DNA from: Methyloligella sp.
GTDB lineage: Bacteria > Pseudomonadota > Alphaproteobacteria > Rhizobiales > HXMU1428-3
Direction: 5' to 3'
Assembly: GCA_021604645.1 (NCBI GenBank)
Contig: BQJJ01000001.1
Coordinates: forward strand, 248,001-312,000
Length of the DNA: 64,000 nucleotides
The first letter of the stretch is position 1. The number at the start of each line of letters is the position of its first letter. Below are positions 1 to 64,000 of the stretch, in pieces. Under the pieces are notes generated by a model that ran no database searches, was not told the DNA's origin, and saw only the letters and a program-made list of their open reading frames with translations. Made by a program: the position numbers and the translations under genes.

Positions 1-391
1 GCTCGCTTAATTTAGATAATAGGCAATAAGTAGCAGGCACTATGCCAACAAAGGCAAAACCATAAAAACAAGGGACCAAGTGCTGGAATTACACAGAGTT
101 AAGGTTATTAAATAGGATTAATCTTCCAACACCGCCTGTATTCAGGCCTGGATTTATTTGAAAATTAATCAAGTGATCACGCTTATTAATGAATTTTCAC
201 AGGGAAACTTGCGTCAACCTGACGCATAAGGCATCATAGTAACTTCATTGAAGAAAACTTTGCAGGTCTAAAAGGTCCAATAACAAAAAATACAGCCATA
301 AGAATTCGCAAAAGACCCTCAATGAAACCGTAGACAGTTAACCTCTATCCGGAAAGTTAACCTCTATAAAAGAAGGAGCTATGAGAAATCT
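1..391. other. Intergenic region upstream of CBS gene
   Basis: No coding region is seen. A 17-bp dyad TGCGTCA-ACC-TGACGCA lies at 210-226 and could be an operator. The 13-mer AGTTAACCTCTAT is directly repeated at 336-348 and 355-367, just before the ribosome binding site AGAAGGAG (371-378) of the next gene. Confidence 0.5.
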
Positions 392-823
392 ATGAATGTA
401 AATACCATCCTGAACGTTAAAGGCGGTGATGTAATCACTGTATCGACCTCAACTCCAATCCTTGAAGTGACAAAAACATTGGCCAAATTTGGTATTGGTT
501 CAATTGTTGTCACAAATGAAGACGGCACTTTAGCTGGGATTGTCTCTGAAAGAGATGTGGTGCGCGCGATTGCTCACATGGGTGTGGATGTCACAAATGA
601 ATCTGTTTCAGAAATCATGACAGAAAATATCATTACATGTGACCGCAATGATAGCGTCGATAAGATCATGGGAATTATGACGTCCAAGCGTTTCCGCCAC
701 ATGCCCGTGGTTGAAGAAGGTAAACTTAAAGGGATTATCTCAATCGGTGACGTTGTTCAGCAAAGAATTGCTGAAGCTGAGCTTGAAGCAAACGCAATGA
801 GAAGCTACATCGCAACTGGTTGA
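392..823 (+). CDS. CBS-domain pair protein
   Basis: This 143-residue cytosolic protein consists almost entirely of two tandem CBS motifs (about residues 8-65 and 75-132), a fold that binds adenosyl ligands such as AMP, ATP or NADH and usually senses energy state. The typical G-I-V-S-E-R-D-V-V-R signature closes the first motif. No catalytic domain is attached, so it is a stand-alone CBS protein of the kind common in alphaproteobacteria. The SD-like AGAAGGAG is 13 nt upstream; an ATG at 381 gives only a four-codon frame that overlaps this start. It appears monocistronic. Its partner cannot be told from the sequence. Confidence 0.85.
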   Translation: MNVNTILNVKGGDVITVSTSTPILEVTKTLAKFGIGSIVVTNEDGTLAGIVSERDVVRAIAHMGVDVTNESVSEIMTENIITCDRNDSVDKIMGIMTSKRFRHMPVVEEGKLKGIISIGDVVQQRIAEAELEANAMRSYIATG

Positions 824-1031
824 TTAGCCAGCTCAATTAAGCTCTTGAAACTTGGATTTTCAGATCATTGCTGAGATAAGTAAGTTTTATAATTCTTCTT
901 TAGTTGTTTTGCCTATGGGGAGGCAGAACAGCTAAAGCCTTGTGGGCACCTCAAGACAAAACATAGCTTTTTAGTCAACTCGCAATAACTATTTGAAAAT
1001 TGTAGCTAAAATACTAATGCTAGGCCATATT

Positions 1032-1946
1032 CTATGCGGCAAGGGAACCAAGGTGATGCTCAAGTTCATCACGAGCGCGCCAAGTTGCCTCTTCTCCTAA
1101 AGAAATCATTTCTTCAGCCCGATGAAAATCAAATAACCCAATATCGTCTAAACGTGGTTTGATTGAGAAATTAGGCGGGTCACCAGCAAGTCGCGCACGG
1201 GCGATACGGTCCTGAGTAATATTAAAAGCATCAAGCATAACTTTAGAAATTCCAGGGCTCTCACTCTTTTCACTAAAGAAGCGTGAGCGCCATTTACCCA
1301 AAGTTGTTTTGCGGTTTAATTTACTTTCATCTTCAGTTGGGATGTGTTCTATCTCTGTGGCCTCATGGCTAGAAATGACTGTACCCTTGCCGTAGGAATC
1401 ATTGTTCAAATTCACAGCAATAACAATATCAGCTCCAAATGCCCGGCACACAGAAACAGGTATGGGATTGACAATAGCGCCATCAAAAAGCCAGCGATTA
1501 TTAATGTTTACCGGTTTAAAAATACCAGGAAGTGCATAAGACGCACGCATGGCATCAACCAAATAACCCTTATCCATCCAAACTTCATGGCCAGAGCCAA
1601 GCTCAGTCGCCACTGAAATATATTGGCATTTCATGTTTTCAATGCGGACATCTTTTAGGTGAGTTTCAAGTGTTGCGCATATTCTCTTACCAGTAATTAA
1701 ACTCGAGCCAGCAAGATTTAAGTCCATAAAACCAAGGACTTTACGTGATGTAAGTTTGGTTGCAAAATGTTCTAGTTGAGGAAGTTCTTCAGCAGCATAG
1801 CAACCACCAACAATGGAGCCAATAGAGGTGCCGGCGACAATATCCGGTTTAATTCCGATTTTCTCAAGAGCCTTGAGAACGCCAATATGAGCCCAGCCAC
1901 GTGCTGCACCTCCACCAAGTGCAATGCCTATTTTTTTCTGTCTCAT
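1032..1946 (-). CDS. Patatin-like phospholipase (RssA type)
   Basis: 304-residue serine hydrolase of the patatin/RssA family, expected to cleave acyl esters of phospholipids through a Ser-Asp dyad. The N-terminal oxyanion loop GGGAARG lies at residues 11-17, the nucleophile is S41 in G-T-S-I-G, and the partner is D155 in the D-G-A motif. No signal peptide or membrane segment is apparent, so it is probably cytosolic or peripheral. A strand-matched purine-rich stretch precedes the ATG at 1946. It stands alone between the CBS gene and hisI-folE. The physiological substrate is unknown. Confidence 0.88.
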   Translation of the reverse strand: MRQKKIGIALGGGAARGWAHIGVLKALEKIGIKPDIVAGTSIGSIVGGCYAAEELPQLEHFATKLTSRKVLGFMDLNLAGSSLITGKRICATLETHLKDVRIENMKCQYISVATELGSGHEVWMDKGYLVDAMRASYALPGIFKPVNINNRWLFDGAIVNPIPVSVCRAFGADIVIAVNLNNDSYGKGTVISSHEATEIEHIPTEDESKLNRKTTLGKWRSRFFSEKSESPGISKVMLDAFNITQDRIARARLAGDPPNFSIKPRLDDIGLFDFHRAEEMISLGEEATWRARDELEHHLGSLAA

Positions 1947-2360
1947 ATCTCACTCTCTTTCATTAATAAAGATAGCTTACGAAATGCGTGCTGCTATAAC
2001 TCTCACTTGTGCAAAAAACTCCTATATACAAGCTTAATCCCTGTTTCAAAATGAGGCTATGTGAAGCTAGCCTTATGGTTACTATACTAGAACTCCATTA
2101 ATGAATTATTGTTGAATGAAACATTCATTGGCCAATAAAAGTGGTTCATAAAAAAGTGAAGCAGTGTGATAGGAACAAGAAAATATCCTGATACGAAGAA
2201 GGAGTGACGCCCCTTCGGGGTAAGGACATGGCAGCACGAGCTGCCCGGCGCACAAGATCAGCCCGAGCGGAACTTTAGCGAGCACGGATTAGCTGATCGT
2301 AACAGAAGCGCCGCACCTCGTAGGCCTGCAGCTTTAGCTGCAGAGTAGCCGTGAGAGAAA
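1947..2360. other. Intergenic region holding a structured repeat
   Basis: The left part is the promoter region of the minus-strand patatin gene and shows nothing definite. The right part (2191-2358) is copy A of the multi-hairpin repeat family described separately. No small coding region was recognised. Confidence 0.6.
2191..2358 (+). repeat. Multi-hairpin repeat, copy A
   Basis: Starts with the linker GAAGAAGGAG (2195-2204) and ends with TAGCC-GTGAGAG (2346-2357), two bases from the stop of hisI. Stems along it: CCCC/GGGG (2210-2220), GGCAGC/GCTGCC (2230-2245), CGGCGC/GCGCCG (2246-2251 with 2308-2313) and TGCAGC/GCTGCA (2327-2342). The third stem carries an insert of about 55 nt that contains its own GATCAGC/GCTGATC hairpin, absent from copies B and C. 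Strand is given by the reading that starts with GAAGAAGGAG; the transcribed strand is unknown. Confidence 0.75.
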
Positions 2361-2810
2361 TTAAGATCCGTAAACGTCTTTTGGATTAAAGAGCGGTTTC
2401 ATATCGTTAAACGATAAAGAGATATCACTTCCCGAGGTAGACTGATCATGATTAAGTGACAATTTGCGATAATAGCAGCTCTGGCGTCCTGTATGGCATG
2501 CGGCCTTTACACCTTCCATCTCAACCATGAAACAGATCGAATCTTGGTCGCAATCAATAAGCACATCTTTGATGAGCAAGCGGTTGCCACTGGTTTCACC
2601 CTTTTGCCAATAAGCTTGTCGAGACCGAGACCAAAAATTAGCGTACCCAGTTTCTAATGTCGTCTTGAGTGCATCAATATTGACAAAGGCTTGCATCAAA
2701 AGTGTGCCAGATGAAGCCTCAATGACAATCGCCGGCATTAAACCATCACTGTCAAACTTAGGAGTGAAATCTAAAGTTTCATCAATCTTCTGGGCATCAT
2801 CACTTGCCAT
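2361..2810 (-). CDS. hisI: Phosphoribosyl-AMP cyclohydrolase
   Basis: 149-residue enzyme of histidine biosynthesis that opens the adenine ring of phosphoribosyl-AMP (third pathway step). The metal-binding block D-C-D-Q-D-S-I and the A-C-H-T-G-R-Q-S-C-Y zinc/active-site block are intact. As is usual in alphaproteobacteria it is separate from HisE. Its ATG (2808-2810) overlaps the end of folE by 11 nt, so the two are translationally coupled. Sharing an operon with folE makes sense because both enzymes open the purine imidazole ring. Downstream the gene runs directly into repeat copy A. Confidence 0.93.
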   Translation of the reverse strand: MASDDAQKIDETLDFTPKFDSDGLMPAIVIEASSGTLLMQAFVNIDALKTTLETGYANFWSRSRQAYWQKGETSGNRLLIKDVLIDCDQDSICFMVEMEGVKAACHTGRQSCYYRKLSLNHDQSTSGSDISLSFNDMKPLFNPKDVYGS

Positions 2811-3456
2811 TATTTACCATTCCCAAAAAGCGAGTTCTCAAATCTTTATCATCTTGGAATAAACCAGTAAAACGCGTTGTGATTGTTGCAACGTTCTGTT
2901 TGTTCACACCCCGCATAGACATGCACTGATGCTCAGCTTCAATCATTACGGCAGTTCCGCGTGTCCCAAGTCCTTTATCAATGGCTCGCGTGATCTGAGC
3001 CGTCATAGTTTCCTGGGTTTGTAATCTTTTGGAAAAGGTCTCAACAATGCGCGCCAATTTAGAAATTCCAACAACTTTTTTGGAAGGCATATAAGCGATA
3101 TGAACCTTGCCAACAAACGGAACCATATGGTGCTCACAGTGTGAGCTCATATCAATTCCGCGTAGCATCACCATATCATCATAACCAGCTACATCTTCAA
3201 AAGTGCGAGATAAAATCTCCATCGCATCTTCATCATAGCCCTTAAAGAATTCGCCATATGCTTTGGCAACTCGTTTCGGAGTATCAATTAATCCTTCACG
3301 CGCTGGGTCATCACCAGCCCAGGCAATTAATGTGCGAACAGCGTCCTCTGCCTCAGCTCGAGTTGGGCGAGAAGCAGAAGTTTGTTTTAAGCCAGTGGCG
3401 TTTTTCTTTAAACTTCCGTTGCTATTTTTGGGAGAGTTATCAGTAATGGTCGTCAT
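2800..3456 (-). CDS. folE: GTP cyclohydrolase I
   Basis: 218-residue GTP cyclohydrolase I (GTP to dihydroneopterin triphosphate, first step of folate/pterin synthesis). The zinc ligands are present as C107 and H110 in S-H-C-E-H-H and C178 in E-H-Q-C-M-S-M-R-G. Residues 1-30 are a low-complexity, polar extension beyond the conserved core, which begins about residue 33. It is the first gene of the folE-hisI pair and overlaps it by 11 nt. It is a type IA enzyme by sequence, with no sign of a type IB fold. Confidence 0.94.
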   Translation of the reverse strand: MTTITDNSPKNSNGSLKKNATGLKQTSASRPTRAEAEDAVRTLIAWAGDDPAREGLIDTPKRVAKAYGEFFKGYDEDAMEILSRTFEDVAGYDDMVMLRGIDMSSHCEHHMVPFVGKVHIAYMPSKKVVGISKLARIVETFSKRLQTQETMTAQITRAIDKGLGTRGTAVMIEAEHQCMSMRGVNKQNVATITTRFTGLFQDDKDLRTRFLGMVNNGK

Positions 3457-3982
3457 TCGTCACCTAATCTTTTAAGCTCTTCTCTGCGAATGAGTGATTT
3501 GCCGGACTTTGTTATTAAGTCGCAGAGGCGAATGTTATCAAGTCGCATAGGCATATCATTTTTCACAGTGTACTAATTTCTAAAATGTACTTAGAAATGT
3601 ACTTAAATTTTGAGCACTTAATCGTTTCTGTCAGAGAAAGCAAAGTTAATTAATTAAAAACTTTACATTCAGCTGTGCGAAAAGAGATAAGAGGTCATCT
3701 CTTGTTATTTAAGCATTCCATTCTTAAATTGTAATTCATCATTTAAAATGAAGAAAAAATAATGGTTAGCATAAAAAAACTGATAAGACCTTGGCCTAAT
3801 TCGCCCTTGAGCTTAAGTTTTTGCATATAGCATATTTGATTGTATGTTTGGAAAATAAAATTTCAGCGTCAAATATACGATCTAATATTGTTATATTGTA
3901 TCATATATAGTGGTGTGGGTCAGGTTTCAAGCATAAGCTTCAAATTTACTAAACTCATAGTGTTAAAGGATCATCTAAATTT
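3457..3982. other. AT-rich divergent intergenic region
   Basis: About 526 nt between the divergent folE and the scaffold gene, so it must hold both promoters. It contains an AAGAGAT/ATCTCTT hairpin near 3684-3705 and an imperfect direct repeat of AAGTCGCA (about 3517 and 3539). No convincing small gene was found. Confidence 0.4.
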
Positions 3983-4420
3983 ATGGACGCCCCTGAAGAT
4001 ATTTACAGCACCAAAATTTTAGAAGTGGTCGCTTCAATGCCTCAATCGGAGGCTTTTGAAGGGGCAGATGGGTCTGCGACCAAAAATTCAAAATTATGTG
4101 GTTCAAAAATTCACGTTGACTTAAATGTGTCAGGCGAAAAAATAACTAGATATGGACAAACCGTTGAAGCATGCCTGCTTGGTCAGGCCGCTGCCTCTGT
4201 CATGGCGCAAAATGCCGTTGGTCTAACCAAAAGTGATATTGAGGCCATCAGAGATGAAATGTTAGCGATGCTCAAAGAAGAGGGGCCAGCTCCCAAAGGT
4301 ATTTGGGCAGACCTCGAAGTGCTCTATCCGGTAAAAGATTACAAACCAAGACACACATCAATGATGCTTGTGTTCGAAGCAACACTGACCGCTATGGCAG
4401 AGGCGTTAAAGAATAAATAA
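3983..4420 (+). CDS. NifU/IscU-like Fe-S scaffold protein
   Basis: 145-residue protein of the NifU N-terminal/IscU fold, expected in Fe-S cluster assembly. Two of the three scaffold cysteines are visible: C39 in K-L-C-G-S and C64 in E-A-C-L-L-G-Q. The third canonical position, after the conserved histidine, is H124-T125 instead of His-Cys. So this is the divergent alphaproteobacterial subfamily, usually encoded next to yidD and folE as here. With one ligand missing, holding a cluster like IscU is uncertain; a carrier or partner role is possible. The start is the first in-frame ATG after the AT-rich leader. Confidence 0.8.
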   Translation: MDAPEDIYSTKILEVVASMPQSEAFEGADGSATKNSKLCGSKIHVDLNVSGEKITRYGQTVEACLLGQAAASVMAQNAVGLTKSDIEAIRDEMLAMLKEEGPAPKGIWADLEVLYPVKDYKPRHTSMMLVFEATLTAMAEALKNK

Positions 4421-4436
4421 AAATAAGCTGAACGAA

Positions 4437-4868
4437 TTATCGATCGTCGATTGATTTAAACTTGATATTGAAGTTTTCTAATATACCTCTTTGAACGCAC
4501 ATGTCTTGCATATAATAATCTTCATGCTCAGCATGACACTTTTTAGCTATATGCTTACATGCAGTATATACATAACCAATCTTAGCCCATTTACATCTTG
4601 TATCTTTAACACGTTGCGCTAATTGACTAGGCCAGTCTTTATCAAAATTATCATCCGGATTTGTGAGAGATGAATAGATTGAAGGAAATGTTTTAGTAAT
4701 TTTACTAGGTTTAATTGAAGGTAATAAAAACCGTGTCATTAATCGATTAAAATAGTTTGGATCATAATTGTTTTGATGTTCAGACAAATTTGGTGAATGA
4801 AAAAGAAAAAAACCACACAAGAAACCTAATATGGTTGTGAGTAATATTTGTAATTTTAAAGAAATCAT
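4437..4868 (-). CDS. Uncharacterised membrane-anchored or secreted protein
   Basis: 143 residues that I do not recognise. Residues 4-23 are hydrophobic with a C-G-F-F-L core, giving either a signal peptide or a single N-terminal anchor. The remainder is polar and carries seven cysteines after the hydrophobic segment region, several spaced C-x(3-8)-C near the C terminus (C-K-H-I-A-K-K-C), which suggests disulphides in the periplasm. Base composition is more AT-rich than the flanking genes, suggesting an orphan or acquired gene. It converges on the scaffold gene with only 16 nt between the stops. Confidence 0.5.
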   Translation of the reverse strand: MISLKLQILLTTILGFLCGFFLFHSPNLSEHQNNYDPNYFNRLMTRFLLPSIKPSKITKTFPSIYSSLTNPDDNFDKDWPSQLAQRVKDTRCKWAKIGYVYTACKHIAKKCHAEHEDYYMQDMCVQRGILENFNIKFKSIDDR

Positions 4869-5017
4869 GTGTGTTGACGCTTCTCTTTGTTTGATAGGGT
4901 AAGTTTTATACTTAGAAAGCTAGTCAGTAAAATCATATTATGAAATATGTTTGTGATGGTTACTTGTTAGTTAAGATGTAAAGTGTCCCATTAATATTTG
5001 AAATTATCGGTGCGTAA

Positions 5018-5362
5018 ATGATCAAAAAAATAACAACACTGTTGGATATATCTTCGCGCTGGGCACTAAAACTACCGATTTATGTCTATCGATATTCTCT
5101 GTCAGCAATCATGGGGCGGCAATGTCGTCATGAACCAAGCTGCTCATTATATGCAATCGACGCAATAAATCTAAATGGAGCATGGAAAGGGTTCTGGCTA
5201 ACATTGTCGCGTGTTTGGCGATGTGGGCCAGGAGGCAGTCATGGATTTGATCCCGCCCCGGATTTAACAGATGTTTCCTATCCGCTTTGGAAAGCTTGGT
5301 CTTATGGAGTTTGGAGAAAAAAGAGTTTGGGTCAAAAAGATGAAAAACAAAACAACAACTGA
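5018..5362 (+). CDS. yidD: Membrane protein insertion efficiency factor YidD
   Basis: 114-residue YidD homologue, a small inner-membrane-associated protein that helps YidC insert membrane proteins. The family core is plain: a short amphipathic N terminus, R-H-E-P-S-C-S-x-Y with its cysteine, G-x-W-K-G, and R-x-x-R-C-G-P-G-G-S-H-G-F-D-P. The C-terminal 25 residues form a lysine-rich tail. It stands between the scaffold gene and thrS, the usual rhizobial neighbourhood, but here the large patatin gene is inserted between yidD and thrS on the opposite strand, with a 10-nt gap between the yidD and patatin stops. Confidence 0.92.
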   Translation: MIKKITTLLDISSRWALKLPIYVYRYSLSAIMGRQCRHEPSCSLYAIDAINLNGAWKGFWLTLSRVWRCGPGGSHGFDPAPDLTDVSYPLWKAWSYGVWRKKSLGQKDEKQNNN

Positions 5363-5372
5363 GCTATGGTCA

Positions 5373-8300
5373 TTACTTCTGTTTTATTGAACCTGTGAAA
5401 GTACCATCCTCTTCAGAAGGACTTACCCGGTCTTCCCTATCAGATTTCCCCTCAGTTTGGCCGCGAGCAATAGCATTTTCCTCTTTCAGCTTTTGAGGCT
5501 TCACCCGATGTTTCCAATGGTTCAACTGTGCTTTTCTAAATTTTCGAATGGCACAAAAGGCCGGATTTAACTTTTGATTTAAGGTGAGGTTCTCGCTTTG
5601 TCTATCATCCCGTTTCCACTTCATTTGATTGTTCAAAGCGTTCTGAACAGATTTCGAAAGCCACCAACTCATTGAAAGTCGTTTGCTAGACCCAAGCTCA
5701 TCTTTAATTCCAGCCACTTGGAAATGAACAAATCTGTCTTGCCCATCAATGCCTGCAAGCGCGATCGCATGGCTCCCTCTTGCGACACGTGCATTTAATA
5801 ATGCGCTGGTAACCGAGGTGAGCTCAGGTAAAAATTGATGCTCTTCTGGCGGCGGGTTGTGATTAACAAAACTGTGCTCCGGGCAGCGAAATTTTTCTGT
5901 GCTTTGCAAATGTTCAGGGCTCTCTTTCAGAGTAACCGGATGATTGCTAATCTGAATGAGAATGGGCTTTAAGGCATTGTTTGAAAGAGTTTCAATTGCT
6001 TTGGCAAGTTCCAAAGTTGTTAGCATCCCTGAATTGTCAAAATATCCCCCATCAACAACCCGGTCGATAATCCGCCCCTGTATATTGCGTAAATTGCCGT
6101 GCGGTGAAATCAAAGGAAAACGAGCGGAAAGCGAAATAGCCTTGGAGATGGAAATATCAGGAATGGCCTCTTGAGATTGTTCACTATCCCAATTTTCAGC
6201 TGCTACTTGGCCATCGTCAATTTTATGCGCCAGAAGTTCATGGAGATCCAAACTGTCTGTGAAAATTGAAACAATCGGTGAGGCAGACGACTGGCTCTGA
6301 TCCGCACTTGCCAAATAAGGAGCAAATTGTATTTTATCTCTGATATTGTAACTAGGCTCTAAAGGCGTTGCGATCACTCTCTTGCCTGTCGAAACAGATG
6401 TGCCGTTTAATAATAAAAGTGGCAACCAGTGTTCTTCATTAGGGACATAAGAAAGAAGCGGCTCTACTAGGTGAGGGCGTTCTGTTAAATGTTGAAACCG
6501 TTTGTGCCAAGCCTGCTCGAGACTTTTTGCGCGGTCTGTTTTAGTCAGCAACCCAATAAGACTTGAAAGCGCAAGATTATCCCTGAAGGCAAAAGAGATC
6601 ATCGCTGGTGATAAAAAGTCACCAGCCGTAATCGCCTGCAAACAATTTTTCCAATTTGGCTGATAGTAAACTTTATCCTTCGAGGCCGTTGGCACAGAAA
6701 ACAATAATCCGTCTTGCCGCAAAGGCTGCCCCTTACAAGGATCTGTTCCATAAAGGCTGGTAGAGCTTGCCTTTAATGAGGCCGCATAGGTAGCACTTCC
6801 TAAAGACCCTCCTGAGACAGAAGAGATCGCGAAAATATGCTTTGCGACATCTTGAGCCGTTTTGGGGCGCTCAGAATTTGGCAATTGCTTGGGCCAGAAA
6901 AGAGAGGGGTTATCATGTAATTCCCCAAGAACAGTCGCTACAAAAAATGCAGAGCGAGAGGCTCCGCCACTTGCGGCAATGAGAATAGGTGGCGGGCAGG
7001 CCCGCGGCGTTTCCTTGCAGTTATGATGATCCATCCAAATTTCAAGCGCTTTTTTGAGTGCTAACTTTTGTGATCCCTGCACTGGAGAGCTAAGTTTATC
7101 AGAGATTTTCTGAGTGTCTTTTTTCTGTATGACAGCCGCCAGTTCAACATCATGATTGTCACCAAAGCCCCAACTTAGTGCAATACCACAAATGATAAAC
7201 ACAGTGAGAAAAGGAAACCGTAATTGGTTTGAAAGAAACGTGACAGTCGTTAGAAGCGGCACCCAAATTGAAAGTAAGACTGGCAATAGCAAAGCACGCC
7301 CAATTTCAAAAGGCGGTTGGTCAGGGCTATTTAGAGCAAATAATGCCCAAATAATCATAACTAACGTGAGAGCGAAAAGACCCAGCATCAACCCTCGTAC
7401 ATTTTCAGAAGGAGCTTCAAAACGAAAGAGCCCTAATTTGCGAAATGGGAAAAATTTAGGACTATTAGCTTTGAGTTGTTGAGTATGATTGGGGCGAACT
7501 TGAATGGGGAGATATTCGGAAAGTGCCCGTGTCTGGCGCAGCATAAATTGATGCGACGCAGGAAGCGCTCTAGATAAAAAGTAAAGCAGAGCCCGCCGCT
7601 TTGCAACAAAAGTGTAAAATACAACTCCCCACAAAATGGTCACCAAGGGGAGAGCCAGATTATGCAAAACCTGCATTCGGTAATGTTCAGCAAGGCGTGT
7701 TTTAAAATAAAGGTCACTTGCAGCAGCCAGCCAATAAAGAATAGCAATGCCAGAAAGGATAAAAGCCGAGCGCCCTAAACGCCGCGTAATGGTCTGAACT
7801 AGAATTAAACCGCCAAGCACAAAAATAAGAGGTAGAATATAGTGATTTTGCGCGCTGCTAATGAGAAATTGATCGTCAATTTGCAGGTTTCTTAGCGCAT
7901 TTACCTGGCCAATGAATATGGCAATGATACAAGTCCAGCCCAGATAACGAGGCACAGCTTCTATCCAATATGCGAAAGCCACCTCATCACCTCGAGACAA
8001 TGGCCAGCTTTCAAAAGATAGCACCGTCCGCGCGCAATAATGAACAATAAATGCCCAAAGAAAGCTCAATCCATAAAAGGTACACCAAAATTTGAATGTA
8101 TTAATATAATCAGCCGTTGTCGGGTTTTGATAATAAGTAAGCTCAGTATAGAGGTCTTGAACTTGTGGTAAAAAACTAAGAACTAACGCAAGTAATGCAC
8201 TTGCAGTACTAACACGGCAAAGCCAAAGGACAAGCAAGAGCCGGCGCACATCGCGCCAGACATCTGCTACAAAATCGACTATTGAGCGAGCCGTAAACAT
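5373..8300 (-). CDS. Large membrane-anchored patatin-like phospholipase
   Basis: 975-residue fusion. Roughly residues 10-390 hold about ten hydrophobic segments (an integral membrane domain). Residues about 430-860 are a patatin-like hydrolase with an S-G-G-A-S-R oxyanion loop near residue 443, nucleophile S496 in S-V-S-G-G-S, and catalytic D750 in V-D-G-G-Y-F. The final 110 residues are highly charged. Patatins are normally soluble, so anchoring the lipase to a polytopic domain suggests it acts on the lipids of the membrane it sits in. The gene is monocistronic and separates yidD from thrS. Substrate and regulation are unknown. Confidence 0.75.
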   Translation of the reverse strand: MFTARSIVDFVADVWRDVRRLLLVLWLCRVSTASALLALVLSFLPQVQDLYTELTYYQNPTTADYINTFKFWCTFYGLSFLWAFIVHYCARTVLSFESWPLSRGDEVAFAYWIEAVPRYLGWTCIIAIFIGQVNALRNLQIDDQFLISSAQNHYILPLIFVLGGLILVQTITRRLGRSAFILSGIAILYWLAAASDLYFKTRLAEHYRMQVLHNLALPLVTILWGVVFYTFVAKRRALLYFLSRALPASHQFMLRQTRALSEYLPIQVRPNHTQQLKANSPKFFPFRKLGLFRFEAPSENVRGLMLGLFALTLVMIIWALFALNSPDQPPFEIGRALLLPVLLSIWVPLLTTVTFLSNQLRFPFLTVFIICGIALSWGFGDNHDVELAAVIQKKDTQKISDKLSSPVQGSQKLALKKALEIWMDHHNCKETPRACPPPILIAASGGASRSAFFVATVLGELHDNPSLFWPKQLPNSERPKTAQDVAKHIFAISSVSGGSLGSATYAASLKASSTSLYGTDPCKGQPLRQDGLLFSVPTASKDKVYYQPNWKNCLQAITAGDFLSPAMISFAFRDNLALSSLIGLLTKTDRAKSLEQAWHKRFQHLTERPHLVEPLLSYVPNEEHWLPLLLLNGTSVSTGKRVIATPLEPSYNIRDKIQFAPYLASADQSQSSASPIVSIFTDSLDLHELLAHKIDDGQVAAENWDSEQSQEAIPDISISKAISLSARFPLISPHGNLRNIQGRIIDRVVDGGYFDNSGMLTTLELAKAIETLSNNALKPILIQISNHPVTLKESPEHLQSTEKFRCPEHSFVNHNPPPEEHQFLPELTSVTSALLNARVARGSHAIALAGIDGQDRFVHFQVAGIKDELGSSKRLSMSWWLSKSVQNALNNQMKWKRDDRQSENLTLNQKLNPAFCAIRKFRKAQLNHWKHRVKPQKLKEENAIARGQTEGKSDREDRVSPSEEDGTFTGSIKQK

Positions 8301-8747
8301 CTAAATGTCTATTCCCTTTTAGCCAAAGCTTAGTATTCAAGCTAAAGCAAAGTATCTGAAAGTGAAAAATCCAATCAGCACAAAAGACAAATAGATTGGT
8401 AATTAAGGAACTCAGTCTGAATGTTCTGATCAATTGTTCTTAAAGCTTGATAGCTGCCTACAGAGTTGAACAAAGAAAAAACGCGATTCAGTACCGTGAT
8501 TTTAACCGAATTGACCAGTGATGACGAGATGCCCAATGTCAGTTATACACATGACTTAATATGTTGATGGCCTAGTCAGAGAAGCTAAAAGCGATCAATG
8601 TTGCTAAATAAAATAGACCTTAGCTTCAAACACTGGACTTTCTACCCTAAAACGTGTAGATGCCCCTTATTCTAATTATTTAATAAAGTCTTAGACTTCA
8701 ATTTTCCACTTACCTGCACTGGTTTGCAGCGATTGAGAGGTTTCCAA
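8301..8747. other. Divergent intergenic region before thrS
   Basis: Contains the promoters of the large patatin gene (minus) and thrS (plus). I see no T-box-like leader, which is expected for this phylum. GAGAGG (8735-8740) is the ribosome binding site that selects the thrS ATG at 8748 over an upstream in-frame TTG at 8724. Confidence 0.45.
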
Positions 8748-10667
8748 ATGGTTTCACTAACATTTCCCGATGGCTCAGTTCGTGACTATGATGACGGCAT
8801 CACAGGCTCAGAACTCGCATTATCCATCTCTAAATCACTATCAAAAAAAGCACTGGCAATTTCTTTGGATGGCGAGCTGCAAGATTTAGCAGACCCAATT
8901 GAGAAAAACGGTCAAGTTGGCATTATCACAAGAGACAATGAAGAAGCTCTTGAGTTGATCCGCCATGACGCTGCCCATGTGATGGCAGAAGCTGTGCAAA
9001 CCCTCTGGCCAGAAACCCAAGTGACAATTGGCCCTGTGATTGAAGATGGTTTCTTTTATGACTTTGCAAGAGAAGAGCCTTTTAGCCTTGATGATTTAGA
9101 AAAAATCGAAGCTAAAATGCATGAAATCATTAAGAAAAACGAGCCCTTCACCAAAGAATATTGGAGCCGTGAAAAAGCCATTGAGCATTTCAAGGCAAAA
9201 GGCGAAAATTTCAAGGTTGAACTGGTTGATGCCATTCCTGAAGGTGAAGACCTTAAGATGTATAAGCAAGGGGAATGGATGGACCTTTGCCGTGGGCCGC
9301 ATATGGTCTCAACAGGGCAAATCGGAACCGGGTTTAAACTTCTCAAACTGGCCGGCGCTTATTGGCGCGGCGATTCAAACAACCCGATGCTTCAACGAAT
9401 CTATGGAACGGCATGGAGTTCTGATAAAGAATTAAAGGCTTACCTTCATCGTTTAGAAGAAGCTGAAAAGCGCGATCATCGTCGCTTGGGCCGCGAGATG
9501 GATTTATTCCACTTCCAGGAAGAAGCACCAGGCTCAGTGTTCTGGCATGATAAAGGCTGGAGATTGTTCCAAACGCTGATCGCTTATATGCGCCGCCGCC
9601 AGGAAGAAAATGATTATAAAGAAGTCAACAGTCCTGACATGATGGACAAAGGGCTTTGGGAAAAATCAGGTCACTGGGAAAAATTTGGTGAGCATATGTT
9701 CACCACAGAAACACCAGATGAGCGGGTTTATTGCTGTAAACCAATGAACTGCCCAGGTCACGTTCAGATTTTTAAAAATGGTTTAAAGTCATATCGCGAC
9801 CTTCCTTATCGTGTAGCAGAATTTGGTAAAGTTCACAGATATGAACCTTCTGGTGCCTTGCACGGTATGATGCGTGTGCGCCACTTCACACAAGATGATG
9901 CGCATGTATTCTGTACGGAAGAGCAAATCACAGAAGAATGCGTTCATCTGAATGAAATGATCCTATCTATTTACAAAGACTTTGGTTTTGAAGATGTGAT
10001 CATCAAATTCTCAGACCGACCTGAAAAACGCGTTGGCTCTGATGAAGTTTGGGATAAGTCTGAAGCAGCGCTTAAAACCGCCGTTGAAAAAGCCGGCATG
10101 AGCTATGAGCTCAACCCTGGCGAAGGCGCGTTCTATGGGCCAAAGCTGGAATATGTGCTTCGTGATGCAATCGGCCGTGATTGGCAATGCGGCACAGTCC
10201 AGGTGGATTTGAATCTGCCAGGCAGACTTGGCGCCTTCTTTATCGGCTCAGACGGTGACAAAGCCCACCCTGTGATGATCCACCGTGCGATGTTTGGCTC
10301 GCTAGAGCGGTTCTGCGGTATTTTAATTGAGCACTATGCTGGTCGTTTCCCACTCTGGTTAGCACCCCAGCAAGTGGCTGTCTGTACCATTGTTTCTGAA
10401 GCAGAACCTTTTGCTGAAAAAGTCATGGAAAAATTAAAAGCAGCCGGTCTTACTGCAACCCTTGATATTCGCAATGAGAAAATCAACTACAAAGTGCGCG
10501 AGCACTCACATGCAAAAGTGCCGGTGCTCTTTGTCATCGGTAAACGCGAAGCTGAAGAAGACACAGTCTCAATTCGCCGCCTGGGCTCAAAAGATCAAGA
10601 GGTCGTGAATATAGACGAAGCCATCGCTGCACTTGTGAAAGAAGCAACTCCACCAGATATGAGATAG
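8748..10667 (+). CDS. thrS: Threonine--tRNA ligase
   Basis: 639-residue class II synthetase that charges tRNA-Thr. Order: TGS domain (about 1-60), editing domain with H-D-A-A-H and D-L-C-R-G-P-H motifs (about 65-225), catalytic core with the zinc cysteine in C-K-P-M-N-C-P-G-H, and the anticodon-binding domain (last 110 residues). Length matches the family. The start is set at the ATG preceded by GAGAGG with 7-nt spacing; the longer TTG reading would add eight non-conserved residues. A strong intrinsic terminator follows at 10691-10725. Confidence 0.96.
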
Positions 10668-10690
10668 CTTTAAAAAAATAAAACAGAAAA

Positions 10691-10725
10691 GCCCGCAAGA
10701 TTATATATAGTCTTGCGGGCTTTTT
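10691..10725 (+). terminator. Intrinsic terminator of thrS
   Basis: Perfect 10-bp stem GCCCGCAAGA / TCTTGCGGGC with a 10-nt AT loop, followed by five T residues. Confidence 0.93.
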
Positions 10726-10788
10726 AATGAGCTGATGAAGTGCATTGGCTCCATATTCACAAAAAGATTTTCATTGAGATAAAAAAAT

Positions 10789-10903
10789 GAAGAAGGAGCT
10801 CAGCCCTTTTCGGGCTGAGGGACATTACGCCATGGGCGTCCGGCGTTTAGCGCCGCCCCTCGGAGGCCCAAGCGCGTTAAGCGCTTGGAATAGCCGTGAG
10901 AGG
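10789..10903 (+). repeat. Multi-hairpin repeat, copy B
   Basis: Same linkers as copies A and C (GAAGAAGGAG at 10789-10798; CCTCGGAGGCC near 10858-10868; ATAGCC-GTGAGAG at 10890-10902), but the stems differ in sequence while still pairing. The first is CTCAGCCC/GGGCTGAG, the second ACGCC/GGCGT, the third CGGCG/CGCCG and the fourth CAAGCGC/GCGCTTG. It ends three bases from the stop of the minus-strand vWA gene. Confidence 0.8.
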
Positions 10904-10905
10904 TA

Positions 10906-12588
10906 TTACTGAACAATCACTTCTACTTGCTTTGTATCACCAGCTGTGACTGTGAAGTTCTGGCTATATTTTTGAGTGCCCCGTTCAGCAAGGATTGTAT
11001 AATCACCAGCGGCAAGGATGTGAGTTGGCAAAGCACCAGCACTTTTCTTGATTAAATCGCCCCGCGGAGAAAGCAGGCTCCATTTTGTATCTGCAAGAGC
11101 TTCCCCTCCCTTTTGATAAACCAATTTAAAAGTAACTTTAGCTGAGAGATGATTGATCGTCGCTTCAGTTAATTTACCAGCTACAAGCGAAATATCTGCC
11201 CTTGATTGCGCATTCGCGTCACCATAAGTGCTAATAACATGATAAATACCAGCATTGAGACGAACAACGACGCCAGGTCTGACTTTACCAATAACTTTGA
11301 GCCGTTTACCAAACTGATCACGTTCATCAGAGTAGATGTCAAAGGTGACTTTATTTTCAGAAATCGGCGTACCATTTGCAAGAACAGAACTGATGCGCAA
11401 GCCACCCGCATTAAGAATGAAATGCTCGGTTAAATTTTTCCCTGGCTCCACTTTAATTTTACGCGTTAAAAAAGAACGGCCATAGGCAGCATTAATAAGA
11501 TAAGTCCCCTTTGAAAGAGACATAACTGGCGCCGCAGTTCTGTGAGCACTAATAAGTTTGTGTTTGCCGGTTTTTTTGTCAGGCTTTTCATTATAAATCC
11601 GCCAAACCAGCCCTGTTTTTATCTCAGCACCGCCATCATTTAAATGAGCAACAAGAGCAAGACCGCCATGTGTTTTGTTGACCTTCAAGTTGTTCTGCTG
11701 AAACTTATCTTTAAGCTCTACCTGACCTTCATTTTCAACAGCACCAGTTATTGTTTTTTTGGTAGGGGCAACGATAATTTCAGTCGCACCAGCCCATGAA
11801 TTATCATTTTTTTCTTCTGGCTTGTTTTGAGCAATAAGAGCGGGTTTGACAAGTTTTGCTCGCTCAATACTGGCCCCAAGCGCGACGCTAATCTCTTTTG
11901 CATTTCTGGCATAAGTGAGTTTGCCATTTGAAGGAGTAATCACACAACTAAGTGGATTTATAGTGGGAGAGTTCGCGAAGCCAATGCCTATAACATCAAT
12001 GGTGATGTTAGGGTTTGCCCCATTTAAACTTAAAGCCGTTTCACACGGATCAAGAGGGCATTTGCCAAGCCCATCACTCAAAAGAATAATGCGCAAGGGT
12101 TTAGACTTATCTTTGACTAAACTGGCAGCGTCAAGCAATGATTGACCAATTGGGGCGGCGCCGCGCGGTCGTAACGGGTTAATAACAGGCACAAAGGTTG
12201 AGGCATTTAATTTTTGCAAGGGCTTGATAACTTGAACAGAATTACAACCACGACTAGCTATATGCCCATAGGCCAGTAATCCAGCATTGATTTTTTTATC
12301 ATAAGTTTTTAATGCGCTGGAAAGAGCTTGCTGAGTAATGGTGACTTTGATCTCATTATCCAGCTTCGCCCACATGCTTTTTGATAAACCATATATAAAT
12401 ACAACAGAAGGGTTAGTATCTGATTGGGCAACAGCTTTATGGGAAACAATAGGCAACAGTAATAAACTACAAAAAATACAGATTGTCAGTCTATTCAGAG
12501 ACCTGTCCCTATAAGAGCTAAAGCGACAAGTTAGTGCGTTTAAAGCTCGTTTGATTAAGTCCGAAGGTTTTATTTTGTCTAGAGACAT
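10906..12588 (-). CDS. Secreted vWA-like protein with degenerate MIDAS
   Basis: 560 residues: cytoplasmic N terminus, a hydrophobic export segment (about residues 34-54, ending A-V-A-Q), a von Willebrand A-type domain (about 60-230), then C-terminal beta-rich repeats resembling carboxypeptidase-regulatory/PEGA modules. The metal site D-x-S-x-S reads G67-L-S-K-S, so the metal-binding aspartate is lost, unlike the paralogue upstream on the same strand (12722-14758), where it is intact. The two are probably co-transcribed, 133 nt apart. Function is unknown; a periplasmic or surface scaffold is plausible. Confidence 0.7.
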   Translation of the reverse strand: MSLDKIKPSDLIKRALNALTCRFSSYRDRSLNRLTICIFCSLLLLPIVSHKAVAQSDTNPSVVFIYGLSKSMWAKLDNEIKVTITQQALSSALKTYDKKINAGLLAYGHIASRGCNSVQVIKPLQKLNASTFVPVINPLRPRGAAPIGQSLLDAASLVKDKSKPLRIILLSDGLGKCPLDPCETALSLNGANPNITIDVIGIGFANSPTINPLSCVITPSNGKLTYARNAKEISVALGASIERAKLVKPALIAQNKPEEKNDNSWAGATEIIVAPTKKTITGAVENEGQVELKDKFQQNNLKVNKTHGGLALVAHLNDGGAEIKTGLVWRIYNEKPDKKTGKHKLISAHRTAAPVMSLSKGTYLINAAYGRSFLTRKIKVEPGKNLTEHFILNAGGLRISSVLANGTPISENKVTFDIYSDERDQFGKRLKVIGKVRPGVVVRLNAGIYHVISTYGDANAQSRADISLVAGKLTEATINHLSAKVTFKLVYQKGGEALADTKWSLLSPRGDLIKKSAGALPTHILAAGDYTILAERGTQKYSQNFTVTAGDTKQVEVIVQ

Positions 12589-12721
12589 AACGTTCTCATT
12601 CTGTTGTTTAATTGGTCGATATGAAAATGAAAAAAGAGTTCAATTTCATAAAATCATGCACACAACACATGACTAGTTTTTAGTAGCATCTTCTGTAGAG
12701 ATACAGTCTATGGCCTGGATC

Positions 12722-14758
12722 CTAGTTGATTTGCTTGTCAGATAAATCAAATTTCCTCGGTTTTTTCCCCTTTATCCTAAGTTTTGATCTAAATTTATCA
12801 TTTCCTATCTCAGCAACAACCTTATATGTGCCAGCTGATAAATATAAACTTGGAGATGCTTCAACACTTTGCCAGACCATATTTCCCTTTTTGTCAAATA
12901 ATTGCCAAAAAATTTGATGGCGCGACAGAGCATCATCACGTTTAGAAATTGAAAAACTCACATAGGCTTGTCGAGAAGAAAATTTTATAGTTTGACTTGT
13001 GCCGCTTTTAATCTGGACTTCTTTTACCTGCGCGCGGTCAGTTTGAGACGTTCTGTATAAAAGCCTATATTTTCCTGGTGATAGGTAGATGTCATTTTCA
13101 AAATCTGAAATTTCAGCGATATATTTGGGCCCTGAACTTTCATTCAGTTTTAAAATTTCGAGGTGGGGAGCTTCTTCTTTTGTTTGTTTTGTAACATCAA
13201 TTTTTAAAATCCCTTGTTGAAGAGAAAGTGTTTGAGCCGAAGCATGGCCGGATTTAATGGAAAAACTATGACGCATTTCAGAATGGCCATCAATGATATG
13301 GGCTAAATATTTCCCAGGAGTCAGATCAAATTGAGGCGTTTTTGCTAGCGAGCGGGCGACTTCCACCAACTGGTCCGGCTTAAGGTCTGTTCTATAAATT
13401 TTAATAGAAGGAGCGGACAAAGGAGTGCCTTCAGACCCGTTGGTTAAATCAAACCGAACACGGCCAGTTTCCTTCCAAATAGGAATTTCAATGAGTTTGC
13501 CTGGAGCTGCATGCAAAAACCAGTTTTGCATCTTGCCATTTTCAACACCTGAGATCTTATAGGTACCAGCAGGAATTAAGCGCGTCTGCGTGAGCTTCGC
13601 TAAATCAAAAATCAGCGTTTCACTATTCTCTTCAAGAGAATTAGGTTGTTTTGCGTCAACCCGGCGTTCAAGTAATAATTTGCCAAAACCAGAGCGACTA
13701 TCAGGAATAGCCCATCCAGCTGGCAATTTTAATTGACTGAGGTTGAAAATAAAACGTGTTAATTCACGTTTGTTTTTTTGAATTTCAATGTCTCGAATAA
13801 CCTGATAATCATCAAAATCAGCAACAATGCGATACGCACCTGGGGTTAAATCAAATTCGGTTTCTGCAGATTTGCTTGTCCAGGGCGGGAGGTCGCTTTC
13901 AGCAACTCTCTCTTTTGTCAATTTCTCAATCTTCCAGGAAATACCCTTTTTCAAAGCTGGGCTTTTAGGGCCGAGATGAGCTGAAAGTTTAATGCCAGGC
14001 TTAATAACAATCTTTTTAGGAACAGGTTTTTTACTAACAGGTGCCTTAAAAGGAAGGCCTTTTAAGCTTGAATTCAAAGCTGCAGTAATGGCAGCTTCTA
14101 AAGTTTCTTTGTTTGAAGGCGTGTGAAAGCTCCCGCCACTGTTTTTAGAAAGGCACTGAAGAGACCGCGCATCTTTTGGCAACATTGAAAAGGCAATCAC
14201 GTGCACAATCAGTTTGTTTTTTTTCGCAAATTCCGGCGTGATCAATGAGCAGGGGTCTTTTCGGCAATTTTCAGGCCCATCAGCAAGAAGAATAATGGAT
14301 GATCCTGTTGTGCCTTTTCTATTTAAAATCTTAACAGCTGAATTCAAAGATGATGTGATTGGAGTTTTTCCAATAGGTTTAATACGGTTAACAATGCGGG
14401 AATATTGAAGAGGGTTTAAAGGAGATGCTTGTTTTAGAAGCTGAATGTCAAGACAAGCTGCTCTCTTTCTATGGCCATAAGACATAAGCCCAAGATTTAA
14501 TTTTCCTTCAAAAGGACGAATAGCTCCAGCTATTGCTTTTCTGGCCACCAAGATTTTGTGACCATCTTTTATCTTTCCCCACATAGACCCCGATCCATCA
14601 AGAATAAGCATAGCTTGTGGAACTGAACCAACTTGCGGGTTTTCAGAAAGGGCAAAAGAAGACAAATAAGTCAGAAAAAAGAAGAAAGTGACGAAAAAGC
14701 ATAAAAGCTGAGTGAAAAAGCAAGCAATTCTTTTTAGGCCTAAACTTAAGAGTAACAT
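12722..14758 (-). CDS. Secreted vWA-domain protein
   Basis: 678 residues: a long hydrophobic signal or anchor (about 10-40), a vWA domain with intact MIDAS D54-G-S-G-S, and the following D-G-P-E-N-C region with cysteines. Five or so beta-sandwich repeats in the C-terminal 430 residues share the pattern L-x-x-G-x-Y, as in carboxypeptidase-regulatory-like modules. The YfbK/TerY-like vWA domain binds protein partners through a divalent metal. It is the promoter-proximal gene of the vWA pair. I cannot assign a substrate. Confidence 0.75.
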   Translation of the reverse strand: MLLLSLGLKRIACFFTQLLCFFVTFFFFLTYLSSFALSENPQVGSVPQAMLILDGSGSMWGKIKDGHKILVARKAIAGAIRPFEGKLNLGLMSYGHRKRAACLDIQLLKQASPLNPLQYSRIVNRIKPIGKTPITSSLNSAVKILNRKGTTGSSIILLADGPENCRKDPCSLITPEFAKKNKLIVHVIAFSMLPKDARSLQCLSKNSGGSFHTPSNKETLEAAITAALNSSLKGLPFKAPVSKKPVPKKIVIKPGIKLSAHLGPKSPALKKGISWKIEKLTKERVAESDLPPWTSKSAETEFDLTPGAYRIVADFDDYQVIRDIEIQKNKRELTRFIFNLSQLKLPAGWAIPDSRSGFGKLLLERRVDAKQPNSLEENSETLIFDLAKLTQTRLIPAGTYKISGVENGKMQNWFLHAAPGKLIEIPIWKETGRVRFDLTNGSEGTPLSAPSIKIYRTDLKPDQLVEVARSLAKTPQFDLTPGKYLAHIIDGHSEMRHSFSIKSGHASAQTLSLQQGILKIDVTKQTKEEAPHLEILKLNESSGPKYIAEISDFENDIYLSPGKYRLLYRTSQTDRAQVKEVQIKSGTSQTIKFSSRQAYVSFSISKRDDALSRHQIFWQLFDKKGNMVWQSVEASPSLYLSAGTYKVVAEIGNDKFRSKLRIKGKKPRKFDLSDKQIN

Positions 14759-15039
14759 ATGCTTATTTCCAAAAATTTGAGTATGAAACGCTGTCGCTCG
14801 TTCTATAAGATAAGTTTATCAGTGAACAGAAGCCCAGTCATGTATGGTAATCAAAATAATTGTCATTATTATCATGAAATTAGCCATTTTTTTGAAAAAA
14901 GTCAGATAATAGAGAGCTTTTATCCAAGAAAGAGGCCGTAATCTAAAGATTAACAGGACGTTAACGAAGATCGCGTAAAGTTGAACAATTAAAAGTCTCA
15001 TATTCGTAGTGCGTAGCAATAACAGAACTGGTAAAGATC

Positions 15040-16167
15040 ATGGCTGTTGGTTCCACCACGCAAATGCCCCTTAAAATTGAAACCGCTCTAAGAAAAGCAG
15101 CCGCTGCTACAGGGGTTGATTTCCAATATTTAGTCGATACAGCCAAACGAGAAAGCGGATTTCGCCCCAGTGTAAAAGCGCCAACATCAAGTGCATCAGG
15201 TCTGTTTCAATTTATCGAAAGCACCTGGTTACAAATGGTCAAAGAAAAAGGGCCTGAGCTGGGATTAACAGAAGCGGCCGCACAAATCACAAAAACAAGT
15301 TCTGGAAAATACCGCGTCGAGGACCCGGCAACCCGGCGAGAAATTCTTGAATTGCGAAATAAGCCTGAAGTCGCAGCTCTTATGGCGGGTGCTTTCACTC
15401 AACTTAATGCTGAGACCATTGAAGCTAAAGTTGGGCGCAAACCAACATCGGGCGAGCTATATATTGCTCATTTTCTTGGCGCCCATAATGGCAGTAAATT
15501 AATCCATGCTTCATCTCTAAAGCCAGATATGAAAGCTGCAGATTTATTTCCCCAAGCTGCAAATTCAAATAAGTCTCTATTTTACAAAAGTGGAAACCCG
15601 GTGAGCGTTAAGGGCTTGTACCATAATCTGGTGCGTCGCCATTCTGTTCAACAAATCGATGTTGCGCAAAACAAACAAGAAACGAAAATTGCTGAACTCG
15701 AAGCAGTGAAACAACCCGTTATCTTGCAAGGCTCTGCGGATTATCAAAGAGAGACACAAAATTCAAAATCTTTTGAGGTGGAAAAAACAGGCAACATTGG
15801 TCAAATTTTTCACCAAGGGCTAGATGGAACTTTGTTCACAAGCAACACAGCAGATGTTAAAGGCCAAAGAACCCAACATAAAACGAATGGCATTGAAGGT
15901 GATCTAGGGCAAAAGAAAGCGGTCGGATTTGCTAGCAATATCAACCACAAGCAGAAAAATGACCTTAATCACGGCGATATAAAACAAAGTGGAGAAGGGC
16001 GAATTGGTGTTTGGGGGCAAGCTGCCAATAGCAAGCTGACAAAGGCGGAGCCACATAATGAAAAATTCGCTGTGAACAATGCGGCAAAACAAAAACCCAT
16101 ACTGGAATTAGGCGAAGGTAGCCTCTCAAAGGCAGCAGAAATTTTTCGGAAAGGTGGCTTAGGCTAA
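15040..16167 (+). CDS. Lytic transglycosylase (SLT domain) protein
   Basis: 375 residues. Residues 25-190 form an SLT-type lysozyme fold with the putative catalytic E38 in A-K-R-E-S-G-F and the usual S-A-S-G-L-F-Q-F-I block after it; the enzyme would cleave peptidoglycan to 1,6-anhydromuropeptides. The C-terminal half is polar, low-complexity and not conserved. No cleavable signal peptide is evident, so export may be non-classical, as for flagellum-associated transglycosylases. Its neighbour is a convergent HPt/response-regulator pair. Confidence 0.8.
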   Translation: MAVGSTTQMPLKIETALRKAAAATGVDFQYLVDTAKRESGFRPSVKAPTSSASGLFQFIESTWLQMVKEKGPELGLTEAAAQITKTSSGKYRVEDPATRREILELRNKPEVAALMAGAFTQLNAETIEAKVGRKPTSGELYIAHFLGAHNGSKLIHASSLKPDMKAADLFPQAANSNKSLFYKSGNPVSVKGLYHNLVRRHSVQQIDVAQNKQETKIAELEAVKQPVILQGSADYQRETQNSKSFEVEKTGNIGQIFHQGLDGTLFTSNTADVKGQRTQHKTNGIEGDLGQKKAVGFASNINHKQKNDLNHGDIKQSGEGRIGVWGQAANSKLTKAEPHNEKFAVNNAAKQKPILELGEGSLSKAAEIFRKGGLG

Positions 16168-16183
16168 ATAAAAAATTTAGCTC

Positions 16184-16726
16184 TTATTGTTGCTCAGCCC
16201 GCTCAAATTCATGTTTTAAAATCTTCATAACCATTTGCCGAAGGCCAAGCGAAATCGCATTCGCTTTAGGGTCATCATGATTTTTAGTGCATTCTTTCAC
16301 TATGGTTTGAATAGAGCGCACATGCAGTTCAGCTATTTTAGGGCTAATCCGGGAGACATCTGGTGTCTTTTCCAGGAGATTACAAAGAGTATCACTAATC
16401 TCAGCAACCACAGGATATCCCAAAGTTGTAGCTTGGCCCTTTAAGTCATGCATAATCGTATGAACTTCTTCGCCAGCTGCGCTATCAAGACCATCTTGGT
16501 GAACTTGTGGAAGTTTCGAGAGAAGTTCGTCAATTGAAGAGATCATCCAGTCATCAAATTCAGCGCTAAGTTCTTCAATCGCACTTTCAGCAGCCTTGAT
16601 AGCTCTTTTACAAGCACCACCGGCACTACCCGGTTTAAGAACGCGATCCTTTAAGTCAGTCCGTGGAGGAATGACGATGATTTCTTCATCTTTAGAATTT
16701 TGCATTTCCGCTGACATGTTTTTCAA
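16184..16726 (-). CDS. Histidine phosphotransfer (HPt) protein
   Basis: 180 residues with one HPt domain in the C-terminal two thirds; the phospho-accepting histidine is H93 in M-H-D-L-K-G. About 55 N-terminal residues precede the four-helix bundle and are not recognisable. It is expected to shuttle phosphate between a hybrid kinase and a response regulator. It lies 20 nt downstream of the CheY-like gene on the same strand, so the two probably form one phosphorelay operon. The cognate kinase is not in this window. Confidence 0.82.
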   Translation of the reverse strand: MKNMSAEMQNSKDEEIIVIPPRTDLKDRVLKPGSAGGACKRAIKAAESAIEELSAEFDDWMISSIDELLSKLPQVHQDGLDSAAGEEVHTIMHDLKGQATTLGYPVVAEISDTLCNLLEKTPDVSRISPKIAELHVRSIQTIVKECTKNHDDPKANAISLGLRQMVMKILKHEFERAEQQ

Positions 16727-16746
16727 TCTCTATTGACTAGTATTAC

Positions 16747-17274
16747 TTACAGAGAAACTTGTTCACCAACCATAAAGGCGTTTGAATCAGTTTTACGGCG
16801 CTCATCACCATTAAAGTTCGGATCAGCACTGCGACGGCGGTCAGGGCCAAAATAGGTGCTGACCTTAATAAAGGGACGAGGATTCTCAATAACATTTTGA
16901 ACCCGCTTGTAAAGAGCGTTTGCAGAAACCGGTTTACATAAAAACTCAGTAACGCCAGCATCTCGCGCCTGGAGAACTCGCTTACGCTCAGAGTAAGCAG
17001 TTAGCATAATAATAGGTAAATAAGGGTGTTTAGAACCATCCGGATTACGGATCATTTGCGTGAGTTCAATACCATCAAAAATCGGCATCTTAATATCAGT
17101 AATCAGAATATCTGGTAGAAAGTTTTCTACCGCTTCAAGAGCTGAAGCACCATCTTCAGCTTCACAAATTTCACGTGAACCAAAAGCACGTAATAAAGTC
17201 CGAACGATGCGGCGCATGTGCGCATTATCATCTGCAACGACGAATCTCAGTTTTTCAAATTCAATTTTTGCCAT
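16747..17274 (-). CDS. CheY-like response regulator with short C-terminal tail
   Basis: 175 residues from the ATG at 17274 (a TTG at 17295 would add seven residues with no better ribosome binding site). The receiver domain spans about 8-125 with the acidic pocket D15-D16, phospho-acceptor D60, T92 and K114 all present. The tail (about 50 residues) is charged, with an F-G-P-D-R-R-R-S motif and no DNA-binding domain, so output is by protein interaction. Its operon partner is the HPt protein just downstream. Confidence 0.88.
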   Translation of the reverse strand: MAKIEFEKLRFVVADDNAHMRRIVRTLLRAFGSREICEAEDGASALEAVENFLPDILITDIKMPIFDGIELTQMIRNPDGSKHPYLPIIMLTAYSERKRVLQARDAGVTEFLCKPVSANALYKRVQNVIENPRPFIKVSTYFGPDRRRSADPNFNGDERRKTDSNAFMVGEQVSL

Positions 17275-17459
17275 AGGTTTACGGGTCCAGATCAACTCAA
17301 AACTAAACTCTAGTACCTTAAAAATAAAAGGTTCCCGAATTTCTCAATGAACACACTATAGGTCAGAACCATTTAAGAAAGATTTGACAAAATTAAAAAT
17401 ATTACAGGTAATTTGTGGACCGACAAAGCAATATTAGGCAAAAACCGCGTTAATCCTTA

Positions 17460-18239
17460 TCAAGAGTAAAAGAACTGTTCGTTTATGATACGTTCATCAA
17501 GTGCATGGCCAGGATCAAATAACAGTCTCAAAGATATAGATTGGTCTTCTTTAATCTCTACCCGCCGAATGTCTTTAAATTCGTGGTGATCAGCAACAGC
17601 ATTTATCGGGCGCTTGAGAGGTTCAAGCGCTTCAATTTCAACGATAGCGTGGTTTTTCAGAAGTGCCCCCCGCCACCGACGTGGCCTGAACGGGCTAATA
17701 GGAGTAAGAGCCAGTAATTGAGCTCCAACTGGCAAAATCGGTCCATGAGCTGAGAAATTATAGGCCGTTGACCCGGCCGGTGTTGCCACCATTACTCCAT
17801 CACAGATTAGTTCAGCCAGACGTTTACGCCCATCAACTGAAATTTTTAGTTTTGCAGCTTGGTGAGATTGACGAAACAACGAAACTTCATTAATCGCCAG
17901 GGCCTTTAAAGTCTGGTTTTCACCATTAAAGGCCTTCAATTTTAAGGGATGAATAATATTTTCTTCTGAAAGTTCTAGCCGTTCTAGCAAACCATCCAGG
18001 CTATATTCGTTCATCAAGAAACCAATAGAGCCAAAGTTCATCCCATAAATGGGCCGGGGACGGTCTATTGTCGAATGCAAAGTTTGTAGCATCACACCAT
18101 CACCGCCAAGAGCGACAATCACATCAGCATCTTCAATAGAAGAATGGTCATAGCGTGCTTTCAGCTCAGCAACAGCTTGTTCTGCCTCAGCTGTTTCACC
18201 AGAAACAAAGGCGATTTTAGAAAATTTAGTCATGGTCAT
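17460..18239 (-). CDS. nadK: NAD kinase
   Basis: 259-residue ATP-NAD kinase that makes NADP. The G-G-D-G motif lies at residues 45-48, followed by N-F-G-S-I-G-F-L and the [10 protein letters not shown] nucleotide/substrate loop; length fits the family. Two closely spaced ATGs (18239 and 18233) are both possible starts. It is transcribed alone, divergently from the MAPEG/GST operon. Confidence 0.94.
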
Positions 18240-18639
18240 ATATCTGGTGTCGCAATCAGCAATGTTAAGAGCTTAAGTTTTAAGCCTAAATGTTCTTAGA
18301 ACTATAAAAAAGAAAAATACTCGAGGGGAGGAACTTTCTTTTAGATAGTTAATGTAAGGGCAAAGCAGGTCTAAAACATAAATTTATGATAGAGGTCTCA
18401 GTCCTTTTAAAATAGTTGAATAAATATCATAAACAAGAGCTTTTACCCACGGTATTCGTCTTTTGTGAATTAGTTAAATAGTTACAAGCGTGCCAAAAAT
18501 CAGATTTCATAAAAACAAGAATTTGCACAAAATGATCCTCCAAAATGGCCTGTTAAAAAAACACCTTGTAAAACTACCTAACGTAAGGTAGGTTTTTTAG
18601 GTGTTACAAATTTAGCAAATGATATTTACGGAGCTTATC
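18240..18639. other. Divergent intergenic region nadK / detox operon
   Basis: Holds the nadK promoter on the minus strand and, at 18561-18604, a nested dyad listed separately as an operator. Otherwise AT-rich, with no gene seen. Confidence 0.5.
18561..18604. promoter_or_regulatory. Nested dyad, likely TetR-type operator
   Basis: CTACCTAACGTAAGGTAG (18574-18591) is an 18-bp dyad with one mismatched pair, flanked symmetrically (7 nt each side) by ACACCT and AGGTGT. It lies about 36 nt before the MAPEG start, in an operon that ends with its own TetR gene. It could fold as a hairpin with a T-tract, but no upstream plus-strand transcript is available to terminate, so an operator is the better reading. 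Confidence 0.6.
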
Positions 18640-19038
18640 ATGACACCAGAACTCTATTGGTTAACACTAACCGCCTTGATGACATCTCTTTTATGGCTGC
18701 CCTACATCATAAATCGTCTCGCCGAAATGGGTATAGGACAAGCCGTTTTCAATCCTAATTCTGATCCAAGCCCAAACGCATTATGGGCAAAGCGCATGAT
18801 GTGCGCTCATGAAAATGCCGTTGAAAACCTGGTTGTTTTTGCCCCCCTGGTTATCGTTTTACATATTACAGGGGCGGCAACATCCCTCACTGCCACAGCA
18901 GCGATGGTTTATTTCTTTGCCCGTCTGGCACATTTCCTCGTTTACACATTTGGTATCCCTGGCCTTAGAACCATTGCATTCGCAGTTGGTTTCTTCTGTC
19001 AATTAATCATCGGCTTAACTGCACTCAACGTGCTTTAA
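18640..19038 (+). CDS. MAPEG-family membrane protein
   Basis: 132-residue integral membrane protein of the MAPEG (microsomal glutathione transferase-like) family: four hydrophobic helices and the A-H-E-N-A-V-E-N motif typical of the bacterial branch. It may conjugate or handle glutathione adducts of hydrophobic compounds in the membrane. The start is set at 18640 because GGAG lies 6 nt upstream; an earlier in-frame ATG at 18619 lacks a site. First gene of the five-gene operon. Confidence 0.85.
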   Translation: MTPELYWLTLTALMTSLLWLPYIINRLAEMGIGQAVFNPNSDPSPNALWAKRMMCAHENAVENLVVFAPLVIVLHITGAATSLTATAAMVYFFARLAHFLVYTFGIPGLRTIAFAVGFFCQLIIGLTALNVL

Positions 19039-19055
19039 TTAAAAAGGTAAATACA

Positions 19056-19670
19056 ATGAAACTATATGAGTACAACCCGTTTCCCAATCCACGTAGAGTT
19101 CGCATGTTCCTTGCAGAAAAAGGCATAAAGGATGTTGAGTTCGTTCAAGTTGATGTCCCTTCAGGCGAACATCGGTCCGAAGAGTTTGTAAAGAAAAACC
19201 CTTCAGCTGCTGTTCCTCTTCTTGAACTAGATGATGGGACAAATATTAGTGAAAGCTTTGCAATCAGCCGTTATTTTGAAGAGGCTTATCCAGAACCAAA
19301 TTTGATGGGAGCAAGCCCAAAAGAAAGCGCCGTGGTAGATATGTGGCAAAGGCGTGTTGAGCAATCCCTAATGGGTTGTTTCGTTACATATTTTCACCAA
19401 GCGACTGAAGGCTTAGGCGCTCTTGAATTATATCAAAATAAAGACTGGGGCGAAAAAAATAGAGAAATGGCCCGCAGCGGATTAGAGCAATTAAACAAAC
19501 AGCTTGCATCAAACCAATATGTAGCAGGCGATAAATATTCAATTGCCGATATCACAGCCCTTTGTGCAATAGATTTTGCTTTATTCATCAAAATTGAGAA
19601 ATTGGAAGACTATCCAAATATCAAGCGATGGTACGAAGAGGTCTCCAATCGTCCAAGCGCAAGCGCTTAA
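19056..19670 (+). CDS. Glutathione S-transferase
   Basis: 204-residue cytosolic transferase with the N-terminal thioredoxin fold (residues 1-75, with P-N-P-R-R-V-R-M-F-L and E-S-F-A-I-S-R-Y) and a C-terminal all-helical domain ending in the N-capping D-I-T-A-L region. Likely conjugates glutathione to electrophiles or reduces with it. Class is not clear; the S/N active-site position looks like the bacterial Theta/Nu-like group. It lies 17 nt after the MAPEG gene, both fitting a glutathione-based detoxification operon. Confidence 0.9.
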   Translation: MKLYEYNPFPNPRRVRMFLAEKGIKDVEFVQVDVPSGEHRSEEFVKKNPSAAVPLLELDDGTNISESFAISRYFEEAYPEPNLMGASPKESAVVDMWQRRVEQSLMGCFVTYFHQATEGLGALELYQNKDWGEKNREMARSGLEQLNKQLASNQYVAGDKYSIADITALCAIDFALFIKIEKLEDYPNIKRWYEEVSNRPSASA

Positions 19671-19681
19671 AGAGAGGTAAG

Positions 19682-20395
19682 ATGACAAAGCAAGTTGCAA
19701 TCATCGGTGGGATAGGAACAGCATCTAAATTCAGTGAAGCTCTTTTGAAAGAGTTAGTTGCTGAAGACTATCATGTGGTGGGAATCTCAAGGTCTTCAAA
19801 TGAGAAAGCTGAACTGGTTGAAAAATTTAAAAAGGCTCAACATAGTGAAGTTGTGTTCGGTGATTTAAATGATAGTCAATTCATTAAATCAGAGATAGAA
19901 CGCCTTGAAAAAGAGATCGGCCCAATATCTGTATATATTCACAATCCTGCGCAACTTGTTTTGAAATCATTTCTAGAGTGTACAATTGAAGAGTTCGAGG
20001 GTAGTTGGGCAGCAATGGTCAAAACAGCAGTCACCATATGCAAAGAACTCATTCCTCATATGGTGAAGCAAAAATCAGGAACAATAATTTTGACAGGGGC
20101 AACAGCGTCTCTCAAGGGAAATGCAAAATCAGCTCCATTTTCATCAGCAAAATTTGCTTTAAGGTCATTAAGTCAATCATTGGCAAGAGAATTTGGTCCA
20201 AGCGGTATTCACATAGCGCATGTTATTATTGACGGTATAATTGAAGGTAAAAGAGCACAAGGGCAATTTAATCTGCCTCTTGAAAAATGCATAAATTCAA
20301 CAGCCCTGGCTGAACAATATGTAAATTTAATCAAACAAGATATATCATGCTGGACACAAGAACTCGACTTGCGTCCCCATTCGGAAGTGTTCTAA
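19682..20395 (+). CDS. SDR-family protein without catalytic tyrosine
   Basis: 237 residues of the short-chain dehydrogenase fold with an N-terminal Rossmann motif (I-I-G-G-I-G-T-A-S). The catalytic Y-x-x-x-K reads F153-S-S-A-K157, so the tyrosine is replaced by phenylalanine. Related SDR proteins with F-x-x-x-K are known, but oxidoreductase activity is doubtful. Start at 19682: it follows AGAGAGGTAAG directly, whereas the longer frame overlaps the transferase. It overlaps the next gene's first possible start at the stop codon (TAATG). Confidence 0.82.
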   Translation: MTKQVAIIGGIGTASKFSEALLKELVAEDYHVVGISRSSNEKAELVEKFKKAQHSEVVFGDLNDSQFIKSEIERLEKEIGPISVYIHNPAQLVLKSFLECTIEEFEGSWAAMVKTAVTICKELIPHMVKQKSGTIILTGATASLKGNAKSAPFSSAKFALRSLSQSLAREFGPSGIHIAHVIIDGIIEGKRAQGQFNLPLEKCINSTALAEQYVNLIKQDISCWTQELDLRPHSEVF

Positions 20396-20421
20396 TGAGC
20401 TCAAACGGGAGTGTTCTAATG
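20376..20421 (+). repeat. Duplicated SD-start unit before cupin
   Basis: The block GTGTTCTAATGAG occurs twice 24 bp apart (about 20387-20399 and 20411-20423), preceded by GGAA and GGGA respectively. The period is a multiple of three, so both ATGs are in frame and either could initiate the cupin. Confidence 0.7.
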
Positions 20422-21090
20422 AGTGATAACAATATTAATTTAGACTTTTCAAAAAAACTGATTATTGAAACGAATAAAATGGAATGGAGCCCTTCACCAT
20501 TGCCAGGTGTTGACAGGCGCCGTTTAGAGCGAGAAGAAGCTGAAGCGGGGCGCGCCACATCAATTGTTCGCTATGCTCCGGGATCATCTTTTTCAAGCCA
20601 CATCCATGGTGGCGGCGAAGAATATTTTGTGCTGGATGGTACCTTTTCTGATCAATCCGGTGATTATGGCAAAGGCTACTATGTTAGAAATCCCCCGGGC
20701 AGCAGTCACGCTCCCCACAGTGATGAAGGCTGTACGATTTTTGTGAAACTATGCCAAATGGACGAACAAGGTGAGCCTCAGATTAATCTGAATACAAACT
20801 CTGTGACCTGGGAAAAAAATGAAATTAATGGAAACTTCAACGGCCACAGTCAAATCCAGCTCTTTAAAAATGATCGCGAACATGTTCAACTTGAAAAACT
20901 TGACCCTGGTGCAGAACTCACTTTGAAAACAGAAGAGCAACGTGTTGAAATTCTGATTTTGGAAGGCGAAGCTGAATTAGACGGCAAGAATTTGGAAAAA
21001 TTGAGCTGGATCCGTTTGCCCAAACAGAGCGAAGCAGTTATGAAAACAATGAATGGTTGTCAATTTTGGAGCAAATACGGCTCAATTTAA
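20419..21090 (+). CDS. ChrR-like cupin protein
   Basis: 223-residue bicupin-like protein. The first half carries the metal motif H-I-H-G-G-G-E-E-Y-F with P-x-G-S-S-H downstream, as in ChrR-type anti-sigma cupins. The second half is a degenerate cupin without the histidines. No zinc-binding anti-sigma N terminus is present, so it is more likely a small-molecule-binding or oxygenase-like enzyme. Two in-frame starts, 20395 and 20419, lie in a 24-bp duplication, each with its own SD; the second (GGGAG) is chosen. Fourth gene of the operon. Confidence 0.75.
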   Translation: MSDNNINLDFSKKLIIETNKMEWSPSPLPGVDRRRLEREEAEAGRATSIVRYAPGSSFSSHIHGGGEEYFVLDGTFSDQSGDYGKGYYVRNPPGSSHAPHSDEGCTIFVKLCQMDEQGEPQINLNTNSVTWEKNEINGNFNGHSQIQLFKNDREHVQLEKLDPGAELTLKTEEQRVEILILEGEAELDGKNLEKLSWIRLPKQSEAVMKTMNGCQFWSKYGSI

Positions 21091-21109
21091 GGAGACAAGT
21101 AAAGGATTT

Positions 21110-21691
21110 ATGGAGAATACTGTAGTCAGCACAAAAGATAAAATTCTTGATATCAGTCAGGACCTCATCCAAAAAAGAGGGTTTAACGCCATCAGCTTTC
21201 AGGATATTGCTGATTTGGTTGGCATTAAGAAACCAAGTATTACCCATCACTTTGCAAGCAAAGAAGCGCTGGGCATCGCCGTTGTTCAGCGATATAGAAA
21301 TGTATTCTCCATTGCTTTAAATCGTTTAACAAACGATGAAACTGTAACCGCCATGCAAGCACTCAGGTTTTACTTCACTCCGTACCAGGATTTAGGCGAA
21401 ACAGGAGATAAAATTTGCCTCTGTGCCTCACTTGCAGGCGAATTCATGGCGCTCCCCGCTGATATGCAAACAGAAGTGGCACATTTCTTTGATGATCATT
21501 TGAATTGGTTGGAAGGCATTCTTGCAAAAGGTAAAAAATCAGGCGAGTTCAATTTCAACGAAACACCAAAAGATTTAGCTTATCTCTTCATTGATGCCCT
21601 GCAGGGCTCACTGATCGTGCAGCGGGCGACAAAAAATTTCACACAATTAGATCGTGTCATTGCCTCACTTACTGAACGGTTAAAGAGCTAG
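21110..21691 (+). CDS. TetR-family transcriptional regulator
   Basis: 193 residues: TetR helix-turn-helix at about residues 10-57 (G-F-N-A-I-S-F-Q-D-I-A ... I-K-K-P-S-I-T-H-H-F), then a ligand domain with several cysteines (I-C-L-C-A-S). The start at 21110 follows AAAGGATTT; the reading from 21053 overlaps the cupin by 38 nt. As last gene of the MAPEG-GST-SDR-cupin operon it probably represses its own operon through the 18574-18591 dyad, lifted by an electrophile. That last step is inference. Confidence 0.85.
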   Translation: MENTVVSTKDKILDISQDLIQKRGFNAISFQDIADLVGIKKPSITHHFASKEALGIAVVQRYRNVFSIALNRLTNDETVTAMQALRFYFTPYQDLGETGDKICLCASLAGEFMALPADMQTEVAHFFDDHLNWLEGILAKGKKSGEFNFNETPKDLAYLFIDALQGSLIVQRATKNFTQLDRVIASLTERLKS

Positions 21692-21870
21692 AAGAGCAAG
21701 CCTTAAGTTCAGTGGACCCCTCATTTTTCTCATCCGTAAAAAACTCAAATGAAATAAATGCTTTTAAGCAAAGATCAGCAGCAGACTGATTCATTCTAAA
21801 AATTAATCAAACCCCACCTTTATATAACCTCAACAAATAATCAGGCGAATGGCTGCGATTTTTTATGAAT

Positions 21871-21921
21871 AGTGGACAATTTGTCCACTTTACATCTGAT
21901 CGAGTGGACAATTTAGCGACT
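21871..21921. promoter_or_regulatory. Tandem 19-bp operator-like palindromes
   Basis: AGTGGACAATTTGTCCACT (21871-21889) is a perfect 9-bp inverted repeat around one base. AGTGGACAATTTAGCGACT (21903-21921) repeats its left 12 bases with a degenerate right arm. Centres are 32 bp apart, about three helical turns. The second copy abuts the -35 box, fitting an activator or repressor dimer pair. The regulator is not identified. Confidence 0.65.
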
Positions 21922-21949
21922 TTGAAATGGCTTCATTCTGAACTACTAT
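21922..21949 (+). promoter_or_regulatory. Candidate sigma70-type promoter
   Basis: TTGAAA at 21922-21927 and TACTAT at 21944-21949, separated by 16 bp. This would start transcription near 21956 and give a leader of about 270-340 nt before the chaperone gene. Confidence 0.5.
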
Positions 21950-22227
21950 AGTCTAATAAGAATGAAATGCTTCAAAGATAAAAACTGCAAAATTAAGAGC
22001 ACTAGAGAAGATCAGTTCAAAGAAAAAAACGCTAAAAATCAAAATGAACACCATCTCTAAGAAAGTGCCAATTGCATAGAATTAAGTGCACAAAATTTAA
22101 AGTGCATGAGGAAAAAAGGGGAACGGTTTTTCTAAGACTATCATTTTCAAAACAAACTGAATGAAGAAAAATGATGGTGAAAGAACGAGAGAAAACCTTC
22201 CCCTGATAATGCAAGCCAAAACGAGAC

Positions 22228-22905
22228 ATGAGCCGTCAAAATTACTGGCTCATATTCAAATATCTCTCGGTGGCGAACATAAGTTTGGGAGGACTTATTT
22301 TGACCAGTGCAACTCTGAACCAAAACATAGGTTTGGCTGAAGAAGATCTCTTAAGGGTCAATCTATACCGACTTTTAGCCCGGTGTCTCTCTTCCCCAAT
22401 CGACAAGCCTTTTTTAACAATTCTATCAAACCTTCAAGGCGATGATACAGAGCTAGGCCAGGCGTTTAGAACCCTTGCTAAAAGCGCTGCAAGTATCAAT
22501 GAAAATGATGCCGCAGAGGAATATCAAAATTTGTTTATTGGCCTCGGGCGCGGCGAACTTCTCCCTTACGCATCTTATTATTTAACTGGTTTTCTAAATG
22601 AAAAACCATTGGCAAGACTGCGAAATGACATGGTGCCTCTCGGTATTGAAAGAGACCCAGAAATAAAAGAACCAGAAGATCATGCCGGCGCCTTGATGGA
22701 TATGATGGCAGGCTTAATCGATGGCTCATTTGGAAAGTCCCAACCGCTTTCAATTCAAAAACAATTTTTTGAAAATCATATTGCAGAATGGACCCCCCAT
22801 TTCTTCAAAGATTTACAAGCAGCCAAAGAAGCAAAATTCTATCGCCCTATAGGATTGGTCGGGGAATTGTTTATCGAAATCGAAAAAGCAGCATTTGAAA
22901 TGTAA
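22228..22905 (+). CDS. TorD-like chaperone for formate dehydrogenase
   Basis: 225 residues as an ATG frame. The conserved TorD/DmsD core begins after residue 30, with the F-I-G-L-G-R-G-E-L-L-P-Y block and E-P-E-D-H-A-G-A-L motif, the hallmark of this all-helical chaperone family that binds twin-arginine signal peptides of molybdoenzymes. The first 25 residues are hydrophobic and odd for a cytosolic chaperone. A TTG at 22300 with GGGAGG 8 nt before it gives a 201-residue protein of normal length and is a strong alternative start. Followed by FdhX and FdhA, its likely clients. Confidence 0.85.
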   Translation: MSRQNYWLIFKYLSVANISLGGLILTSATLNQNIGLAEEDLLRVNLYRLLARCLSSPIDKPFLTILSNLQGDDTELGQAFRTLAKSAASINENDAAEEYQNLFIGLGRGELLPYASYYLTGFLNEKPLARLRNDMVPLGIERDPEIKEPEDHAGALMDMMAGLIDGSFGKSQPLSIQKQFFENHIAEWTPHFFKDLQAAKEAKFYRPIGLVGELFIEIEKAAFEM

Positions 22906-22911
22906 GGAATT

Positions 22912-22973
22912 TGCGGATGCTTAGTGGGCATCTGAAGCAAAATGCGGATGCTTAGTGGGCATCTGAAGCAAAA
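22912..22973 (+). repeat. Tandem GTGGGCA-loop hairpin repeats (copies 1 and 2)
   Basis: A 31-bp unit occurs twice identically, 22912-22942 and 22943-22973. Each starts TGCGGATGC, folds with GATGC/GCATC around a TTAGTGG loop, and ends TGAAGCAAAA. It lies just after the chaperone stop. Related copies are at 30107, 30145 and 63401, with weaker ones at 47479 and 63597. Confidence 0.85.
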
Positions 22974-23116
22974 GAAGGACCAGCTTAAACAAAGAAATTA
23001 GAACTCGTAAAATCAGTGTCTTTAAACGGGGCCATAAAGATCACGAGTTTATAAATTTAGGAAACCTGAAAAGTCCACGAATAAGGTTTTCTAGAGCTCG
23101 TTATGAGCTAAAAAAC

Positions 23117-23148
23117 TCTCTCAAAGCATAAGCTTATAGCTTGAGGGA
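23117..23148 (+). promoter_or_regulatory. Leader hairpin before fdhX
   Basis: TCTCTCAA pairs with TTGAGGGA over 8 bp (one G-U), with AG-C bulged inside and a TAAGCTTA self-complementary loop. It ends about 28 nt before the fdhX ATG, just ahead of GAAAGGAGTG, so it could affect ribosome access or mRNA stability. Confidence 0.4.
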
Positions 23149-23175
23149 AACGAGTGGAAAGAAAGGAGTGAATAA

Positions 23176-23397
23176 ATGACCGAAAAGCAAAAACAAGTTC
23201 AAGCAATCGCTATCGAAACAGATCGCCGTGGTTTTCTTAAACTTGCCAGCATCGGCACTGTTGCCAGTGGAGCAGCTCTGTTAACCGGAGAAGCCGCAAC
23301 TGCAAAAGAAGCAGATACTGAAACTATAGCTGAAGGAAGTGCTGGGTATAAAGAAACCAAGCATGTGAAAACATTTTACGATTCAGCAAGGTTCTAA
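23176..23397 (+). CDS. fdhX: Formate dehydrogenase region TAT protein
   Basis: 73-residue protein of the small formate-dehydrogenase-region TAT target family. The twin-arginine motif D-R-R-G-F-L-K is at residues 22-28, followed by an alanine-rich hydrophobic stretch and the conserved ending H-V-K-T-F-Y-D-S-A-R-F. It is exported folded, probably with FdhA, and always encoded next to it; the function is not established. SD AAAGGAG is 9 nt upstream. Distance to fdhA is 96 nt. Confidence 0.85.
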   Translation: MTEKQKQVQAIAIETDRRGFLKLASIGTVASGAALLTGEAATAKEADTETIAEGSAGYKETKHVKTFYDSARF

Positions 23398-23493
23398 AAC
23401 CAATTGACTAGGTTCTACCTTAACTGAAACGTAAAAAATAATAATAAAACCAATCATTAAATTTGAAGACTGCAAATTCAAACGGAGATTAAA

Positions 23494-26412
23494 ATGCTCA
23501 GAAAAAAGACAAATGGGGTTGCGAATGGCTCCCGGCTGTCCTCTGTGCTGTCAAGCTTTAAGGGAACAGTGGTAGATCGCCGCGACTTCCTTAAAAAATC
23601 CGGCCTAACATTAGGCGGAGCAGCAGCCATTTCTACTCTTTCAGGAGGAATGGTACGGAAAGCAAAAGCCGCAAAAGTCGGCGCTGCCGGTAAAATGGAA
23701 ATCAAAAAATCTGTCTGTACTCACTGTTCAGTTGGCTGCACGGTTTTAGCCGAAGTATCCAATGGGGTATGGGTCGGCCAGGAACCTGGCTTTGACAGTC
23801 CATTTAACCTCGGCGCGCATTGCGCAAAAGGGGCTTCAGTGCGTGAGCACGCCCATGGTGAACGCCGGTTAAAATATCCAATGAAATTGGAAAACGGCAA
23901 GTGGAAACGCATTTCATGGGATGTAGCCATCAATGAAGTTGGCGACAAAATGCTTGATGTGCAGAAAAACGTGGGGCCAGACTCAGTTTATTGGCTAGGC
24001 TCAGCGAAACACAGCAATGAGCAAGCTTATTTGGTCCGCAAATTCGCCGCTTATTTCGGCACGAACAATGTCGATCACCAAGCCCGTATTTGTCACTCAA
24101 CCACAGTGGCCGGTGTTGCAAACACCTGGGGCTATGGTGCGATGACAAATTCATATAATGACATTCACAAATCAAAAGCAATTTTCCTCATTGGTGGTAA
24201 CCCAGCTGAAGCACACCCAGTGTCTCTGTTGCATCTCCTAAAAGCCAAAGAAGAAAATAACGCACCACTTATAGTGTGTGACCCAAGGTTTACTCGGACA
24301 GCTGCTCATGCGGATGAATATGTGCGCTTTCGCCCGGGTACAGACGTTGCCCTCGTTTGGGGTATTCTCCACCATATTTTCAAAAATGGATGGGAAGACA
24401 AACAGTTCATCAAGCAGCGTGTTTGGGGCATGGATCAAATCCGTGAAGAAGTTGCTAAATGGACACCAGAAAAAGTTGAGAACGTTACAGGCACCCCTGG
24501 TTCTCAATTAGAGCGTGTTGCCAGAACTCTGGCAGAACATCGCCCAGGTACAGTTATCTGGTGTATGGGTGGCACACAGCACACCAATGGTAACAACAAC
24601 ACCAGAGCTTACTGCATCCTACAATTGGCGCTAGGTAATATGGGCAAATCAGGTGGCGGGACAAACATCTTCCGTGGCCATGATAACGTGCAGGGCGCAA
24701 CAGACCTTGGCGTGCTAGCAAACACATTGCCAGGATATTATGGCCTCTCTGCAGGCGCATGGGGTCATTGGTCCAGAGTTTGGGAAGAAGATGCTGATTG
24801 GCTCAAGGGCCGGTTTGCTGTCATGAAAACAAGTGACGGTAAAAACAAAAAAATGATGCACGAGAAAGGCATTCCTGTTTCTCGCTGGATCGATGGTGTG
24901 CTTGAAGCCAAAGAAAACATTATCCAACCTGATAATACTAAGGTTATGGTTTTCTGGGGCCACGCACCAAACTCACAAACCAGACTGCCTGAAATGCGCA
25001 AAGCAATGGGCATGTTGGATATGTTGGTCATCATTGATCCATACCCAACCATGTCAGCTGTGTTGCAAGATAGAAAAGATGGTGTCTACCTCTTACCAGC
25101 TTCAACTCAGTTTGAAACATATGGTTCGGTAACAGCTTCAAACCGGTCGCTCCAATGGCGTGAAAAAATCATGGAGCCACTATTTGAATCAAAACCAGAC
25201 CATGTGATTGCTTATAAATTGGCGAAGAAGCTTGGCTTTGCAGACCGTTTGTTCCGCAATATCAAAGTGAACGGTGAAGAGCCACTCGTGGAAGATATTA
25301 CACGTGAACTCAATAGAGGCATGTGGACAATCGGTTATACTGGTCAATCACCAGAGCGTTTGAAAATGCACATGGCCAACCAACACACCTTTGACCGCAC
25401 AACATTGCGCGCCAATGGTGGACCGGCTGATGGTGAGTATTATGGTCTACCATGGCCTTGCTGGGGAACAGCTGATATGAAGCACCCAGGCACTGCCAAC
25501 CTCTATGATCCATCATTACCAGTTGCAAAAGGTGGCCTATGCTTCCGCGCTAGATTTGGCGTTGAGAAAAATGGCGACAACCTGCTTGCTGAAGGGTCTT
25601 ACCCTGTCGGTTCTGAAATTAAGGATGGCTATCCTGAATTCACTGTTGGCATGCTAAGAAAACTTGGCTGGTTAGGTGACATGACAGACGCTGAAATGGC
25701 TGCAGTTAAAAAGGTTGCAGGATCCGACGATGAAGCCAAACTTGATAAAGTCAACTGGAAGGTTGATCTATCAGGCGGTATTCAACGGGTCGCCATTAAA
25801 CATGGTTGCGCACCGTTTGGTAACGCAAAAGCAAGAGCTGTTGTCTGGACATTCCCAGATCCGGTACCAATACACCGTGAACCGCTCTATACGGCACGCC
25901 GCGATCTATTGGCTGATTATTCAACCTATGAAGATAAAACCTTCTGGCGGTTACCAACAGCCTATAAATCAATCCAGGAGAAAGACTTCTCCAAGGATTT
26001 CCCAATGATCATGACATCAGGTCGTTTAGTTGAATATGAAGGTGGTGGTGATGAAACACGCTCCAACCCTTGGTTAGCTGAACTCCAGCAAGACATGTTT
26101 GTTGAGATTAATCCTGGTGATGCCAATGATTTGGGTATCAGAGATAAAGACACCGTCTGGCTACATAGCCCGGAAGGCGCCAAGATCAAAATCCAGGCAA
26201 TGATAACAGAGCGGGTGGGCCGAGGCGTTGTCTTCACACCATTCCACTTTGGTGGTCATTATCAGGGCGAAGATCTCCGCTCGAAATACCCAACGGGCGC
26301 TGACCCAATCGTCTTAGGTGAGGCGTGTAACACCGCACAAACCTATGGCTATGACAGCGTAACCCAAATGCAAGAAACCAAAACGACGCTCTGCCGTATT
26401 GAGCGCGCGTAA
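23494..26412 (+). CDS. fdhA: Formate dehydrogenase catalytic subunit (FDH-N type)
   Basis: 972-residue periplasmic molybdo- or tungsto-enzyme that oxidises formate to CO2. It has a twin-arginine signal (D-R-R-D-F-L-K-K-S-G, about residues 29-38), a [4Fe-4S] site C75-x2-C78-x3-C82 ... C110, and the bis-MGD active-site residue C200 in A-R-I-C-H-S-T, i.e. the cysteine form rather than selenocysteine. H201 and the downstream arginine are in place. No in-frame TGA occurs, so no selenocysteine machinery is needed. SD CGGAG precedes the ATG. Followed after 18 nt by fdhB. Confidence 0.95.
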   Translation: MLRKKTNGVANGSRLSSVLSSFKGTVVDRRDFLKKSGLTLGGAAAISTLSGGMVRKAKAAKVGAAGKMEIKKSVCTHCSVGCTVLAEVSNGVWVGQEPGFDSPFNLGAHCAKGASVREHAHGERRLKYPMKLENGKWKRISWDVAINEVGDKMLDVQKNVGPDSVYWLGSAKHSNEQAYLVRKFAAYFGTNNVDHQARICHSTTVAGVANTWGYGAMTNSYNDIHKSKAIFLIGGNPAEAHPVSLLHLLKAKEENNAPLIVCDPRFTRTAAHADEYVRFRPGTDVALVWGILHHIFKNGWEDKQFIKQRVWGMDQIREEVAKWTPEKVENVTGTPGSQLERVARTLAEHRPGTVIWCMGGTQHTNGNNNTRAYCILQLALGNMGKSGGGTNIFRGHDNVQGATDLGVLANTLPGYYGLSAGAWGHWSRVWEEDADWLKGRFAVMKTSDGKNKKMMHEKGIPVSRWIDGVLEAKENIIQPDNTKVMVFWGHAPNSQTRLPEMRKAMGMLDMLVIIDPYPTMSAVLQDRKDGVYLLPASTQFETYGSVTASNRSLQWREKIMEPLFESKPDHVIAYKLAKKLGFADRLFRNIKVNGEEPLVEDITRELNRGMWTIGYTGQSPERLKMHMANQHTFDRTTLRANGGPADGEYYGLPWPCWGTADMKHPGTANLYDPSLPVAKGGLCFRARFGVEKNGDNLLAEGSYPVGSEIKDGYPEFTVGMLRKLGWLGDMTDAEMAAVKKVAGSDDEAKLDKVNWKVDLSGGIQRVAIKHGCAPFGNAKARAVVWTFPDPVPIHREPLYTARRDLLADYSTYEDKTFWRLPTAYKSIQEKDFSKDFPMIMTSGRLVEYEGGGDETRSNPWLAELQQDMFVEINPGDANDLGIRDKDTVWLHSPEGAKIKIQAMITERVGRGVVFTPFHFGGHYQGEDLRSKYPTGADPIVLGEACNTAQTYGYDSVTQMQETKTTLCRIERA

Positions 26413-26430
26413 CCTTTAGGAGGAATAAAA

Positions 26431-27027
26431 ATGGCTAGAATGAAATTCCTCTGTGACGCAGAACGTTGCATCGAATGTAATGCCTGTGTGACAGCTTGTA
26501 AAAACGAGCATGAGGTACCGTGGGGTGTCAATCGGCGCCGCGTTGTCACCATCAATGATGGTAAAGCAGGAGAGCGATCAATTTCGGTTGCTTGCATGCA
26601 TTGTTCAGACGCACCATGTATGGCCGTCTGTCCAGTTGACTGCTTCTACCAGACAACTGATGGCGTTGTATTGCACTCAAAAGATCTCTGCATTGGCTGT
26701 GGCTATTGCTTCTATGCGTGTCCGTTTGGCGCGCCGCAATATCCACAAGCTTCCAATTTTGGCTCTCGTGGCAAAATGGACAAATGTACTTTCTGTGCCG
26801 GTGGCCCAGAAGAAAACATGTCCCAGGACGAGTTCCAAAAATATGGACGCAACCGTCTTGCAGAAGGCAAGTTGCCATTATGCGCAGAAATGTGCTCAAC
26901 CAAGGCTCTCTTGGCGGGGGACGGTGACACTGTTTCCGACATCTATCGTCAACGTGTCGTAGCTCGTGGCTTCGGCTCAGGCGCTTGGGGATGGGGAACA
27001 GCATACGATCGTAAAACAGGTGGTTAA
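26431..27027 (+). CDS. fdhB: Formate dehydrogenase iron-sulphur subunit
   Basis: 198-residue ferredoxin subunit with four [4Fe-4S] motifs: C-I-E-C-N-A-C-V-T-A-C, C-M-H-C-S-D-A-P-C-M-A-V-C-P, C-I-G-C-G-Y-C-F-Y-A-C-P and the paired C-T-F-C ... C-A-E-M-C. It carries electrons from FdhA to the membrane subunit. It lacks the C-terminal membrane helix of enterobacterial FdnH, so it docks through FdhA/FdhC. No signal peptide: it is presumably co-exported with FdhA. SD AGGAGG lies 7 nt before the ATG. Confidence 0.94.
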   Translation: MARMKFLCDAERCIECNACVTACKNEHEVPWGVNRRRVVTINDGKAGERSISVACMHCSDAPCMAVCPVDCFYQTTDGVVLHSKDLCIGCGYCFYACPFGAPQYPQASNFGSRGKMDKCTFCAGGPEENMSQDEFQKYGRNRLAEGKLPLCAEMCSTKALLAGDGDTVSDIYRQRVVARGFGSGAWGWGTAYDRKTGG

Positions 27028-27385
27028 TCCCACATACTTTTAAAGGTGGCCTGTTACTACGTGACCGGTTAAGTCAACCGGAGCAAGACATAATGAGGAG
27101 GTTACAGTTCACTCTGTCATCTCCTCATTAGATAGATTTTTAGTTTGGTGATTAGAAACTAAGAACTGAACTAAAGCTGAGAGTGAGACAAAAATAGTGC
27201 CTATATGCACATCAAAGTCAAAACAGATCAACCTCATTCAATTCGCCTTCTATTAAGAACGTCCAAAGTGACAGTTATAAAATTGCAGCAGACTTCTATC
27301 TAACAGATCAGCTATCCAAAAAGATTTGAAGATCGGCGCGAATGAAAAACTAGGAAGGAAAAGTTGAGTGAGCAGGGAGAAAAAA
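27028..27385. other. Structured gap between fdhB and fdhC
   Basis: About 358 nt without a gene. Two hairpins stand out: CCGGTT/AACCGG at about 27064-27080, and AATGAGGAG/CTCCTCATT (27092-27100 with 27121-27129) whose loop contains a second pairing ACAG/CTGT. A T-rich run follows the second hairpin but is not a clean terminator. A partial terminator or RNA-processing site could set subunit ratios. Confidence 0.5.
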
Positions 27386-28642
27386 ATGAACAGTCTTCAA
27401 TCACCGGGGTCACAAAATCACAACTTGCTCCGAGGAATGGCGAGAACCAATAAAAAAACGTTAGCTCTACCTTTGGAGCCACTAAAAGAAACCATGAGCT
27501 TTGTAATGGGCTTGGTAATGATCGGGCTTGTCCTGTTTATTTATAGTGTCTCTAACGCCCAGGCAGAAAGCTCAGTTCGCCCACCAGCCAATGCGGTTAA
27601 AAATGTAATCAATAAAGATGCCGCTAAAAAGTTTCAAACCAACAGAATACCTGGCGCTGTTCTAAATAGAAGTTCAGATTCAGATACCTGGCGTGCTATT
27701 CGTCATGGTGTGAAGGGCAATGTTTCAATCCCGGATACAAAAGCAGGCGTTTTAGTGCAAGATTCTGGTGAAAGCTATAGAGCCATACGTAACGGTCCTC
27801 TATTTAGCTACTTAGGCTTCTCTATGCTGGCAACCCTAATTCTATTGGCTATTTTCTTTGCTATACGAGGAAAGATCAAAGTTGACAAAGGATTGTCTGG
27901 TCGCAAAATCAAACGTTTTTCAACCATAGAACGTACTGGCCATTGGCTCATGGCAATTTCATTCATCATTCTAGGGATTAGTGGGCTTAATATTACATTT
28001 GGTAAATCAGTTATCCTGCCAATAATCGGTAAAGATGCCTTTGGACCGTTTACTTACTTTTTAAAACTCACTCATAATTACATTGCCTTTGCTTTTATGC
28101 TTGGGCTGATCATCGCTTTTGTTTGTTGGGTGATGCATAATTTACCTAATCGTGGCGACATTAATTGGATCCTAAAAGGCGGTGGCATCTTTAAAAAGGG
28201 TGAGCATCCTCCAGCCGGTAAATTTAATGCAGGCCAAAAACTAATCTTCTGGGCTGTGATGATTGGAGGACTTTCTCTAAGTGTTTCAGGCTGGGCTTTG
28301 ATGTTCCCATTTGAATATTCATTCTTTTCAAGCACCATGTCAGCATTTTCAGCTATAGGGCTTGATGTTGGAAATTGGCTCGGTATGGGAAGCGCTCCCT
28401 ACAGTGTTATTCAAGAGCAGCAATATAATAATATCTGGCATGCTATCATGGGCGTTCTTATGATCTGCCTGATCTTGGCTCATATCTATATCGGCTCAAT
28501 CGGTATGGAAGGGGCCTATGATGCCATGGGCTCTGGTGACGTCGATGAAAATTGGGCACTTGAGCATCATTCTCTTTGGGTTGAAGAAGTTAAAGCTCAA
28601 GAGAGAAATGCTGATGGCGCGAACGTTCAAGCCGCAGAGTAG
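27386..28642 (+). CDS. fdhC: Formate dehydrogenase cytochrome b subunit
   Basis: 418-residue integral membrane subunit that takes electrons from FdhB to quinone or a cytochrome through two haem b. A first transmembrane segment (about residues 33-55) is followed by a periplasmic stretch with two copies of the motif W/Y-R-A-I-R-x-G. Then four helices carry histidines such as G-H-W-L and H-N-Y-I-A-F. Start: ATG at 27386 with GGGAG 7 nt upstream; the GTG at 27368 lacks a site. The stop is 10 nt from the next gene. Confidence 0.9.
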   Translation: MNSLQSPGSQNHNLLRGMARTNKKTLALPLEPLKETMSFVMGLVMIGLVLFIYSVSNAQAESSVRPPANAVKNVINKDAAKKFQTNRIPGAVLNRSSDSDTWRAIRHGVKGNVSIPDTKAGVLVQDSGESYRAIRNGPLFSYLGFSMLATLILLAIFFAIRGKIKVDKGLSGRKIKRFSTIERTGHWLMAISFIILGISGLNITFGKSVILPIIGKDAFGPFTYFLKLTHNYIAFAFMLGLIIAFVCWVMHNLPNRGDINWILKGGGIFKKGEHPPAGKFNAGQKLIFWAVMIGGLSLSVSGWALMFPFEYSFFSSTMSAFSAIGLDVGNWLGMGSAPYSVIQEQQYNNIWHAIMGVLMICLILAHIYIGSIGMEGAYDAMGSGDVDENWALEHHSLWVEEVKAQERNADGANVQAAE

Positions 28643-28651
28643 TCATTGAAG

Positions 28652-30106
28652 ATGAGTTTAACGACAGATCCGAAACAGAGTGTGCGTAAAAGCTCACCCT
28701 TAGCGCACTTTGCAACCACAGCGCTGATTCTATCAATCAGCGCTGTGGTTGGATTTGAAATGGTCCTGTCGAATGTCCTCCTAAATAAGGGAAGAATACA
28801 CGCACAAACAAATCAACCTCTTTTACCAGAAAAATTAAAAGGTCATGGTGGGCCAGTTAAATCCATAGTCTTGGATGGTATGGACAAGCTCGCCCTAAGC
28901 TCATCTTTCGATTATTCAATTATTCTTTGGGATCTATCAAATAAAAAAGGAAAAATAAAACACCGGATGCTCGGGCACAATGCCGCCGTCAACGACATTG
29001 CATTTGTACCCAATGGCAACAAGTTGCCCAACAAAGCAGTGTCAGTATCTGATGATGGTAGCTTTGCGATTTGGAATTTAACGACAGGTAAATTAACAAA
29101 ATTAATAGAAGACACCGGTGATAAGGTCCTTGATGTAGCTGTTAGCAAAAATGGAAAGTTTGCGGCCGTTGCCAGATGGGACGGGACTGCCAGATTGTTT
29201 GATATAGAAAAGCAAGTCCAAGTAAACGCGTTTAAAGGTCATAGAGGAAATGTAAATTCGGTCACGTTTAGCCATGATAATACACTTCTTTTTTCAGCCT
29301 CTTACGATGGAGATATCCGAGCTTGGCATATTGATAAAAGAGCCAGGCAAACAAAAATCCAACATGGCGGCATCATCCATTCAAACGGGTGGGGAATAAA
29401 TGTCATTCACCTAATGCCAGATGGAAAAGAAATATTATTTGGAACGTTAAATGGTGATGTCTCATTGTTGGATATAAAAAACAGAACCGTAAAAAAAATC
29501 GGAAATTACCAACATCCAATTTTATCTCTGGCGATCAATAAAAATTCTGGCTGGTTTGCAGTCGGCTCCAGTGATGGGTATATCCGTATTTTTGACCTCG
29601 TAACTTTTAAACAACTTGAAGAATATAAAAATTTCATTGGCCCTGTCTGGGGCTTGGCCTTTTCACAAAATGGAAAAACACTCTATCGTTCTGGCCTCGA
29701 TGATTTCATAAGTAGATGGCAAGTCTTTCCAAAAGAAAGCTTTAAAATGACGAGCAATTTGCAGCCAAGGCGTTTTCAGGTTAAACGATCAGCGGATCCT
29801 GGCGAAGTGGAGTTTCAAAGAAAATGCTCCGTTTGTCATACTCTTGGCCCCAATGATAAAAACAGAGCAGGCCCTACATTGTATAAATTATTCGGCAGAG
29901 AAGCTGGAACACTTAAAGGGTATAAATTTTCAAAAGCTCTCATCGCCTCTAAATTAATTTGGAATGAAGAAACAATCGGCAGATTATTTGATGAAGGCCC
30001 AGATATCGTAACACCAGGATCAAAAATGCCAGTTCAAAGATTAAAAGCAGTTCACCGAAGAGACGCGCTAATACAATTTTTAAAGAAAGCAACGGTAGCT
30101 AAATAG
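28652..30106 (+). CDS. WD40-repeat protein fused to cytochrome c
   Basis: 484 residues. An N-terminal membrane or signal segment (about 20-45) leads to a seven-bladed WD40-type propeller (about 60-370, repeats such as S-S-F-D-Y-S-I-I-L-W-D-L). A class I c-type haem domain follows: C392-S-V-C-H396 with distal methionine probably M459 in K-M-P-V. It is periplasmic and probably membrane-tethered. Placed directly after fdhC (10-nt gap), it likely receives electrons from FdhC or docks the enzyme on another c-type cytochrome. The ATG at 28652 is preferred over the TTG at 28646. Confidence 0.82.
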   Translation: MSLTTDPKQSVRKSSPLAHFATTALILSISAVVGFEMVLSNVLLNKGRIHAQTNQPLLPEKLKGHGGPVKSIVLDGMDKLALSSSFDYSIILWDLSNKKGKIKHRMLGHNAAVNDIAFVPNGNKLPNKAVSVSDDGSFAIWNLTTGKLTKLIEDTGDKVLDVAVSKNGKFAAVARWDGTARLFDIEKQVQVNAFKGHRGNVNSVTFSHDNTLLFSASYDGDIRAWHIDKRARQTKIQHGGIIHSNGWGINVIHLMPDGKEILFGTLNGDVSLLDIKNRTVKKIGNYQHPILSLAINKNSGWFAVGSSDGYIRIFDLVTFKQLEEYKNFIGPVWGLAFSQNGKTLYRSGLDDFISRWQVFPKESFKMTSNLQPRRFQVKRSADPGEVEFQRKCSVCHTLGPNDKNRAGPTLYKLFGREAGTLKGYKFSKALIASKLIWNEETIGRLFDEGPDIVTPGSKMPVQRLKAVHRRDALIQFLKKATVAK

Positions 30107-30184
30107 TGCGGATGCGTAGTAGGCATCAGAAGCACATCAAAAAATGCGGTTGCTGCGACGGTTGCTAGTGGGCAACCTAAAGCA
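30107..30184 (+). repeat. GTGGGCA-loop hairpin repeats (copies 3 and 4)
   Basis: Copy 3 (30107-30134) is TGCGGATGC, GTAGTAGGCATC, AGAAGCA. Copy 4 (30145-30184) keeps the TAGTGGGCA loop but its stem is GGTTGC/GCAACC instead of GATGC/GCATC, so pairing is kept by compensating changes; it also has a small internal duplication of CGGTTGC. Copy 4 ends 17 nt before the small ORF's ATG. Confidence 0.8.
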
Positions 30185-30201
30185 CAAAAAAGGAACAAAA
30201 A

Positions 30202-30327
30202 ATGAAAGCAATTATTATAAGTCTAGGACTTGTCGTTCTCATCGGCATCGTTTCATCTTGTCTGTTAAACGGCAGTTTAAATCAATCATCAACGGAAGCG
30301 TTTCAGGGAAAATCAATTCGCTTGTAA
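30202..30327 (+). CDS. 41-residue lipoprotein-like small protein
   Basis: Reads M-K-A-I-I-I-S-L-G-L-V-V-L-I-G-I-V-S-S-C and then about 21 polar residues ending K-S-I-R-L. The hydrophobic segment ends in V-S-S-C, a plausible lipobox with the cysteine at position 20; otherwise it is a single-span membrane peptide. The SD AGGAAC is 6 nt before the ATG. It sits inside the formate dehydrogenase operon between the cytochrome c fusion and the ligase-like gene, so a small subunit or assembly factor is possible. I do not know a named family. Confidence 0.6.
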   Translation: MKAIIISLGLVVLIGIVSSCLLNGSLNQSSTEAFQGKSIRL

Positions 30328-30375
30328 ATTTAAAACTTTAAAAATGTTGTAAGGAAAGAAGTAAAAATAAAAACA

Positions 30376-31200
30376 ATGGATCAAGCCACACTTACATTCC
30401 CACCGCTTTTAAATGGTCATGAATTTCATGAAACCAAACCATTAACAGCATCTGACCAACACCTCATTTCTGATAGTCCCGTGCAAGAAACTGAATTAGT
30501 GACAGATACACTCAATAAACTTAAAGAAAAAAAACTAGGGGCTGGTGATTTGGTTTGGTCAACATCATTGGATGTTGCACATTGTGCAATTGTTCTCGAG
30601 CCAGAGATTTCAGCGGAAAAAACTCTGACCATGGTTCCGCTTGGTATGGTAGCCATTGCTGATTGTTTAGGAGCCATTTGCCCGCCAAATTTAGGAATAA
30701 CCTTTGGGTGGCCAGGCCTCATTTATGCAAATGGGGCACGTATTGGAAATGTTTCTCTGTATTTTCCTGACAACACACCATTTGATGGAATTCCTGACTA
30801 CGCAGTCTTGTCTATGGCTCTAAATGTTAAATGGCCAGAAGAAAACAGTGCACAAGAAGAGAATGAACCAGGCAACGATTTAAAAAAAACGGTTCTGTAT
30901 GAAGAAGGCTGCGGTGATGTCGATGCTAGACAAATCATAAATTCATGGTCGCGCCATTTTTTAACCTGGATTGATACATGGCAACAAGAGGGGTTTGAAC
31001 CAGTACATGAAAATTGGTTATTCCGAGCAGCAAACAGAAATCAATTTACAACCATAGAAGGTAAAGAGCAAAGTTTTAGGGGGCAATTTATTGGCCTGGA
31101 TGAAGTTGGCGGCGCTCTATTGAAATCAGACGACCAAAAAATCTATCTCATAACTTTAAAAGAAATTTGGCAAAAAGCTAAAAAAGCAAACTCAGGTTGA
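30376..31200 (+). CDS. Biotin/lipoate-ligase-like protein (DUF4444 type)
   Basis: 274 residues of the BPL/LplA/LipB fold: G-A-G-D-L-V-W-S, A-I-V-L-E-P and the F-G-W-P-G-x-I-Y-A-N-G-A-R-I-G-N-V core, followed by a C-terminal beta domain (about 215-270) resembling DUF4444. The canonical ligase lysine and ATP loop are not convincingly present, so transferase activity is uncertain. Such genes recur next to alphaproteobacterial formate dehydrogenases. A role in cofactor attachment or enzyme assembly is inference. The stop is 5 nt from the next gene. Confidence 0.72.
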   Translation: MDQATLTFPPLLNGHEFHETKPLTASDQHLISDSPVQETELVTDTLNKLKEKKLGAGDLVWSTSLDVAHCAIVLEPEISAEKTLTMVPLGMVAIADCLGAICPPNLGITFGWPGLIYANGARIGNVSLYFPDNTPFDGIPDYAVLSMALNVKWPEENSAQEENEPGNDLKKTVLYEEGCGDVDARQIINSWSRHFLTWIDTWQQEGFEPVHENWLFRAANRNQFTTIEGKEQSFRGQFIGLDEVGGALLKSDDQKIYLITLKEIWQKAKKANSG

Positions 31201-31205
31201 ATTGA

Positions 31206-32249
31206 ATGAGCGAAACGGCAGAGATTACTGAAAGAAAAACCATTTGGAAATCATCCGGGTTACATCTAACTCAAAAAGATGAAAATGGGTGGTTACTTGT
31301 AACTGATGATTTGCTACGTGCCTATTACACACGTCCAGAAATCCATCCGGTTGATGAATCTTGTGATCAAGAACATATTCTTTTTGAAAGATTAATGGAA
31401 ACACCCACTATAGACGTTTCCGAAGATGACCTTCAAAAAATCAAAGATAAAGATACAGTCGAAAATTACAAAATCATTTTGGCTTTTAGAGACCACCTTT
31501 TGAAATTTAAAACAATCGAACAAGCATATTTAGCGCTCTTCGACGAGAAGCAAAAATTGCCAATTCCAAATATGTTCATAATTCACATGGTGCATTTAAT
31601 TGTAAGCGGGTTGCTGGAGAAAGAAAAAAATCCATTTATAGTCAGAGCAAGTGAAGTTCTTTTCCGCGAACAACTAGTCACAAATCAAAATGAGCAAATT
31701 ATGCTCGCCGATAAAGAAGCCGTCGAGATGTATAAAGAAACAGGTGGTCTTGGTGGCTTAGGCAGTTTGCTAACCGAAGCGGGCAAACAGCACCAAGATA
31801 TAACTCTGGATGTACTAACTGAAAAAAATAAAAATTCATATTGGCAAAGAGCAGATCAATTCAATTTTGCTCTCGATTTTAGATACACGGAACACGGCCC
31901 AGATGCTCTTGCAAATGTTTTGAGTAAGTGGGTAGGGCACATGTTAGGTGTCGATGTGAGAGTGCAAGCAATGCAGTCAATAAAAGATGAACAATGGTCG
32001 TGGCACATAGGTCTTGATGAGTATTCTTCAAAGATTTTAAATGATTTATATGAAGGTAAATCTGAGAGCGAAGAATCGATGAATAATTTCGTAGGATTGT
32101 TTCGTTTAGAGTTCAAAAACAAGACAGAAATCATTGAAGCAATGCAAGGAAAAGCTGTCTATTTAGGCCTCGCAATGTCACCTGAAAATACTATAAATTT
32201 AAAGCCTCAAAATCTTTTGATGAACCTCCCTATTCAGACGCCAAATTAG
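31206..32249 (+). CDS. DUF6352 family protein
   Basis: 347-residue cytosolic protein opening W-K-S-S-G-L-H-L-x-Q-K-D-E-N-G-W-L, with R-A-Y-Y-T-R-P-E-I-H-P-V shortly after, a conserved signature of DUF6352. No signal, membrane segment or known catalytic motif is seen, and cysteines are few, so no metal centre is evident. It ends the plus-strand formate dehydrogenase operon and is adjacent to the ligase-like gene. The function is unknown; an assembly role is inferred only from position. Confidence 0.72.
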   Translation: MSETAEITERKTIWKSSGLHLTQKDENGWLLVTDDLLRAYYTRPEIHPVDESCDQEHILFERLMETPTIDVSEDDLQKIKDKDTVENYKIILAFRDHLLKFKTIEQAYLALFDEKQKLPIPNMFIIHMVHLIVSGLLEKEKNPFIVRASEVLFREQLVTNQNEQIMLADKEAVEMYKETGGLGGLGSLLTEAGKQHQDITLDVLTEKNKNSYWQRADQFNFALDFRYTEHGPDALANVLSKWVGHMLGVDVRVQAMQSIKDEQWSWHIGLDEYSSKILNDLYEGKSESEESMNNFVGLFRLEFKNKTEIIEAMQGKAVYLGLAMSPENTINLKPQNLLMNLPIQTPN

Positions 32250-32324
32250 AGATGAAAATGGTTTTAAAATGCTGGTGAAACCAGTGAAAAAAACTCGAAG
32301 AAAAGTCTTTAAATTGAGTGTAAA

Positions 32325-32363
32325 TTGAGCCGAAATTTTTATTAAATTTTCGGCTCAAAAAAT
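32325..32363. terminator. Bidirectional terminator
   Basis: TTGAGCCGAAA (32325-32335) pairs with TTTCGGCTCAA (32348-32358), 11 bp, flanked by A and T runs on both sides. It lies between convergent DUF6352 and the poly-ferredoxin gene. Confidence 0.88.
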
Positions 32364-32389
32364 AAGACTAAAATGTATATTATTTAGGT

Positions 32390-34432
32390 TTAATCCGTCT
32401 CGTCTTGAGTTAAAAAATCATCAATGGTAAGACCTGATTTTTCAGCTGAAATATAGTCATCAGTTGTGCGTGGTACAGGGCGTTTTGCAAGGGCAAATGG
32501 ATCCCCGTCATTTGTCTCAGCCATAGTCTCCAAACGACAGGTGTCACACATTTTTATCAGCTGAGCATTTGCTTCGCTTTCAAACATTCTATGACTACCA
32601 GCAAGCTTTTCTGAAATCTTTTCGATTGTTGATTTAGCAGCAAAAGGAGTGCCGCATTTAATGCACTCGAACGGTTCTTCTTCGTTTAAAGTGACCGGTT
32701 GCATAGCAGAAGGGAGTAAGTTCAGCTGGGGTGTTAAACTGATCGCGCTTTCCGGGCAAGTGTTTTGACATAAGCCACATTGAACACAAGCCGTCTCTAC
32801 AAAACGTAGTTCAGGTTTGTCCGGATTGTCACGAAGGGCATCCGCTGGACAAGCAGAAACACAAGATAAGCAAAGTGTACAACTATCTCGGTCCACTGAA
32901 ATAAGACCATAGGGCGCTTCGTTGCTCAGTGGAATAATTTCTGCTTTTTGCGTGCTGGCTTCAGCTAAGGCACCAATGCCCATTCGTGCTATCTCTCTCT
33001 TGCTGCCAAGAGGGGCAAACGTCTTTTTAGAAACCGGATTAAAATTAGCAAGGTCCCAAATAGCTTGTTCAAATTCATCAGGCTCAGTTGAAAAAATTAA
33101 GTGCAATCGCTCTTCCTCAAAACCCAATCCAGAAAGTAGAGATTGAGTGAGAGATATTTCTTTTTTCAGAGCTTCGTACTCTTCGCTCTGCTGAGTGTCA
33201 CCAAGAATAACTACGTGAGTAAAACCAGCAGCAAATGCAGCTACCAAAGCGTCATGCCCAATCCCCGAAGGGCTATGCACCTCAAGTGGTATAAGAGAAG
33301 CTGGTAAACCTTTCCCATAACGGGCGCTTAATGAAATTATCTCAAGGCCTTGTTTTTTATCATGTATTAGGAGAGATGCTTTCTCGCCACCGGCTTTATA
33401 ATAGCTAGAAGCTAAAGTCTGAATGGCTTTAATATGGTCTGTTCGATCAGGAAATAAATAGGAAACAGCACCTGTTGGACAATGAGCCGCACAATTACCA
33501 CAACCTCCGCAGATATCTAAATCAATAGCAACATGGTCACCATTCGCAGTAATAGCGCCAGCTGGGCAATTATCCAAACATTTTGAACACCCGACTTTTT
33601 TTGAACGAGAATGAGCACAAATCTCAGGGTTGTAATCTACATAAATAGGCTTCTCAAATTCTCCAACAAGTTCTGATGCCTCAAAAACCGTGCGCATTAC
33701 AGCAGCCGGGTCTCTAAGATCAGTGCGGAAATATCCATCTCGACCATCATGTCGCGTGAACAGTGGTGAGCCTTCCCTAAAGTCAGCAATCACACTACAC
33801 TGAGATTGGACATCATCCCGCTCACCAGCAAAGACTAGTTCAGATTTTGAAGAAGGTAATAGGGCTGCATAATCATCAAGAGTAACTTCAAAAGATCCAA
33901 AAGTCCCGCTTGCTTTTTTAATGTTGCCTTTGAAAATAGGAAAATCAAACTTAGACGGAAGAACTAAATCAGTATCACTTGTTAAAATTAGAGTGACTGA
34001 AAGTTTTTGGTTCAAAAGCTCGGCAGCTTCAAAGCACTCCTGGCCTGAACCAAGAACTAAACACAAACCATCACTGGACAGTGTTTTCACACGAGCTGAT
34101 TTTTCAGGCAAGGTTGCATGGGCCGTAAGAGCAACCATTTTGGGAGTTGTTTTTTTACCATCAGAACTCCAGCCAGCAAACTCGCGAAGGTTAAAAAATG
34201 ACGGAGTGAGTGCATCAGCTTCTTCTGCAACTTCAGCAAAAAAAGTTGCTTCTTGTGTGCAGCCAACACACAAAGAATTTGCGCTTAATTCAGCCTCAAA
34301 GTCAGCTATGTCTGTGCGGCATAAATTGGTATGTACAGGCAGATCTCCAACGCCCAGATTTTGGCCAATTTTTTCACCATCAACGGGCATGGAATTTGCA
34401 CAATTGCAAAGCAAAAAAGTATGTTTGCTCAT
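32390..34432 (-). CDS. Poly-ferredoxin of the formate dehydrogenase locus
   Basis: 680 residues. Four ferredoxin-type motifs in two pairs: C-S-K-C-L-D-N-C-P near 281 and C-G-G-C-G-N-C-A-A-H-C-P near 309, then C-T-L-C-L-S-C-V-S-A-C-P near 517 and C-V-Q-C-G-L-C-Q-N-T-C-P near 549. Further C-x2-C pairs occur near 590 and 629, and N-terminal cysteine motifs (C-N-C, C-V-G-C). Cytosolic, with no signal. It likely passes electrons inside the cytoplasm, for example to formate dehydrogenase assembly, or from another donor. Start 34432 follows GGGAG. Convergent to DUF6352 and divergent from DUF3305. Confidence 0.78.
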   Translation of the reverse strand: MSKHTFLLCNCANSMPVDGEKIGQNLGVGDLPVHTNLCRTDIADFEAELSANSLCVGCTQEATFFAEVAEEADALTPSFFNLREFAGWSSDGKKTTPKMVALTAHATLPEKSARVKTLSSDGLCLVLGSGQECFEAAELLNQKLSVTLILTSDTDLVLPSKFDFPIFKGNIKKASGTFGSFEVTLDDYAALLPSSKSELVFAGERDDVQSQCSVIADFREGSPLFTRHDGRDGYFRTDLRDPAAVMRTVFEASELVGEFEKPIYVDYNPEICAHSRSKKVGCSKCLDNCPAGAITANGDHVAIDLDICGGCGNCAAHCPTGAVSYLFPDRTDHIKAIQTLASSYYKAGGEKASLLIHDKKQGLEIISLSARYGKGLPASLIPLEVHSPSGIGHDALVAAFAAGFTHVVILGDTQQSEEYEALKKEISLTQSLLSGLGFEEERLHLIFSTEPDEFEQAIWDLANFNPVSKKTFAPLGSKREIARMGIGALAEASTQKAEIIPLSNEAPYGLISVDRDSCTLCLSCVSACPADALRDNPDKPELRFVETACVQCGLCQNTCPESAISLTPQLNLLPSAMQPVTLNEEEPFECIKCGTPFAAKSTIEKISEKLAGSHRMFESEANAQLIKMCDTCRLETMAETNDGDPFALAKRPVPRTTDDYISAEKSGLTIDDFLTQDETD

Positions 34433-34549
34433 TGCTAATAATCTCCCTATACTAAGCATAATATTTTTGGGTTTGACCCTAGTTATTTTTTAATATTAGA
34501 AGACTATAAAAAAGCGCCCGAAGCAAGCAAAAAGGGGAGTTAAATCTTT

Positions 34550-35125
34550 GTGAAAAAAGAGCTCAAAATTAATGTTGCTGTTATCGCTGAAATTCGAAAA
34601 TCTAAATCCCATGCCCACTCACAATGGGCCGAAGATTATTGGATGCCGAGTGCTGTAATTTTCGGTGCAGTTAACCATGAAATTGGAGACGTAATTCGCC
34701 AAACAGAGAGCGCAACAGCTTACTATATGGGGCACTCAGAAATTTACTGTCATGCCAAGGAAACAGAGAGCTATATTCACAATTTTGAAAGCGAAGTGCC
34801 GGCCGTATATGTCGTTCTGCGCCGCGATGATGAAGACGAATACCCGCTAGATTATTTCGTCCATGCAGTCACTGTGTCTCCCTATGAAGCACAAGATTAT
34901 GCTGACCCCGCAGAGGACATCATTGAGCGCGTACCAATGCCGACAAAAATAGCAATCACTCTTATGGATTTTATAGATCAACACCATGTTGATGAGCCCT
35001 TCAAAAAAAGAAAGCGTAAAAACTTCAAGCAAGAACCTCAGCAATTTGGAAAAGAGCCAATTTTCAATTCCTCAGACGATAAAAAGTCAAACGGGCATAT
35101 TTTTAAAGGAAGCCAAAATGACTGA
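34550..35125 (+). CDS. DUF3305 domain protein
   Basis: 191 residues beginning with GTG (GGGGAG 10 nt upstream). The conserved N-terminal part contains W-M-P-S-A-V and Y-M-G-H-S-E-I-Y-C-H-A-K-E-T-E-S-Y. Family members occur with DUF3306 and formate dehydrogenase genes across proteobacteria; the chemistry is unknown. No signal or membrane segment. Its end overlaps the next ATG by 8 nt, so the pair is translationally coupled. Confidence 0.78.
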   Translation: MKKELKINVAVIAEIRKSKSHAHSQWAEDYWMPSAVIFGAVNHEIGDVIRQTESATAYYMGHSEIYCHAKETESYIHNFESEVPAVYVVLRRDDEDEYPLDYFVHAVTVSPYEAQDYADPAEDIIERVPMPTKIAITLMDFIDQHHVDEPFKKRKRKNFKQEPQQFGKEPIFNSSDDKKSNGHIFKGSQND

Positions 35126-35861
35126 AAAGGATAAAACAGCTGAAGAAACTTTCTTGAAGAGATGGTCGCGCAGAAAACAGACAGATGACGCTGAGCTAAC
35201 AGACCCTTCCGTTTCAGATGAAAAAAACGAAGACAGAGAAAGGCAACAAGGCAATGAAATATCTGCATCTGAAAAAGAAGCAGAAGAAAAAGAAATGGCA
35301 GAGAACCGCGAAGTTGCTGAAGCTATTGACCTAGAAACTCTTAACTATGACTCTGATTTTGGGCCCTTCATGAAAAAAGGAGTGCCAGAAGTCTTAAAAA
35401 ATTTAGCCATGCGAAAACTATGGACGAGCAATCCAATACTCGCAAATGTTGACGGTTTAAACGATTATGATGAAAATTTTGCCGATCCTGCCCTCAATGT
35501 TTTTAAATCAAATTGGAAAGTCGGGCGAGGTTTTCTAACAGAAGAAGATGATGAAAAAGAAAGATTAAGAAAATTAGCCCTTGAAGAAGAATTGAACCAA
35601 AAAGAAGAAAGTGCATCAGAAAGTGAAGTGGCACATACAGATGATCAACCTGGTGATGATCAAAACATTGAAGAGGTCAATGAAGTTGATAGGGAAGAAT
35701 TATCTGACGATCAAGAGTTGCAGGAAATAAGTGCAGGTTTAGATGAAACTCCCATAGATGAAAGTAATTCTGAAAGTTTAGTTCATATCGAAAGAGAACT
35801 GGAAGAGGCCACGCCCTCGATAAAACGTGTCTCAATCCGAAAGCGACTGCTCGAAAATTGA
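35118..35861 (+). CDS. DUF3306 domain protein
   Basis: 247 residues from the ATG at 35118 (SD AGGAAG upstream). The N terminus carries the DUF3306 opening F-L-K-R-W-S-R-R-K. The middle has the core around Y-D-S-D-F-G-P-F and G-L-N-D-Y-D. The last 90 residues are acidic and low in complexity, with a short basic tail. Function unknown; coupled to DUF3305 upstream and followed by the Mrp ATPase, so it probably serves the same assembly task. Confidence 0.78.
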   Translation: MTEKDKTAEETFLKRWSRRKQTDDAELTDPSVSDEKNEDRERQQGNEISASEKEAEEKEMAENREVAEAIDLETLNYDSDFGPFMKKGVPEVLKNLAMRKLWTSNPILANVDGLNDYDENFADPALNVFKSNWKVGRGFLTEEDDEKERLRKLALEEELNQKEESASESEVAHTDDQPGDDQNIEEVNEVDREELSDDQELQEISAGLDETPIDESNSESLVHIERELEEATPSIKRVSIRKRLLEN

Positions 35862-35930
35862 TCAAGTGAATAGACGTGATATCCAGTCTATCTAATTGTA
35901 AATATTGTAGAAAATAAAAAAGAAACAAGA

Positions 35931-37118
35931 ATGACATTAGACCTGAAATCAGAACTACTAGAAAATCTTAAAAAAGTTAAGGGACCCAATTTAGAAAGTA
36001 ATATCGTAGATTTAGGATTGGTATCAGAAATTCAGCTCATCGATAATAAAGCAACTTTCTCTATTTCTGTACCGGTTGAAAAAGCTGAAACTTTGGAGCC
36101 CTTACGAGCAGCTGCTGAAAAAGTGGCAAAATCAATCACCGGAATTGATACAGCTTTTGTAATCCTTACATCTGAAAAAGAGGGGAAGGGTGGGGAGGTA
36201 AATCAAGCTTCGGTGCGGCCAGCTCCCTCAAGTTCTGAAATGGGCTCTGTTCCACCGCCTATGGCTAACGCAGGCGGAATGGCAAGCGCAGATGGAGCAC
36301 CAGGCCAACAAGTCGGCTTACCTCAAGGCATAAAATCAATAGTCGCCATTTCATCAGGAAAAGGCGGTGTTGGAAAGTCAACCACATCGGTAAACATCGC
36401 ACTGGCTCTGCAAGCAAGGGGGATGAAGGTCGGAATATTAGACGCAGATATTTACGGCCCATCCCTGCCAAGGTTATTAGGCATCTCAGGAAGGCCCACT
36501 CAAGTGTCAGGGAGGATTATTAAACCTTTAGATGGTTTTGGTATTAAAGTGATCTCTATGGGCTTCTTAGTGGATGAAGAAACACCAATGATCTGGCGGG
36601 GCCCAATGGTCATCTCAGCCATCACTCAAATGTTGCGCGAAGTGCAATGGGGTGAAATCGACATGCTGATTGTAGACATGCCCCCCGGCACAGGAGATGT
36701 CCAACTAACTCTTGCGCAGCAAGTTCCTTTAGCAGGCGCTGTCATCGTTTCTACCCCTCAGGATCTAGCCTTAATTGATGCCCGCAAAGGCTTGAATATG
36801 TTCCGGCAAGTTGAGGTACCTGTATTAGGTATTATTGAAAATATGAGTTACTTTATTTGTCCGCATTGCGGAGACAGTCACGGAATATTTGGCCATGGCG
36901 GCGCAAAGGAAGAAGCTGAACGCATTGGTGTGCCGTTCCTTGGGGGCGTGCCACTTCACCAAGATATAAGAACAAATTCAGATGCCGGCACGCCAATTAT
37001 TATCTCAGATCCAGAAGGCGAACACGCAAAAACATATAATCAAATTACCAAAAATATCCTCGAGCGGATAAAACAAGAAGAAGAAATGATCAATAGACCC
37101 AACATCGTAATTGAGTAA
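35931..37118 (+). CDS. mrp: Mrp/ApbC-type Fe-S cluster carrier ATPase
   Basis: 395 residues: an N-terminal MIP18-like domain (about 5-80), a disordered linker, then a P-loop ATPase with deviant Walker A G-K-G-G-V-G-K-S at 143-150 and the subunit-bridging C310-P-H-C313 motif that holds a labile [4Fe-4S] cluster. Cytosolic cluster loading protein. It follows DUF3306 by 69 nt, so it may supply clusters to the formate dehydrogenase or the poly-ferredoxin; that link rests on position only. Confidence 0.92.
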   Translation: MTLDLKSELLENLKKVKGPNLESNIVDLGLVSEIQLIDNKATFSISVPVEKAETLEPLRAAAEKVAKSITGIDTAFVILTSEKEGKGGEVNQASVRPAPSSSEMGSVPPPMANAGGMASADGAPGQQVGLPQGIKSIVAISSGKGGVGKSTTSVNIALALQARGMKVGILDADIYGPSLPRLLGISGRPTQVSGRIIKPLDGFGIKVISMGFLVDEETPMIWRGPMVISAITQMLREVQWGEIDMLIVDMPPGTGDVQLTLAQQVPLAGAVIVSTPQDLALIDARKGLNMFRQVEVPVLGIIENMSYFICPHCGDSHGIFGHGGAKEEAERIGVPFLGGVPLHQDIRTNSDAGTPIIISDPEGEHAKTYNQITKNILERIKQEEEMINRPNIVIE

Positions 37119-37153
37119 GGTTGGTGAAATAGGGTGACGTTGTAAGTTATTGA

Positions 37154-37426
37154 TTAAACTGAAGGATCTGCTAAGTGGTTGCGAAGCATTTCTTGGTAAG
37201 ACTTCGTCATTTCAGAGACAAATTCTTCCTGGTTCTCGACTTCAAGAACATTTTTACAAACATGAGAACTATACCGAGCGGCTGCATATAAAAAGGCCAT
37301 GTGCAAATCTACAGCAGGAATTTTTTGGTTACTTCTGTTTGCAACATTGATGAACTTGTCAGCAATATTCATAAATTGATCAGGTGAAATATTGCGCAAT
37401 GGCTCGCCATCATTATCGTCAGTCAT
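37154..37426 (-). CDS. DUF3144 family small protein
   Basis: 90-residue soluble protein with the pattern A-D-K-F-I-N-V-A-N followed by A-F-L-Y-A-A-A-R-Y, typical of DUF3144. Function unknown. It is transcribed toward mrp and away from tex's terminator. A short acidic N terminus precedes the helix-rich core. Confidence 0.72.
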   Translation of the reverse strand: MTDDNDGEPLRNISPDQFMNIADKFINVANRSNQKIPAVDLHMAFLYAAARYSSHVCKNVLEVENQEEFVSEMTKSYQEMLRNHLADPSV

Positions 37427-37519
37427 AGTATATGTCCCGTTAAATTATATGAGGTTGAATTATTTGTAGATAACCTATCTTGAAGAACAACGCTGCATCA
37501 ATCAAGGGGGAGAGATAAA

Positions 37520-37545
37520 AAAATACCCCGGCAAAAAGCCGGGGC
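37520..37545 (-). terminator. Terminator of tex
   Basis: CCCCGGC / GCCGGGG stem with an AAAAA loop (about 37526-37544). On the minus strand it is followed by a run of T (complement of 37517-37523), so it ends the tex transcript. Confidence 0.85.
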
Positions 37546-37609
37546 ATTAAAGAAAACAAAGTCATTAAAAAAACGAATGCGCCAAATGACACTCAATGAT
37601 TGAGAGCAA

Positions 37610-39955
37610 TTAGTGCTTGGTCTTACTGGCTTTGGCAAAAGCTGCAGCAAACGGGTTAGAACTATCTATACCGTCAGATGATTTGTCTTTTGATTGGGCT
37701 GAAGAGTACGATTTATTCCCCCCATGCTTGTCACTATGTTTTCCAGAGTGTTTTTGGCTGACAATATCTCGCTCAGCTTTTCGCACCTCATCTAAGCCAT
37801 CTGCCGATTTCATAGAAAGACCTATACGTTTACGAGCAACATCCACTTCAGTCACACGCACTTTAACAATAGCCCCTGTCTTAACGATCTCATGTGGATC
37901 ACTAACAAATTTGTCTGCCAGCTGCGAAATATGCACAAGACCATCTTGATGCACACCAATATCAACGAAGGCACCAAAGTTCGTCACATTAGTAACAACG
38001 CCTTCAAGTTGCATACCTTCTTTCAAGTCTGTTATTTTTTCAACGCCATCAGCAAAGCTGGCGACCTCAAAAGTCGGGCGCGGGTCACGCCCAGGTTTAT
38101 CCAGTTCAGATAAAATGTCAGTCACGGTTGGCACACCAAATTGTTCATCAGCAAAAGACTGCGCATCAAGCCCTTTCAAAAAAGAACTATCTCCAATGAG
38201 TTGGTCAATGGCCTTCCCCGTTGTCTCGGCAATCTTCTTAACAACTGAATAAGCTTCAGGGTGAACAGCAGATTGATCAAGCGGGTTCTTCCCCTCGCGA
38301 ATACGCAAAAATCCAGCCGCTTGTTCAAACGCTTTTGGGCCAAGCCGGGTTACCTTCTTCAACTCTTGACGAGATTTAAAAGCACCATTTTGATTTCTAT
38401 AAGCTACGATATTAGCGGCTAACGTTTGGTTTAATCCCGAAATATGACTAAGCAATTCAGCAGATGCCATATTCAAATCAACACCAACCGAGTTCACACA
38501 ATCTTCAACAGCAGCATCAAGTGAGCGCTGTAAAGCGCCCTGGTCAACATCATGTTGATATTGCCCAACACCAATGGCTTTAGCTTCAATTTTAACAAGT
38601 TCAGCAAGAGGGTCTTGTAAGCGGCGGGCAATAGACACCGCACCGCGAATTGATACATCAAGATCAGGAAACTCTTTTGAAGCCAATTCAGAAGCGGAGT
38701 AAACAGAAGCACCTGCTTCAGATACGATGATTTTAACAAGCTTGCGATCAGAGCAGCGTTTAATAAGTTCAGCGGCTAAACGGTCTGTTTCGCGAGACGC
38801 TGTCCCGTTGCCAATACTAATAATTTCCACATTATGTTTTTGAACTAATGCGATTAATGTTTTAAGGGATCCTTCAATGTCATTACGTGGTTCGTTTGGG
38901 TAAATTGTTGAATAGTCTACAAGTTTACCCGTTTTATCAACAACAGCAACTTTAACACCGGTTCTAAACCCTGGGTCTAAGCCAATCGTTGGTCTAGCTC
39001 CAGCTGGTGCCGCAAGCATAAGGTCTTTCAGATTTTGAGAGAAAACACGGATAGCTTCAAGCTCGGCTTTTTCACGTAAATCTTGTATAAGGTCTCCAGA
39101 AATTTTCTTATGCAGTTTACCTTTCCAGGTTTTGTGCACGGTATCTTTCAACCAGTCATTGCGTGTCTTTGATCCACCATTAAATTGAAATTCATTCGCA
39201 ATTTTTCGCTCACAAGGGTGAACATCAGCCTCACCTTCAATATCAAGCCCGAGAGAAATCACACCTTCGCGTTCAGCTCGCAAAAGGGCAAGGGCCCTGT
39301 GAGGCGGAATGTCTTTAAAACTTTGCTCAAAAGAAAAATAGTCAGCAAACTTTGCCCCTTCTTCTTCCTTGCCTTTTTTAACTTTTGTTTTAACAGAACC
39401 ATCCTGGCGCATAGCACCACGTAAAGAACCTAAGAGTTCAGCCTTTTCAGTAAGACCTTCGCTAACAATATCAGCCGCGCCTTCTAAAACAGCGTCTATG
39501 TCAGCAACACCTTTGTCTGAAGAGATATACTCTTTGGCCATTTTAAATGGATCTATGTTCGGTGAGTTAACCAACTCAATTGCTAAAGGTTCTAACCCTG
39601 CTTCTCTTGCAATTTGAGCCTTTGTTCTGCGTTTTGGTTTATAGGGCAGATACAGATCCTCAAGTTCAGAGCGTGTCATCACAGCGTTAATTTTTTTAAG
39701 CAACTGATCATCAAGTTTGCCTTGTCCATCAATCGTCTTAACAATGCTGGCACGTCTTTGTTCTAACTCTCTAAGATAAGTGAGACGTTCCTCAATTTTT
39801 CTTAATTGATCATCGTCAAGCCCGCCAGTGCGTTCTTTTCTATAGCGTGCGATAAACGGCACGGTTGCACCTTCATCAATTAAGGTGACAGCAACCTCGA
39901 CCTGTTGAGGGCGAGCATTAATTTCAGAAGCTATAAGCGTCTCGATTTGAGCCAT
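37610..39955 (-). CDS. tex: Tex-like RNA-binding transcription accessory protein
   Basis: 781 residues, standard length. Order: N-terminal helical Tex domain, YqgF/RNase H-like domain with G-L-D-P-G-F-R-T-G, helix-hairpin-helix region, and the C-terminal S1 domain (about 640-710, V-x-N-V-T-N-F-G-A-F-V-D-I-G-V-H-Q-D-G-L-V-H-I-S). The tail is histidine/lysine-rich. Nucleic-acid binding; involved in RNA metabolism. The ATG at 39955 is preferred to a TTG at 39961. Confidence 0.94.
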   Translation of the reverse strand: MAQIETLIASEINARPQQVEVAVTLIDEGATVPFIARYRKERTGGLDDDQLRKIEERLTYLRELEQRRASIVKTIDGQGKLDDQLLKKINAVMTRSELEDLYLPYKPKRRTKAQIAREAGLEPLAIELVNSPNIDPFKMAKEYISSDKGVADIDAVLEGAADIVSEGLTEKAELLGSLRGAMRQDGSVKTKVKKGKEEEGAKFADYFSFEQSFKDIPPHRALALLRAEREGVISLGLDIEGEADVHPCERKIANEFQFNGGSKTRNDWLKDTVHKTWKGKLHKKISGDLIQDLREKAELEAIRVFSQNLKDLMLAAPAGARPTIGLDPGFRTGVKVAVVDKTGKLVDYSTIYPNEPRNDIEGSLKTLIALVQKHNVEIISIGNGTASRETDRLAAELIKRCSDRKLVKIIVSEAGASVYSASELASKEFPDLDVSIRGAVSIARRLQDPLAELVKIEAKAIGVGQYQHDVDQGALQRSLDAAVEDCVNSVGVDLNMASAELLSHISGLNQTLAANIVAYRNQNGAFKSRQELKKVTRLGPKAFEQAAGFLRIREGKNPLDQSAVHPEAYSVVKKIAETTGKAIDQLIGDSSFLKGLDAQSFADEQFGVPTVTDILSELDKPGRDPRPTFEVASFADGVEKITDLKEGMQLEGVVTNVTNFGAFVDIGVHQDGLVHISQLADKFVSDPHEIVKTGAIVKVRVTEVDVARKRIGLSMKSADGLDEVRKAERDIVSQKHSGKHSDKHGGNKSYSSAQSKDKSSDGIDSSNPFAAAFAKASKTKH

Positions 39956-40296
39956 ATTCAAAATCTCTTAAAAAGTGAAAATCTATAAAAAAATGAGTTA
40001 AACAAGGAAGTTAGGAAAGGACTTTACAATAAAGTCTTTACGAAAGGCCTGCGCCCTAATTCCTAATTTGGAGGAACCCATGAAACAAGGTATCCCAGTA
40101 AGGGAAGAATCAATATAGCAAAAATACAGACAAACTGAGGAGAAATAAAGAAACATTAACATGTCAGTAAAACAAGTATTGTCAATGAATGTATTGTGAC
40201 CAATCACACATCTCACTTACCTGCTTTTCCTTAAAAGTTTAGTCCTCACTTAAAGAATTGTCTTTGGTGAGTTTCAAATTTTTTAAGGAGATCAAA
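39956..40296. other. Divergent region with an imperfect dyad and a tiny ORF
   Basis: A 10-bp inverted repeat AAGGACTTTA/TAAAGTCTTT lies at about 40016-40039. A 12-codon frame at 40080-40118 has a clear GGAGGA site 4-6 nt upstream. Neither is backed by other evidence. The rest is AT-rich promoter DNA for tex and the basic secreted protein. Confidence 0.35.
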
Positions 40297-40911
40297 ATGA
40301 TCAATACATTTACTAAAACCCTTGTTATCGCTGGTATGAGTGTCACTTTATTAGGTGGCGTCGCCGAAGCTAAAAATAACAAAAAAGACCGTTTTGGAGA
40401 TAGAGTTCAAAAAACGGATATTCTAAAGAAAAAGTCCGAAAGGGCTCAGAAAAACCGTGTTGCGAAGCGGCAAGTAAAGCGTGCAGCTTTAAAGCAAAGA
40501 GCAAAACTTGGTAAGAGACAAAATAACCTTGCTAAGCGTGTAAATATCAAACGCTCAACCAAGACAAATGTCAAAAACCAAAATCGTAATGCATTGAAAA
40601 AAATGCAAAAAAAGCCGATAAAAAGAATACGTCCTCTGCCAGATAAGCGCGTGACAACTCCAAAAACCATTGTGGAAACTGACAAGCGAGTGACAACGCC
40701 CAAAACTGTTATCACACAAAAAAATCAGGATCCAACATCGGGCCGTTTAAATGCGCGTAAAAATAAAGATGGGTATTTCAAATGCGCTAAATTCAGCACA
40801 TCTGTTTTAAATGCATGCATGGCAGATGCGAATAGAAAAGCTCAATCAACAAAACCATGTCTAACACATTATCAAGGCAATATTGGTCGCTGTCAGGCTA
40901 AGTTTCTATAA
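40297..40911 (+). CDS. Basic secreted protein, unknown function
   Basis: 204 residues. A signal peptide (about 1-24, ending G-V-A-E-A) is followed by a long lysine/arginine-rich region without aromatic residues. The 10-residue unit D-K-R-V-T-T-P-K-T-I/V occurs twice, 13 residues apart (about 126-149). The C-terminal 45 residues have four cysteines in a compact domain, beginning F-K-C-A-K. Start 40297 has AAGGAG upstream. I do not recognise the family; a periplasmic nucleic-acid or polyanion binder is a guess from charge only. Confidence 0.6.
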   Translation: MINTFTKTLVIAGMSVTLLGGVAEAKNNKKDRFGDRVQKTDILKKKSERAQKNRVAKRQVKRAALKQRAKLGKRQNNLAKRVNIKRSTKTNVKNQNRNALKKMQKKPIKRIRPLPDKRVTTPKTIVETDKRVTTPKTVITQKNQDPTSGRLNARKNKDGYFKCAKFSTSVLNACMADANRKAQSTKPCLTHYQGNIGRCQAKFL

Positions 40912-40938
40912 ACGGCTTAAAGTCCAGAAAACAAAAAT

Positions 40939-40968
40939 GAGGGAGGCGCAGATGACCTCCCTCACATT
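40939..40968 (-). terminator. Terminator of the MBL gene
   Basis: GAGGGAGG (40939-40946) pairs with CCTCCCTC (40956-40963). On the minus strand the stem is followed by ATTTTTGTTTTC (complement of 40927-40938), so it fits the MBL transcript. Confidence 0.78.
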
Positions 40969-41000
40969 GCTTTGAGCTAGTTAAATCGAGTAAAAATGCC

Positions 41001-41966
41001 TTAACCGGTAAACGCACTAAAGGCAAAGCCTTTGCCGTCTTTTTCTAATTTACCAGCATTTGGAAAACCAAAATGATAACCGGCAACAACAGCCTTTTCT
41101 TCTAAAACACGATTAAATAATTTAACGCGCGCTTCCTGAGCAGCTTTCGGATCACCATCAAAAACAAGATGCCAATTCGGGTTTTTAAGGAATAGAGCAG
41201 GCAAATTAGCTGCGTCTCCAGCAATAATCAGTTGTTTGTCTCCGCTACTAACATGAAAAGCAGTATGCCCAGGGGTGTGACCATAAGCTGGAATTGAACG
41301 AACACCAGGAAGTAGTTGCTTCTCACCTTCATCAAAAAGGGTAATATTCTTCCATTTAGGAAAGGTCGCCTGAATACGTAAAGCCAAACCTTGCCGGTTT
41401 TTGGGGAGTTTGGAAACAATAGAAGGGTCCGTCCAGAATTTATATTCCTTAGACGGCATCATGATTTCTGCATTTGGGAAAATTTGCTCATTTGTACCCT
41501 TAGCCATAAGCCCAAAAATATGATCAGGGTGGAAGTGAGAGATAAGAATTGTATCAATAGACTTGGCTTCCACACCAGCAGCTTTTAAATTTTTCATCAT
41601 CATGCCGGCATCTGGTGTAAGCTGCCCACCAGTTCCAGAATCAACAAGAACGTTTTTCTCCCCCACTTTTATGAATGTTTGTGAAAATTCAATAGGGACG
41701 AATTCAGTTGTATAACCACCTTCTTTTAGCGCCGATTTAACATCCTCAACACCTGCATTGCGAATAAAGTTCGCATCATGCGGTTTTTTCCAAATACCAT
41801 CATAAAGAGACGTGCAACGGATATCCCCAATATCATAATTGACAAACCCTTGTTTCAATTTGGTTTGTGCAAGAGCATCGGGAATAACTGCCATGGGCCC
41901 ACAAAGGCCAAGAACAGCTGCGCCGCTTGCTGAGACAACAAGGTCACGGCGTGAAATATCTGACAT
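41001..41966 (-). CDS. Exported metallo-beta-lactamase-fold hydrolase
   Basis: 321 residues. A twin-arginine-like signal (S-R-R-D-L-V, about residues 5-10) with an A-rich hydrophobic stretch to about residue 34 implies periplasmic export. The zinc motif H144-F-H146-P-D148-H149 and the later G-H-T-P-G-H-T are intact, giving a binuclear-metal hydrolase. Substrate unknown; sequences of this kind range from quorum lactonases to phosphodiesterases. Start as given. Confidence 0.84.
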   Translation of the reverse strand: MSDISRRDLVVSASGAAVLGLCGPMAVIPDALAQTKLKQGFVNYDIGDIRCTSLYDGIWKKPHDANFIRNAGVEDVKSALKEGGYTTEFVPIEFSQTFIKVGEKNVLVDSGTGGQLTPDAGMMMKNLKAAGVEAKSIDTILISHFHPDHIFGLMAKGTNEQIFPNAEIMMPSKEYKFWTDPSIVSKLPKNRQGLALRIQATFPKWKNITLFDEGEKQLLPGVRSIPAYGHTPGHTAFHVSSGDKQLIIAGDAANLPALFLKNPNWHLVFDGDPKAAQEARVKLFNRVLEEKAVVAGYHFGFPNAGKLEKDGKGFAFSAFTG

Positions 41967-42534
41967 AATTACTAGTCCTTAAAATATTAAAAAATGCGAG
42001 ATGAACATCTCTTCTTCACCACTAAATATAAATGAAAATTAAGACATTTGTTGCAGTCCTTGTTCAAAGTTTTGTGAGTGTTGATAGGAGAAGAGTTTGT
42101 GGACTTAATTTGAGATAAATTTATCGAAACGGAAAACCCATAAACTAAAGTAGAAAGCCGCTTTGCAGCATATTTGTGCACAGATAAAAAAGAATCATGT
42201 CATGCCATTACCAATTGGATTTCAGGCAAGCCGTTATCTGTAAATTTATGTTGCAATTACAGAACTAGGCCTCATTAGACGCGGTAACTAGCAGCTAAAA
42301 TTTTATGCGCCTGCATAAGAAAAAAGCAATCCAATTCTTTAGTAGAAAATTTTGAAACGTATTTTGAACAAAGAATGGGCAATAAGCTGCCTACTTTGTA
42401 AGCATTTGAAAAACAACAAGATTTTTGAATAAAAAACACGGATTCAATTTGCATCTTTATTTTTTTGTCACTATCGTGATGAGCAATATTGGAGACAATT
42501 ATTAATTTTGTTTTTCTACCGGGGGTAACCGAAA
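41967..42534. other. Divergent AT-rich region before the porin gene
   Basis: About 568 nt holding the promoters of the MBL gene (minus) and the porin (plus). The porin's SD is GGGGG (42522-42526). An open frame on the minus strand at 42275-42556 overlaps the porin start and is not credible. A short dyad TCAC-TATC-GTGA lies at about 42469-42480. Confidence 0.35.
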
Positions 42535-43782
42535 ATGAAAATGAATAGTCATTCACTAGGCAAATTAGCGTTTATATCTGCGCTGTTCGCAGCGCCTTTA
42601 AGCGCACACGCTGGTGAAGCTCTCTTCGATGCAATTAAAGCAGGTAAGCTTTCAATCGATGAGAGATATAGATATGAATATGTAGACCAGGATGGCATTG
42701 CAGAAGAAGCAAATGCATCAACATTAAGAAGCCGGGTTGGATGGAAATCTGGTAGCTTTTATGGCTTAACTCTTGGTGTTGAATTTGAAGCTGTAACAAA
42801 CGTCTTTGGTGATGAATTTAACAACACTATCAACGGCAAAACTCAATTTCCAGTTGTTGCAGATGTTAAATCTCACGAACTAAACCAACTTTATATGCAA
42901 TATTCCGGTCTACCTGGAACAGTTGCAAAAATTGGCCGCCAAGTGATCACTGTTGATAATCATCGTTTTGTTGGACACGTTGGATGGCGCCAAAACAATC
43001 AAACATTTGACGCAGGCATGGTGAAAAACACATCAATTCCTGGTCTCACACTTACCTATGGTTACATTGATAAAGTGAACCGTATTTTTGGTAATGATTC
43101 ACCTAATGGTGATTGGGATAGTGAAAGCCATATTCTACATGCTGGTTATAAAATCCACGGCGTTGGTGTTGTAAAGGGTTATGGATTTTTACTCGACTTT
43201 GATGAGGATAGCCCCGCAAATTCAAACGCGTCTTACGGTATCTCTCTTAAAGGTAAAAGAGAATATGCCGGTTACGGTTTGCATTACTATGCAGAATACG
43301 CTCACCAGGAAGATTACGGTAGCAACACACTAGAGTATGATGCTGACTATTATCATCTAGCTCTTGGTGTTTCTAAATCAGGGCTAAAAACAACCGTTGG
43401 TTATGAAGTTCTTGGCGCTGACGATGATTCAACAGGACGCTTTAGAACACCTCTAGCTACCTTACATAAATTCAATGGCTTTGCTGATAAGTTCTTAGTA
43501 ACACCAGAAAACGGCTTGGAAGATTTTTATGTAGACGTGACATACAAAGTCAAAAACGCACCTGGTCAATTATCAATCTTCAACGGGCTACTTCTTAAAG
43601 CTCAATATCATGACTTCAAGTCTGAAGAAGGATCAATTGATTATGGCACAGAATTTGATTTCTACGCAAAGATGCCTTTAAGAAGAGGTGTATATGTAGA
43701 GGCCAAATACGCAAATTATAATGCAGATCAATTTGCGACAGACACTGAGAAATTTATCATGGGTGTCGGTTGGAAATATTAA
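42535..43782 (+). CDS. Outer-membrane porin, alginate-export-like
   Basis: 415 residues: signal peptide (about 1-27, ending A-H-A), then repeated short amphipathic strands with alternating aromatic and polar residues and a terminal aromatic (W-K-Y), as for beta-barrel porins of the alginate-export (AlgE-like) superfamily. The solute cannot be told. It uses a G-rich SD like the TorF porins. Two hairpin terminators follow. Confidence 0.75.
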   Translation: MKMNSHSLGKLAFISALFAAPLSAHAGEALFDAIKAGKLSIDERYRYEYVDQDGIAEEANASTLRSRVGWKSGSFYGLTLGVEFEAVTNVFGDEFNNTINGKTQFPVVADVKSHELNQLYMQYSGLPGTVAKIGRQVITVDNHRFVGHVGWRQNNQTFDAGMVKNTSIPGLTLTYGYIDKVNRIFGNDSPNGDWDSESHILHAGYKIHGVGVVKGYGFLLDFDEDSPANSNASYGISLKGKREYAGYGLHYYAEYAHQEDYGSNTLEYDADYYHLALGVSKSGLKTTVGYEVLGADDDSTGRFRTPLATLHKFNGFADKFLVTPENGLEDFYVDVTYKVKNAPGQLSIFNGLLLKAQYHDFKSEEGSIDYGTEFDFYAKMPLRRGVYVEAKYANYNADQFATDTEKFIMGVGWKY

Positions 43783-43802
43783 TTTCCAAAATACGAAAAC
43801 AA

Positions 43803-43903
43803 AAGAAGTCATAAGACTTTAATGGCTTCTTTTACTTGATCATTAAACTCTCCTATTTAGACTGCACCTGCTGGGGTTCCCATACCAGTAGGTGCTTTTT
43901 TAT
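43803..43903 (+). terminator. Double terminator of the porin
   Basis: First hairpin AGAAGTCAT/ATGGCTTCT (43804-43830, one G-U) with a short T run. Second, stronger: GCACCTGCTGG / CCAGTAGGTGC (43864-43895, one G-U) followed by TTTTTT. Confidence 0.86.
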
Positions 43904-43960
43904 AACATTGTCATGGTAGTTAGATAGTTTTGAGGGGGGGCAGGTTCTAAACCTGTGAGC

Positions 43961-46126
43961 CTAAGCGCTAAGAGCTTTTTCCGCGAGAACACATTTTAAA
44001 ATCCCATAGCTATAACGCCCTTCAAGCGCCTCATAGCTTGGCTTCAATTGGCCGGTTTGAAATATGTTCTGTTCTTCAAAAGCCTGACCAATTTCAGCAA
44101 TGGCCACCTCATCAATTTCTTGCAAATCTTTGATTTCAAGAACACCGCCTTCAATGGCATCTGCAAAATGATCATAAATGGTCGAAATACCAATGCTGCG
44201 CTTTTCAGAAATAACGTCAGGTTTATGCCCTTGTAGGTGCAAAAGCAAGGTCTGATTAACTGTGTCAGAGAGTTTGTTATTAAGTTCAGCTAGCGGTGGG
44301 TGAGCTTTGATGACCTTTAAAAAATCATCTCCATAGCGGTTGATCTTACTCTCTCCAAGACCTGTTATATTATAAAGCCCTGTTTTTGTTTTCGGCCTCA
44401 CAGTGACTAGTTCCTCAAAAGTGCGGTTATGACAAATCACATAAGGAGCAACCTTTTGAGTGGCTGCTAATTCAGTGCGAAGCGCAATCAAAGCATCCCA
44501 TAAAGGCTTATCAGCAGCTGGCACTTTCGTATCTTTGCTGCGACTTGCCCTTTTGGTTTTAGCCGTCATACGCAAACGCCGTAGTTGAAACATTCCCTCG
44601 CCCTTCAAGAGGGGGCGGCATGTTTCGCTTAAATGAAGGCCTCCATATTTGTCATGATCAGATAGTAAAAACCCGCGCGCAATAAGCTGCCTGAAAATAC
44701 TCCGCCATTCTTTATCACTAATATCACTGCCAATACCAAACGTAGAGACCTGATCATGATTATTCTGAATGATGCGCTCATCCGCATTACCAAGTAAAAC
44801 TTTGATGAGATATGAAACCCCAAATCGTTGTCCAGTCCTATAAACGGTAGAGAGAGCTTTCTGTGCGAGTTGAAGCCCATCAAATGTCTCCGGCGGAGAA
44901 ATGCAATTATCACAATTGCCACAATTACCAGATGTTCCCGAGGTTTTGTCTCCCTCTTGCTCACTATCTGGTTCTTGACCAAAATAAGTGAGTAAATGCT
45001 CACGCCGGCACGTTGTGGTCTCACATAAGCCAAGCAGCGCATCTAATTTTTGGCGCTCAACTTGCTTTTGAGTATCTCCTGCGTCAGAATTCTCAATCCA
45101 TTGTTGGTAGGTGATGACATCATTAAGGCCATAAGCCATCCAGCTATTGGCTGGTTCGCCATCGCGCCCGGCACGTCCTGTTTCTTGATAATAAGATTCA
45201 ATCGATTTTGGCAAATTTAGATGAGCAACAAAACGAACATCCGGCTTATCAATTCCCATACCAAAAGCAACGGTTGCAACCATCACTATGCCGTCTTCTC
45301 TCAAAAAACGTGTTTGTGCATCTCGTCGGATAGATGCATCCATCCCCGCATGATAGGGCAGGGCTGTTCGCCCTTTCTTTGAAAGCCACTCAGCTGTCTC
45401 TTCCACCTTTTTGCGAGATAAACAATAAATGATACCCGCATCATTACTATGTTCTGCTTCTAAAAACCGCCAGAGCTGTTCCCTGTTGCTACCACCCTCA
45501 GCAATCGTATAGCGAATGTTGGGTCGATCAAAGCTGGCAATAAATTGAGCTGCCCCAGTTAAGCGTAATTGCTCTACAATCTCGGCTTTTGTTCTCTGAT
45601 CAGCTGTTGCTGTCAAGGCAATGCGTGGCACATGAGGAAAGAGATCAGCCAAAGCTGAAAGCTGCCTGTACTCAGGCCTAAAATCATGCCCCCACTGGGA
45701 AACACAATGAGCTTCATCAATGGCAAATAGTGAGAGGTCAGCGCTTGCTAATAGCTCGAGCATTCTATTTGAAAGTAAGCGCTCTGGCGCAACATAAAGA
45801 AGGTCCAATGAGCCATTGAGCAATTGATCCTGAACATCACGTTGCTCTGCTTGTGTCTGTGTTGAGTTGAGAAAAGCGGCTTTTACGCCGAGTTGAATGA
45901 GAGCATCAACCTGATCTTGCATAAGAGCGATGAGCGGAGAGACAATGATGCCAGTTCCAGGTCGCACAAGGGCAGGGATCTGATAACAAAGAGATTTCCC
46001 CCCACCAGTCGGCATAAGGGTCAGACAATCGCCGCCGCCAATCAAAGTTTCGATTACTGAAGCTTGATGGCTGCGAAAATCGTCATAACCAAATGTTTTT
46101 TTTAGAATTTCCCGCGCTCTTAACAT
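43961..46126 (-). CDS. recQ: ATP-dependent DNA helicase RecQ
   Basis: 721-residue superfamily 2 helicase: Walker A T-G-G-G-K-S (40-45), D-E-A-H box (137-140), and motifs S-R-K-K and [13 protein letters not shown] in helicase domain 2. The zinc cysteines sit in C-R-R-E-H and C-G-N-C-D-N-C, then RQC and C-terminal HRDC domains. Unwinds recombination and fork intermediates. Length and domain order are standard. Upstream lies the NsrR-like gene on the same strand, 114 nt away. Confidence 0.95.
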
Positions 46127-46240
46127 TGAAAATAAATATCATAAACAGGAATTTTATGCGATATGCCAGTGGACCTTGCTCACAGAAGATATGTTACAAA
46201 TGAGATGAAAAGCGTAAAAATGAAAAGAAGTGAAAATGCT

Positions 46241-46693
46241 CTATGTTTCACTAACCTCAAGTTCCGTGAGGAACATTTTTTTGAGGTTTTTCTCATTAAT
46301 CACAGCATCTTCAAGAGTATATTGCCGAAAGACCTCAATAAAAGCTGTAATGGCTTCATGCATAATTGTTTGAGCGCCACAATTACCTGCAATTTTACAG
46401 TTGTTTTTCTCTGGATCTAAACAGGAGACAAGATAAAAGTCAGCTTCCATTTTTTGAATGACGTCGCCTAAGTTAATCTCAGAAGCTGCGCGTGCCAAAC
46501 GAAGACCACCATTTCGCCCGCGTTCACTAATAACAAACTTATGATGAACAAGCTCTTGAGCAACTTTCATCATATGGTTTTTAGAAATCTGATATTGTTC
46601 AGAAATATCACTGATAGTAGCCAATTTTTCATCCCTGATGGCAAGAAAAATAAGAGTTCTAATGGCATAGTCTGTGTGAACTGTTAAGCGCAT
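46241..46693 (-). CDS. nsrR: NsrR-like Rrf2-family regulator
   Basis: 150-residue Rrf2 protein. Winged helix (about 1-80) with the recognition N-H-M-M-K-V-A and G-R-N-G-G-L-R-L wing. Three cysteines in S-C-L-D-P-E-K-N-N-C-K-I-A-G-N-C near residues 92-107 are the Fe-S ligands that in NsrR sense nitric oxide. The H-M-M-K motif favours NsrR over IscR or RirA, though this needs phylogeny. A dyad before its ATG may be its operator. Confidence 0.84.
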   Translation of the reverse strand: MRLTVHTDYAIRTLIFLAIRDEKLATISDISEQYQISKNHMMKVAQELVHHKFVISERGRNGGLRLARAASEINLGDVIQKMEADFYLVSCLDPEKNNCKIAGNCGAQTIMHEAITAFIEVFRQYTLEDAVINEKNLKKMFLTELEVSET

Positions 46694-46717
46694 GTAAGAT
46701 CCTGATCAATTTAGCTC

Positions 46718-46750
46718 TTTAAAACATACTTTAATAGAGAATGTTTTAAA
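46718..46750. promoter_or_regulatory. Dyad upstream of the NsrR-like gene
   Basis: TTTAAAACAT (46718-46727) and ATGTTTTAAA (46741-46750) are a perfect 10-bp inverted repeat with a 13-nt spacer, 25 nt before the NsrR-like ATG. The position suits autoregulation, but the spacing differs from the classic NsrR 11-1-11 site, so the match to NsrR is not shown. Confidence 0.5.
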
Positions 46751-46854
46751 AGAAACATATTTTTTCTCCTTCAAAGCCCCTTATTTATACTAGGAAGCAA
46801 TATGTCAGTCTTTAATCTAAATTAAAGAGCATAATAAAGTTGGATAATATACTA

Positions 46855-46946
46855 GACAGGGCTCAGACCCCAGTTGACAATTTTAGAGGTCTATGTCATT
46901 AAACCCCTAGAAAAGGCCAGTTTTTTTAGCTGGCCTCTGTTTTTTG
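46855..46946 (+). ncRNA. Candidate small RNA with terminator
   Basis: AGACC/GGTCT hairpin (46865-46892) followed by AGGCCAG (46914-46920) pairing with CTGGCCT (46930-46936) and a run of six T. A terminator has no upstream plus-strand gene, since NsrR is on the minus strand, so a short untranslated RNA is likely. A TATACT box at 46848 is the only promoter hint and its -35 is poor; TTGACA at 46874 is an alternative. Confidence 0.35.
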
Positions 46947-47199
46947 TGCGATTGCTCGTTTTATGACGCTTAATCGTTAATAACACAGATATTAGACCTA
47001 ACTACGGTTGTTTATTTTCTACTCTAAACGAGTTTGCCTTGATCTTATAAGTCATTCTAACATAAAACACTGAATTTATTAGTTTTTTTGCATGAATGGT
47101 TTGAGGTTATATTGAAATTGAGGCGCTGGCACTTGTAGCAAAGAAACGCAGTAAACGTAATTAGAGCCATATTTAACTTACGATATCGGATTTAAAACA

Positions 47200-47325
47200 A
47201 TGAAGATCAGAAATTCACTTAAGTCGCTAGCAAAGCGCCATCGGGATAACCGCGTAGTACGTCGTCGTGGCCGTCTTTATGTAATTAACAAAACAAACCC
47301 AAGATTTAAAGCGCGCCAAGGTTAA
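47200..47325 (+). CDS. rpmJ: 50S ribosomal protein L36
   Basis: 41 residues starting [10 protein letters not shown] and ending K-A-R-Q-G, matching the alphaproteobacterial L36 form with R-x-R-V-V-R-R-R-G-R and no zinc cysteines. It is a separate gene rather than part of a ribosomal operon, as is common for this L36 type. A strong terminator follows. Confidence 0.93.
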
Positions 47326-47391
47326 TCAAAGAAGGTTAATCTGAGAAGGTTATTTGTAGCGCATTAGCTTAGATCTAATGGACTAAGAATC

Positions 47392-47436
47392 AAAAGCCGT
47401 TTTGCATTTACTTGCAAAGCGGCTTTTCGTTTTTTC
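47392..47436 (+). terminator. Terminator of rpmJ
   Basis: AAAAGCCGTTTTGCA (47392-47406) pairs with TGCAAAGCGGCTTTT (47413-47427) over 15 bp with one G-U, followed by a run of T. Confidence 0.92.
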
Positions 47437-47478
47437 CAAAAACATACTCCCCCTAGGAGGCTGTCTGCGATGCCTATG

Positions 47479-47504
47479 CGAATTGCTTTGTTAGCATCTG
47501 AAGC
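47479..47504 (+). repeat. Weak GTGGGCA-type hairpin repeat
   Basis: GC GAATTGCTTTG, then TTAGCATCTG and AAGC. It shares TGC-TTTG, GCATCTGAAGC with copies 1, 2 and 5, but the GTGG loop reads GTTA, so it is a degenerate member. Confidence 0.45.
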
Positions 47505-47551
47505 ACTTCTAAGAAGTGAAAACTTGATAAGTAAAGCAACCAAACCTCACC

Positions 47552-47670
47552 ATACGAAGAAGGAGTGACGCCTTTTCGGTGCCATGACATGGCGAATCGT
47601 CAGTGTAGCCCGGCGCAAGCGCCGTCCCTCGGAGGCCTGCAGCTTTAGCTGCAGAATAGCCGTGAGAGAG
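47552..47670 (+). repeat. Multi-hairpin repeat, copy C
   Basis: Opens with ATACGAAGAAGGAGTGACG (identical to copy A for 19 bases) and ends GAATAGCC-GTGAGAG at 47654-47668, 25 bases from the mrpG stop. Stems CGGCG/CGCCG and TGCAGC/GCTGCA are intact; the second stem is weak, unlike copies A and B. Confidence 0.8.
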
Positions 47671-47693
47671 AATACAAGAGAGCAATCAAACCC

Positions 47694-48053
47694 TCAATCA
47701 TCATCACTACTCAAGTGACCTTGCTTGTCTTTGTAGTGACCTTTAAGATCATCTCGAACCGTGCCACTCCAGGGCTCGATGCCAGCAACATAAGCTGCAC
47801 GAGCAAGAAGGTGAGCAGAGATTGGTGCAGTGAGTAAGAAGAACGCGACGCCTGCAAGGGCACGGGATGCAATATTGATTTCACCAGCATGAATGGCAAT
47901 TGTTACGAGCATCAAACCTGAGCCAAATGTACCCGCCTTACTAGCAGCGTGCATCCTAGTATAAACATCAGGCAACCGAAGCAAACCAATTGCGGCAATC
48001 AAATTAAAAATTGCAGCAGCAATTAATAGACATCCAAGAAAAATATCCAGCAT
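47694..48053 (-). CDS. mrpG: Mrp antiporter subunit G
   Basis: 119-residue membrane subunit with three hydrophobic helices and L-R-L-P-D-V-Y-T-R-M-H-A-A-S-K-A, the MnhG signature. It is part of the multisubunit Na+/H+ antiporter. Overlaps mrpF by a single base. The polar tail has an aspartate-rich end. Last gene of the seven-gene operon, with repeat copy C directly downstream. Confidence 0.9.
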   Translation of the reverse strand: MLDIFLGCLLIAAAIFNLIAAIGLLRLPDVYTRMHAASKAGTFGSGLMLVTIAIHAGEINIASRALAGVAFFLLTAPISAHLLARAAYVAGIEPWSGTVRDDLKGHYKDKQGHLSSDDD

Positions 48054-48415
48054 TAGCTTGCTCCCCCATTTGTTTTAGCTTGTTGAGTATCATCATCCTC
48101 TATGTCTTCAAGCTTATCACCAGCCGGAGTATCATTCGTCTCTCCCCGGTGCATAAGCAATCGAGCAAAGGCAACTGTTGCCAAGAAGCCAACCAAACCT
48201 AAGGCGATCGCCATATCAAGATACGCATAAAAACCGGTATGAAGAGTAAAAATAGCTATAAAGCCGATACCCAAAGTCACTAGCATATCAAGCGATAGGA
48301 TCCGGTCAGCCAACGTCGTGCCCAAAATCAAGCGGATGATTGTGAAGAGGAAAGCAACAATGCTGAGACCAAAGGAAATATATATAGAGAGTTCAAAAAA
48401 TTCTTGCGGGCTCAT
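48053..48415 (-). CDS. mrpF: Mrp antiporter subunit F
   Basis: 120-residue membrane protein with three helices; the conserved L-A-D-R-I-L-S-L-D-M region marks subunit F. Overlaps subunits E (4 nt) and G (1 nt). Needed for assembly and ion movement of the hetero-oligomeric complex. The tail is acidic and rich in D and E. Confidence 0.9.
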   Translation of the reverse strand: MSPQEFFELSIYISFGLSIVAFLFTIIRLILGTTLADRILSLDMLVTLGIGFIAIFTLHTGFYAYLDMAIALGLVGFLATVAFARLLMHRGETNDTPAGDKLEDIEDDDTQQAKTNGGAS

Positions 48416-48888
48416 CGTAAGGCCTCCAAAATTTTGCGCTCAAAACCATCGCGAATATCTTTGCGCAGCGCTTCCACATCTTCCACATCAATGCAGTGAA
48501 TATAAAGCGTTTTATTATCATCAGATACATCAACACTAAGAGTACCTGGTGTTAGTGTAATAAGGTTCGCAAGCAATGTGATCTCATGCGGAGAATCAAC
48601 CGTGAGCGGGTAAGAAATAAAACTTGGTTTGTAAGACTGTCCAGGCTTGAGTACCAGCCATGCTACCCTTACAACAGATAAAAACAGCTCTTTCAAAAAC
48701 AAAAAGATCAAGCCAATAATCAACCAGGTTCTGTTAAAATATTTTGATGTGCCAAATTGCTCCCTAATAAGCCAAAGTGCGGCACTCGAAATCAGAAAAC
48801 CAAAAATCAGATTGATAAAGGTAAAAGAGCCTTGAACAGCACACCAGGTAAAGGCAAGTAAAACATTGATGAGAAAAATCTTGTTCAT
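48412..48888 (-). CDS. mrpE: Mrp antiporter subunit E
   Basis: 158-residue membrane subunit with two N-terminal helices and the C-terminal domain containing L-I-T-L-T-P-G-T-L-S-V-D, typical of MnhE. It overlaps mrpD and mrpF at ATGA-type junctions, which means translational coupling. Probably needed for assembly rather than ion binding. Confidence 0.9.
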   Translation of the reverse strand: MNKIFLINVLLAFTWCAVQGSFTFINLIFGFLISSAALWLIREQFGTSKYFNRTWLIIGLIFLFLKELFLSVVRVAWLVLKPGQSYKPSFISYPLTVDSPHEITLLANLITLTPGTLSVDVSDDNKTLYIHCIDVEDVEALRKDIRDGFERKILEALR

Positions 48889-50450
48889 AAAGCACCTCCA
48901 AAGACGGCTGCAATATATGAGCTGGTATCAACAAGCCCTTTAGCTCCAAGAGAAGAAAGCTCATATAAGTAGCCAGGGAGCAGGCCAACCAGTGTCACTA
49001 AAATCATTAGCAGCAATACGGGCACATATTGCAGTTTAGAATAGACTGTTAGCTGTTTTGCTTGAATAGCGACTTCATCTTCAGCGCCTGCAGTAAGAGG
49101 GCGCCAAAACCCAAAAGCGAAGGCACGTCCAAGAGAAATGATAGAGAGGAAGCTGCTAAAAATAATCGCAAATGTACCGAGATAAACCTCTTGTTTTATC
49201 GTCTCGGAAATCAAAATCATTTTTGGCCAAAACCCAGAGAAGGGCGGAAAGCCCATGGCAACAAATCCTAATCCCAAAAACAGCAAACTTAAGAGAGGCA
49301 AGTCTTTATTCATGCCAGAAAGGGATCTCAAATCAAGGCTACCACGATGCTCATAAATCACGCCGGCAATCAAAAACAATGCTGTCATAATGAGGATCGA
49401 ATGAACCATGTAGAATATGGTTGCTGAAAGAGCAGTTTCTGTTCCAATTGAAATACCAATGAGCATAAAACCGATAGAAGCAACAAGAAGGAAGCTAAAC
49501 AACCGTCGCAAATCAGTTTGTGCAATGGCACCCAAAGCACCGCAAATAGCCGTGCCGACCCCGACATAAAACATCACATCCATCAACCAGCTATCTCCGG
49601 CAACAGGCAGAGTGATAGTAAAAGTTCTCAATAAAGAATAAGCACCAACCTTTGTCAGTAAGCCAGCAAACAGCGCCGAGACCACAATCTTAGGCGTGTG
49701 ATAAGAAGCCGGTAACCAGAAATACAATGGAAAGGCCGCAGCTTTCATAGAAAACGCAAGGAGATAAAGAGCTGAGACAACAACCAAAGGTCCTTCAAAT
49801 TTCAAAGGCGCCACGATCTTACTAAGGTCAGCCATATTCAAGGTGCCATAAAGCCCGTAAAGATAACCGGTCGCGATGAGAAACAGTGTCGTTGCAATGA
49901 GACTGAGAAAACAATATTTAACCGCACCGTCCAATTGTTTGCGGGTACCTCCAAGAACGATTAAGCCGAAAGAAGAAATCACAAAGACTTCAAACCAAAC
50001 ATAAAGGTTGAAAATATCACCAGTTAAAAAGGAACCGTTGACCCCAACCAATAAGGTCAGAATAAGAGGATAAAATCCAAAACGTCGCTCTCGAGATGAG
50101 GCATCGCCCATGCCATAAAGTGCAACACAGAATACAGCCAAAGAAGATGTCAGAGTTAATATCGCACCAAGTAAGTCGGCGGCAAAACTAATGCCAAATG
50201 GCGGCAGCCAATTGCCCATGGTCATTGCCAAAGGCCCTTCAAGCTTCACCTTCATTAAAAGCTCAAAACTCGCATAGATATTGGCAGCCAGTGCCAACAA
50301 GGCAATGTAAGGGTGCAGGCCAACAGCCCGTCTGAAAATGATCAAAATTGCAGCCGTCACCAGTGGGATCACAACAGGCGCCAGTATATACCAATCAACT
50401 GCAGCGGTCGCAGTTTGTAGCATAGCCCCTTCTGTAGAAATGGTTTTCAT
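48885..50450 (-). CDS. mrpD: Mrp antiporter subunit D
   Basis: 521-residue, about 14 transmembrane helices, of the proton-conducting NuoM/N-like family, with conserved G-x-x-L-L-T-K-V-G-A-Y and K-A-A-A-F-P-L-Y-F-W-L-P-A-S-Y segments that include key membrane lysines. One of the two ion-translocating subunits. Begins 3 nt after the mrpC stop. Confidence 0.93.
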   Translation of the reverse strand: MKTISTEGAMLQTATAAVDWYILAPVVIPLVTAAILIIFRRAVGLHPYIALLALAANIYASFELLMKVKLEGPLAMTMGNWLPPFGISFAADLLGAILTLTSSLAVFCVALYGMGDASSRERRFGFYPLILTLLVGVNGSFLTGDIFNLYVWFEVFVISSFGLIVLGGTRKQLDGAVKYCFLSLIATTLFLIATGYLYGLYGTLNMADLSKIVAPLKFEGPLVVVSALYLLAFSMKAAAFPLYFWLPASYHTPKIVVSALFAGLLTKVGAYSLLRTFTITLPVAGDSWLMDVMFYVGVGTAICGALGAIAQTDLRRLFSFLLVASIGFMLIGISIGTETALSATIFYMVHSILIMTALFLIAGVIYEHRGSLDLRSLSGMNKDLPLLSLLFLGLGFVAMGFPPFSGFWPKMILISETIKQEVYLGTFAIIFSSFLSIISLGRAFAFGFWRPLTAGAEDEVAIQAKQLTVYSKLQYVPVLLLMILVTLVGLLPGYLYELSSLGAKGLVDTSSYIAAVFGGAL

Positions 50451-50453
50451 AAA

Positions 50454-50831
50454 TTAATACCCTTTTGGCAAATGAGACGGTTCAACTGGTTCGGCAATGC
50501 GCATCTTGGCTGTGTCATCAGTACCAATTTCTTGATAAGCCCGATATGAAAGCACAAGCACAAAAGCAAACAAGGCAAATGAGATCACAATCGCTGTTAG
50601 AATAAGCGCTTGTGGAAGCGGATTAGCAATCGAAGCTTCTGCCACCTTAGCCCCTTTTTCAATGATCGGAGGAACTCCGCGGGTGATCCGGCCTGATGTG
50701 AAAATCAAGAGGTTCACACCATTACCAAGCAAGGCAATACCAATGAGAATGCGCACTAAACTTTGCGATAGCAAAAGATAAACACTGCCCGCAAAATAAA
50801 GACCAACTAAAATTGAAAGATAACTTTCCAT
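50454..50831 (-). CDS. mrpC: Mrp antiporter subunit C
   Basis: 125-residue NuoK-like membrane protein with three helices (G-V-N-L-L-I motif and the A-L-I-L-T-A-I-V-I-S-F-A helix). It lies 6 nt after the mrpB stop and fits next to the NuoK-like position of the complex. Confidence 0.91.
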   Translation of the reverse strand: MESYLSILVGLYFAGSVYLLLSQSLVRILIGIALLGNGVNLLIFTSGRITRGVPPIIEKGAKVAEASIANPLPQALILTAIVISFALFAFVLVLSYRAYQEIGTDDTAKMRIAEPVEPSHLPKGY

Positions 50832-50837
50832 GTGTCT

Positions 50838-51254
50838 TTACTCCTTCTCTTCTAATGCAAGGGCAATGGTCACAAGCGAGCCAACAACAACAAGCCAAAC
50901 CCCAATGTCAAACATCAGAGGCGTTGATAAGGGCACTTCGACCCCTTTAGCAATTTCAGGGAACCACCAAAGACCAGTTAGAAAAGGGACACCCTTATAA
51001 AGAGAGATGACACCACTTAAAGCAGAAAGCAGCATACCAAAAGCTGCGATTGAAACTGGGTGAAAATAAAGCGCGCGTCGAACAGGAGCGACCCCACAAG
51101 CAATGCCATATAGCGCAAAAGCAGATGCTGCAATCAGTCCGCCAATAAACCCGCCACCAGGGTCATTATGACCAGCAAGTAAAACAACGATAGAATAAAT
51201 AACCATTAAACCGGTAAGAAGCGGGACAATCGTCCTTAAAATCAGAGTGTTCAT
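50838..51254 (-). CDS. mrpB: Mrp antiporter subunit B
   Basis: 138-residue membrane protein with four helices (G-H-N-D-P-G-G-G-F-I-G-G-L motif of MnhB). It overlaps the end of mrpA by 4 nt. Completes the first half of the operon. Confidence 0.92.
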   Translation of the reverse strand: MNTLILRTIVPLLTGLMVIYSIVVLLAGHNDPGGGFIGGLIAASAFALYGIACGVAPVRRALYFHPVSIAAFGMLLSALSGVISLYKGVPFLTGLWWFPEIAKGVEVPLSTPLMFDIGVWLVVVGSLVTIALALEEKE

Positions 51255-53602
51255 GAAGTCTCCTTAAGTGCTGGGGAGCCTTTGGTTGTCTTTGTTTTTT
51301 TCTCAGGAATTGCTTTGACGCGAATAAGCGCAAGTGCAGAAACACCTGTAATAAGCACAACCGTAATTTCACCAAGCGTATCAATCGCTCTGAAGTCAAC
51401 CAGTATAACATTCACAATGTTACGACCATGCGCAATCGCAGCCGAGTAAGTTGAGAAAAATTCAGAAAGGCGCAGATCAAGAGGCATTTGAGTGATATTC
51501 ATCAATAATGCCCCCATACCAACACCAACACTGATCGCAACAAGCCCATCAAAAATCAATGATGGTACGCTTCTGCGGTCCTGTTTCATGAGTTGCAAGC
51601 GTGTGAGCACAAGAGCAATAATCACAACAGAAAGCGTCTCAACCATAAATTGAGTAAAAGAAAGGTCAGGAGCGCCAAACAACATAAAGATGAGCGCAAC
51701 TGAAAACCCTTGAATGCCAAGTGAGATAATTGCGGTGAGCCGGGTCCTGGCAAAAACAACTTGCAGAATACCAATAACCAAGATGACAAATACCCCAATT
51801 TCCCACAAACTCAATTTAGGAAAGCTAGGCATGTTCGGCCAGATATTTAGCTTATACATAGGTATGAGCAAAGTGAGCGCTGTGATTAAAAAGGTGATCC
51901 TCATGTAAGTGCGAATTTCACCTGTTTGTAAAATGCGGGTGAAATGCCCGGCAAACCAGGTGAGGAAGCAAATAGCCTGGTCAAACCCTTTGTCAGGCCC
52001 CCAGTTAATGAAGTTCAAGACCTTATCAAAAATCTTTTTCAATTCGTTTGTAAAAACAAAAACCCCAATACCCAAACCAACAGTGACAACACTAAGTATA
52101 AGCGCTGGGTTAATGCCATGCCAGAGGTGAAGGTCAAGAGTGATCTCCTTGCCGGCAACAGCACTAACCATAGGTGAAAAGAAGTTCATTTGCATAAATT
52201 GAAGGGCAAAAAGTGCTGTTACAAGACCTGTTATTGAGAGAACCAACGGTCCAAGGAAAAGCATCACTGGGCCTTCGTGAACTGCTTTAGGTGGGTCAAC
52301 CCACTTGCCCATAAAGGGACGAATAGCAATGCTCGCAGCAACACCAAACATCAGCGCATTACCAACAATGGCAACAATCGCGATGGTCCATTCGTGTAAA
52401 CCACCATGCGTCAAAGAATTATAAATTGATTCTTTAGCTAAGAAGCCAATAAAAGGCGGCAGGCCGCACATGGAAAGCGCCGCTAGCGCAGCAGCGAGCG
52501 CTGTGATCGGCATAGCGCTTCGAAGGCCGCTGAGCTTATCAATCTGTCTGGTTCCTGCTTCATGATCCACAGTGCCAACCACCATGAACAAAGCCCCTTT
52601 AAAGAAAGAGTGCGCAATAAGATAGAGCACAGCACCTTCAATGGCCCTCTCGCCGCCAACACCAAGCATCAACACAAGCAAACCAAGCGAAGCAACTGTT
52701 GTATAGGCAAGCATAAGCTTCATATCTTTATCGCGAACAGCAAGCACTGTACCGACAAGCAAAGTCGCACCGCCAAATAACGGCAAAACGGTCTCCCAAA
52801 GCTCCGTTTCACCAAGCATCGGATAGGTCCGCATAAGAAGGAAAACACCAGCTTTCACCATGGTTGCAGAGTGAAGATAAGCTGAAACCGGAGTAGGCGC
52901 TTCCATAGCATTTGGAAGCCAGGAATGGAACGGAACCTGAGCTGATTTAGTAAATGCACCAGCCATAACCAACCAAAACATCAGGCTATAGAGCCCATGT
53001 TCTTTGATAACGTCACCTTTTGAAAGTAATTCTGAAAGCTCAAAGGTCCCGCCAACAAGGCCAATAAGGGTGAACCCGGCGAGCATCACTAAGCCCCCAA
53101 GCCCAGTGATGATCAAGGCCTGCAGTGCGGCACGGCGTGAAGCTTCACGCTCATTATCAAAGCCAATAAGTAGGAAGGAGGTGATCGAGGTGAGTTCCCA
53201 AAATACAAATAAAGTGATGAGATTATCAGAGACAACCAAGCCAAGCATAGAGCCCATAAAGGCTAACAATACAGCTAAGAAACGGCCCAGATGCTGATGC
53301 CCTTTTAAATAGCCACCTGCATAAATAACAATGAAAAAGCCGATCCCTAAAATGAGGAAAGCAAAGGTAAGGCTAAGTCCATCAATCATAAAGGAATAGT
53401 TGATGCCAAACCCTGAAAGCCATTCATGGGATTGTAAAACCGTTTCTCCCTTGGCAACAGCGGGAACAAAATCAAAAAACCGATATAGCAAATAGCCAGG
53501 AACCAGAGCTAAAATCCAGCTCGCCCGATGACCAAGTAGAAAAACAAGCACTGGCGCAAGAAGTGCAGCCAAAAAAGGAGTGAGAACCAAATAGCCAATC
53601 AC
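51251..53602 (-). CDS. mrpA: Mrp antiporter subunit A
   Basis: 783-residue polytopic subunit. The first 500 residues are NuoL-like proton channel (I-D-G-L-S-L, W-E-L-T-S-I-T-S-F-L-L-I-G, L-H-S-A-T-M-V-K). The C-terminal part is the MrpA-specific DUF4040 stretch (L-F-G-A-P-D-L-S-F-T-Q-F) followed by an MnhB-like helix pair. With B-G it exchanges cytosolic Na+ for H+, giving pH and salt homeostasis; bile salts or K+ have been reported for relatives. First gene of the operon; its promoter lies in 53603-54170. Confidence 0.94.
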   Translation of the reverse strand: MIGYLVLTPFLAALLAPVLVFLLGHRASWILALVPGYLLYRFFDFVPAVAKGETVLQSHEWLSGFGINYSFMIDGLSLTFAFLILGIGFFIVIYAGGYLKGHQHLGRFLAVLLAFMGSMLGLVVSDNLITLFVFWELTSITSFLLIGFDNEREASRRAALQALIITGLGGLVMLAGFTLIGLVGGTFELSELLSKGDVIKEHGLYSLMFWLVMAGAFTKSAQVPFHSWLPNAMEAPTPVSAYLHSATMVKAGVFLLMRTYPMLGETELWETVLPLFGGATLLVGTVLAVRDKDMKLMLAYTTVASLGLLVLMLGVGGERAIEGAVLYLIAHSFFKGALFMVVGTVDHEAGTRQIDKLSGLRSAMPITALAAALAALSMCGLPPFIGFLAKESIYNSLTHGGLHEWTIAIVAIVGNALMFGVAASIAIRPFMGKWVDPPKAVHEGPVMLFLGPLVLSITGLVTALFALQFMQMNFFSPMVSAVAGKEITLDLHLWHGINPALILSVVTVGLGIGVFVFTNELKKIFDKVLNFINWGPDKGFDQAICFLTWFAGHFTRILQTGEIRTYMRITFLITALTLLIPMYKLNIWPNMPSFPKLSLWEIGVFVILVIGILQVVFARTRLTAIISLGIQGFSVALIFMLFGAPDLSFTQFMVETLSVVIIALVLTRLQLMKQDRRSVPSLIFDGLVAISVGVGMGALLMNITQMPLDLRLSEFFSTYSAAIAHGRNIVNVILVDFRAIDTLGEITVVLITGVSALALIRVKAIPEKKTKTTKGSPALKETS

Positions 53603-54170
53603 AAGAAAGCCTCTTTATTTTAGGGTTTTCACCAGTAATGTATGCAAGAACAAATCGAACGACCGGTCAAAATTAAAAAACAACTGAACAAAACATTAAG
53701 TGAACATACTTTATTAGTGAACAAAGATACAAAAACGATCAACTTACGAAAGATACATCCAGTAAGCGACATTCTGTGTAGCCTGCAATCTACCTTTGTA
53801 ATCTGTGAAGTCTAAAAGAACGGGATATTCACATGAGCAAAAAACAACAAAGCGCCCCACAACACATTGCTAGTCAAACGTCACAATCAAAACAATAGCA
53901 ATGATTTTTTTTAAATTTCAAGCCATTGCTCGCCAGAGAGCGCAGGTTATCCCAAACTAAACAATTGGTATTCATCTAAATCTCCACAAATCCCATGTAA
54001 AAACTTCAAAATCTAACAATCAACGCACTTATGAAGCGTCAAAAAGCGGTTAATTTATGAGTTTACGGCTTAGGTCCAATAATGATAGAACCAACAGTTC
54101 AAATCTTTTTTAGCGATTTGCTAAAAAACAGGATCAAATCTCGGATATCATCAATTTTCAGGACAAATAT
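53603..54170. other. Divergent intergenic region mrpA / ptrB
   Basis: Contains both promoters, oppositely directed. AT-rich, with no dyad longer than 7 bp that I could find and no gene recognised. A pyrimidine/purine-asymmetric stretch around 53757-53815 has no clear meaning. Confidence 0.35.
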
Positions 54171-56252
54171 ATGAGCACTCTGTCTGCACCAAAAGCCGAA
54201 AAACGACCAATTTCAAACTCTCACCATGGTCTAAATTATGAAGATCCCTATCATTGGTTACGAGCAGATAATTGGCAGGAGGTCATGACAGACCCATCAA
54301 AACTAGATGACGAGATCAGAGCGTATCTGGAAGCAGAAAATGCCTATACCGAAGACGCATTAAAAGACACGTCAGATTTGCAATCTGTATTATTCGAAGA
54401 GTTAAAAGGGCGTATCAAACAAGATGATAGTTCCGTCCCTCAGCCAGATGGAGAGTGGAGTTATTACATCTCATATGTCCAAGATGGTGAACACCCTCTC
54501 TATTGCCGAAAACATAATGAAACCGGCATCGAGACCGTCTTGCTTGATGGGAATAAATTAAGCGAAGGCAAAGCCTATTTCCAATTTGGCGGCATTAGCC
54601 ACAGCCCAAATCATGAGCTGGTTGCCTGGTCAGTTGATGACAAAGGCTCTGAATATTACACGGCCTATATCAGGGATATAAAAACCGGCGAAGACAGAGA
54701 ACATTCAATTGAAAAAACAACAGGAAACATCTGTTGGGGCAATGATAGCGAAACCCTTTATTACGTCCAAAGAGATGACAACCATCGCCCAGCCTTTGTA
54801 TTTAGGCACTTAAGTAATGCAGCAGACAAAACTGACGAATTGGTCTACCAGGAGCAAGACCCAGGTTTCTTTGTAAATATCGGCACAACTCAATCAAATA
54901 AATATGTCGTCATCAATGCATCAGGCCATGAAACATCAGAGTGGCATTTAATTGACGCTGATGATCAAAAAGGTGCCCCAAACTGCGTTTCAGCACGCAT
55001 AAGCGGTCATGAATATTCTATCGAAGAAAGAGATGGAACGCTTTATATCCTCACGAACAAAGATGAGGCTGAAGATTTTAAAATTGTGACAACACCTGTT
55101 GATCAAACCACAATGGAAAACTGGCAAGACCTAATTGATCATCAACCAGGACGTTTAATTATAGATATCAATGTCTTCGCTGACTTTATGGTCCATCTCG
55201 AGCGTGAAAATGGTCTTCCTCGTATTGTCATTCGTGACCTTGAAAGTAATTCATCGCACGCCATTGCATTTGATGAAGAAGCTTATTCACTAGGGCTTTC
55301 AAGTGGCTATGAGTTTAAAACTGATTTAATTCGTTTCACTTATTCGTCAATGACCACGCCAGCTCAAATATTTGATTATAATATGAGAACCAAAGAGCGG
55401 GTTTTGAGAAAAACACAAGAAGTTCCATCCGGTCATACCATCGAGGATTATGTCACAAGAAGAGTGATGGCCGATGCCCATGACGGAGAGAAGATCCCTG
55501 TCACATTGCTTTATAAAAAAGACACACCATTAGATGGCTCAGCGCCTCTGTTTCTCTATGGCTATGGATCATACGGTATCTCAATGCCAGCCGGTTTTTA
55601 CGCTAACCATTTAAGCCTGGTCAACCGTGGCTTTATCTATGCCATTGCTCACATCCGTGGCGGTAAGGAAAAAGGCTACAATTGGTATAAAAATGGCAAA
55701 ATGGAACATAAAACCAATAGCTTTAAAGACTTCATTTCAGCGGGTGAATATCTTGTAAAAGAAAACTTCACAACCAAAGGCAAGATTGTTGCCCATGGTG
55801 GATCTGCCGGTGGCATGCTGATGGGCGCCGTAGTGAACATGAACCCCGATTTGTTTGCAGGAATTATCGCAGAAGTTCCCTTCGTAGATGTGCTCAACAC
55901 AATGCTTGATGACACGCTACCTTTAACACCGCCAGAGTGGCCTGAGTGGGGCAATCCAATCGAGAGCAAAGAAGCGTATGAGCGCATCAAAAGCTATTCA
56001 CCATATGATAATGTCAAAGCACAAGACTATCCATCAATGCTTGTAATGGCTGGACTAACAGATCCACGTGTTACCTATTGGGAGCCAGCAAAATGGGTAG
56101 CCAAATTGCGAGACACAAAAACAGATGACAATAGTCTTTACTTAAAAACAAACATGGAAGCAGGCCATGGCGGAGCCTCCGGTCGGTTCGATCATTTAAA
56201 AGAAGTAGCCATAGTTCAAAGCTTTGCCTTAAAAGTGGCTAATTTAATCTGA
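54171..56252 (+). CDS. ptrB: Oligopeptidase B
   Basis: 693-residue S9 serine peptidase cutting after basic residues in short peptides. An N-terminal seven-bladed propeller (about 70-400) covers an alpha/beta hydrolase with nucleophile S545 in G-G-S-A-G-G, aspartate in G-L-T-D-P-R-V and histidine in A-G-H-G-G-A-S-G-R-F. No signal peptide, so cytosolic. Start as given; no strong SD is visible. Length fits the family. Confidence 0.94.
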   Translation: MSTLSAPKAEKRPISNSHHGLNYEDPYHWLRADNWQEVMTDPSKLDDEIRAYLEAENAYTEDALKDTSDLQSVLFEELKGRIKQDDSSVPQPDGEWSYYISYVQDGEHPLYCRKHNETGIETVLLDGNKLSEGKAYFQFGGISHSPNHELVAWSVDDKGSEYYTAYIRDIKTGEDREHSIEKTTGNICWGNDSETLYYVQRDDNHRPAFVFRHLSNAADKTDELVYQEQDPGFFVNIGTTQSNKYVVINASGHETSEWHLIDADDQKGAPNCVSARISGHEYSIEERDGTLYILTNKDEAEDFKIVTTPVDQTTMENWQDLIDHQPGRLIIDINVFADFMVHLERENGLPRIVIRDLESNSSHAIAFDEEAYSLGLSSGYEFKTDLIRFTYSSMTTPAQIFDYNMRTKERVLRKTQEVPSGHTIEDYVTRRVMADAHDGEKIPVTLLYKKDTPLDGSAPLFLYGYGSYGISMPAGFYANHLSLVNRGFIYAIAHIRGGKEKGYNWYKNGKMEHKTNSFKDFISAGEYLVKENFTTKGKIVAHGGSAGGMLMGAVVNMNPDLFAGIIAEVPFVDVLNTMLDDTLPLTPPEWPEWGNPIESKEAYERIKSYSPYDNVKAQDYPSMLVMAGLTDPRVTYWEPAKWVAKLRDTKTDDNSLYLKTNMEAGHGGASGRFDHLKEVAIVQSFALKVANLI

Positions 56253-56345
56253 TAGATAAGAAAAACCGCAAAACATATTGAAATATATAAATAACATAGA
56301 TATCTAACTATCAAGTATTGATAAATATAAGAGGGAACAAACGAA

Positions 56346-57098
56346 ATGAAGCGCCCCACAAATCACACAATGAATAAATTTATTTTATCGCTTTTAGCGC
56401 TTACCGGTCTTTGGGCCGTAGCTCAATTTATGCCTTCCCACAATGAAATAGCGAATGCTCGTGATTACGGGAATAAATATGAGAGCAGTAAAAAATATTA
56501 CAGAAATCAAAAACACATTCCTGGTCGTTTTGATTATTATGATTTGGTTCTTTCCTGGTCGCCAACCTATTGTGAAACAGCAGGCAAGCATAAGAGAGAA
56601 CCACAATGCACTTCAGGTCGGCCTTATTCGTTTGTTCTACATGGCGTGTGGCCGCAATATAAAAAGGGCTGGCCTCAAAGCTGTCGTACAAAAAAGAACC
56701 CATGGATTTCAAGAGAAGTTATTCAATCCATGCTCGACATCATGCCATCTAAAGGTTTGATCATTCACGAATATAAAAAACATGGCACATGCTCAGGTCT
56801 CACACCTGAAGGGTATTATAAATTATCTCGCCAACTTTATAACAGCGTGAAGATTCCACCAAGATACCAGAAGCCAAGTAAGCCAATGCTTTTGTCACCA
56901 AAAGAAATTGAAAATGATTTTCTCATTGCTAACCCTGATATGAAGCCTGAGATGATTTCAATTGTATGTGGCAAGCGACGCTTAAAAGAAATTCGTATTT
57001 GTTATGATAAAGGCGGCAAATTAACAGCCTGTGGTCAAAACGAATATCAAAAGAAATTATGCCGGTTGCCAAAGGTTTATTTACCTCCAGTGAGATAA
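56346..57098 (+). CDS. rna: Ribonuclease T2 family protein
   Basis: 250-residue secreted RNase. Signal segment about 9-38. The two catalytic blocks are F-V-L-H99-G-V-W-P and H141-E142-Y-K-K-H146-G-T-C. Cysteines probably form disulphides. It would degrade RNA in the periplasm with cyclic phosphate chemistry. The SD is GAGGGAAC before the ATG; the next terminator is at 57133. The alternative name RNase I applies to the enterobacterial relative. Confidence 0.9.
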   Translation: MKRPTNHTMNKFILSLLALTGLWAVAQFMPSHNEIANARDYGNKYESSKKYYRNQKHIPGRFDYYDLVLSWSPTYCETAGKHKREPQCTSGRPYSFVLHGVWPQYKKGWPQSCRTKKNPWISREVIQSMLDIMPSKGLIIHEYKKHGTCSGLTPEGYYKLSRQLYNSVKIPPRYQKPSKPMLLSPKEIENDFLIANPDMKPEMISIVCGKRRLKEIRICYDKGGKLTACGQNEYQKKLCRLPKVYLPPVR

Positions 57099-57132
57099 AG
57101 GCATCTTTATTTATTTTTATAAAAAAGATCAT

Positions 57133-57170
57133 AAAAAAACGAGACTTTGAAAAAAGCCTCGTTTTTTTTT
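57133..57170. terminator. Bidirectional terminator, rna / TorF porin
   Basis: AAAAAAACGAG (57133-57143) pairs with CTCGTTTTTTT (57158-57168), extended inside by CTTT/AAAAG. It serves the RNase gene and the convergent porin gene. Confidence 0.88.
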
Positions 57171-57196
57171 GAAGTATTTTTTGTATTAGCGTGAAA

Positions 57197-58003
57197 TTAG
57201 AAGCTAGCTGAAACCGTTCCAACAAACCGTGCTTCTGAATTTTCACCAGCATTTGGATCATTGCCATCATTGTCAGTGTCCCAGTAGCGAAGATCAAGAG
57301 TGAATTTATCATTCAAACCAACCTCAACACCAGCATTCCAATAGGTATATGAATTTGCTTCAAAACCATCATCAAGAAAATCAACATAACCGATTAACGC
57401 TGAGAAAGCTGGCTTCATACCGCGATATTCACCAAGCGCAACAACTACCTGCCATTCAGATGAAATTACATCACCTGTCTCACCCGTATAATCAGGAGAC
57501 CAGTAAGTTGTTGAATTGAATGTGATACGGTCTGTAAGTTCTGTTGAAGAGCCAAATTTAAGCTCAACATAATCAAGTTCGCCGCCAGCATCTTCAGCAC
57601 CTGGGTAAGCGTAATAAATCACACCTAGGTCAAATTCTGTATTGCGCCATTTGTGCTTTAGACCGGCGTAAACATCAATTTCGATATTTGCAATATCATT
57701 ACCGTTTCCATCAGATCCAAAATCTAGGTTCGATGCCCAAACACCAGCATAGAACATTCTATAAGTGGCATCAAAACCACCTTGAATAGCTGGGTTCTCT
57801 TCTGTTTGAGAAATGCCACGAAATACATAGTCTGTAGTAAGTGCCACATTAGCTGACAATTCAGGACGATCTGAATGAACAACAGGTGCATCTTTTAAGC
57901 TACCGCCACGGTTGAACAGATCACCCGCATGAGCAATCCCAGTGCTTAGAAGAAGAGCTGCAGAAAAAGCTGCAATACGACTTGTGAATAATTTGGTTTT
58001 CAT
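57197..58003 (-). CDS. TorF-family putative porin (copy 1)
   Basis: 268 residues: signal peptide (about 1-22, ending A-H-A), then the TorF opening L-S-A-N-V-A-L-T-T-D-Y-V-F-R-G and repeated strands with final F (V-S-A-S-F), the usual barrel ending. Solute unknown. The ATG at 58003 has GGGGG 9 nt upstream; an earlier ATG at 58033 gives a spurious N terminus. It is paralogous to the next gene (about two thirds identical by eye). Confidence 0.8.
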   Translation of the reverse strand: MKTKLFTSRIAAFSAALLLSTGIAHAGDLFNRGGSLKDAPVVHSDRPELSANVALTTDYVFRGISQTEENPAIQGGFDATYRMFYAGVWASNLDFGSDGNGNDIANIEIDVYAGLKHKWRNTEFDLGVIYYAYPGAEDAGGELDYVELKFGSSTELTDRITFNSTTYWSPDYTGETGDVISSEWQVVVALGEYRGMKPAFSALIGYVDFLDDGFEANSYTYWNAGVEVGLNDKFTLDLRYWDTDNDGNDPNAGENSEARFVGTVSASF

Positions 58004-58340
58004 TAAGTACCCCCTAGTGGAATATACTTCCACTTATAAAGATGTGGAATATCCATCCACCTAATAAAACATCACGAAACCCAAAAGGTTATGTGAAAGA
58101 TAATTTTGATTAAATTTTAAAAAAACTAAATCACCAATAAATCCAGATCATTAGAAGCTGCAAATTAGTTGACCTAAGACACTGATTTAGAAAACTCTTA
58201 AAACGAAATATAGCTGATTCGTACATCTCATACGAACGCAATAAATTGTGATCAGAAATACAATAGTCAGTAAAAACAAAAACGGAACTTCATAATATGA
58301 AGTCCCGTTCTTTATAAACAAGTCTTTTAAAATTAAAGAC
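58004..58340. other. Intergenic region between the two porins
   Basis: Holds the promoter of copy 1 and the terminator of copy 2 (58271-58309). No gene seen. Confidence 0.4.
58271..58309 (-). terminator. Terminator of TorF porin copy 2
   Basis: AACGG-A-ACTTCAT (58281-58293) pairs with ATGAAGT-C-CCGTT (58297-58309), leaving one mismatch. On the minus strand the stem is followed by TTTGTTTTTA. Confidence 0.82.
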
Positions 58341-59144
58341 TTAGAAGCTAGCAGAAACAGTTGCTACAAAGCGTTCATCTGTTCCGTCTTCACCTAGGAA
58401 AGTGTTTGTGCTGTCAACATCTGTATCCCAATAACGAAGATCAAGAGTGAATTTTTCAGCAAAACCAACTTCAACACCAGCGTTCCAGTATGTGTAAGAA
58501 CCGTCTTCAAATGCTGCGTCTAGGAAATCTGTGTAACCTAGAGTAGCTGAGAAAGAAGGTGAGAAACGACCATATGTACCAAGAGCAACAGTTACGCCGC
58601 CTTCATATGTTAAAGTTTCTCCAGTTTCACCTGTATATTCTGGTGAGTAGTATAATGTACCGCTAAGACCAATTTTATCAGTCAGGTTTCCGCTAAGTCC
58701 AAACTTAACTTCAACATAATCTAGCTCAGCGCCAGCATCTTCAGCACCAGGGTATGCATAGTAAATAACACCTAGGTCAGCTTCTACACCACCAAATTTA
58801 TGAGTGATACCGCCATAAATATCGATTTCGATGTTAGCAACATCATTGCCGTTACCATCGCCACCGAAGTCTAGGTTTGAGCCCCAAACACCAACGTAGA
58901 ACATTTTATAAGTTGCGTCGAAACCACCTTGAATAGCAGGACCTTCTTCAGTTTGAGAAGCACCACGGAAGATGTAATCTGTAGTCAAAGCAACATTTGC
59001 AGAAAATTCTGGACGTTCACGTTCAACAGGAGCGTCCTTCATGCTGCCGCGTTCAAATAGATCAGCTGCATTAGCAACACCAGTTGAAACGAATAGAGCA
59101 ACTGTCGTTGCTGCAATGCGACCTGTAATGGATTTATAATTCAT
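58341..59144 (-). CDS. TorF-family putative porin (copy 2)
   Basis: 267 residues with the same layout as copy 1: signal peptide ending V-A-N-A (about residue 26), A-N-V-A-L-T-T-D-Y-I-F-R-G, G-N-G-N-D-V-A-N-I-E-I-D and final F. SD GGGGG 6 nt before the ATG. Codon use looks more biased than copy 1, hinting at higher expression. The two probably came from a tandem duplication and then diverged. Confidence 0.82.
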   Translation of the reverse strand: MNYKSITGRIAATTVALFVSTGVANAADLFERGSMKDAPVERERPEFSANVALTTDYIFRGASQTEEGPAIQGGFDATYKMFYVGVWGSNLDFGGDGNGNDVANIEIDIYGGITHKFGGVEADLGVIYYAYPGAEDAGAELDYVEVKFGLSGNLTDKIGLSGTLYYSPEYTGETGETLTYEGGVTVALGTYGRFSPSFSATLGYTDFLDAAFEDGSYTYWNAGVEVGFAEKFTLDLRYWDTDVDSTNTFLGEDGTDERFVATVSASF

Positions 59145-59601
59145 TTATTCCCCCAATTGGAATGTAACTTTGTAAAAAATTTTAAAGCACATATATAAAA
59201 ATATGCGTTTACTCAAAAAATGAAGGTTAAGTACCTTCGAAGTCAAAAGTAGGTAAGATCCCCGTAAACATTTTTTTTCGAACAATAGAAACAATATTTC
59301 AAAATTCGAAAAGGGCCTTATGTTCTTTCATGGATATGTATTACAAGTTCCGTGCCAAGTGGTTTTGCTAGGCATTGCTGCTTATTAAATTAGCAAAAAT
59401 GTCACAGCTAGGTGATTCTGTGACATTTTTGTTTCGAGCAAAAAAATAGCACTGGTTGTGGAAAAAAATATTCTGAACAGCAAGTTTGCAAATGCTTAAT
59501 TTTTATGCATCAGCAATAGAATATTGGTTATTAATAGCTTTATTGTGTAAATGAAATGTGTTTGTTAAGACTTCATTTTACGATCTAGGAGATCCATAAA
59601 T
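59145..59601. other. Divergent region with terminator hairpin and possible small RNA
   Basis: A 13-bp hairpin (59395-59430) terminates an unknown transcript. A -24/-12-like motif occurs on the minus strand at 59342-59358. A 13- and a 22-codon frame overlap in 59319-59390; neither is supported. Confidence 0.4.
59395..59435. terminator. Hairpin with T-tract, no gene assigned
   Basis: AAAAATGTCACAG (59395-59407) pairs perfectly with CTGTGACATTTTT (59418-59430), then GTTT. An outer TTTTGCTA/TAGCAAAA pairing (59363-59370 with 59391-59398) adjoins it. Only a plus-strand transcript starting after 59145 could use it. Confidence 0.65.
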
Positions 59602-60642
59602 ATGTCATATGTTTTTCTCGTTGCAGGGCTATCACTATTGGTTTTTGGTGGTGATATTCTGGTTCGCGGTGCAGTTGCCCTTGCTGTTCGAATGAACATA
59701 CCACATTTAATAATTGGTTTAACCATCGTTGCCTTTGGTACGTCAGCTCCAGAATTGTTAATTTCAATCAGAGCAGCGCTATCAGATCTCTCAGGCATCA
59801 CACTTGGGAATGTTGTTGGGAGTAATATTGCAAATATTTGGCTCGTCTTAGGTGTCCCAGCTTTAATTTCTGCGATTTGTTGCGATCAAAAAAATATTCA
59901 TCATAATTATTTCTTTATGTTAGGCGCTTGCATAATACTGGCAGCGCTTTGTTTTTGGTCACCATTGACCATTTGGCACGGTGTTGTTCTATCAGTGCTA
60001 ATGCTCTTGTTTCTAGGGGATTGTTTTTACAGAGCAAGGCAACATAAAAATGAATCTGAGGTTTTGGACGAAGATGTCGAAGAACTAATCGAAGAGATTG
60101 AAGGCTCAAAAGAAACACAGCTATGGAAAATGGTGTCTTTGGTAATCTTGGGATTAATCGGCCTTGCAATCGGTGCTGAGCTCACCATTAAAGGAGCAGT
60201 TGAAATTGCAAAAACGTTCGGAGTTTCCGATACTACCATCGGTCTAACAGTGGTGGCTATAGGAACATCTCTTCCAGAACTGGCGGCAACAGTGATGGCA
60301 GCTATTCGCGGTCATTCAGGTTTAGCTCTCGGCAATGCAATCGGGTCAAACATCTATAATATATGCGGCGTCCTTGGCATCACTGCACTTATTACTCCTA
60401 TCGCAGTTGATCCGGTCTTCTTATCATTTGACCTGTGGGTAATGATTGCCGCTTCTCTTTCAATCTTGCCATTTATAATCTTCAAATGGAAAATTAACAA
60501 AATAGTCGGCGTTGTTTTCCTCCTTGCTTACGGCCTCTATACATACAAGGTTTTAGAGTTAGGGCGCATACAATCAATTGACCAAGCTGCAAATCAGGCC
60601 GCAAGCCAGGCAGTGATCAATAGTGGTGCAGTAAAAATATGA
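59602..60642 (+). CDS. CaCA-family Na+/Ca2+ exchanger (YrbG-like)
   Basis: 346-residue polytopic antiporter with the two inverted alpha repeats G-T-S-A-P-E-L-L-I-S (about residue 50) and G-T-S-L-P-E-L-A-A-T (about residue 220), each followed by G-N-x-x-G-S-N. The two acidic residues E in P-E bind the cation. The middle loop (about 145-175) is acidic. It overlaps the SDR gene by 4 nt (ATGA). Expected to export Ca2+. Confidence 0.9.
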   Translation: MSYVFLVAGLSLLVFGGDILVRGAVALAVRMNIPHLIIGLTIVAFGTSAPELLISIRAALSDLSGITLGNVVGSNIANIWLVLGVPALISAICCDQKNIHHNYFFMLGACIILAALCFWSPLTIWHGVVLSVLMLLFLGDCFYRARQHKNESEVLDEDVEELIEEIEGSKETQLWKMVSLVILGLIGLAIGAELTIKGAVEIAKTFGVSDTTIGLTVVAIGTSLPELAATVMAAIRGHSGLALGNAIGSNIYNICGVLGITALITPIAVDPVFLSFDLWVMIAASLSILPFIIFKWKINKIVGVVFLLAYGLYTYKVLELGRIQSIDQAANQAASQAVINSGAVKI

Positions 60643-61394
60643 ACGAAGCAAAAGGCATCGCCCTTATAACAGGAGCCGGCAAAAGAATAGGGTATCACTT
60701 GGCCTTGGCCCTTGCAAAAGAGGGCTGGTCAATTGCAGCCCACTTTAATCAATCTGAAAAAGGTGTGATGGAACTTTGCCAAGAGATTAAAACTCTTGGC
60801 GGAAACGTCATCACTCTAAAAGCCGATCTGAAAAATAATAAAGAAGTCATACCTCTTATATCCAACTGCCAGACTGAGCTAGGTTTGCCAAATTTACTCA
60901 TCAATTGCGCCTCAGTGTTTCACAAAGATGAGCTTGGAACGCTTGAAAGTGAAGTTTTCGATGAGCAAATGGCGATCAATTTAAAAGCGCCTTTATTACT
61001 AAGCAAAGCCTTTGCTGAGGCCCTCAATAATGACCATATCGATTCCCAAAAACATTCATCCGCTAATATCATCAATATAACAGATCAACGGGTTCATAAA
61101 TTAAACCCAACATTTTTTAGCTATACCCTTTCAAAGATTGGTTTATCAGCTGCCACAACCACCATAGCGCAATCTTTGGCACCGAACATCCGTGTCAACG
61201 CAATTGCGCCCGGCCCTGTTTTGCAAAGCATCCATCAAACCGAAGACGAGTTTAATAACGAGTGTAATAGTACCTTGCTTGGGACTGGAACAACGCCTGA
61301 AGAAATTTTCGAAACCGTCAAGTTTATATTACAGACAAAATCTCTAACAGGGGAAACAATCACACTGGATGGTGGCCAGCACCTAAAGTGGTAA
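60639..61394 (+). CDS. SDR oxidoreductase, pteridine-reductase-like
   Basis: 251 residues. N-terminal T-G-A-G-K-R-I-G (residues 11-18) with an arginine in the glycine loop, as in pteridine reductase/FolM-type enzymes that use NADPH. Catalytic Y162-T-L-S-K166. A dihydromonapterin or dihydrofolate reductase is therefore likely, but other SDR roles are not excluded. Coupled with the exchanger gene. Confidence 0.8.
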   Translation: MNEAKGIALITGAGKRIGYHLALALAKEGWSIAAHFNQSEKGVMELCQEIKTLGGNVITLKADLKNNKEVIPLISNCQTELGLPNLLINCASVFHKDELGTLESEVFDEQMAINLKAPLLLSKAFAEALNNDHIDSQKHSSANIINITDQRVHKLNPTFFSYTLSKIGLSAATTTIAQSLAPNIRVNAIAPGPVLQSIHQTEDEFNNECNSTLLGTGTTPEEIFETVKFILQTKSLTGETITLDGGQHLKW

Positions 61395-61456
61395 GTGTTT
61401 CTTTTGCTTGATTTTGATAAAAAATTTAAACAAAACAGAAGGTTAGATTGCAGGTA

Positions 61457-61852
61457 TTAATCCGCTTGACAGGCAAGAGATGTGCTCGGTGTTTCTTTTA
61501 AGCTGAGAACAAAGCCGATTATTTCAGCAACTGCGGTATAAAGCTCAACAGGAATTTCTTCATCAAGTTCAACGGCACCAAGAGCTTGTGCCAGAAGCGG
61601 GTTCTCTTTGATATAAACGCCATGCGCCGCCGCCGCCGCTATGATTTGCTCAGCAATATGCCCCTCTCCTTTAGCAACAACCTTAGGCGCATCTTTGTGA
61701 TCATAATGAAGGGCAACAGCTCTTTTAACAGAACCGTCATCAGAAGCATCCAGGTCTGTATCATTGGCATCATTGTCGCTTTGTATCTCTAAAGTGGTAT
61801 CTGTCAGTGGAGCATCATTTGTCTTAGTCGGATCAGTCATTTTAAAATCCAT
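61457..61852 (-). CDS. FlhB C-terminal-like protein
   Basis: 131 residues. The last 80 resemble the cytoplasmic domain of FlhB (R-A-V-A-L-H-Y-D ... K-G-E-G-H-I-A-E-Q-I-I-A-A-A) but it lacks the transmembrane part and the N-P-T-H cleavage site, so it is the FhlP/YlqH-type paralogue. It lies after the FliK-like gene on the same strand, both probably controlling flagellar export. N-terminal 45 residues are acidic and disordered. Start among ATGs at 61852 and 61840 is not settled. Confidence 0.8.
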   Translation of the reverse strand: MDFKMTDPTKTNDAPLTDTTLEIQSDNDANDTDLDASDDGSVKRAVALHYDHKDAPKVVAKGEGHIAEQIIAAAAAHGVYIKENPLLAQALGAVELDEEIPVELYTAVAEIIGFVLSLKETPSTSLACQAD

Positions 61853-61869
61853 TATCAAAATAAGAAAAA

Positions 61870-63282
61870 CTATATTTGCGCATCTACATGATCTAGCGCT
61901 TTCGATAAATTAGTCTCTGGCTGGCCTCGTCTAATTTGTAGTGAAGCAACATCCAGTCCCGTTGCAGCCAGTCGATCATCAAGAGTTTCTCGGTAAAGGT
62001 TTAAGCTTTCAGCAAATTCACGGCGCTCAGCCCAAAGCGTAACTCTTACTTGTTTGCCAACCAGTCCAAGTGAGGCATGTACAGGGCCGGTATCATCTGT
62101 CTCTATTGAGAACTTAACTCCAAAACGGCTTCTTTCTTCAGCTCCCTCATCGCCTTCCCGTTCTGGTGTAATTTGTAAATTTACAAAAACCGGTTTTTCA
62201 GCGCCTTGTATAGGGAGTTCCAAATTTAATTCCAGAGGTTTAGTCAGAGGCTTTTGTTGAACTTCTTGTACTTCTTCCACTGCTAGAGAAGACATGTTTT
62301 TATATTTAGCTGATACATCCTCGGCCAATTTCTGGTTTTGTAAGCTGTTTATTCCTGCATGTTGCGGGCTACCTTGCCAGTTGCTCTGACCAGCAGTTTT
62401 TTCATGACCTTGTATGTGGGCCTGAGTTTGAGCCTGATTTTGGGAACGTCCGCCAAGCTTTTTCGCAAGTCCTGGCAGGGTGTCTGCGACAACCCCGATC
62501 AATGCAGAGGCTGTAATTTGCGCCTGAACCTGGCCCGGTCTTGGCGCTTGTGATGTTACAAGAGCCTGATTTTGAACCTGGTTGTTTGGGGGAAGCTGTG
62601 TACCTGGAGAACCTGAAGTGTTTGAGTTTAACCCACCAGTTGAGTTCACTAAATTGCTAGAATGAAAAGCAGAGTTCGGCTGTTGTGAATTTAAAGTCTG
62701 TCCGCCTTGAGCTTGTGGAGTTAAGCCTTGTTGAGCAAGAGGCTGACCATTAGGGAGTTTTGCCTGTACTTGGCCTGTCTGTGATTGTCCTTGGGCAACT
62801 TGCCCTGCTAGAGTTGTGCTAGAAGAATTGAGAGGCGAGGAGTTCACAGCAGCTGTATTCTGAGCACCCGCAACAGGAGTTCCGTTTTGTAAGGTCGCTC
62901 GTCCTGCGTTAGTGGAATTTACTTGCTGCCCTGTTTGCTGGCCAGCAGGTAGTGAGGACTTGGAGTTCGTGCCATCTCCAAGAGGTTGAACCAAGCGAAG
63001 GGCACTGCCGTGCTGCTCAACTTTTAACTGTAACACTTCGCCTGTTTTTAAAGGAAGAGACGCTTTTACATCAAGCTTTAAACCATTAGTGAGTACTTCA
63101 GCACGCCCATTTGGCAGGGACTTCAAAACTTCAACAGAAAGAGGTTTCCCTTGATTGAGTGCCTGGAGTTGTTGCACTAAACTTTCAGTTTTGTGAAGCA
63201 CATTCAAAGTCAATGGCCCGGAGCCACCGTTAGTTAAATGATTTTGTAACGCAGCTTGTACATGCGTCAAAGATACAGACAT
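61870..63282 (-). CDS. Flagellar hook-length control protein FliK-like
   Basis: 470 residues. The N-terminal 110 form a conserved folded part, the middle (about 110-330) is glutamine/asparagine/glycine-rich and low in complexity, as expected of a molecular ruler. The C-terminal 140 residues contain the FliK-type export/switch domain with V-R-V-T-L-W-A-E-R-R-E. It is secreted without a cleaved signal. Paired with the FlhB-like gene downstream. The start follows GGTGG. Confidence 0.82.
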   Translation of the reverse strand: MSVSLTHVQAALQNHLTNGGSGPLTLNVLHKTESLVQQLQALNQGKPLSVEVLKSLPNGRAEVLTNGLKLDVKASLPLKTGEVLQLKVEQHGSALRLVQPLGDGTNSKSSLPAGQQTGQQVNSTNAGRATLQNGTPVAGAQNTAAVNSSPLNSSSTTLAGQVAQGQSQTGQVQAKLPNGQPLAQQGLTPQAQGGQTLNSQQPNSAFHSSNLVNSTGGLNSNTSGSPGTQLPPNNQVQNQALVTSQAPRPGQVQAQITASALIGVVADTLPGLAKKLGGRSQNQAQTQAHIQGHEKTAGQSNWQGSPQHAGINSLQNQKLAEDVSAKYKNMSSLAVEEVQEVQQKPLTKPLELNLELPIQGAEKPVFVNLQITPEREGDEGAEERSRFGVKFSIETDDTGPVHASLGLVGKQVRVTLWAERREFAESLNLYRETLDDRLAATGLDVASLQIRRGQPETNLSKALDHVDAQI

Positions 63283-63370
63283 GATGAACCACCGCACGAA
63301 TTATCGTTTTTTAAAGAATCTCTACAAATAATACCCCGAAGACTATTAATAAGGCCTTACTAGCGCGTGT

Positions 63371-63498
63371 CGCACAAAAGTGGGTTCCGGTTTTGTGAAA
63401 TGGCGGATGCTTTGTGGGCATCAGAAGCAAATAAAGACACGCCCAAACAAAAACTTAGAGCATGACTTTTAATTCAAAGCAAAGTGGCATGCTCTAAG
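63371..63498. repeat. Rhizobial-type palindromic repeat with insert
   Basis: AAAAGTGGGTTCCGGTTTT (63376-63394) and the 11-bp inverted repeat CTTAGAGCATG (63454-63464) / CATGCTCTAAG (63488-63498) resemble the abundant intergenic palindrome of rhizobial genomes, from memory of that family. The GTGGGCA repeat copy 5 (63401-63429) interrupts it. Confidence 0.55.
63401..63429 (+). repeat. GTGGGCA-loop hairpin repeat, copy 5
   Basis: TGGCGGATGC, TTTGTGGGCATC, AGAAGCA: 23 of 27 positions equal copies 1 and 2 by eye, with the GATGC/GCATC stem intact. Confidence 0.8.
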
Positions 63499-63596
63499 GT
63501 AAGCCTTTGTTAATAATTGCGATTTCAATGAAATCATTAAAAAACTTTAATCTTCTCCCTCTACAAATCAGTTTAAACTTGGGTTAGACTACTCTG

Positions 63597-63635
63597 GGTG
63601 CTTTGTGCCAGTAGCAAGTAGGCAACCTTAAGTAC
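63597..63635 (+). repeat. GTGGGCA-type hairpin repeat, copy 6
   Basis: GGTGCTTTGTGCCAGTAGC then AAGTAGGCAACC and TTAAGTACAA. The GTAGGCAACC and the tail match copy 4; the left half looks like a second partial unit. It is 45 nt before the caspase-like ATG. Confidence 0.55.
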
Positions 63636-63678
63636 AAATAAAAACAATAGCCGAGATAGAGATGTAGTGAGAGAATAC

Positions 63679-64000
63679 ATGATCAAAATACTCAATTTAC
63701 CAAAAACTCTTTCGCTTAAGTTTTTTATCAGTTTCACCATGCTGATTGCGCTTCAGTTCAACTTATCCTCACCAGCTAATGCAAAGCGCTTGGCCTTAAT
63801 CATCGGCAATGACTTATATGCAAATGTAACTCCTTTAAAAAAGGCGGTTAATGATGCTGATGCAATCTCAAGCACCTTAACAGACCTCGGTTTTCAAACC
63901 CATTTATACAGCAACCTGAACAGGCGTTCTATGAATGCGGCTTTAGCTGAATTTACCAACGAGATTGAAAAAGGCGATGAAGTTCTGTTCTTTTTCTCCG
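63679..64000 (+). CDS. Caspase-family (peptidase C14) protein, partial
   Basis: 107 residues visible, cut by the window edge. A signal peptide (about 1-35, ending A-N-A) leads to R-L-A-L-I-I-G-N-D-L-Y, then K-A-V-N-D-A-D-A-I and G-D-E-V-L-F-F-F-S, the opening strands and helix of bacterial caspase-like/metacaspase domains. The catalytic H and C lie beyond the window. Exported. Such proteins often carry repeats or EF-type modules downstream. Confidence 0.8.
   Translation, partial: MIKILNLPKTLSLKFFISFTMLIALQFNLSSPANAKRLALIIGNDLYANVTPLKKAVNDADAISSTLTDLGFQTHLYSNLNRRSMNAALAEFTNEIEKGDEVLFFFS

What the first reader, a model, noticed from the sequence alone, without database searches (positions are those of the whole stretch)
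2191..47670. Three copies of a structured repeat with conserved linkers and compensating stems
Copies at 2191-2358, 10789-10903 and 47552-47670 share GAAGAAGGAG, GACAT, CCTCG(G/T)AGGCC and TAGCC-GTGAGAG, while stems 1, 2 and 4 differ in sequence but still pair (for example TGCAGC/GCTGCA against CAAGCGC/GCGCTTG). Fixed linkers with covarying stems is what RNA selection leaves. All three are in the same orientation and abut the 3' end of a minus-strand operon (2, 3 and 25 nt from the stops), so they sit in 3' UTRs, antisense to the GAAGAAGGAG reading. Copy A carries a 55-nt hairpin insert. Neither a REP-type palindrome nor a mobile element explains the constant linkers well.
Basis: partly seen in the sequence, partly recalled or inferred. 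Interest (0 to 1): 0.78.

Follow-up and report, generated by a model that had tools for sequence, protein, structure and literature searches.

The report
Strand-locked family of hairpin DNA repeats
The three copies belong to a family of about 115-base, four-hairpin DNA repeats scattered at least 150 times through this bacterium, nearly all pointing the same way relative to DNA replication, which suggests a small mobile element that moves at the replication fork rather than a messenger-RNA signal.

Summary
Four hairpins are joined by fixed linkers. A fifth helix around hairpin 4, found here, also covaries (CTC/GAG, CGC/GCG; rarer GTC/GAC, AAC/GTT, ATC/GAT).

The RNA 3'-UTR reading is not supported as the main explanation. 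Orientation follows replication: 145 of 150 copies share their contig's majority, and polarity matches third-codon GC skew in 17 of 18 regions by strict pattern (1 tie). Between co-directional genes orientation is even (31:29). One copy lies between hisF and hisE. G-T pairs are rare and, across genera, no commoner than A-C (26 v 30).

Sister genomes share most sites, often with exchanged stems or tandem copies; some sites are empty. Y1 transposase was not found in 10 of 12 other carriers (the own genome has two such genes, away from copies), nor reverse transcriptase in 8 of 11.

Best reading: a non-autonomous hairpin element oriented by lagging-strand DNA, mover unknown. Rfam, plasmids, phages and limited open-access searches gave no convincing match.

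The parts
2195..2359 (+). Copy A of the element (GAAGAAGGAG ... TAGCCGTGAGAG): lead 2195-2204, hp1 2205-2223 (degraded), GACAT 2225-2229, hp2 2230-2245, hp3 arms 2246-2251 / 2308-2313, P5/P4b 5' arm 2317-2325, hp4 2326-2343, 3' arm and tail 2346-2357
   Evidence: R1 match 86.3 bits; coordinates
2252..2307 (+). 56-nt insert in the hp3 loop of copy A: like the AAGATCAGC...GCTGATC hairpin inserts found in hp3 loops of other copies
10789..10904 (+). Copy B, without insert: lead 10789-10798, hp1 10799-10819, GACAT 10821-10825, hp2 10827-10839, hp3 10841-10855, P5/P4b 5' arm 10859-10867, hp4 10868-10888, tail 10891-10902
   Evidence: R1 match 129.5 bits; folds as drawn with DNA and RNA parameters, z -5.3 and -3.5
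47556..47670 (+). Copy C: lead 47556-47565, hp1 47566-47584, GACAT 47586-47590, hp2 (long form) 47591-47610, hp3 47611-47624, P5/P4b 5' arm 47628-47636, hp4 47637-47654, tail 47657-47668
   Evidence: R1 match 92.7 bits; fold z -2.8 (DNA) and -1.3 (RNA), hp1/hp2 not in the minimum-energy fold
30160..30176 (+). Core hairpin of another dispersed family (GGTTGCNNGTGGGCAAC), same polarity; elsewhere nested in the loops of the large element
2361..2810 (-). ORF (149 aa) whose stop lies 3 nt from copy A
10906..12588 (-). ORF (560 aa) whose stop lies 3 nt from copy B
47694..48053 (-). ORF (119 aa) whose stop lies 25 nt from copy C

Best explanation
The copies are a non-autonomous, hairpin-built interspersed DNA element (REP/MITE-like in kind) that spreads as, or into, single-stranded DNA at the replication fork. 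Shown: a folded unit of four hairpins plus a fifth helix around hairpin 4, with the internal loop GNA/GTGA; at least 150 copies in this genome; polarity locked to the direction of replication as judged by GC skew; sites that are filled in one sister species and empty in the other, tandemly multiplied, or carry exchanged stems. Inferred: polarity is set at insertion, because the element (or its target) is used as single strand on the lagging-strand template, here the strand that reads CTCTCACGGCTATT...CTCCTTCTTC; the stems are kept because the enzyme or fork process that moves it reads the ssDNA fold and the fixed linkers, not the stem letters; recombination between copies and tandem duplication reshuffle stem modules afterwards; closeness to stop codons reflects tolerance and the target, not a function. 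The mover is unknown; the two obvious ones, Y1 (IS200/RAYT) transposases and reverse transcriptases, were not found in most carriers searched.
For: Copies: 119 forward and 44 reverse sites of TAGCCGTGAGAG with up to 1 mismatch, against 2 and 7 for the reversed pattern; 150 R1 matches, the cap. Polarity in the own genome: 5 of 150 copies point against the majority of their contig (my count). Third-codon GC skew in 22 regions: of the 18 with copies by strict pattern, 17 agree in sign, 1 is a tie, 0 disagree, while genes there run both ways; counting R1 matches instead, 20 of 21 regions agree and 1 disagrees (L070, a single wrong-polarity copy). Sister species G007: 2 of the 140 rows listed are exceptions. 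G002 (37 matches, 10 listed): 7 of 7 '-' on contig C2 (skew positive in 6 of 6 samples), 1 of 1 '+' on C1 (skew negative in 14 of 14); one search lists three more '-' and one '+' on C2 and one more '+' on C1. G032, another family: 30 of 30 copies on contigs with two or more copies agree within their contig, and the skew sign agrees on 9 of 9 contigs sampled, two of them near zero. A second hairpin family has the same polarity: 96 of the 100 rows listed of 242 sites. Gene orientation does not set it: L-R- 31 v L+R+ 29. DNA-like pairing: 91.7% Watson-Crick, GT 26, AC 30 of 1558. Turnover: 19 of 23 G000 hits in a 320-kb stretch have a G007 hit in the matching gap and 4 do not; the reverse is 22 and 4 of 26 with flanks. 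Of 21 copy pairs aligned (several combinations at tandem sites), 5 are at least 94% alike; the other 16 (73-89%) include wholly exchanged stems. IS200/IS605 and Tn7 orientation tracks replication (PMC5371812, passages seen).
Against: No mover was found. PF01797 gave no match in 10 of 12 carriers searched, including G007 with 150 matches. The two Y1 genes of G000 lie in a 20-kb stretch without copies. Only two clean empty sites were seen; one shows a 15-nt imperfect flanking repeat around 52 nt plus the element, so the insertion ends are not defined. In G018, 24 of 52 copies form 12 inverted pairs and polarity is not visible, so the lock is not a property of the whole family. Wrong-polarity copies are intact, most of them in 5'-5' inverted pairs, which the model does not predict. 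In the own-genome set G-T exceeds A-C, 108 v 77.
Confidence: 0.55

Rival explanations
1. Structured RNA in 3' UTRs: the minus-strand transcript of the upstream gene folds into the element and is stabilised, processed or terminated there.
For: Strong covariation. The 3' end of the element lies close to the stop of a facing gene (median 23 nt, n=71). G-T exceeds A-C in the own-genome set, 108 v 77. 5 of 6 wrong-polarity copies lie 10-39 nt from a facing stop.
Against: 38 of the 109 copies with a right-hand gene have it pointing away, 29 of them in sense with both neighbours. One copy lies between hisF and hisE. Polarity follows replication in two families. GT 26 v AC 30 across genera. No Rfam family.
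Confidence: 0.12
2. A polarity signal with a job at the fork or in segregation (like KOPS or a single-strand initiation site): copies are kept in one direction by selection.
For: 145 of 150 in G000, 138 of 140 listed in G007, 30 of 30 in G032. Most sites are shared by sister species.
Against: Match counts swing from 9 to 150 (the cap) within one genus. 218 of 249 genomes of the order gave no match under strict filters. Pairs without visible polarity in G018. Two unrelated hairpin families share the polarity, which suits a common mechanism of insertion better.
Confidence: 0.13
3. Passive hairpin repeats made and corrected by replication itself: template switching at quasi-palindromes keeps stems perfect, slippage multiplies copies, no dedicated enzyme.
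For: Double changes far outnumber one-sided ones (46 v 5 cells). Tandem gain or loss, and exchange of halves or stems at fixed sites. Inverted 5'-5' pairs.
Against: Does not explain constant unpaired linkers across genera, the covarying interrupted helix P5, or well over a hundred dispersed sites with the same ends.
Confidence: 0.15
4. A REP/BIME element mobilised by a Y1 (RAYT or IS200-like) transposase that has been lost from most genomes or escaped the search.
For: Hairpins with a G(T/G)AG tag before the hp4 arm in many copies. Mostly between genes, few between divergent genes. G000 has two Y1 genes, and G033 and G018 one each. IS200-type polarity.
Against: No Y1 match in any of the 7 congeners or in G032, G065, G154. 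The Y1 genes of G000 are flanked by another repeat (my reading). Tag letter 2 is G, T, C or A.
Confidence: 0.05

Closest known systems
REP / BIME / REPIN elements with RAYT (TnpA-REP)
   Same: Hairpin repeats, mostly between genes, over 100 copies per genome, in singles, tandems and (in G018) inverted pairs.
   Different: About 115 nt with four hairpins and a fifth helix; constant linkers; polarity locked to replication in f1 and f26; no Y1 match in 10 of 12 carriers searched.
IS200/IS605 elements and their non-autonomous relatives (PATEs, recalled)
   Same: Orientation follows replication (PMC5371812, passages); subterminal hairpins read as ssDNA (PMC6006769, passages).
   Different: No Y1 match in most carriers searched; no coding part; no defined target tetranucleotide found.
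Rhizobial RIME, Sm-repeats and AB, C palindromes (named in PMC2573895, passages); Brucella Bru-RS (103-105 or 118 bp, table in PMC2267715, passages)
   Same: Repeats between genes in the same bacterial order; Bru-RS is of similar length.
   Different: Model R2 finds nothing significant in 300 kb of S. meliloti pSymB (best E 0.95). DNA searches of plasmids, pSymB among them, gave no match to three of four queries and one weak Pseudoroseomonas match (E 7e-3, half the query) to the fourth. Bru-RS sequence was not compared.
Integron attC sites (recalled)
   Same: Structure rather than sequence of one folded DNA strand is recognised, so stems vary and pairing stays.
   Different: Cassette arrays and core sites were not looked for.

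Membership tests
REP/BIME with RAYT | Y1 transposase gene in the genome, flanked by the repeats | tested here: not met
   PF01797 found in 2 of 12 carriers searched, in none of 7 congeners; G000 has two such genes with no copy in their 20-kb stretch
REP/BIME with RAYT | Short (20-40 bp) palindrome tagged with GTAG or CGTC (title and start of abstract seen, passages, PMC3733652) | tested here: not met
   Unit of about 115 nt with several hairpins; the tag-like GNAG before the hp4 arm has N = G, T, C or A
REP/BIME with RAYT | Many copies between genes | tested here: met
   150 matches, the cap; contexts. 15 of 111 copies overlap an ORF by more than half, mostly short ORFs
IS200/IS605-type non-autonomous element | Orientation follows replication | tested here: met
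   not visible in G018
IS200/IS605-type non-autonomous element | Y1 transposase to act in trans | tested here: not met
   No match in 10 of 12 carriers; the own genome has two
IS200/IS605-type non-autonomous element | Fixed cleavage/target sequence, no target duplication (recalled) | tested here: inconclusive
   Two clean empty sites only; one has a 15-nt imperfect flanking repeat
Structured RNA family (Rfam) | Match to a curated model | tested here: not met
   None at gathering score in the window; in 14 loci with distant copies one ffh match outside the copies
Structured RNA family (Rfam) | G-U pairs favoured over A-C on the transcribed strand | tested here: inconclusive
   26 v 30 across genera; 108 v 77 in the own genome; no tRNA yardstick computed
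RNA-copied (group II-like or retron-like) element | Reverse transcriptase in carriers | tested here: not met
   PF00078 gave no match in 8 of 11 carriers, G000, G007 and G032 among the 8
RIME (rhizobial) | Sequence and structure similarity | tested here: inconclusive
   R2 best E 0.95 in 300 kb of pSymB, but that RIMEs lie in those stretches was not verified
Bru-RS (Brucella) | Sequence similarity | not tested
   No Brucella sequence was fetched
Integron attC | R and L core sites, cassette array, integrase | not tested
   Recalled likeness only

The most novel reading that the evidence does not exclude
An alphaproteobacterial class of hairpin elements that transposes as folded single-stranded DNA at the replication fork by an enzyme other than any known HUH (Y1) transposase or reverse transcriptase, or by the replisome itself, with a multi-helix ssDNA fold (including the GNA/GTGA internal loop) as the recognised object.
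Probability: 0.25. Interest if true: 0.82.

Novelty: new variant of a known kind. Interest (0 to 1): 0.6.

Why it matters
Covarying stems are usually taken as a mark of selection for RNA. Here is a large family with very strong covariation where polarity, gene context and (across genera) pairing types point to single-stranded DNA and replication instead, a caution for RNA discovery by covariation. If the polarity is set at insertion, these repeats record fork direction copy by copy, and they should be moved by an ssDNA-acting factor that is not a known Y1 transposase. That factor can be sought by comparing carriers with non-carriers in the order.

Tried and rejected
Rejected or led nowhere:
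- RAYT flanked by the element: the Y1 genes of G000 have another flanking repeat, with no copies nearby. Reverse transcriptase as mover: no match in 8 of 11 carriers.
- A recurrent gene between neighbouring copies (cargo or mover): by reading ORF starts I saw only ordinary-looking chromosomal genes; family searches were run on four of these ORFs only, which are HisH, HisA, HisF and HisE.
- Shared left flanks as part of the unit: those I looked at are tandem neighbours, and there is a weak CTAaCTATAC consensus. The palindrome TTTATGAATTCATAAA (up to one mismatch) occurs only twice in 717 kb.
- KOPS-like octamer (recalled motif) as replichore marker: too few sites; third-codon GC skew used instead.
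- tRNA yardstick for G-U use: too few tRNAs in the loci (6 listed), not computed.
- Model R2 over the class gave few matches under the strict filters (9 of 385, own genome included), so prevalence is a lower bound.
- Plasmids and phages: no match for window copy B in plasmids and chance-level matches in phages (one phage, two records, E 0.09); one weak plasmid match for L216, none for L211 and L222.
- Literature: seven searches of an open-access library. No listing pointed to this element, and the sequence search returned five unrelated papers. This does not cover subscription journals. No paper was read whole: passages of five, listings for the rest.


Full report
WHAT IS THERE. They match a covariance model R1, built from 11 insert-free copies of the same genome, at 86.3, 129.5 and 92.7 bits. 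In the whole genome (G000, 3.57 Mb, 27 contigs) the tail TAGCCGTGAGAG with up to one mismatch occurs 163 times, against 9 for the reversed pattern. R1 finds 150 copies, which is the number the search scores at most. So this is a large interspersed family.

STRUCTURE. On the strand that starts GAAGAAGGAG the order is: lead, hairpin 1, (G)GACAT, hairpin 2, hairpin 3, a block CnCGNAGGC, hairpin 4, AATAGCCGTGAGAG. In 11 copies, 91.2% of cells of the four hairpins pair and 46 cells change on both sides, with 5 on one side. Copies from other genera reveal a fifth, interrupted helix around hairpin 4: [XXX]-GNA-[GGC]-hp4-AATA-[GCC]-GTGA-[X'X'X']. XXX and X'X'X' are CTC/GAG or CGC/GCG in most copies and GTC/GAC, GCC/GGC, AAC/GTT or ATC/GAT in one or two copies each. 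One search counts the first two as 26 and 15 among the matching rows of A4; the rarer ones are among the rows that it printed as unmatched (13 of A4, 29 of A3), not all of which pair. Over 55 distinct rows of A4 and 33 pairs, 93.4% of cells pair, 439 change on both sides (shuffled mean 117.5, none of 500 as high), and structures slid by 1-3 columns fall to 28-46% paired. A4 was fitted to R1, so this leans towards hairpins 1-4, not towards the fifth helix. Folding with DNA or RNA parameters gives these helices for copy B on both strands; for copy C it keeps hp4 with the inner part of the helix around it (and hp3 except on the minus strand with RNA parameters) and rearranges hp1 and hp2.

DNA OR RNA. 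A covarying helix need not mean RNA. In A4 the pair types are 91.7% Watson-Crick, 26 G-T and 30 A-C of 1558 cells. RNA selection on either strand should favour the wobble of that strand. In the own-genome set the counts are 108 G-T and 77 A-C of 2786, a mild lean to RNA of the GAAGAAGGAG strand; one model pair that is probably loop supplies 22 of the A-C (and 5 of the G-T), so leaving it out makes the lean stronger, 103 to 55. No tRNA yardstick was computed because the loci held only 6 tRNAs. I read the two sets together as favouring a DNA-level fold, not as proof.

POLARITY. The striking new fact is direction. Of the 150 copies in G000, 145 agree with the majority of their contig and 5 do not (my count). 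Contigs differ in sign. Third-codon GC skew, computed in 22 regions of about 18-64 kb, has the predicted sign in 17 of the 18 regions that hold copies by strict pattern, with one tie. Counted by R1 matches it is 20 of 21; the one that disagrees, L070, holds a single wrong-polarity copy that the strict pattern misses. The GAAGAAGGAG strand is the G-poor one. By the usual rule that the leading strand is G-rich, its complement is the lagging-strand template. The same holds in G007 (138 of the 140 rows listed agree with their contig; skew positive in all 16 stretches of C3, where the listed copies are '-'). It holds in G002, of whose 37 matches 10 are listed and 5 others: C1 skew is negative in 14 of 14 samples with 2 of 2 copies '+', C2 positive in 6 of 6 with 10 of 11 copies '-'. 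It also holds in G032 of another family (30 of 30 copies on contigs with several copies; skew sign agrees on 9 of 9 contigs sampled, 0.012 and 0.037 at the lowest). A second, unrelated hairpin family (GGTTGCNNGTGGGCAAC, 242 sites) follows the same polarity in 96 of the 100 rows listed.

GENES DO NOT SET IT. Among 111 distinct copies of G000 the neighbours are convergent 38, both leftward 31, both rightward 29, divergent 7, incomplete 6 (simple ORF calling). If transcription set the direction, 31 v 29 would be lopsided. One copy (L079 8113-8232) lies between hisF and hisE, in sense with both, and others lie nearby around hisH and hisA. One regularity remains: when the right-hand gene faces the element, the element's 3' end is close to its stop (median 23 nt, n=71), while the left gene's stop is further off (median 123 nt, n=69).

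TURNOVER. In a 320-kb stretch of G000 and its counterpart in G007, a profile search finds 23 and 28 hits, all on one strand. 19 of the 23 G000 hits have a G007 hit in the matching gap between aligned blocks. Of 26 G007 hits with flanks, 22 have one in G000. I aligned 21 copy pairs, several combinations at tandem sites included. Five are at least 94% alike; the other 16 are 73-89% alike (gaps left out), although in 20 of the 21 pairs at least one 300-nt flank is 85% alike or more. Several have whole stems or halves exchanged. The window's own sites show the same: sites A and B hold copies in G007, G003 and G001 and none in G004, G005 and G002; G006, seen for the right flank of site B only, shows none; site C was seen only in G007, which has two copies. 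Tandem gain or loss is clear at one site. Two empty sites are clean enough to read. At one, 52 nt plus the element lie between imperfect 15-nt repeats, at the other the ends are diverged. The insertion mechanism is therefore not defined.

EXCEPTIONS. Four of the five wrong-polarity copies of G000, both of G007 and two in G004 lie in 5'-5' inverted pairs with spacers of about 47-180 nt (one search shows five of these pairs). The fifth of G000 (C3:43158), a sixth weaker one (L073 11355), and single '+' copies in G004 (L210 7682) and G002 (L207 15237) do not. In G018 (another family) 24 of 52 copies form 12 such inverted pairs, 11 of them 18-27 nt apart, and polarity is not visible. This resembles REPIN doublets and is unexplained.

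DISTRIBUTION. All 8 genomes of the family (one genus) have matches, 9 to 150 each with 150 candidates scored per genome. In the order, 31 of 249 genomes and 13 of 111 genera match R1, own genus included. In the class, 9 of 385 match R2, the own genome included. Its records are mostly Hyphomicrobiales MAGs and Rhodomicrobium sp. DHS20C08, whose contig lengths equal those of G002. Single hits lie in MAGs labelled Rhizobiaceae, Cohaesibacter, Altererythrobacter and Pseudomonadales; R1 confirms the first three, not the last. Binning errors are possible for single hits.

WHAT MOVES IT. PF01797 (Y1 transposase of IS200/IS605 and RAYT) gave no match in 10 of 12 carriers searched, including G007. The two in G000 lie in a stretch without copies and are flanked by another repeat. 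PF00078 (reverse transcriptase) gave no match in 8 of 11. Passages of PMC5371812 and PMC6006769 state that IS200/IS605 elements insert into the lagging-strand template, and the former that their orientation, like that of Tn7 by the TnsE route, follows replication. So the element works like such elements, but the tested membership features that concern the transposase and the REP tag and size fail.

VERDICT. A new family of compound hairpin repeats, a new variant of a known kind (REP/MITE-like), with polarity locked to replication and no known mover.

Noticed in passing
G000, whole genome; window 30160-30176: A second dispersed hairpin family, GGTTGCNNGTGGGCAAC with variable outer stems (170 forward, 72 reverse sites), same polarity per contig in 96 of 100 rows listed, often nested in hp1, hp3 or hp4 loops of the large element or just after its 3' end. 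A GGATGC/GGCATC variant looks like a compensated stem of the same family.
   Followed up: partly
window 2252-2307; L212 2880-3017: Another hairpin repeat, AAGATCAGC...GCTGATC, inserted in the hp3 loop of the large element in more than one genus.
   Followed up: partly
G000:C4:167644-167998, C5:223742-224135, C14:45225-45499; L209 9506-9868 and 12584-12997: Inverted 5'-5' pairs of the element; such pairs hold 4 of the 5 wrong-polarity copies of G000 and both of G007; one has TTTATGAATTCATAAA in the spacer.
   Followed up: partly
G018:C59:7030-7252 and 11 similar places: In this genome 24 of 52 copies form inverted pairs, 11 of the 12 pairs 18-27 nt apart, and polarity is not visible.
   Followed up: partly
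L222 1310-1874: Tandem array of six short copies with a period of about 94 nt in G065.
   Followed up: no
L033 2368-15676: Two Y1 transposase ORFs beside a 2410-aa haemagglutinin-like ORF (my reading of its sequence), set among repeats of AATTACGGTGACAG.
   Followed up: no
G000 contigs C6, C14, C15, C19 against C2, C3: Copies are denser on some contigs with weak GC skew; whether these lie near the terminus was not determined.
   Followed up: no
L222 2052-2104: Match to the Rfam ffh sRNA family (38.2 bits), outside the element copies.
   Followed up: no
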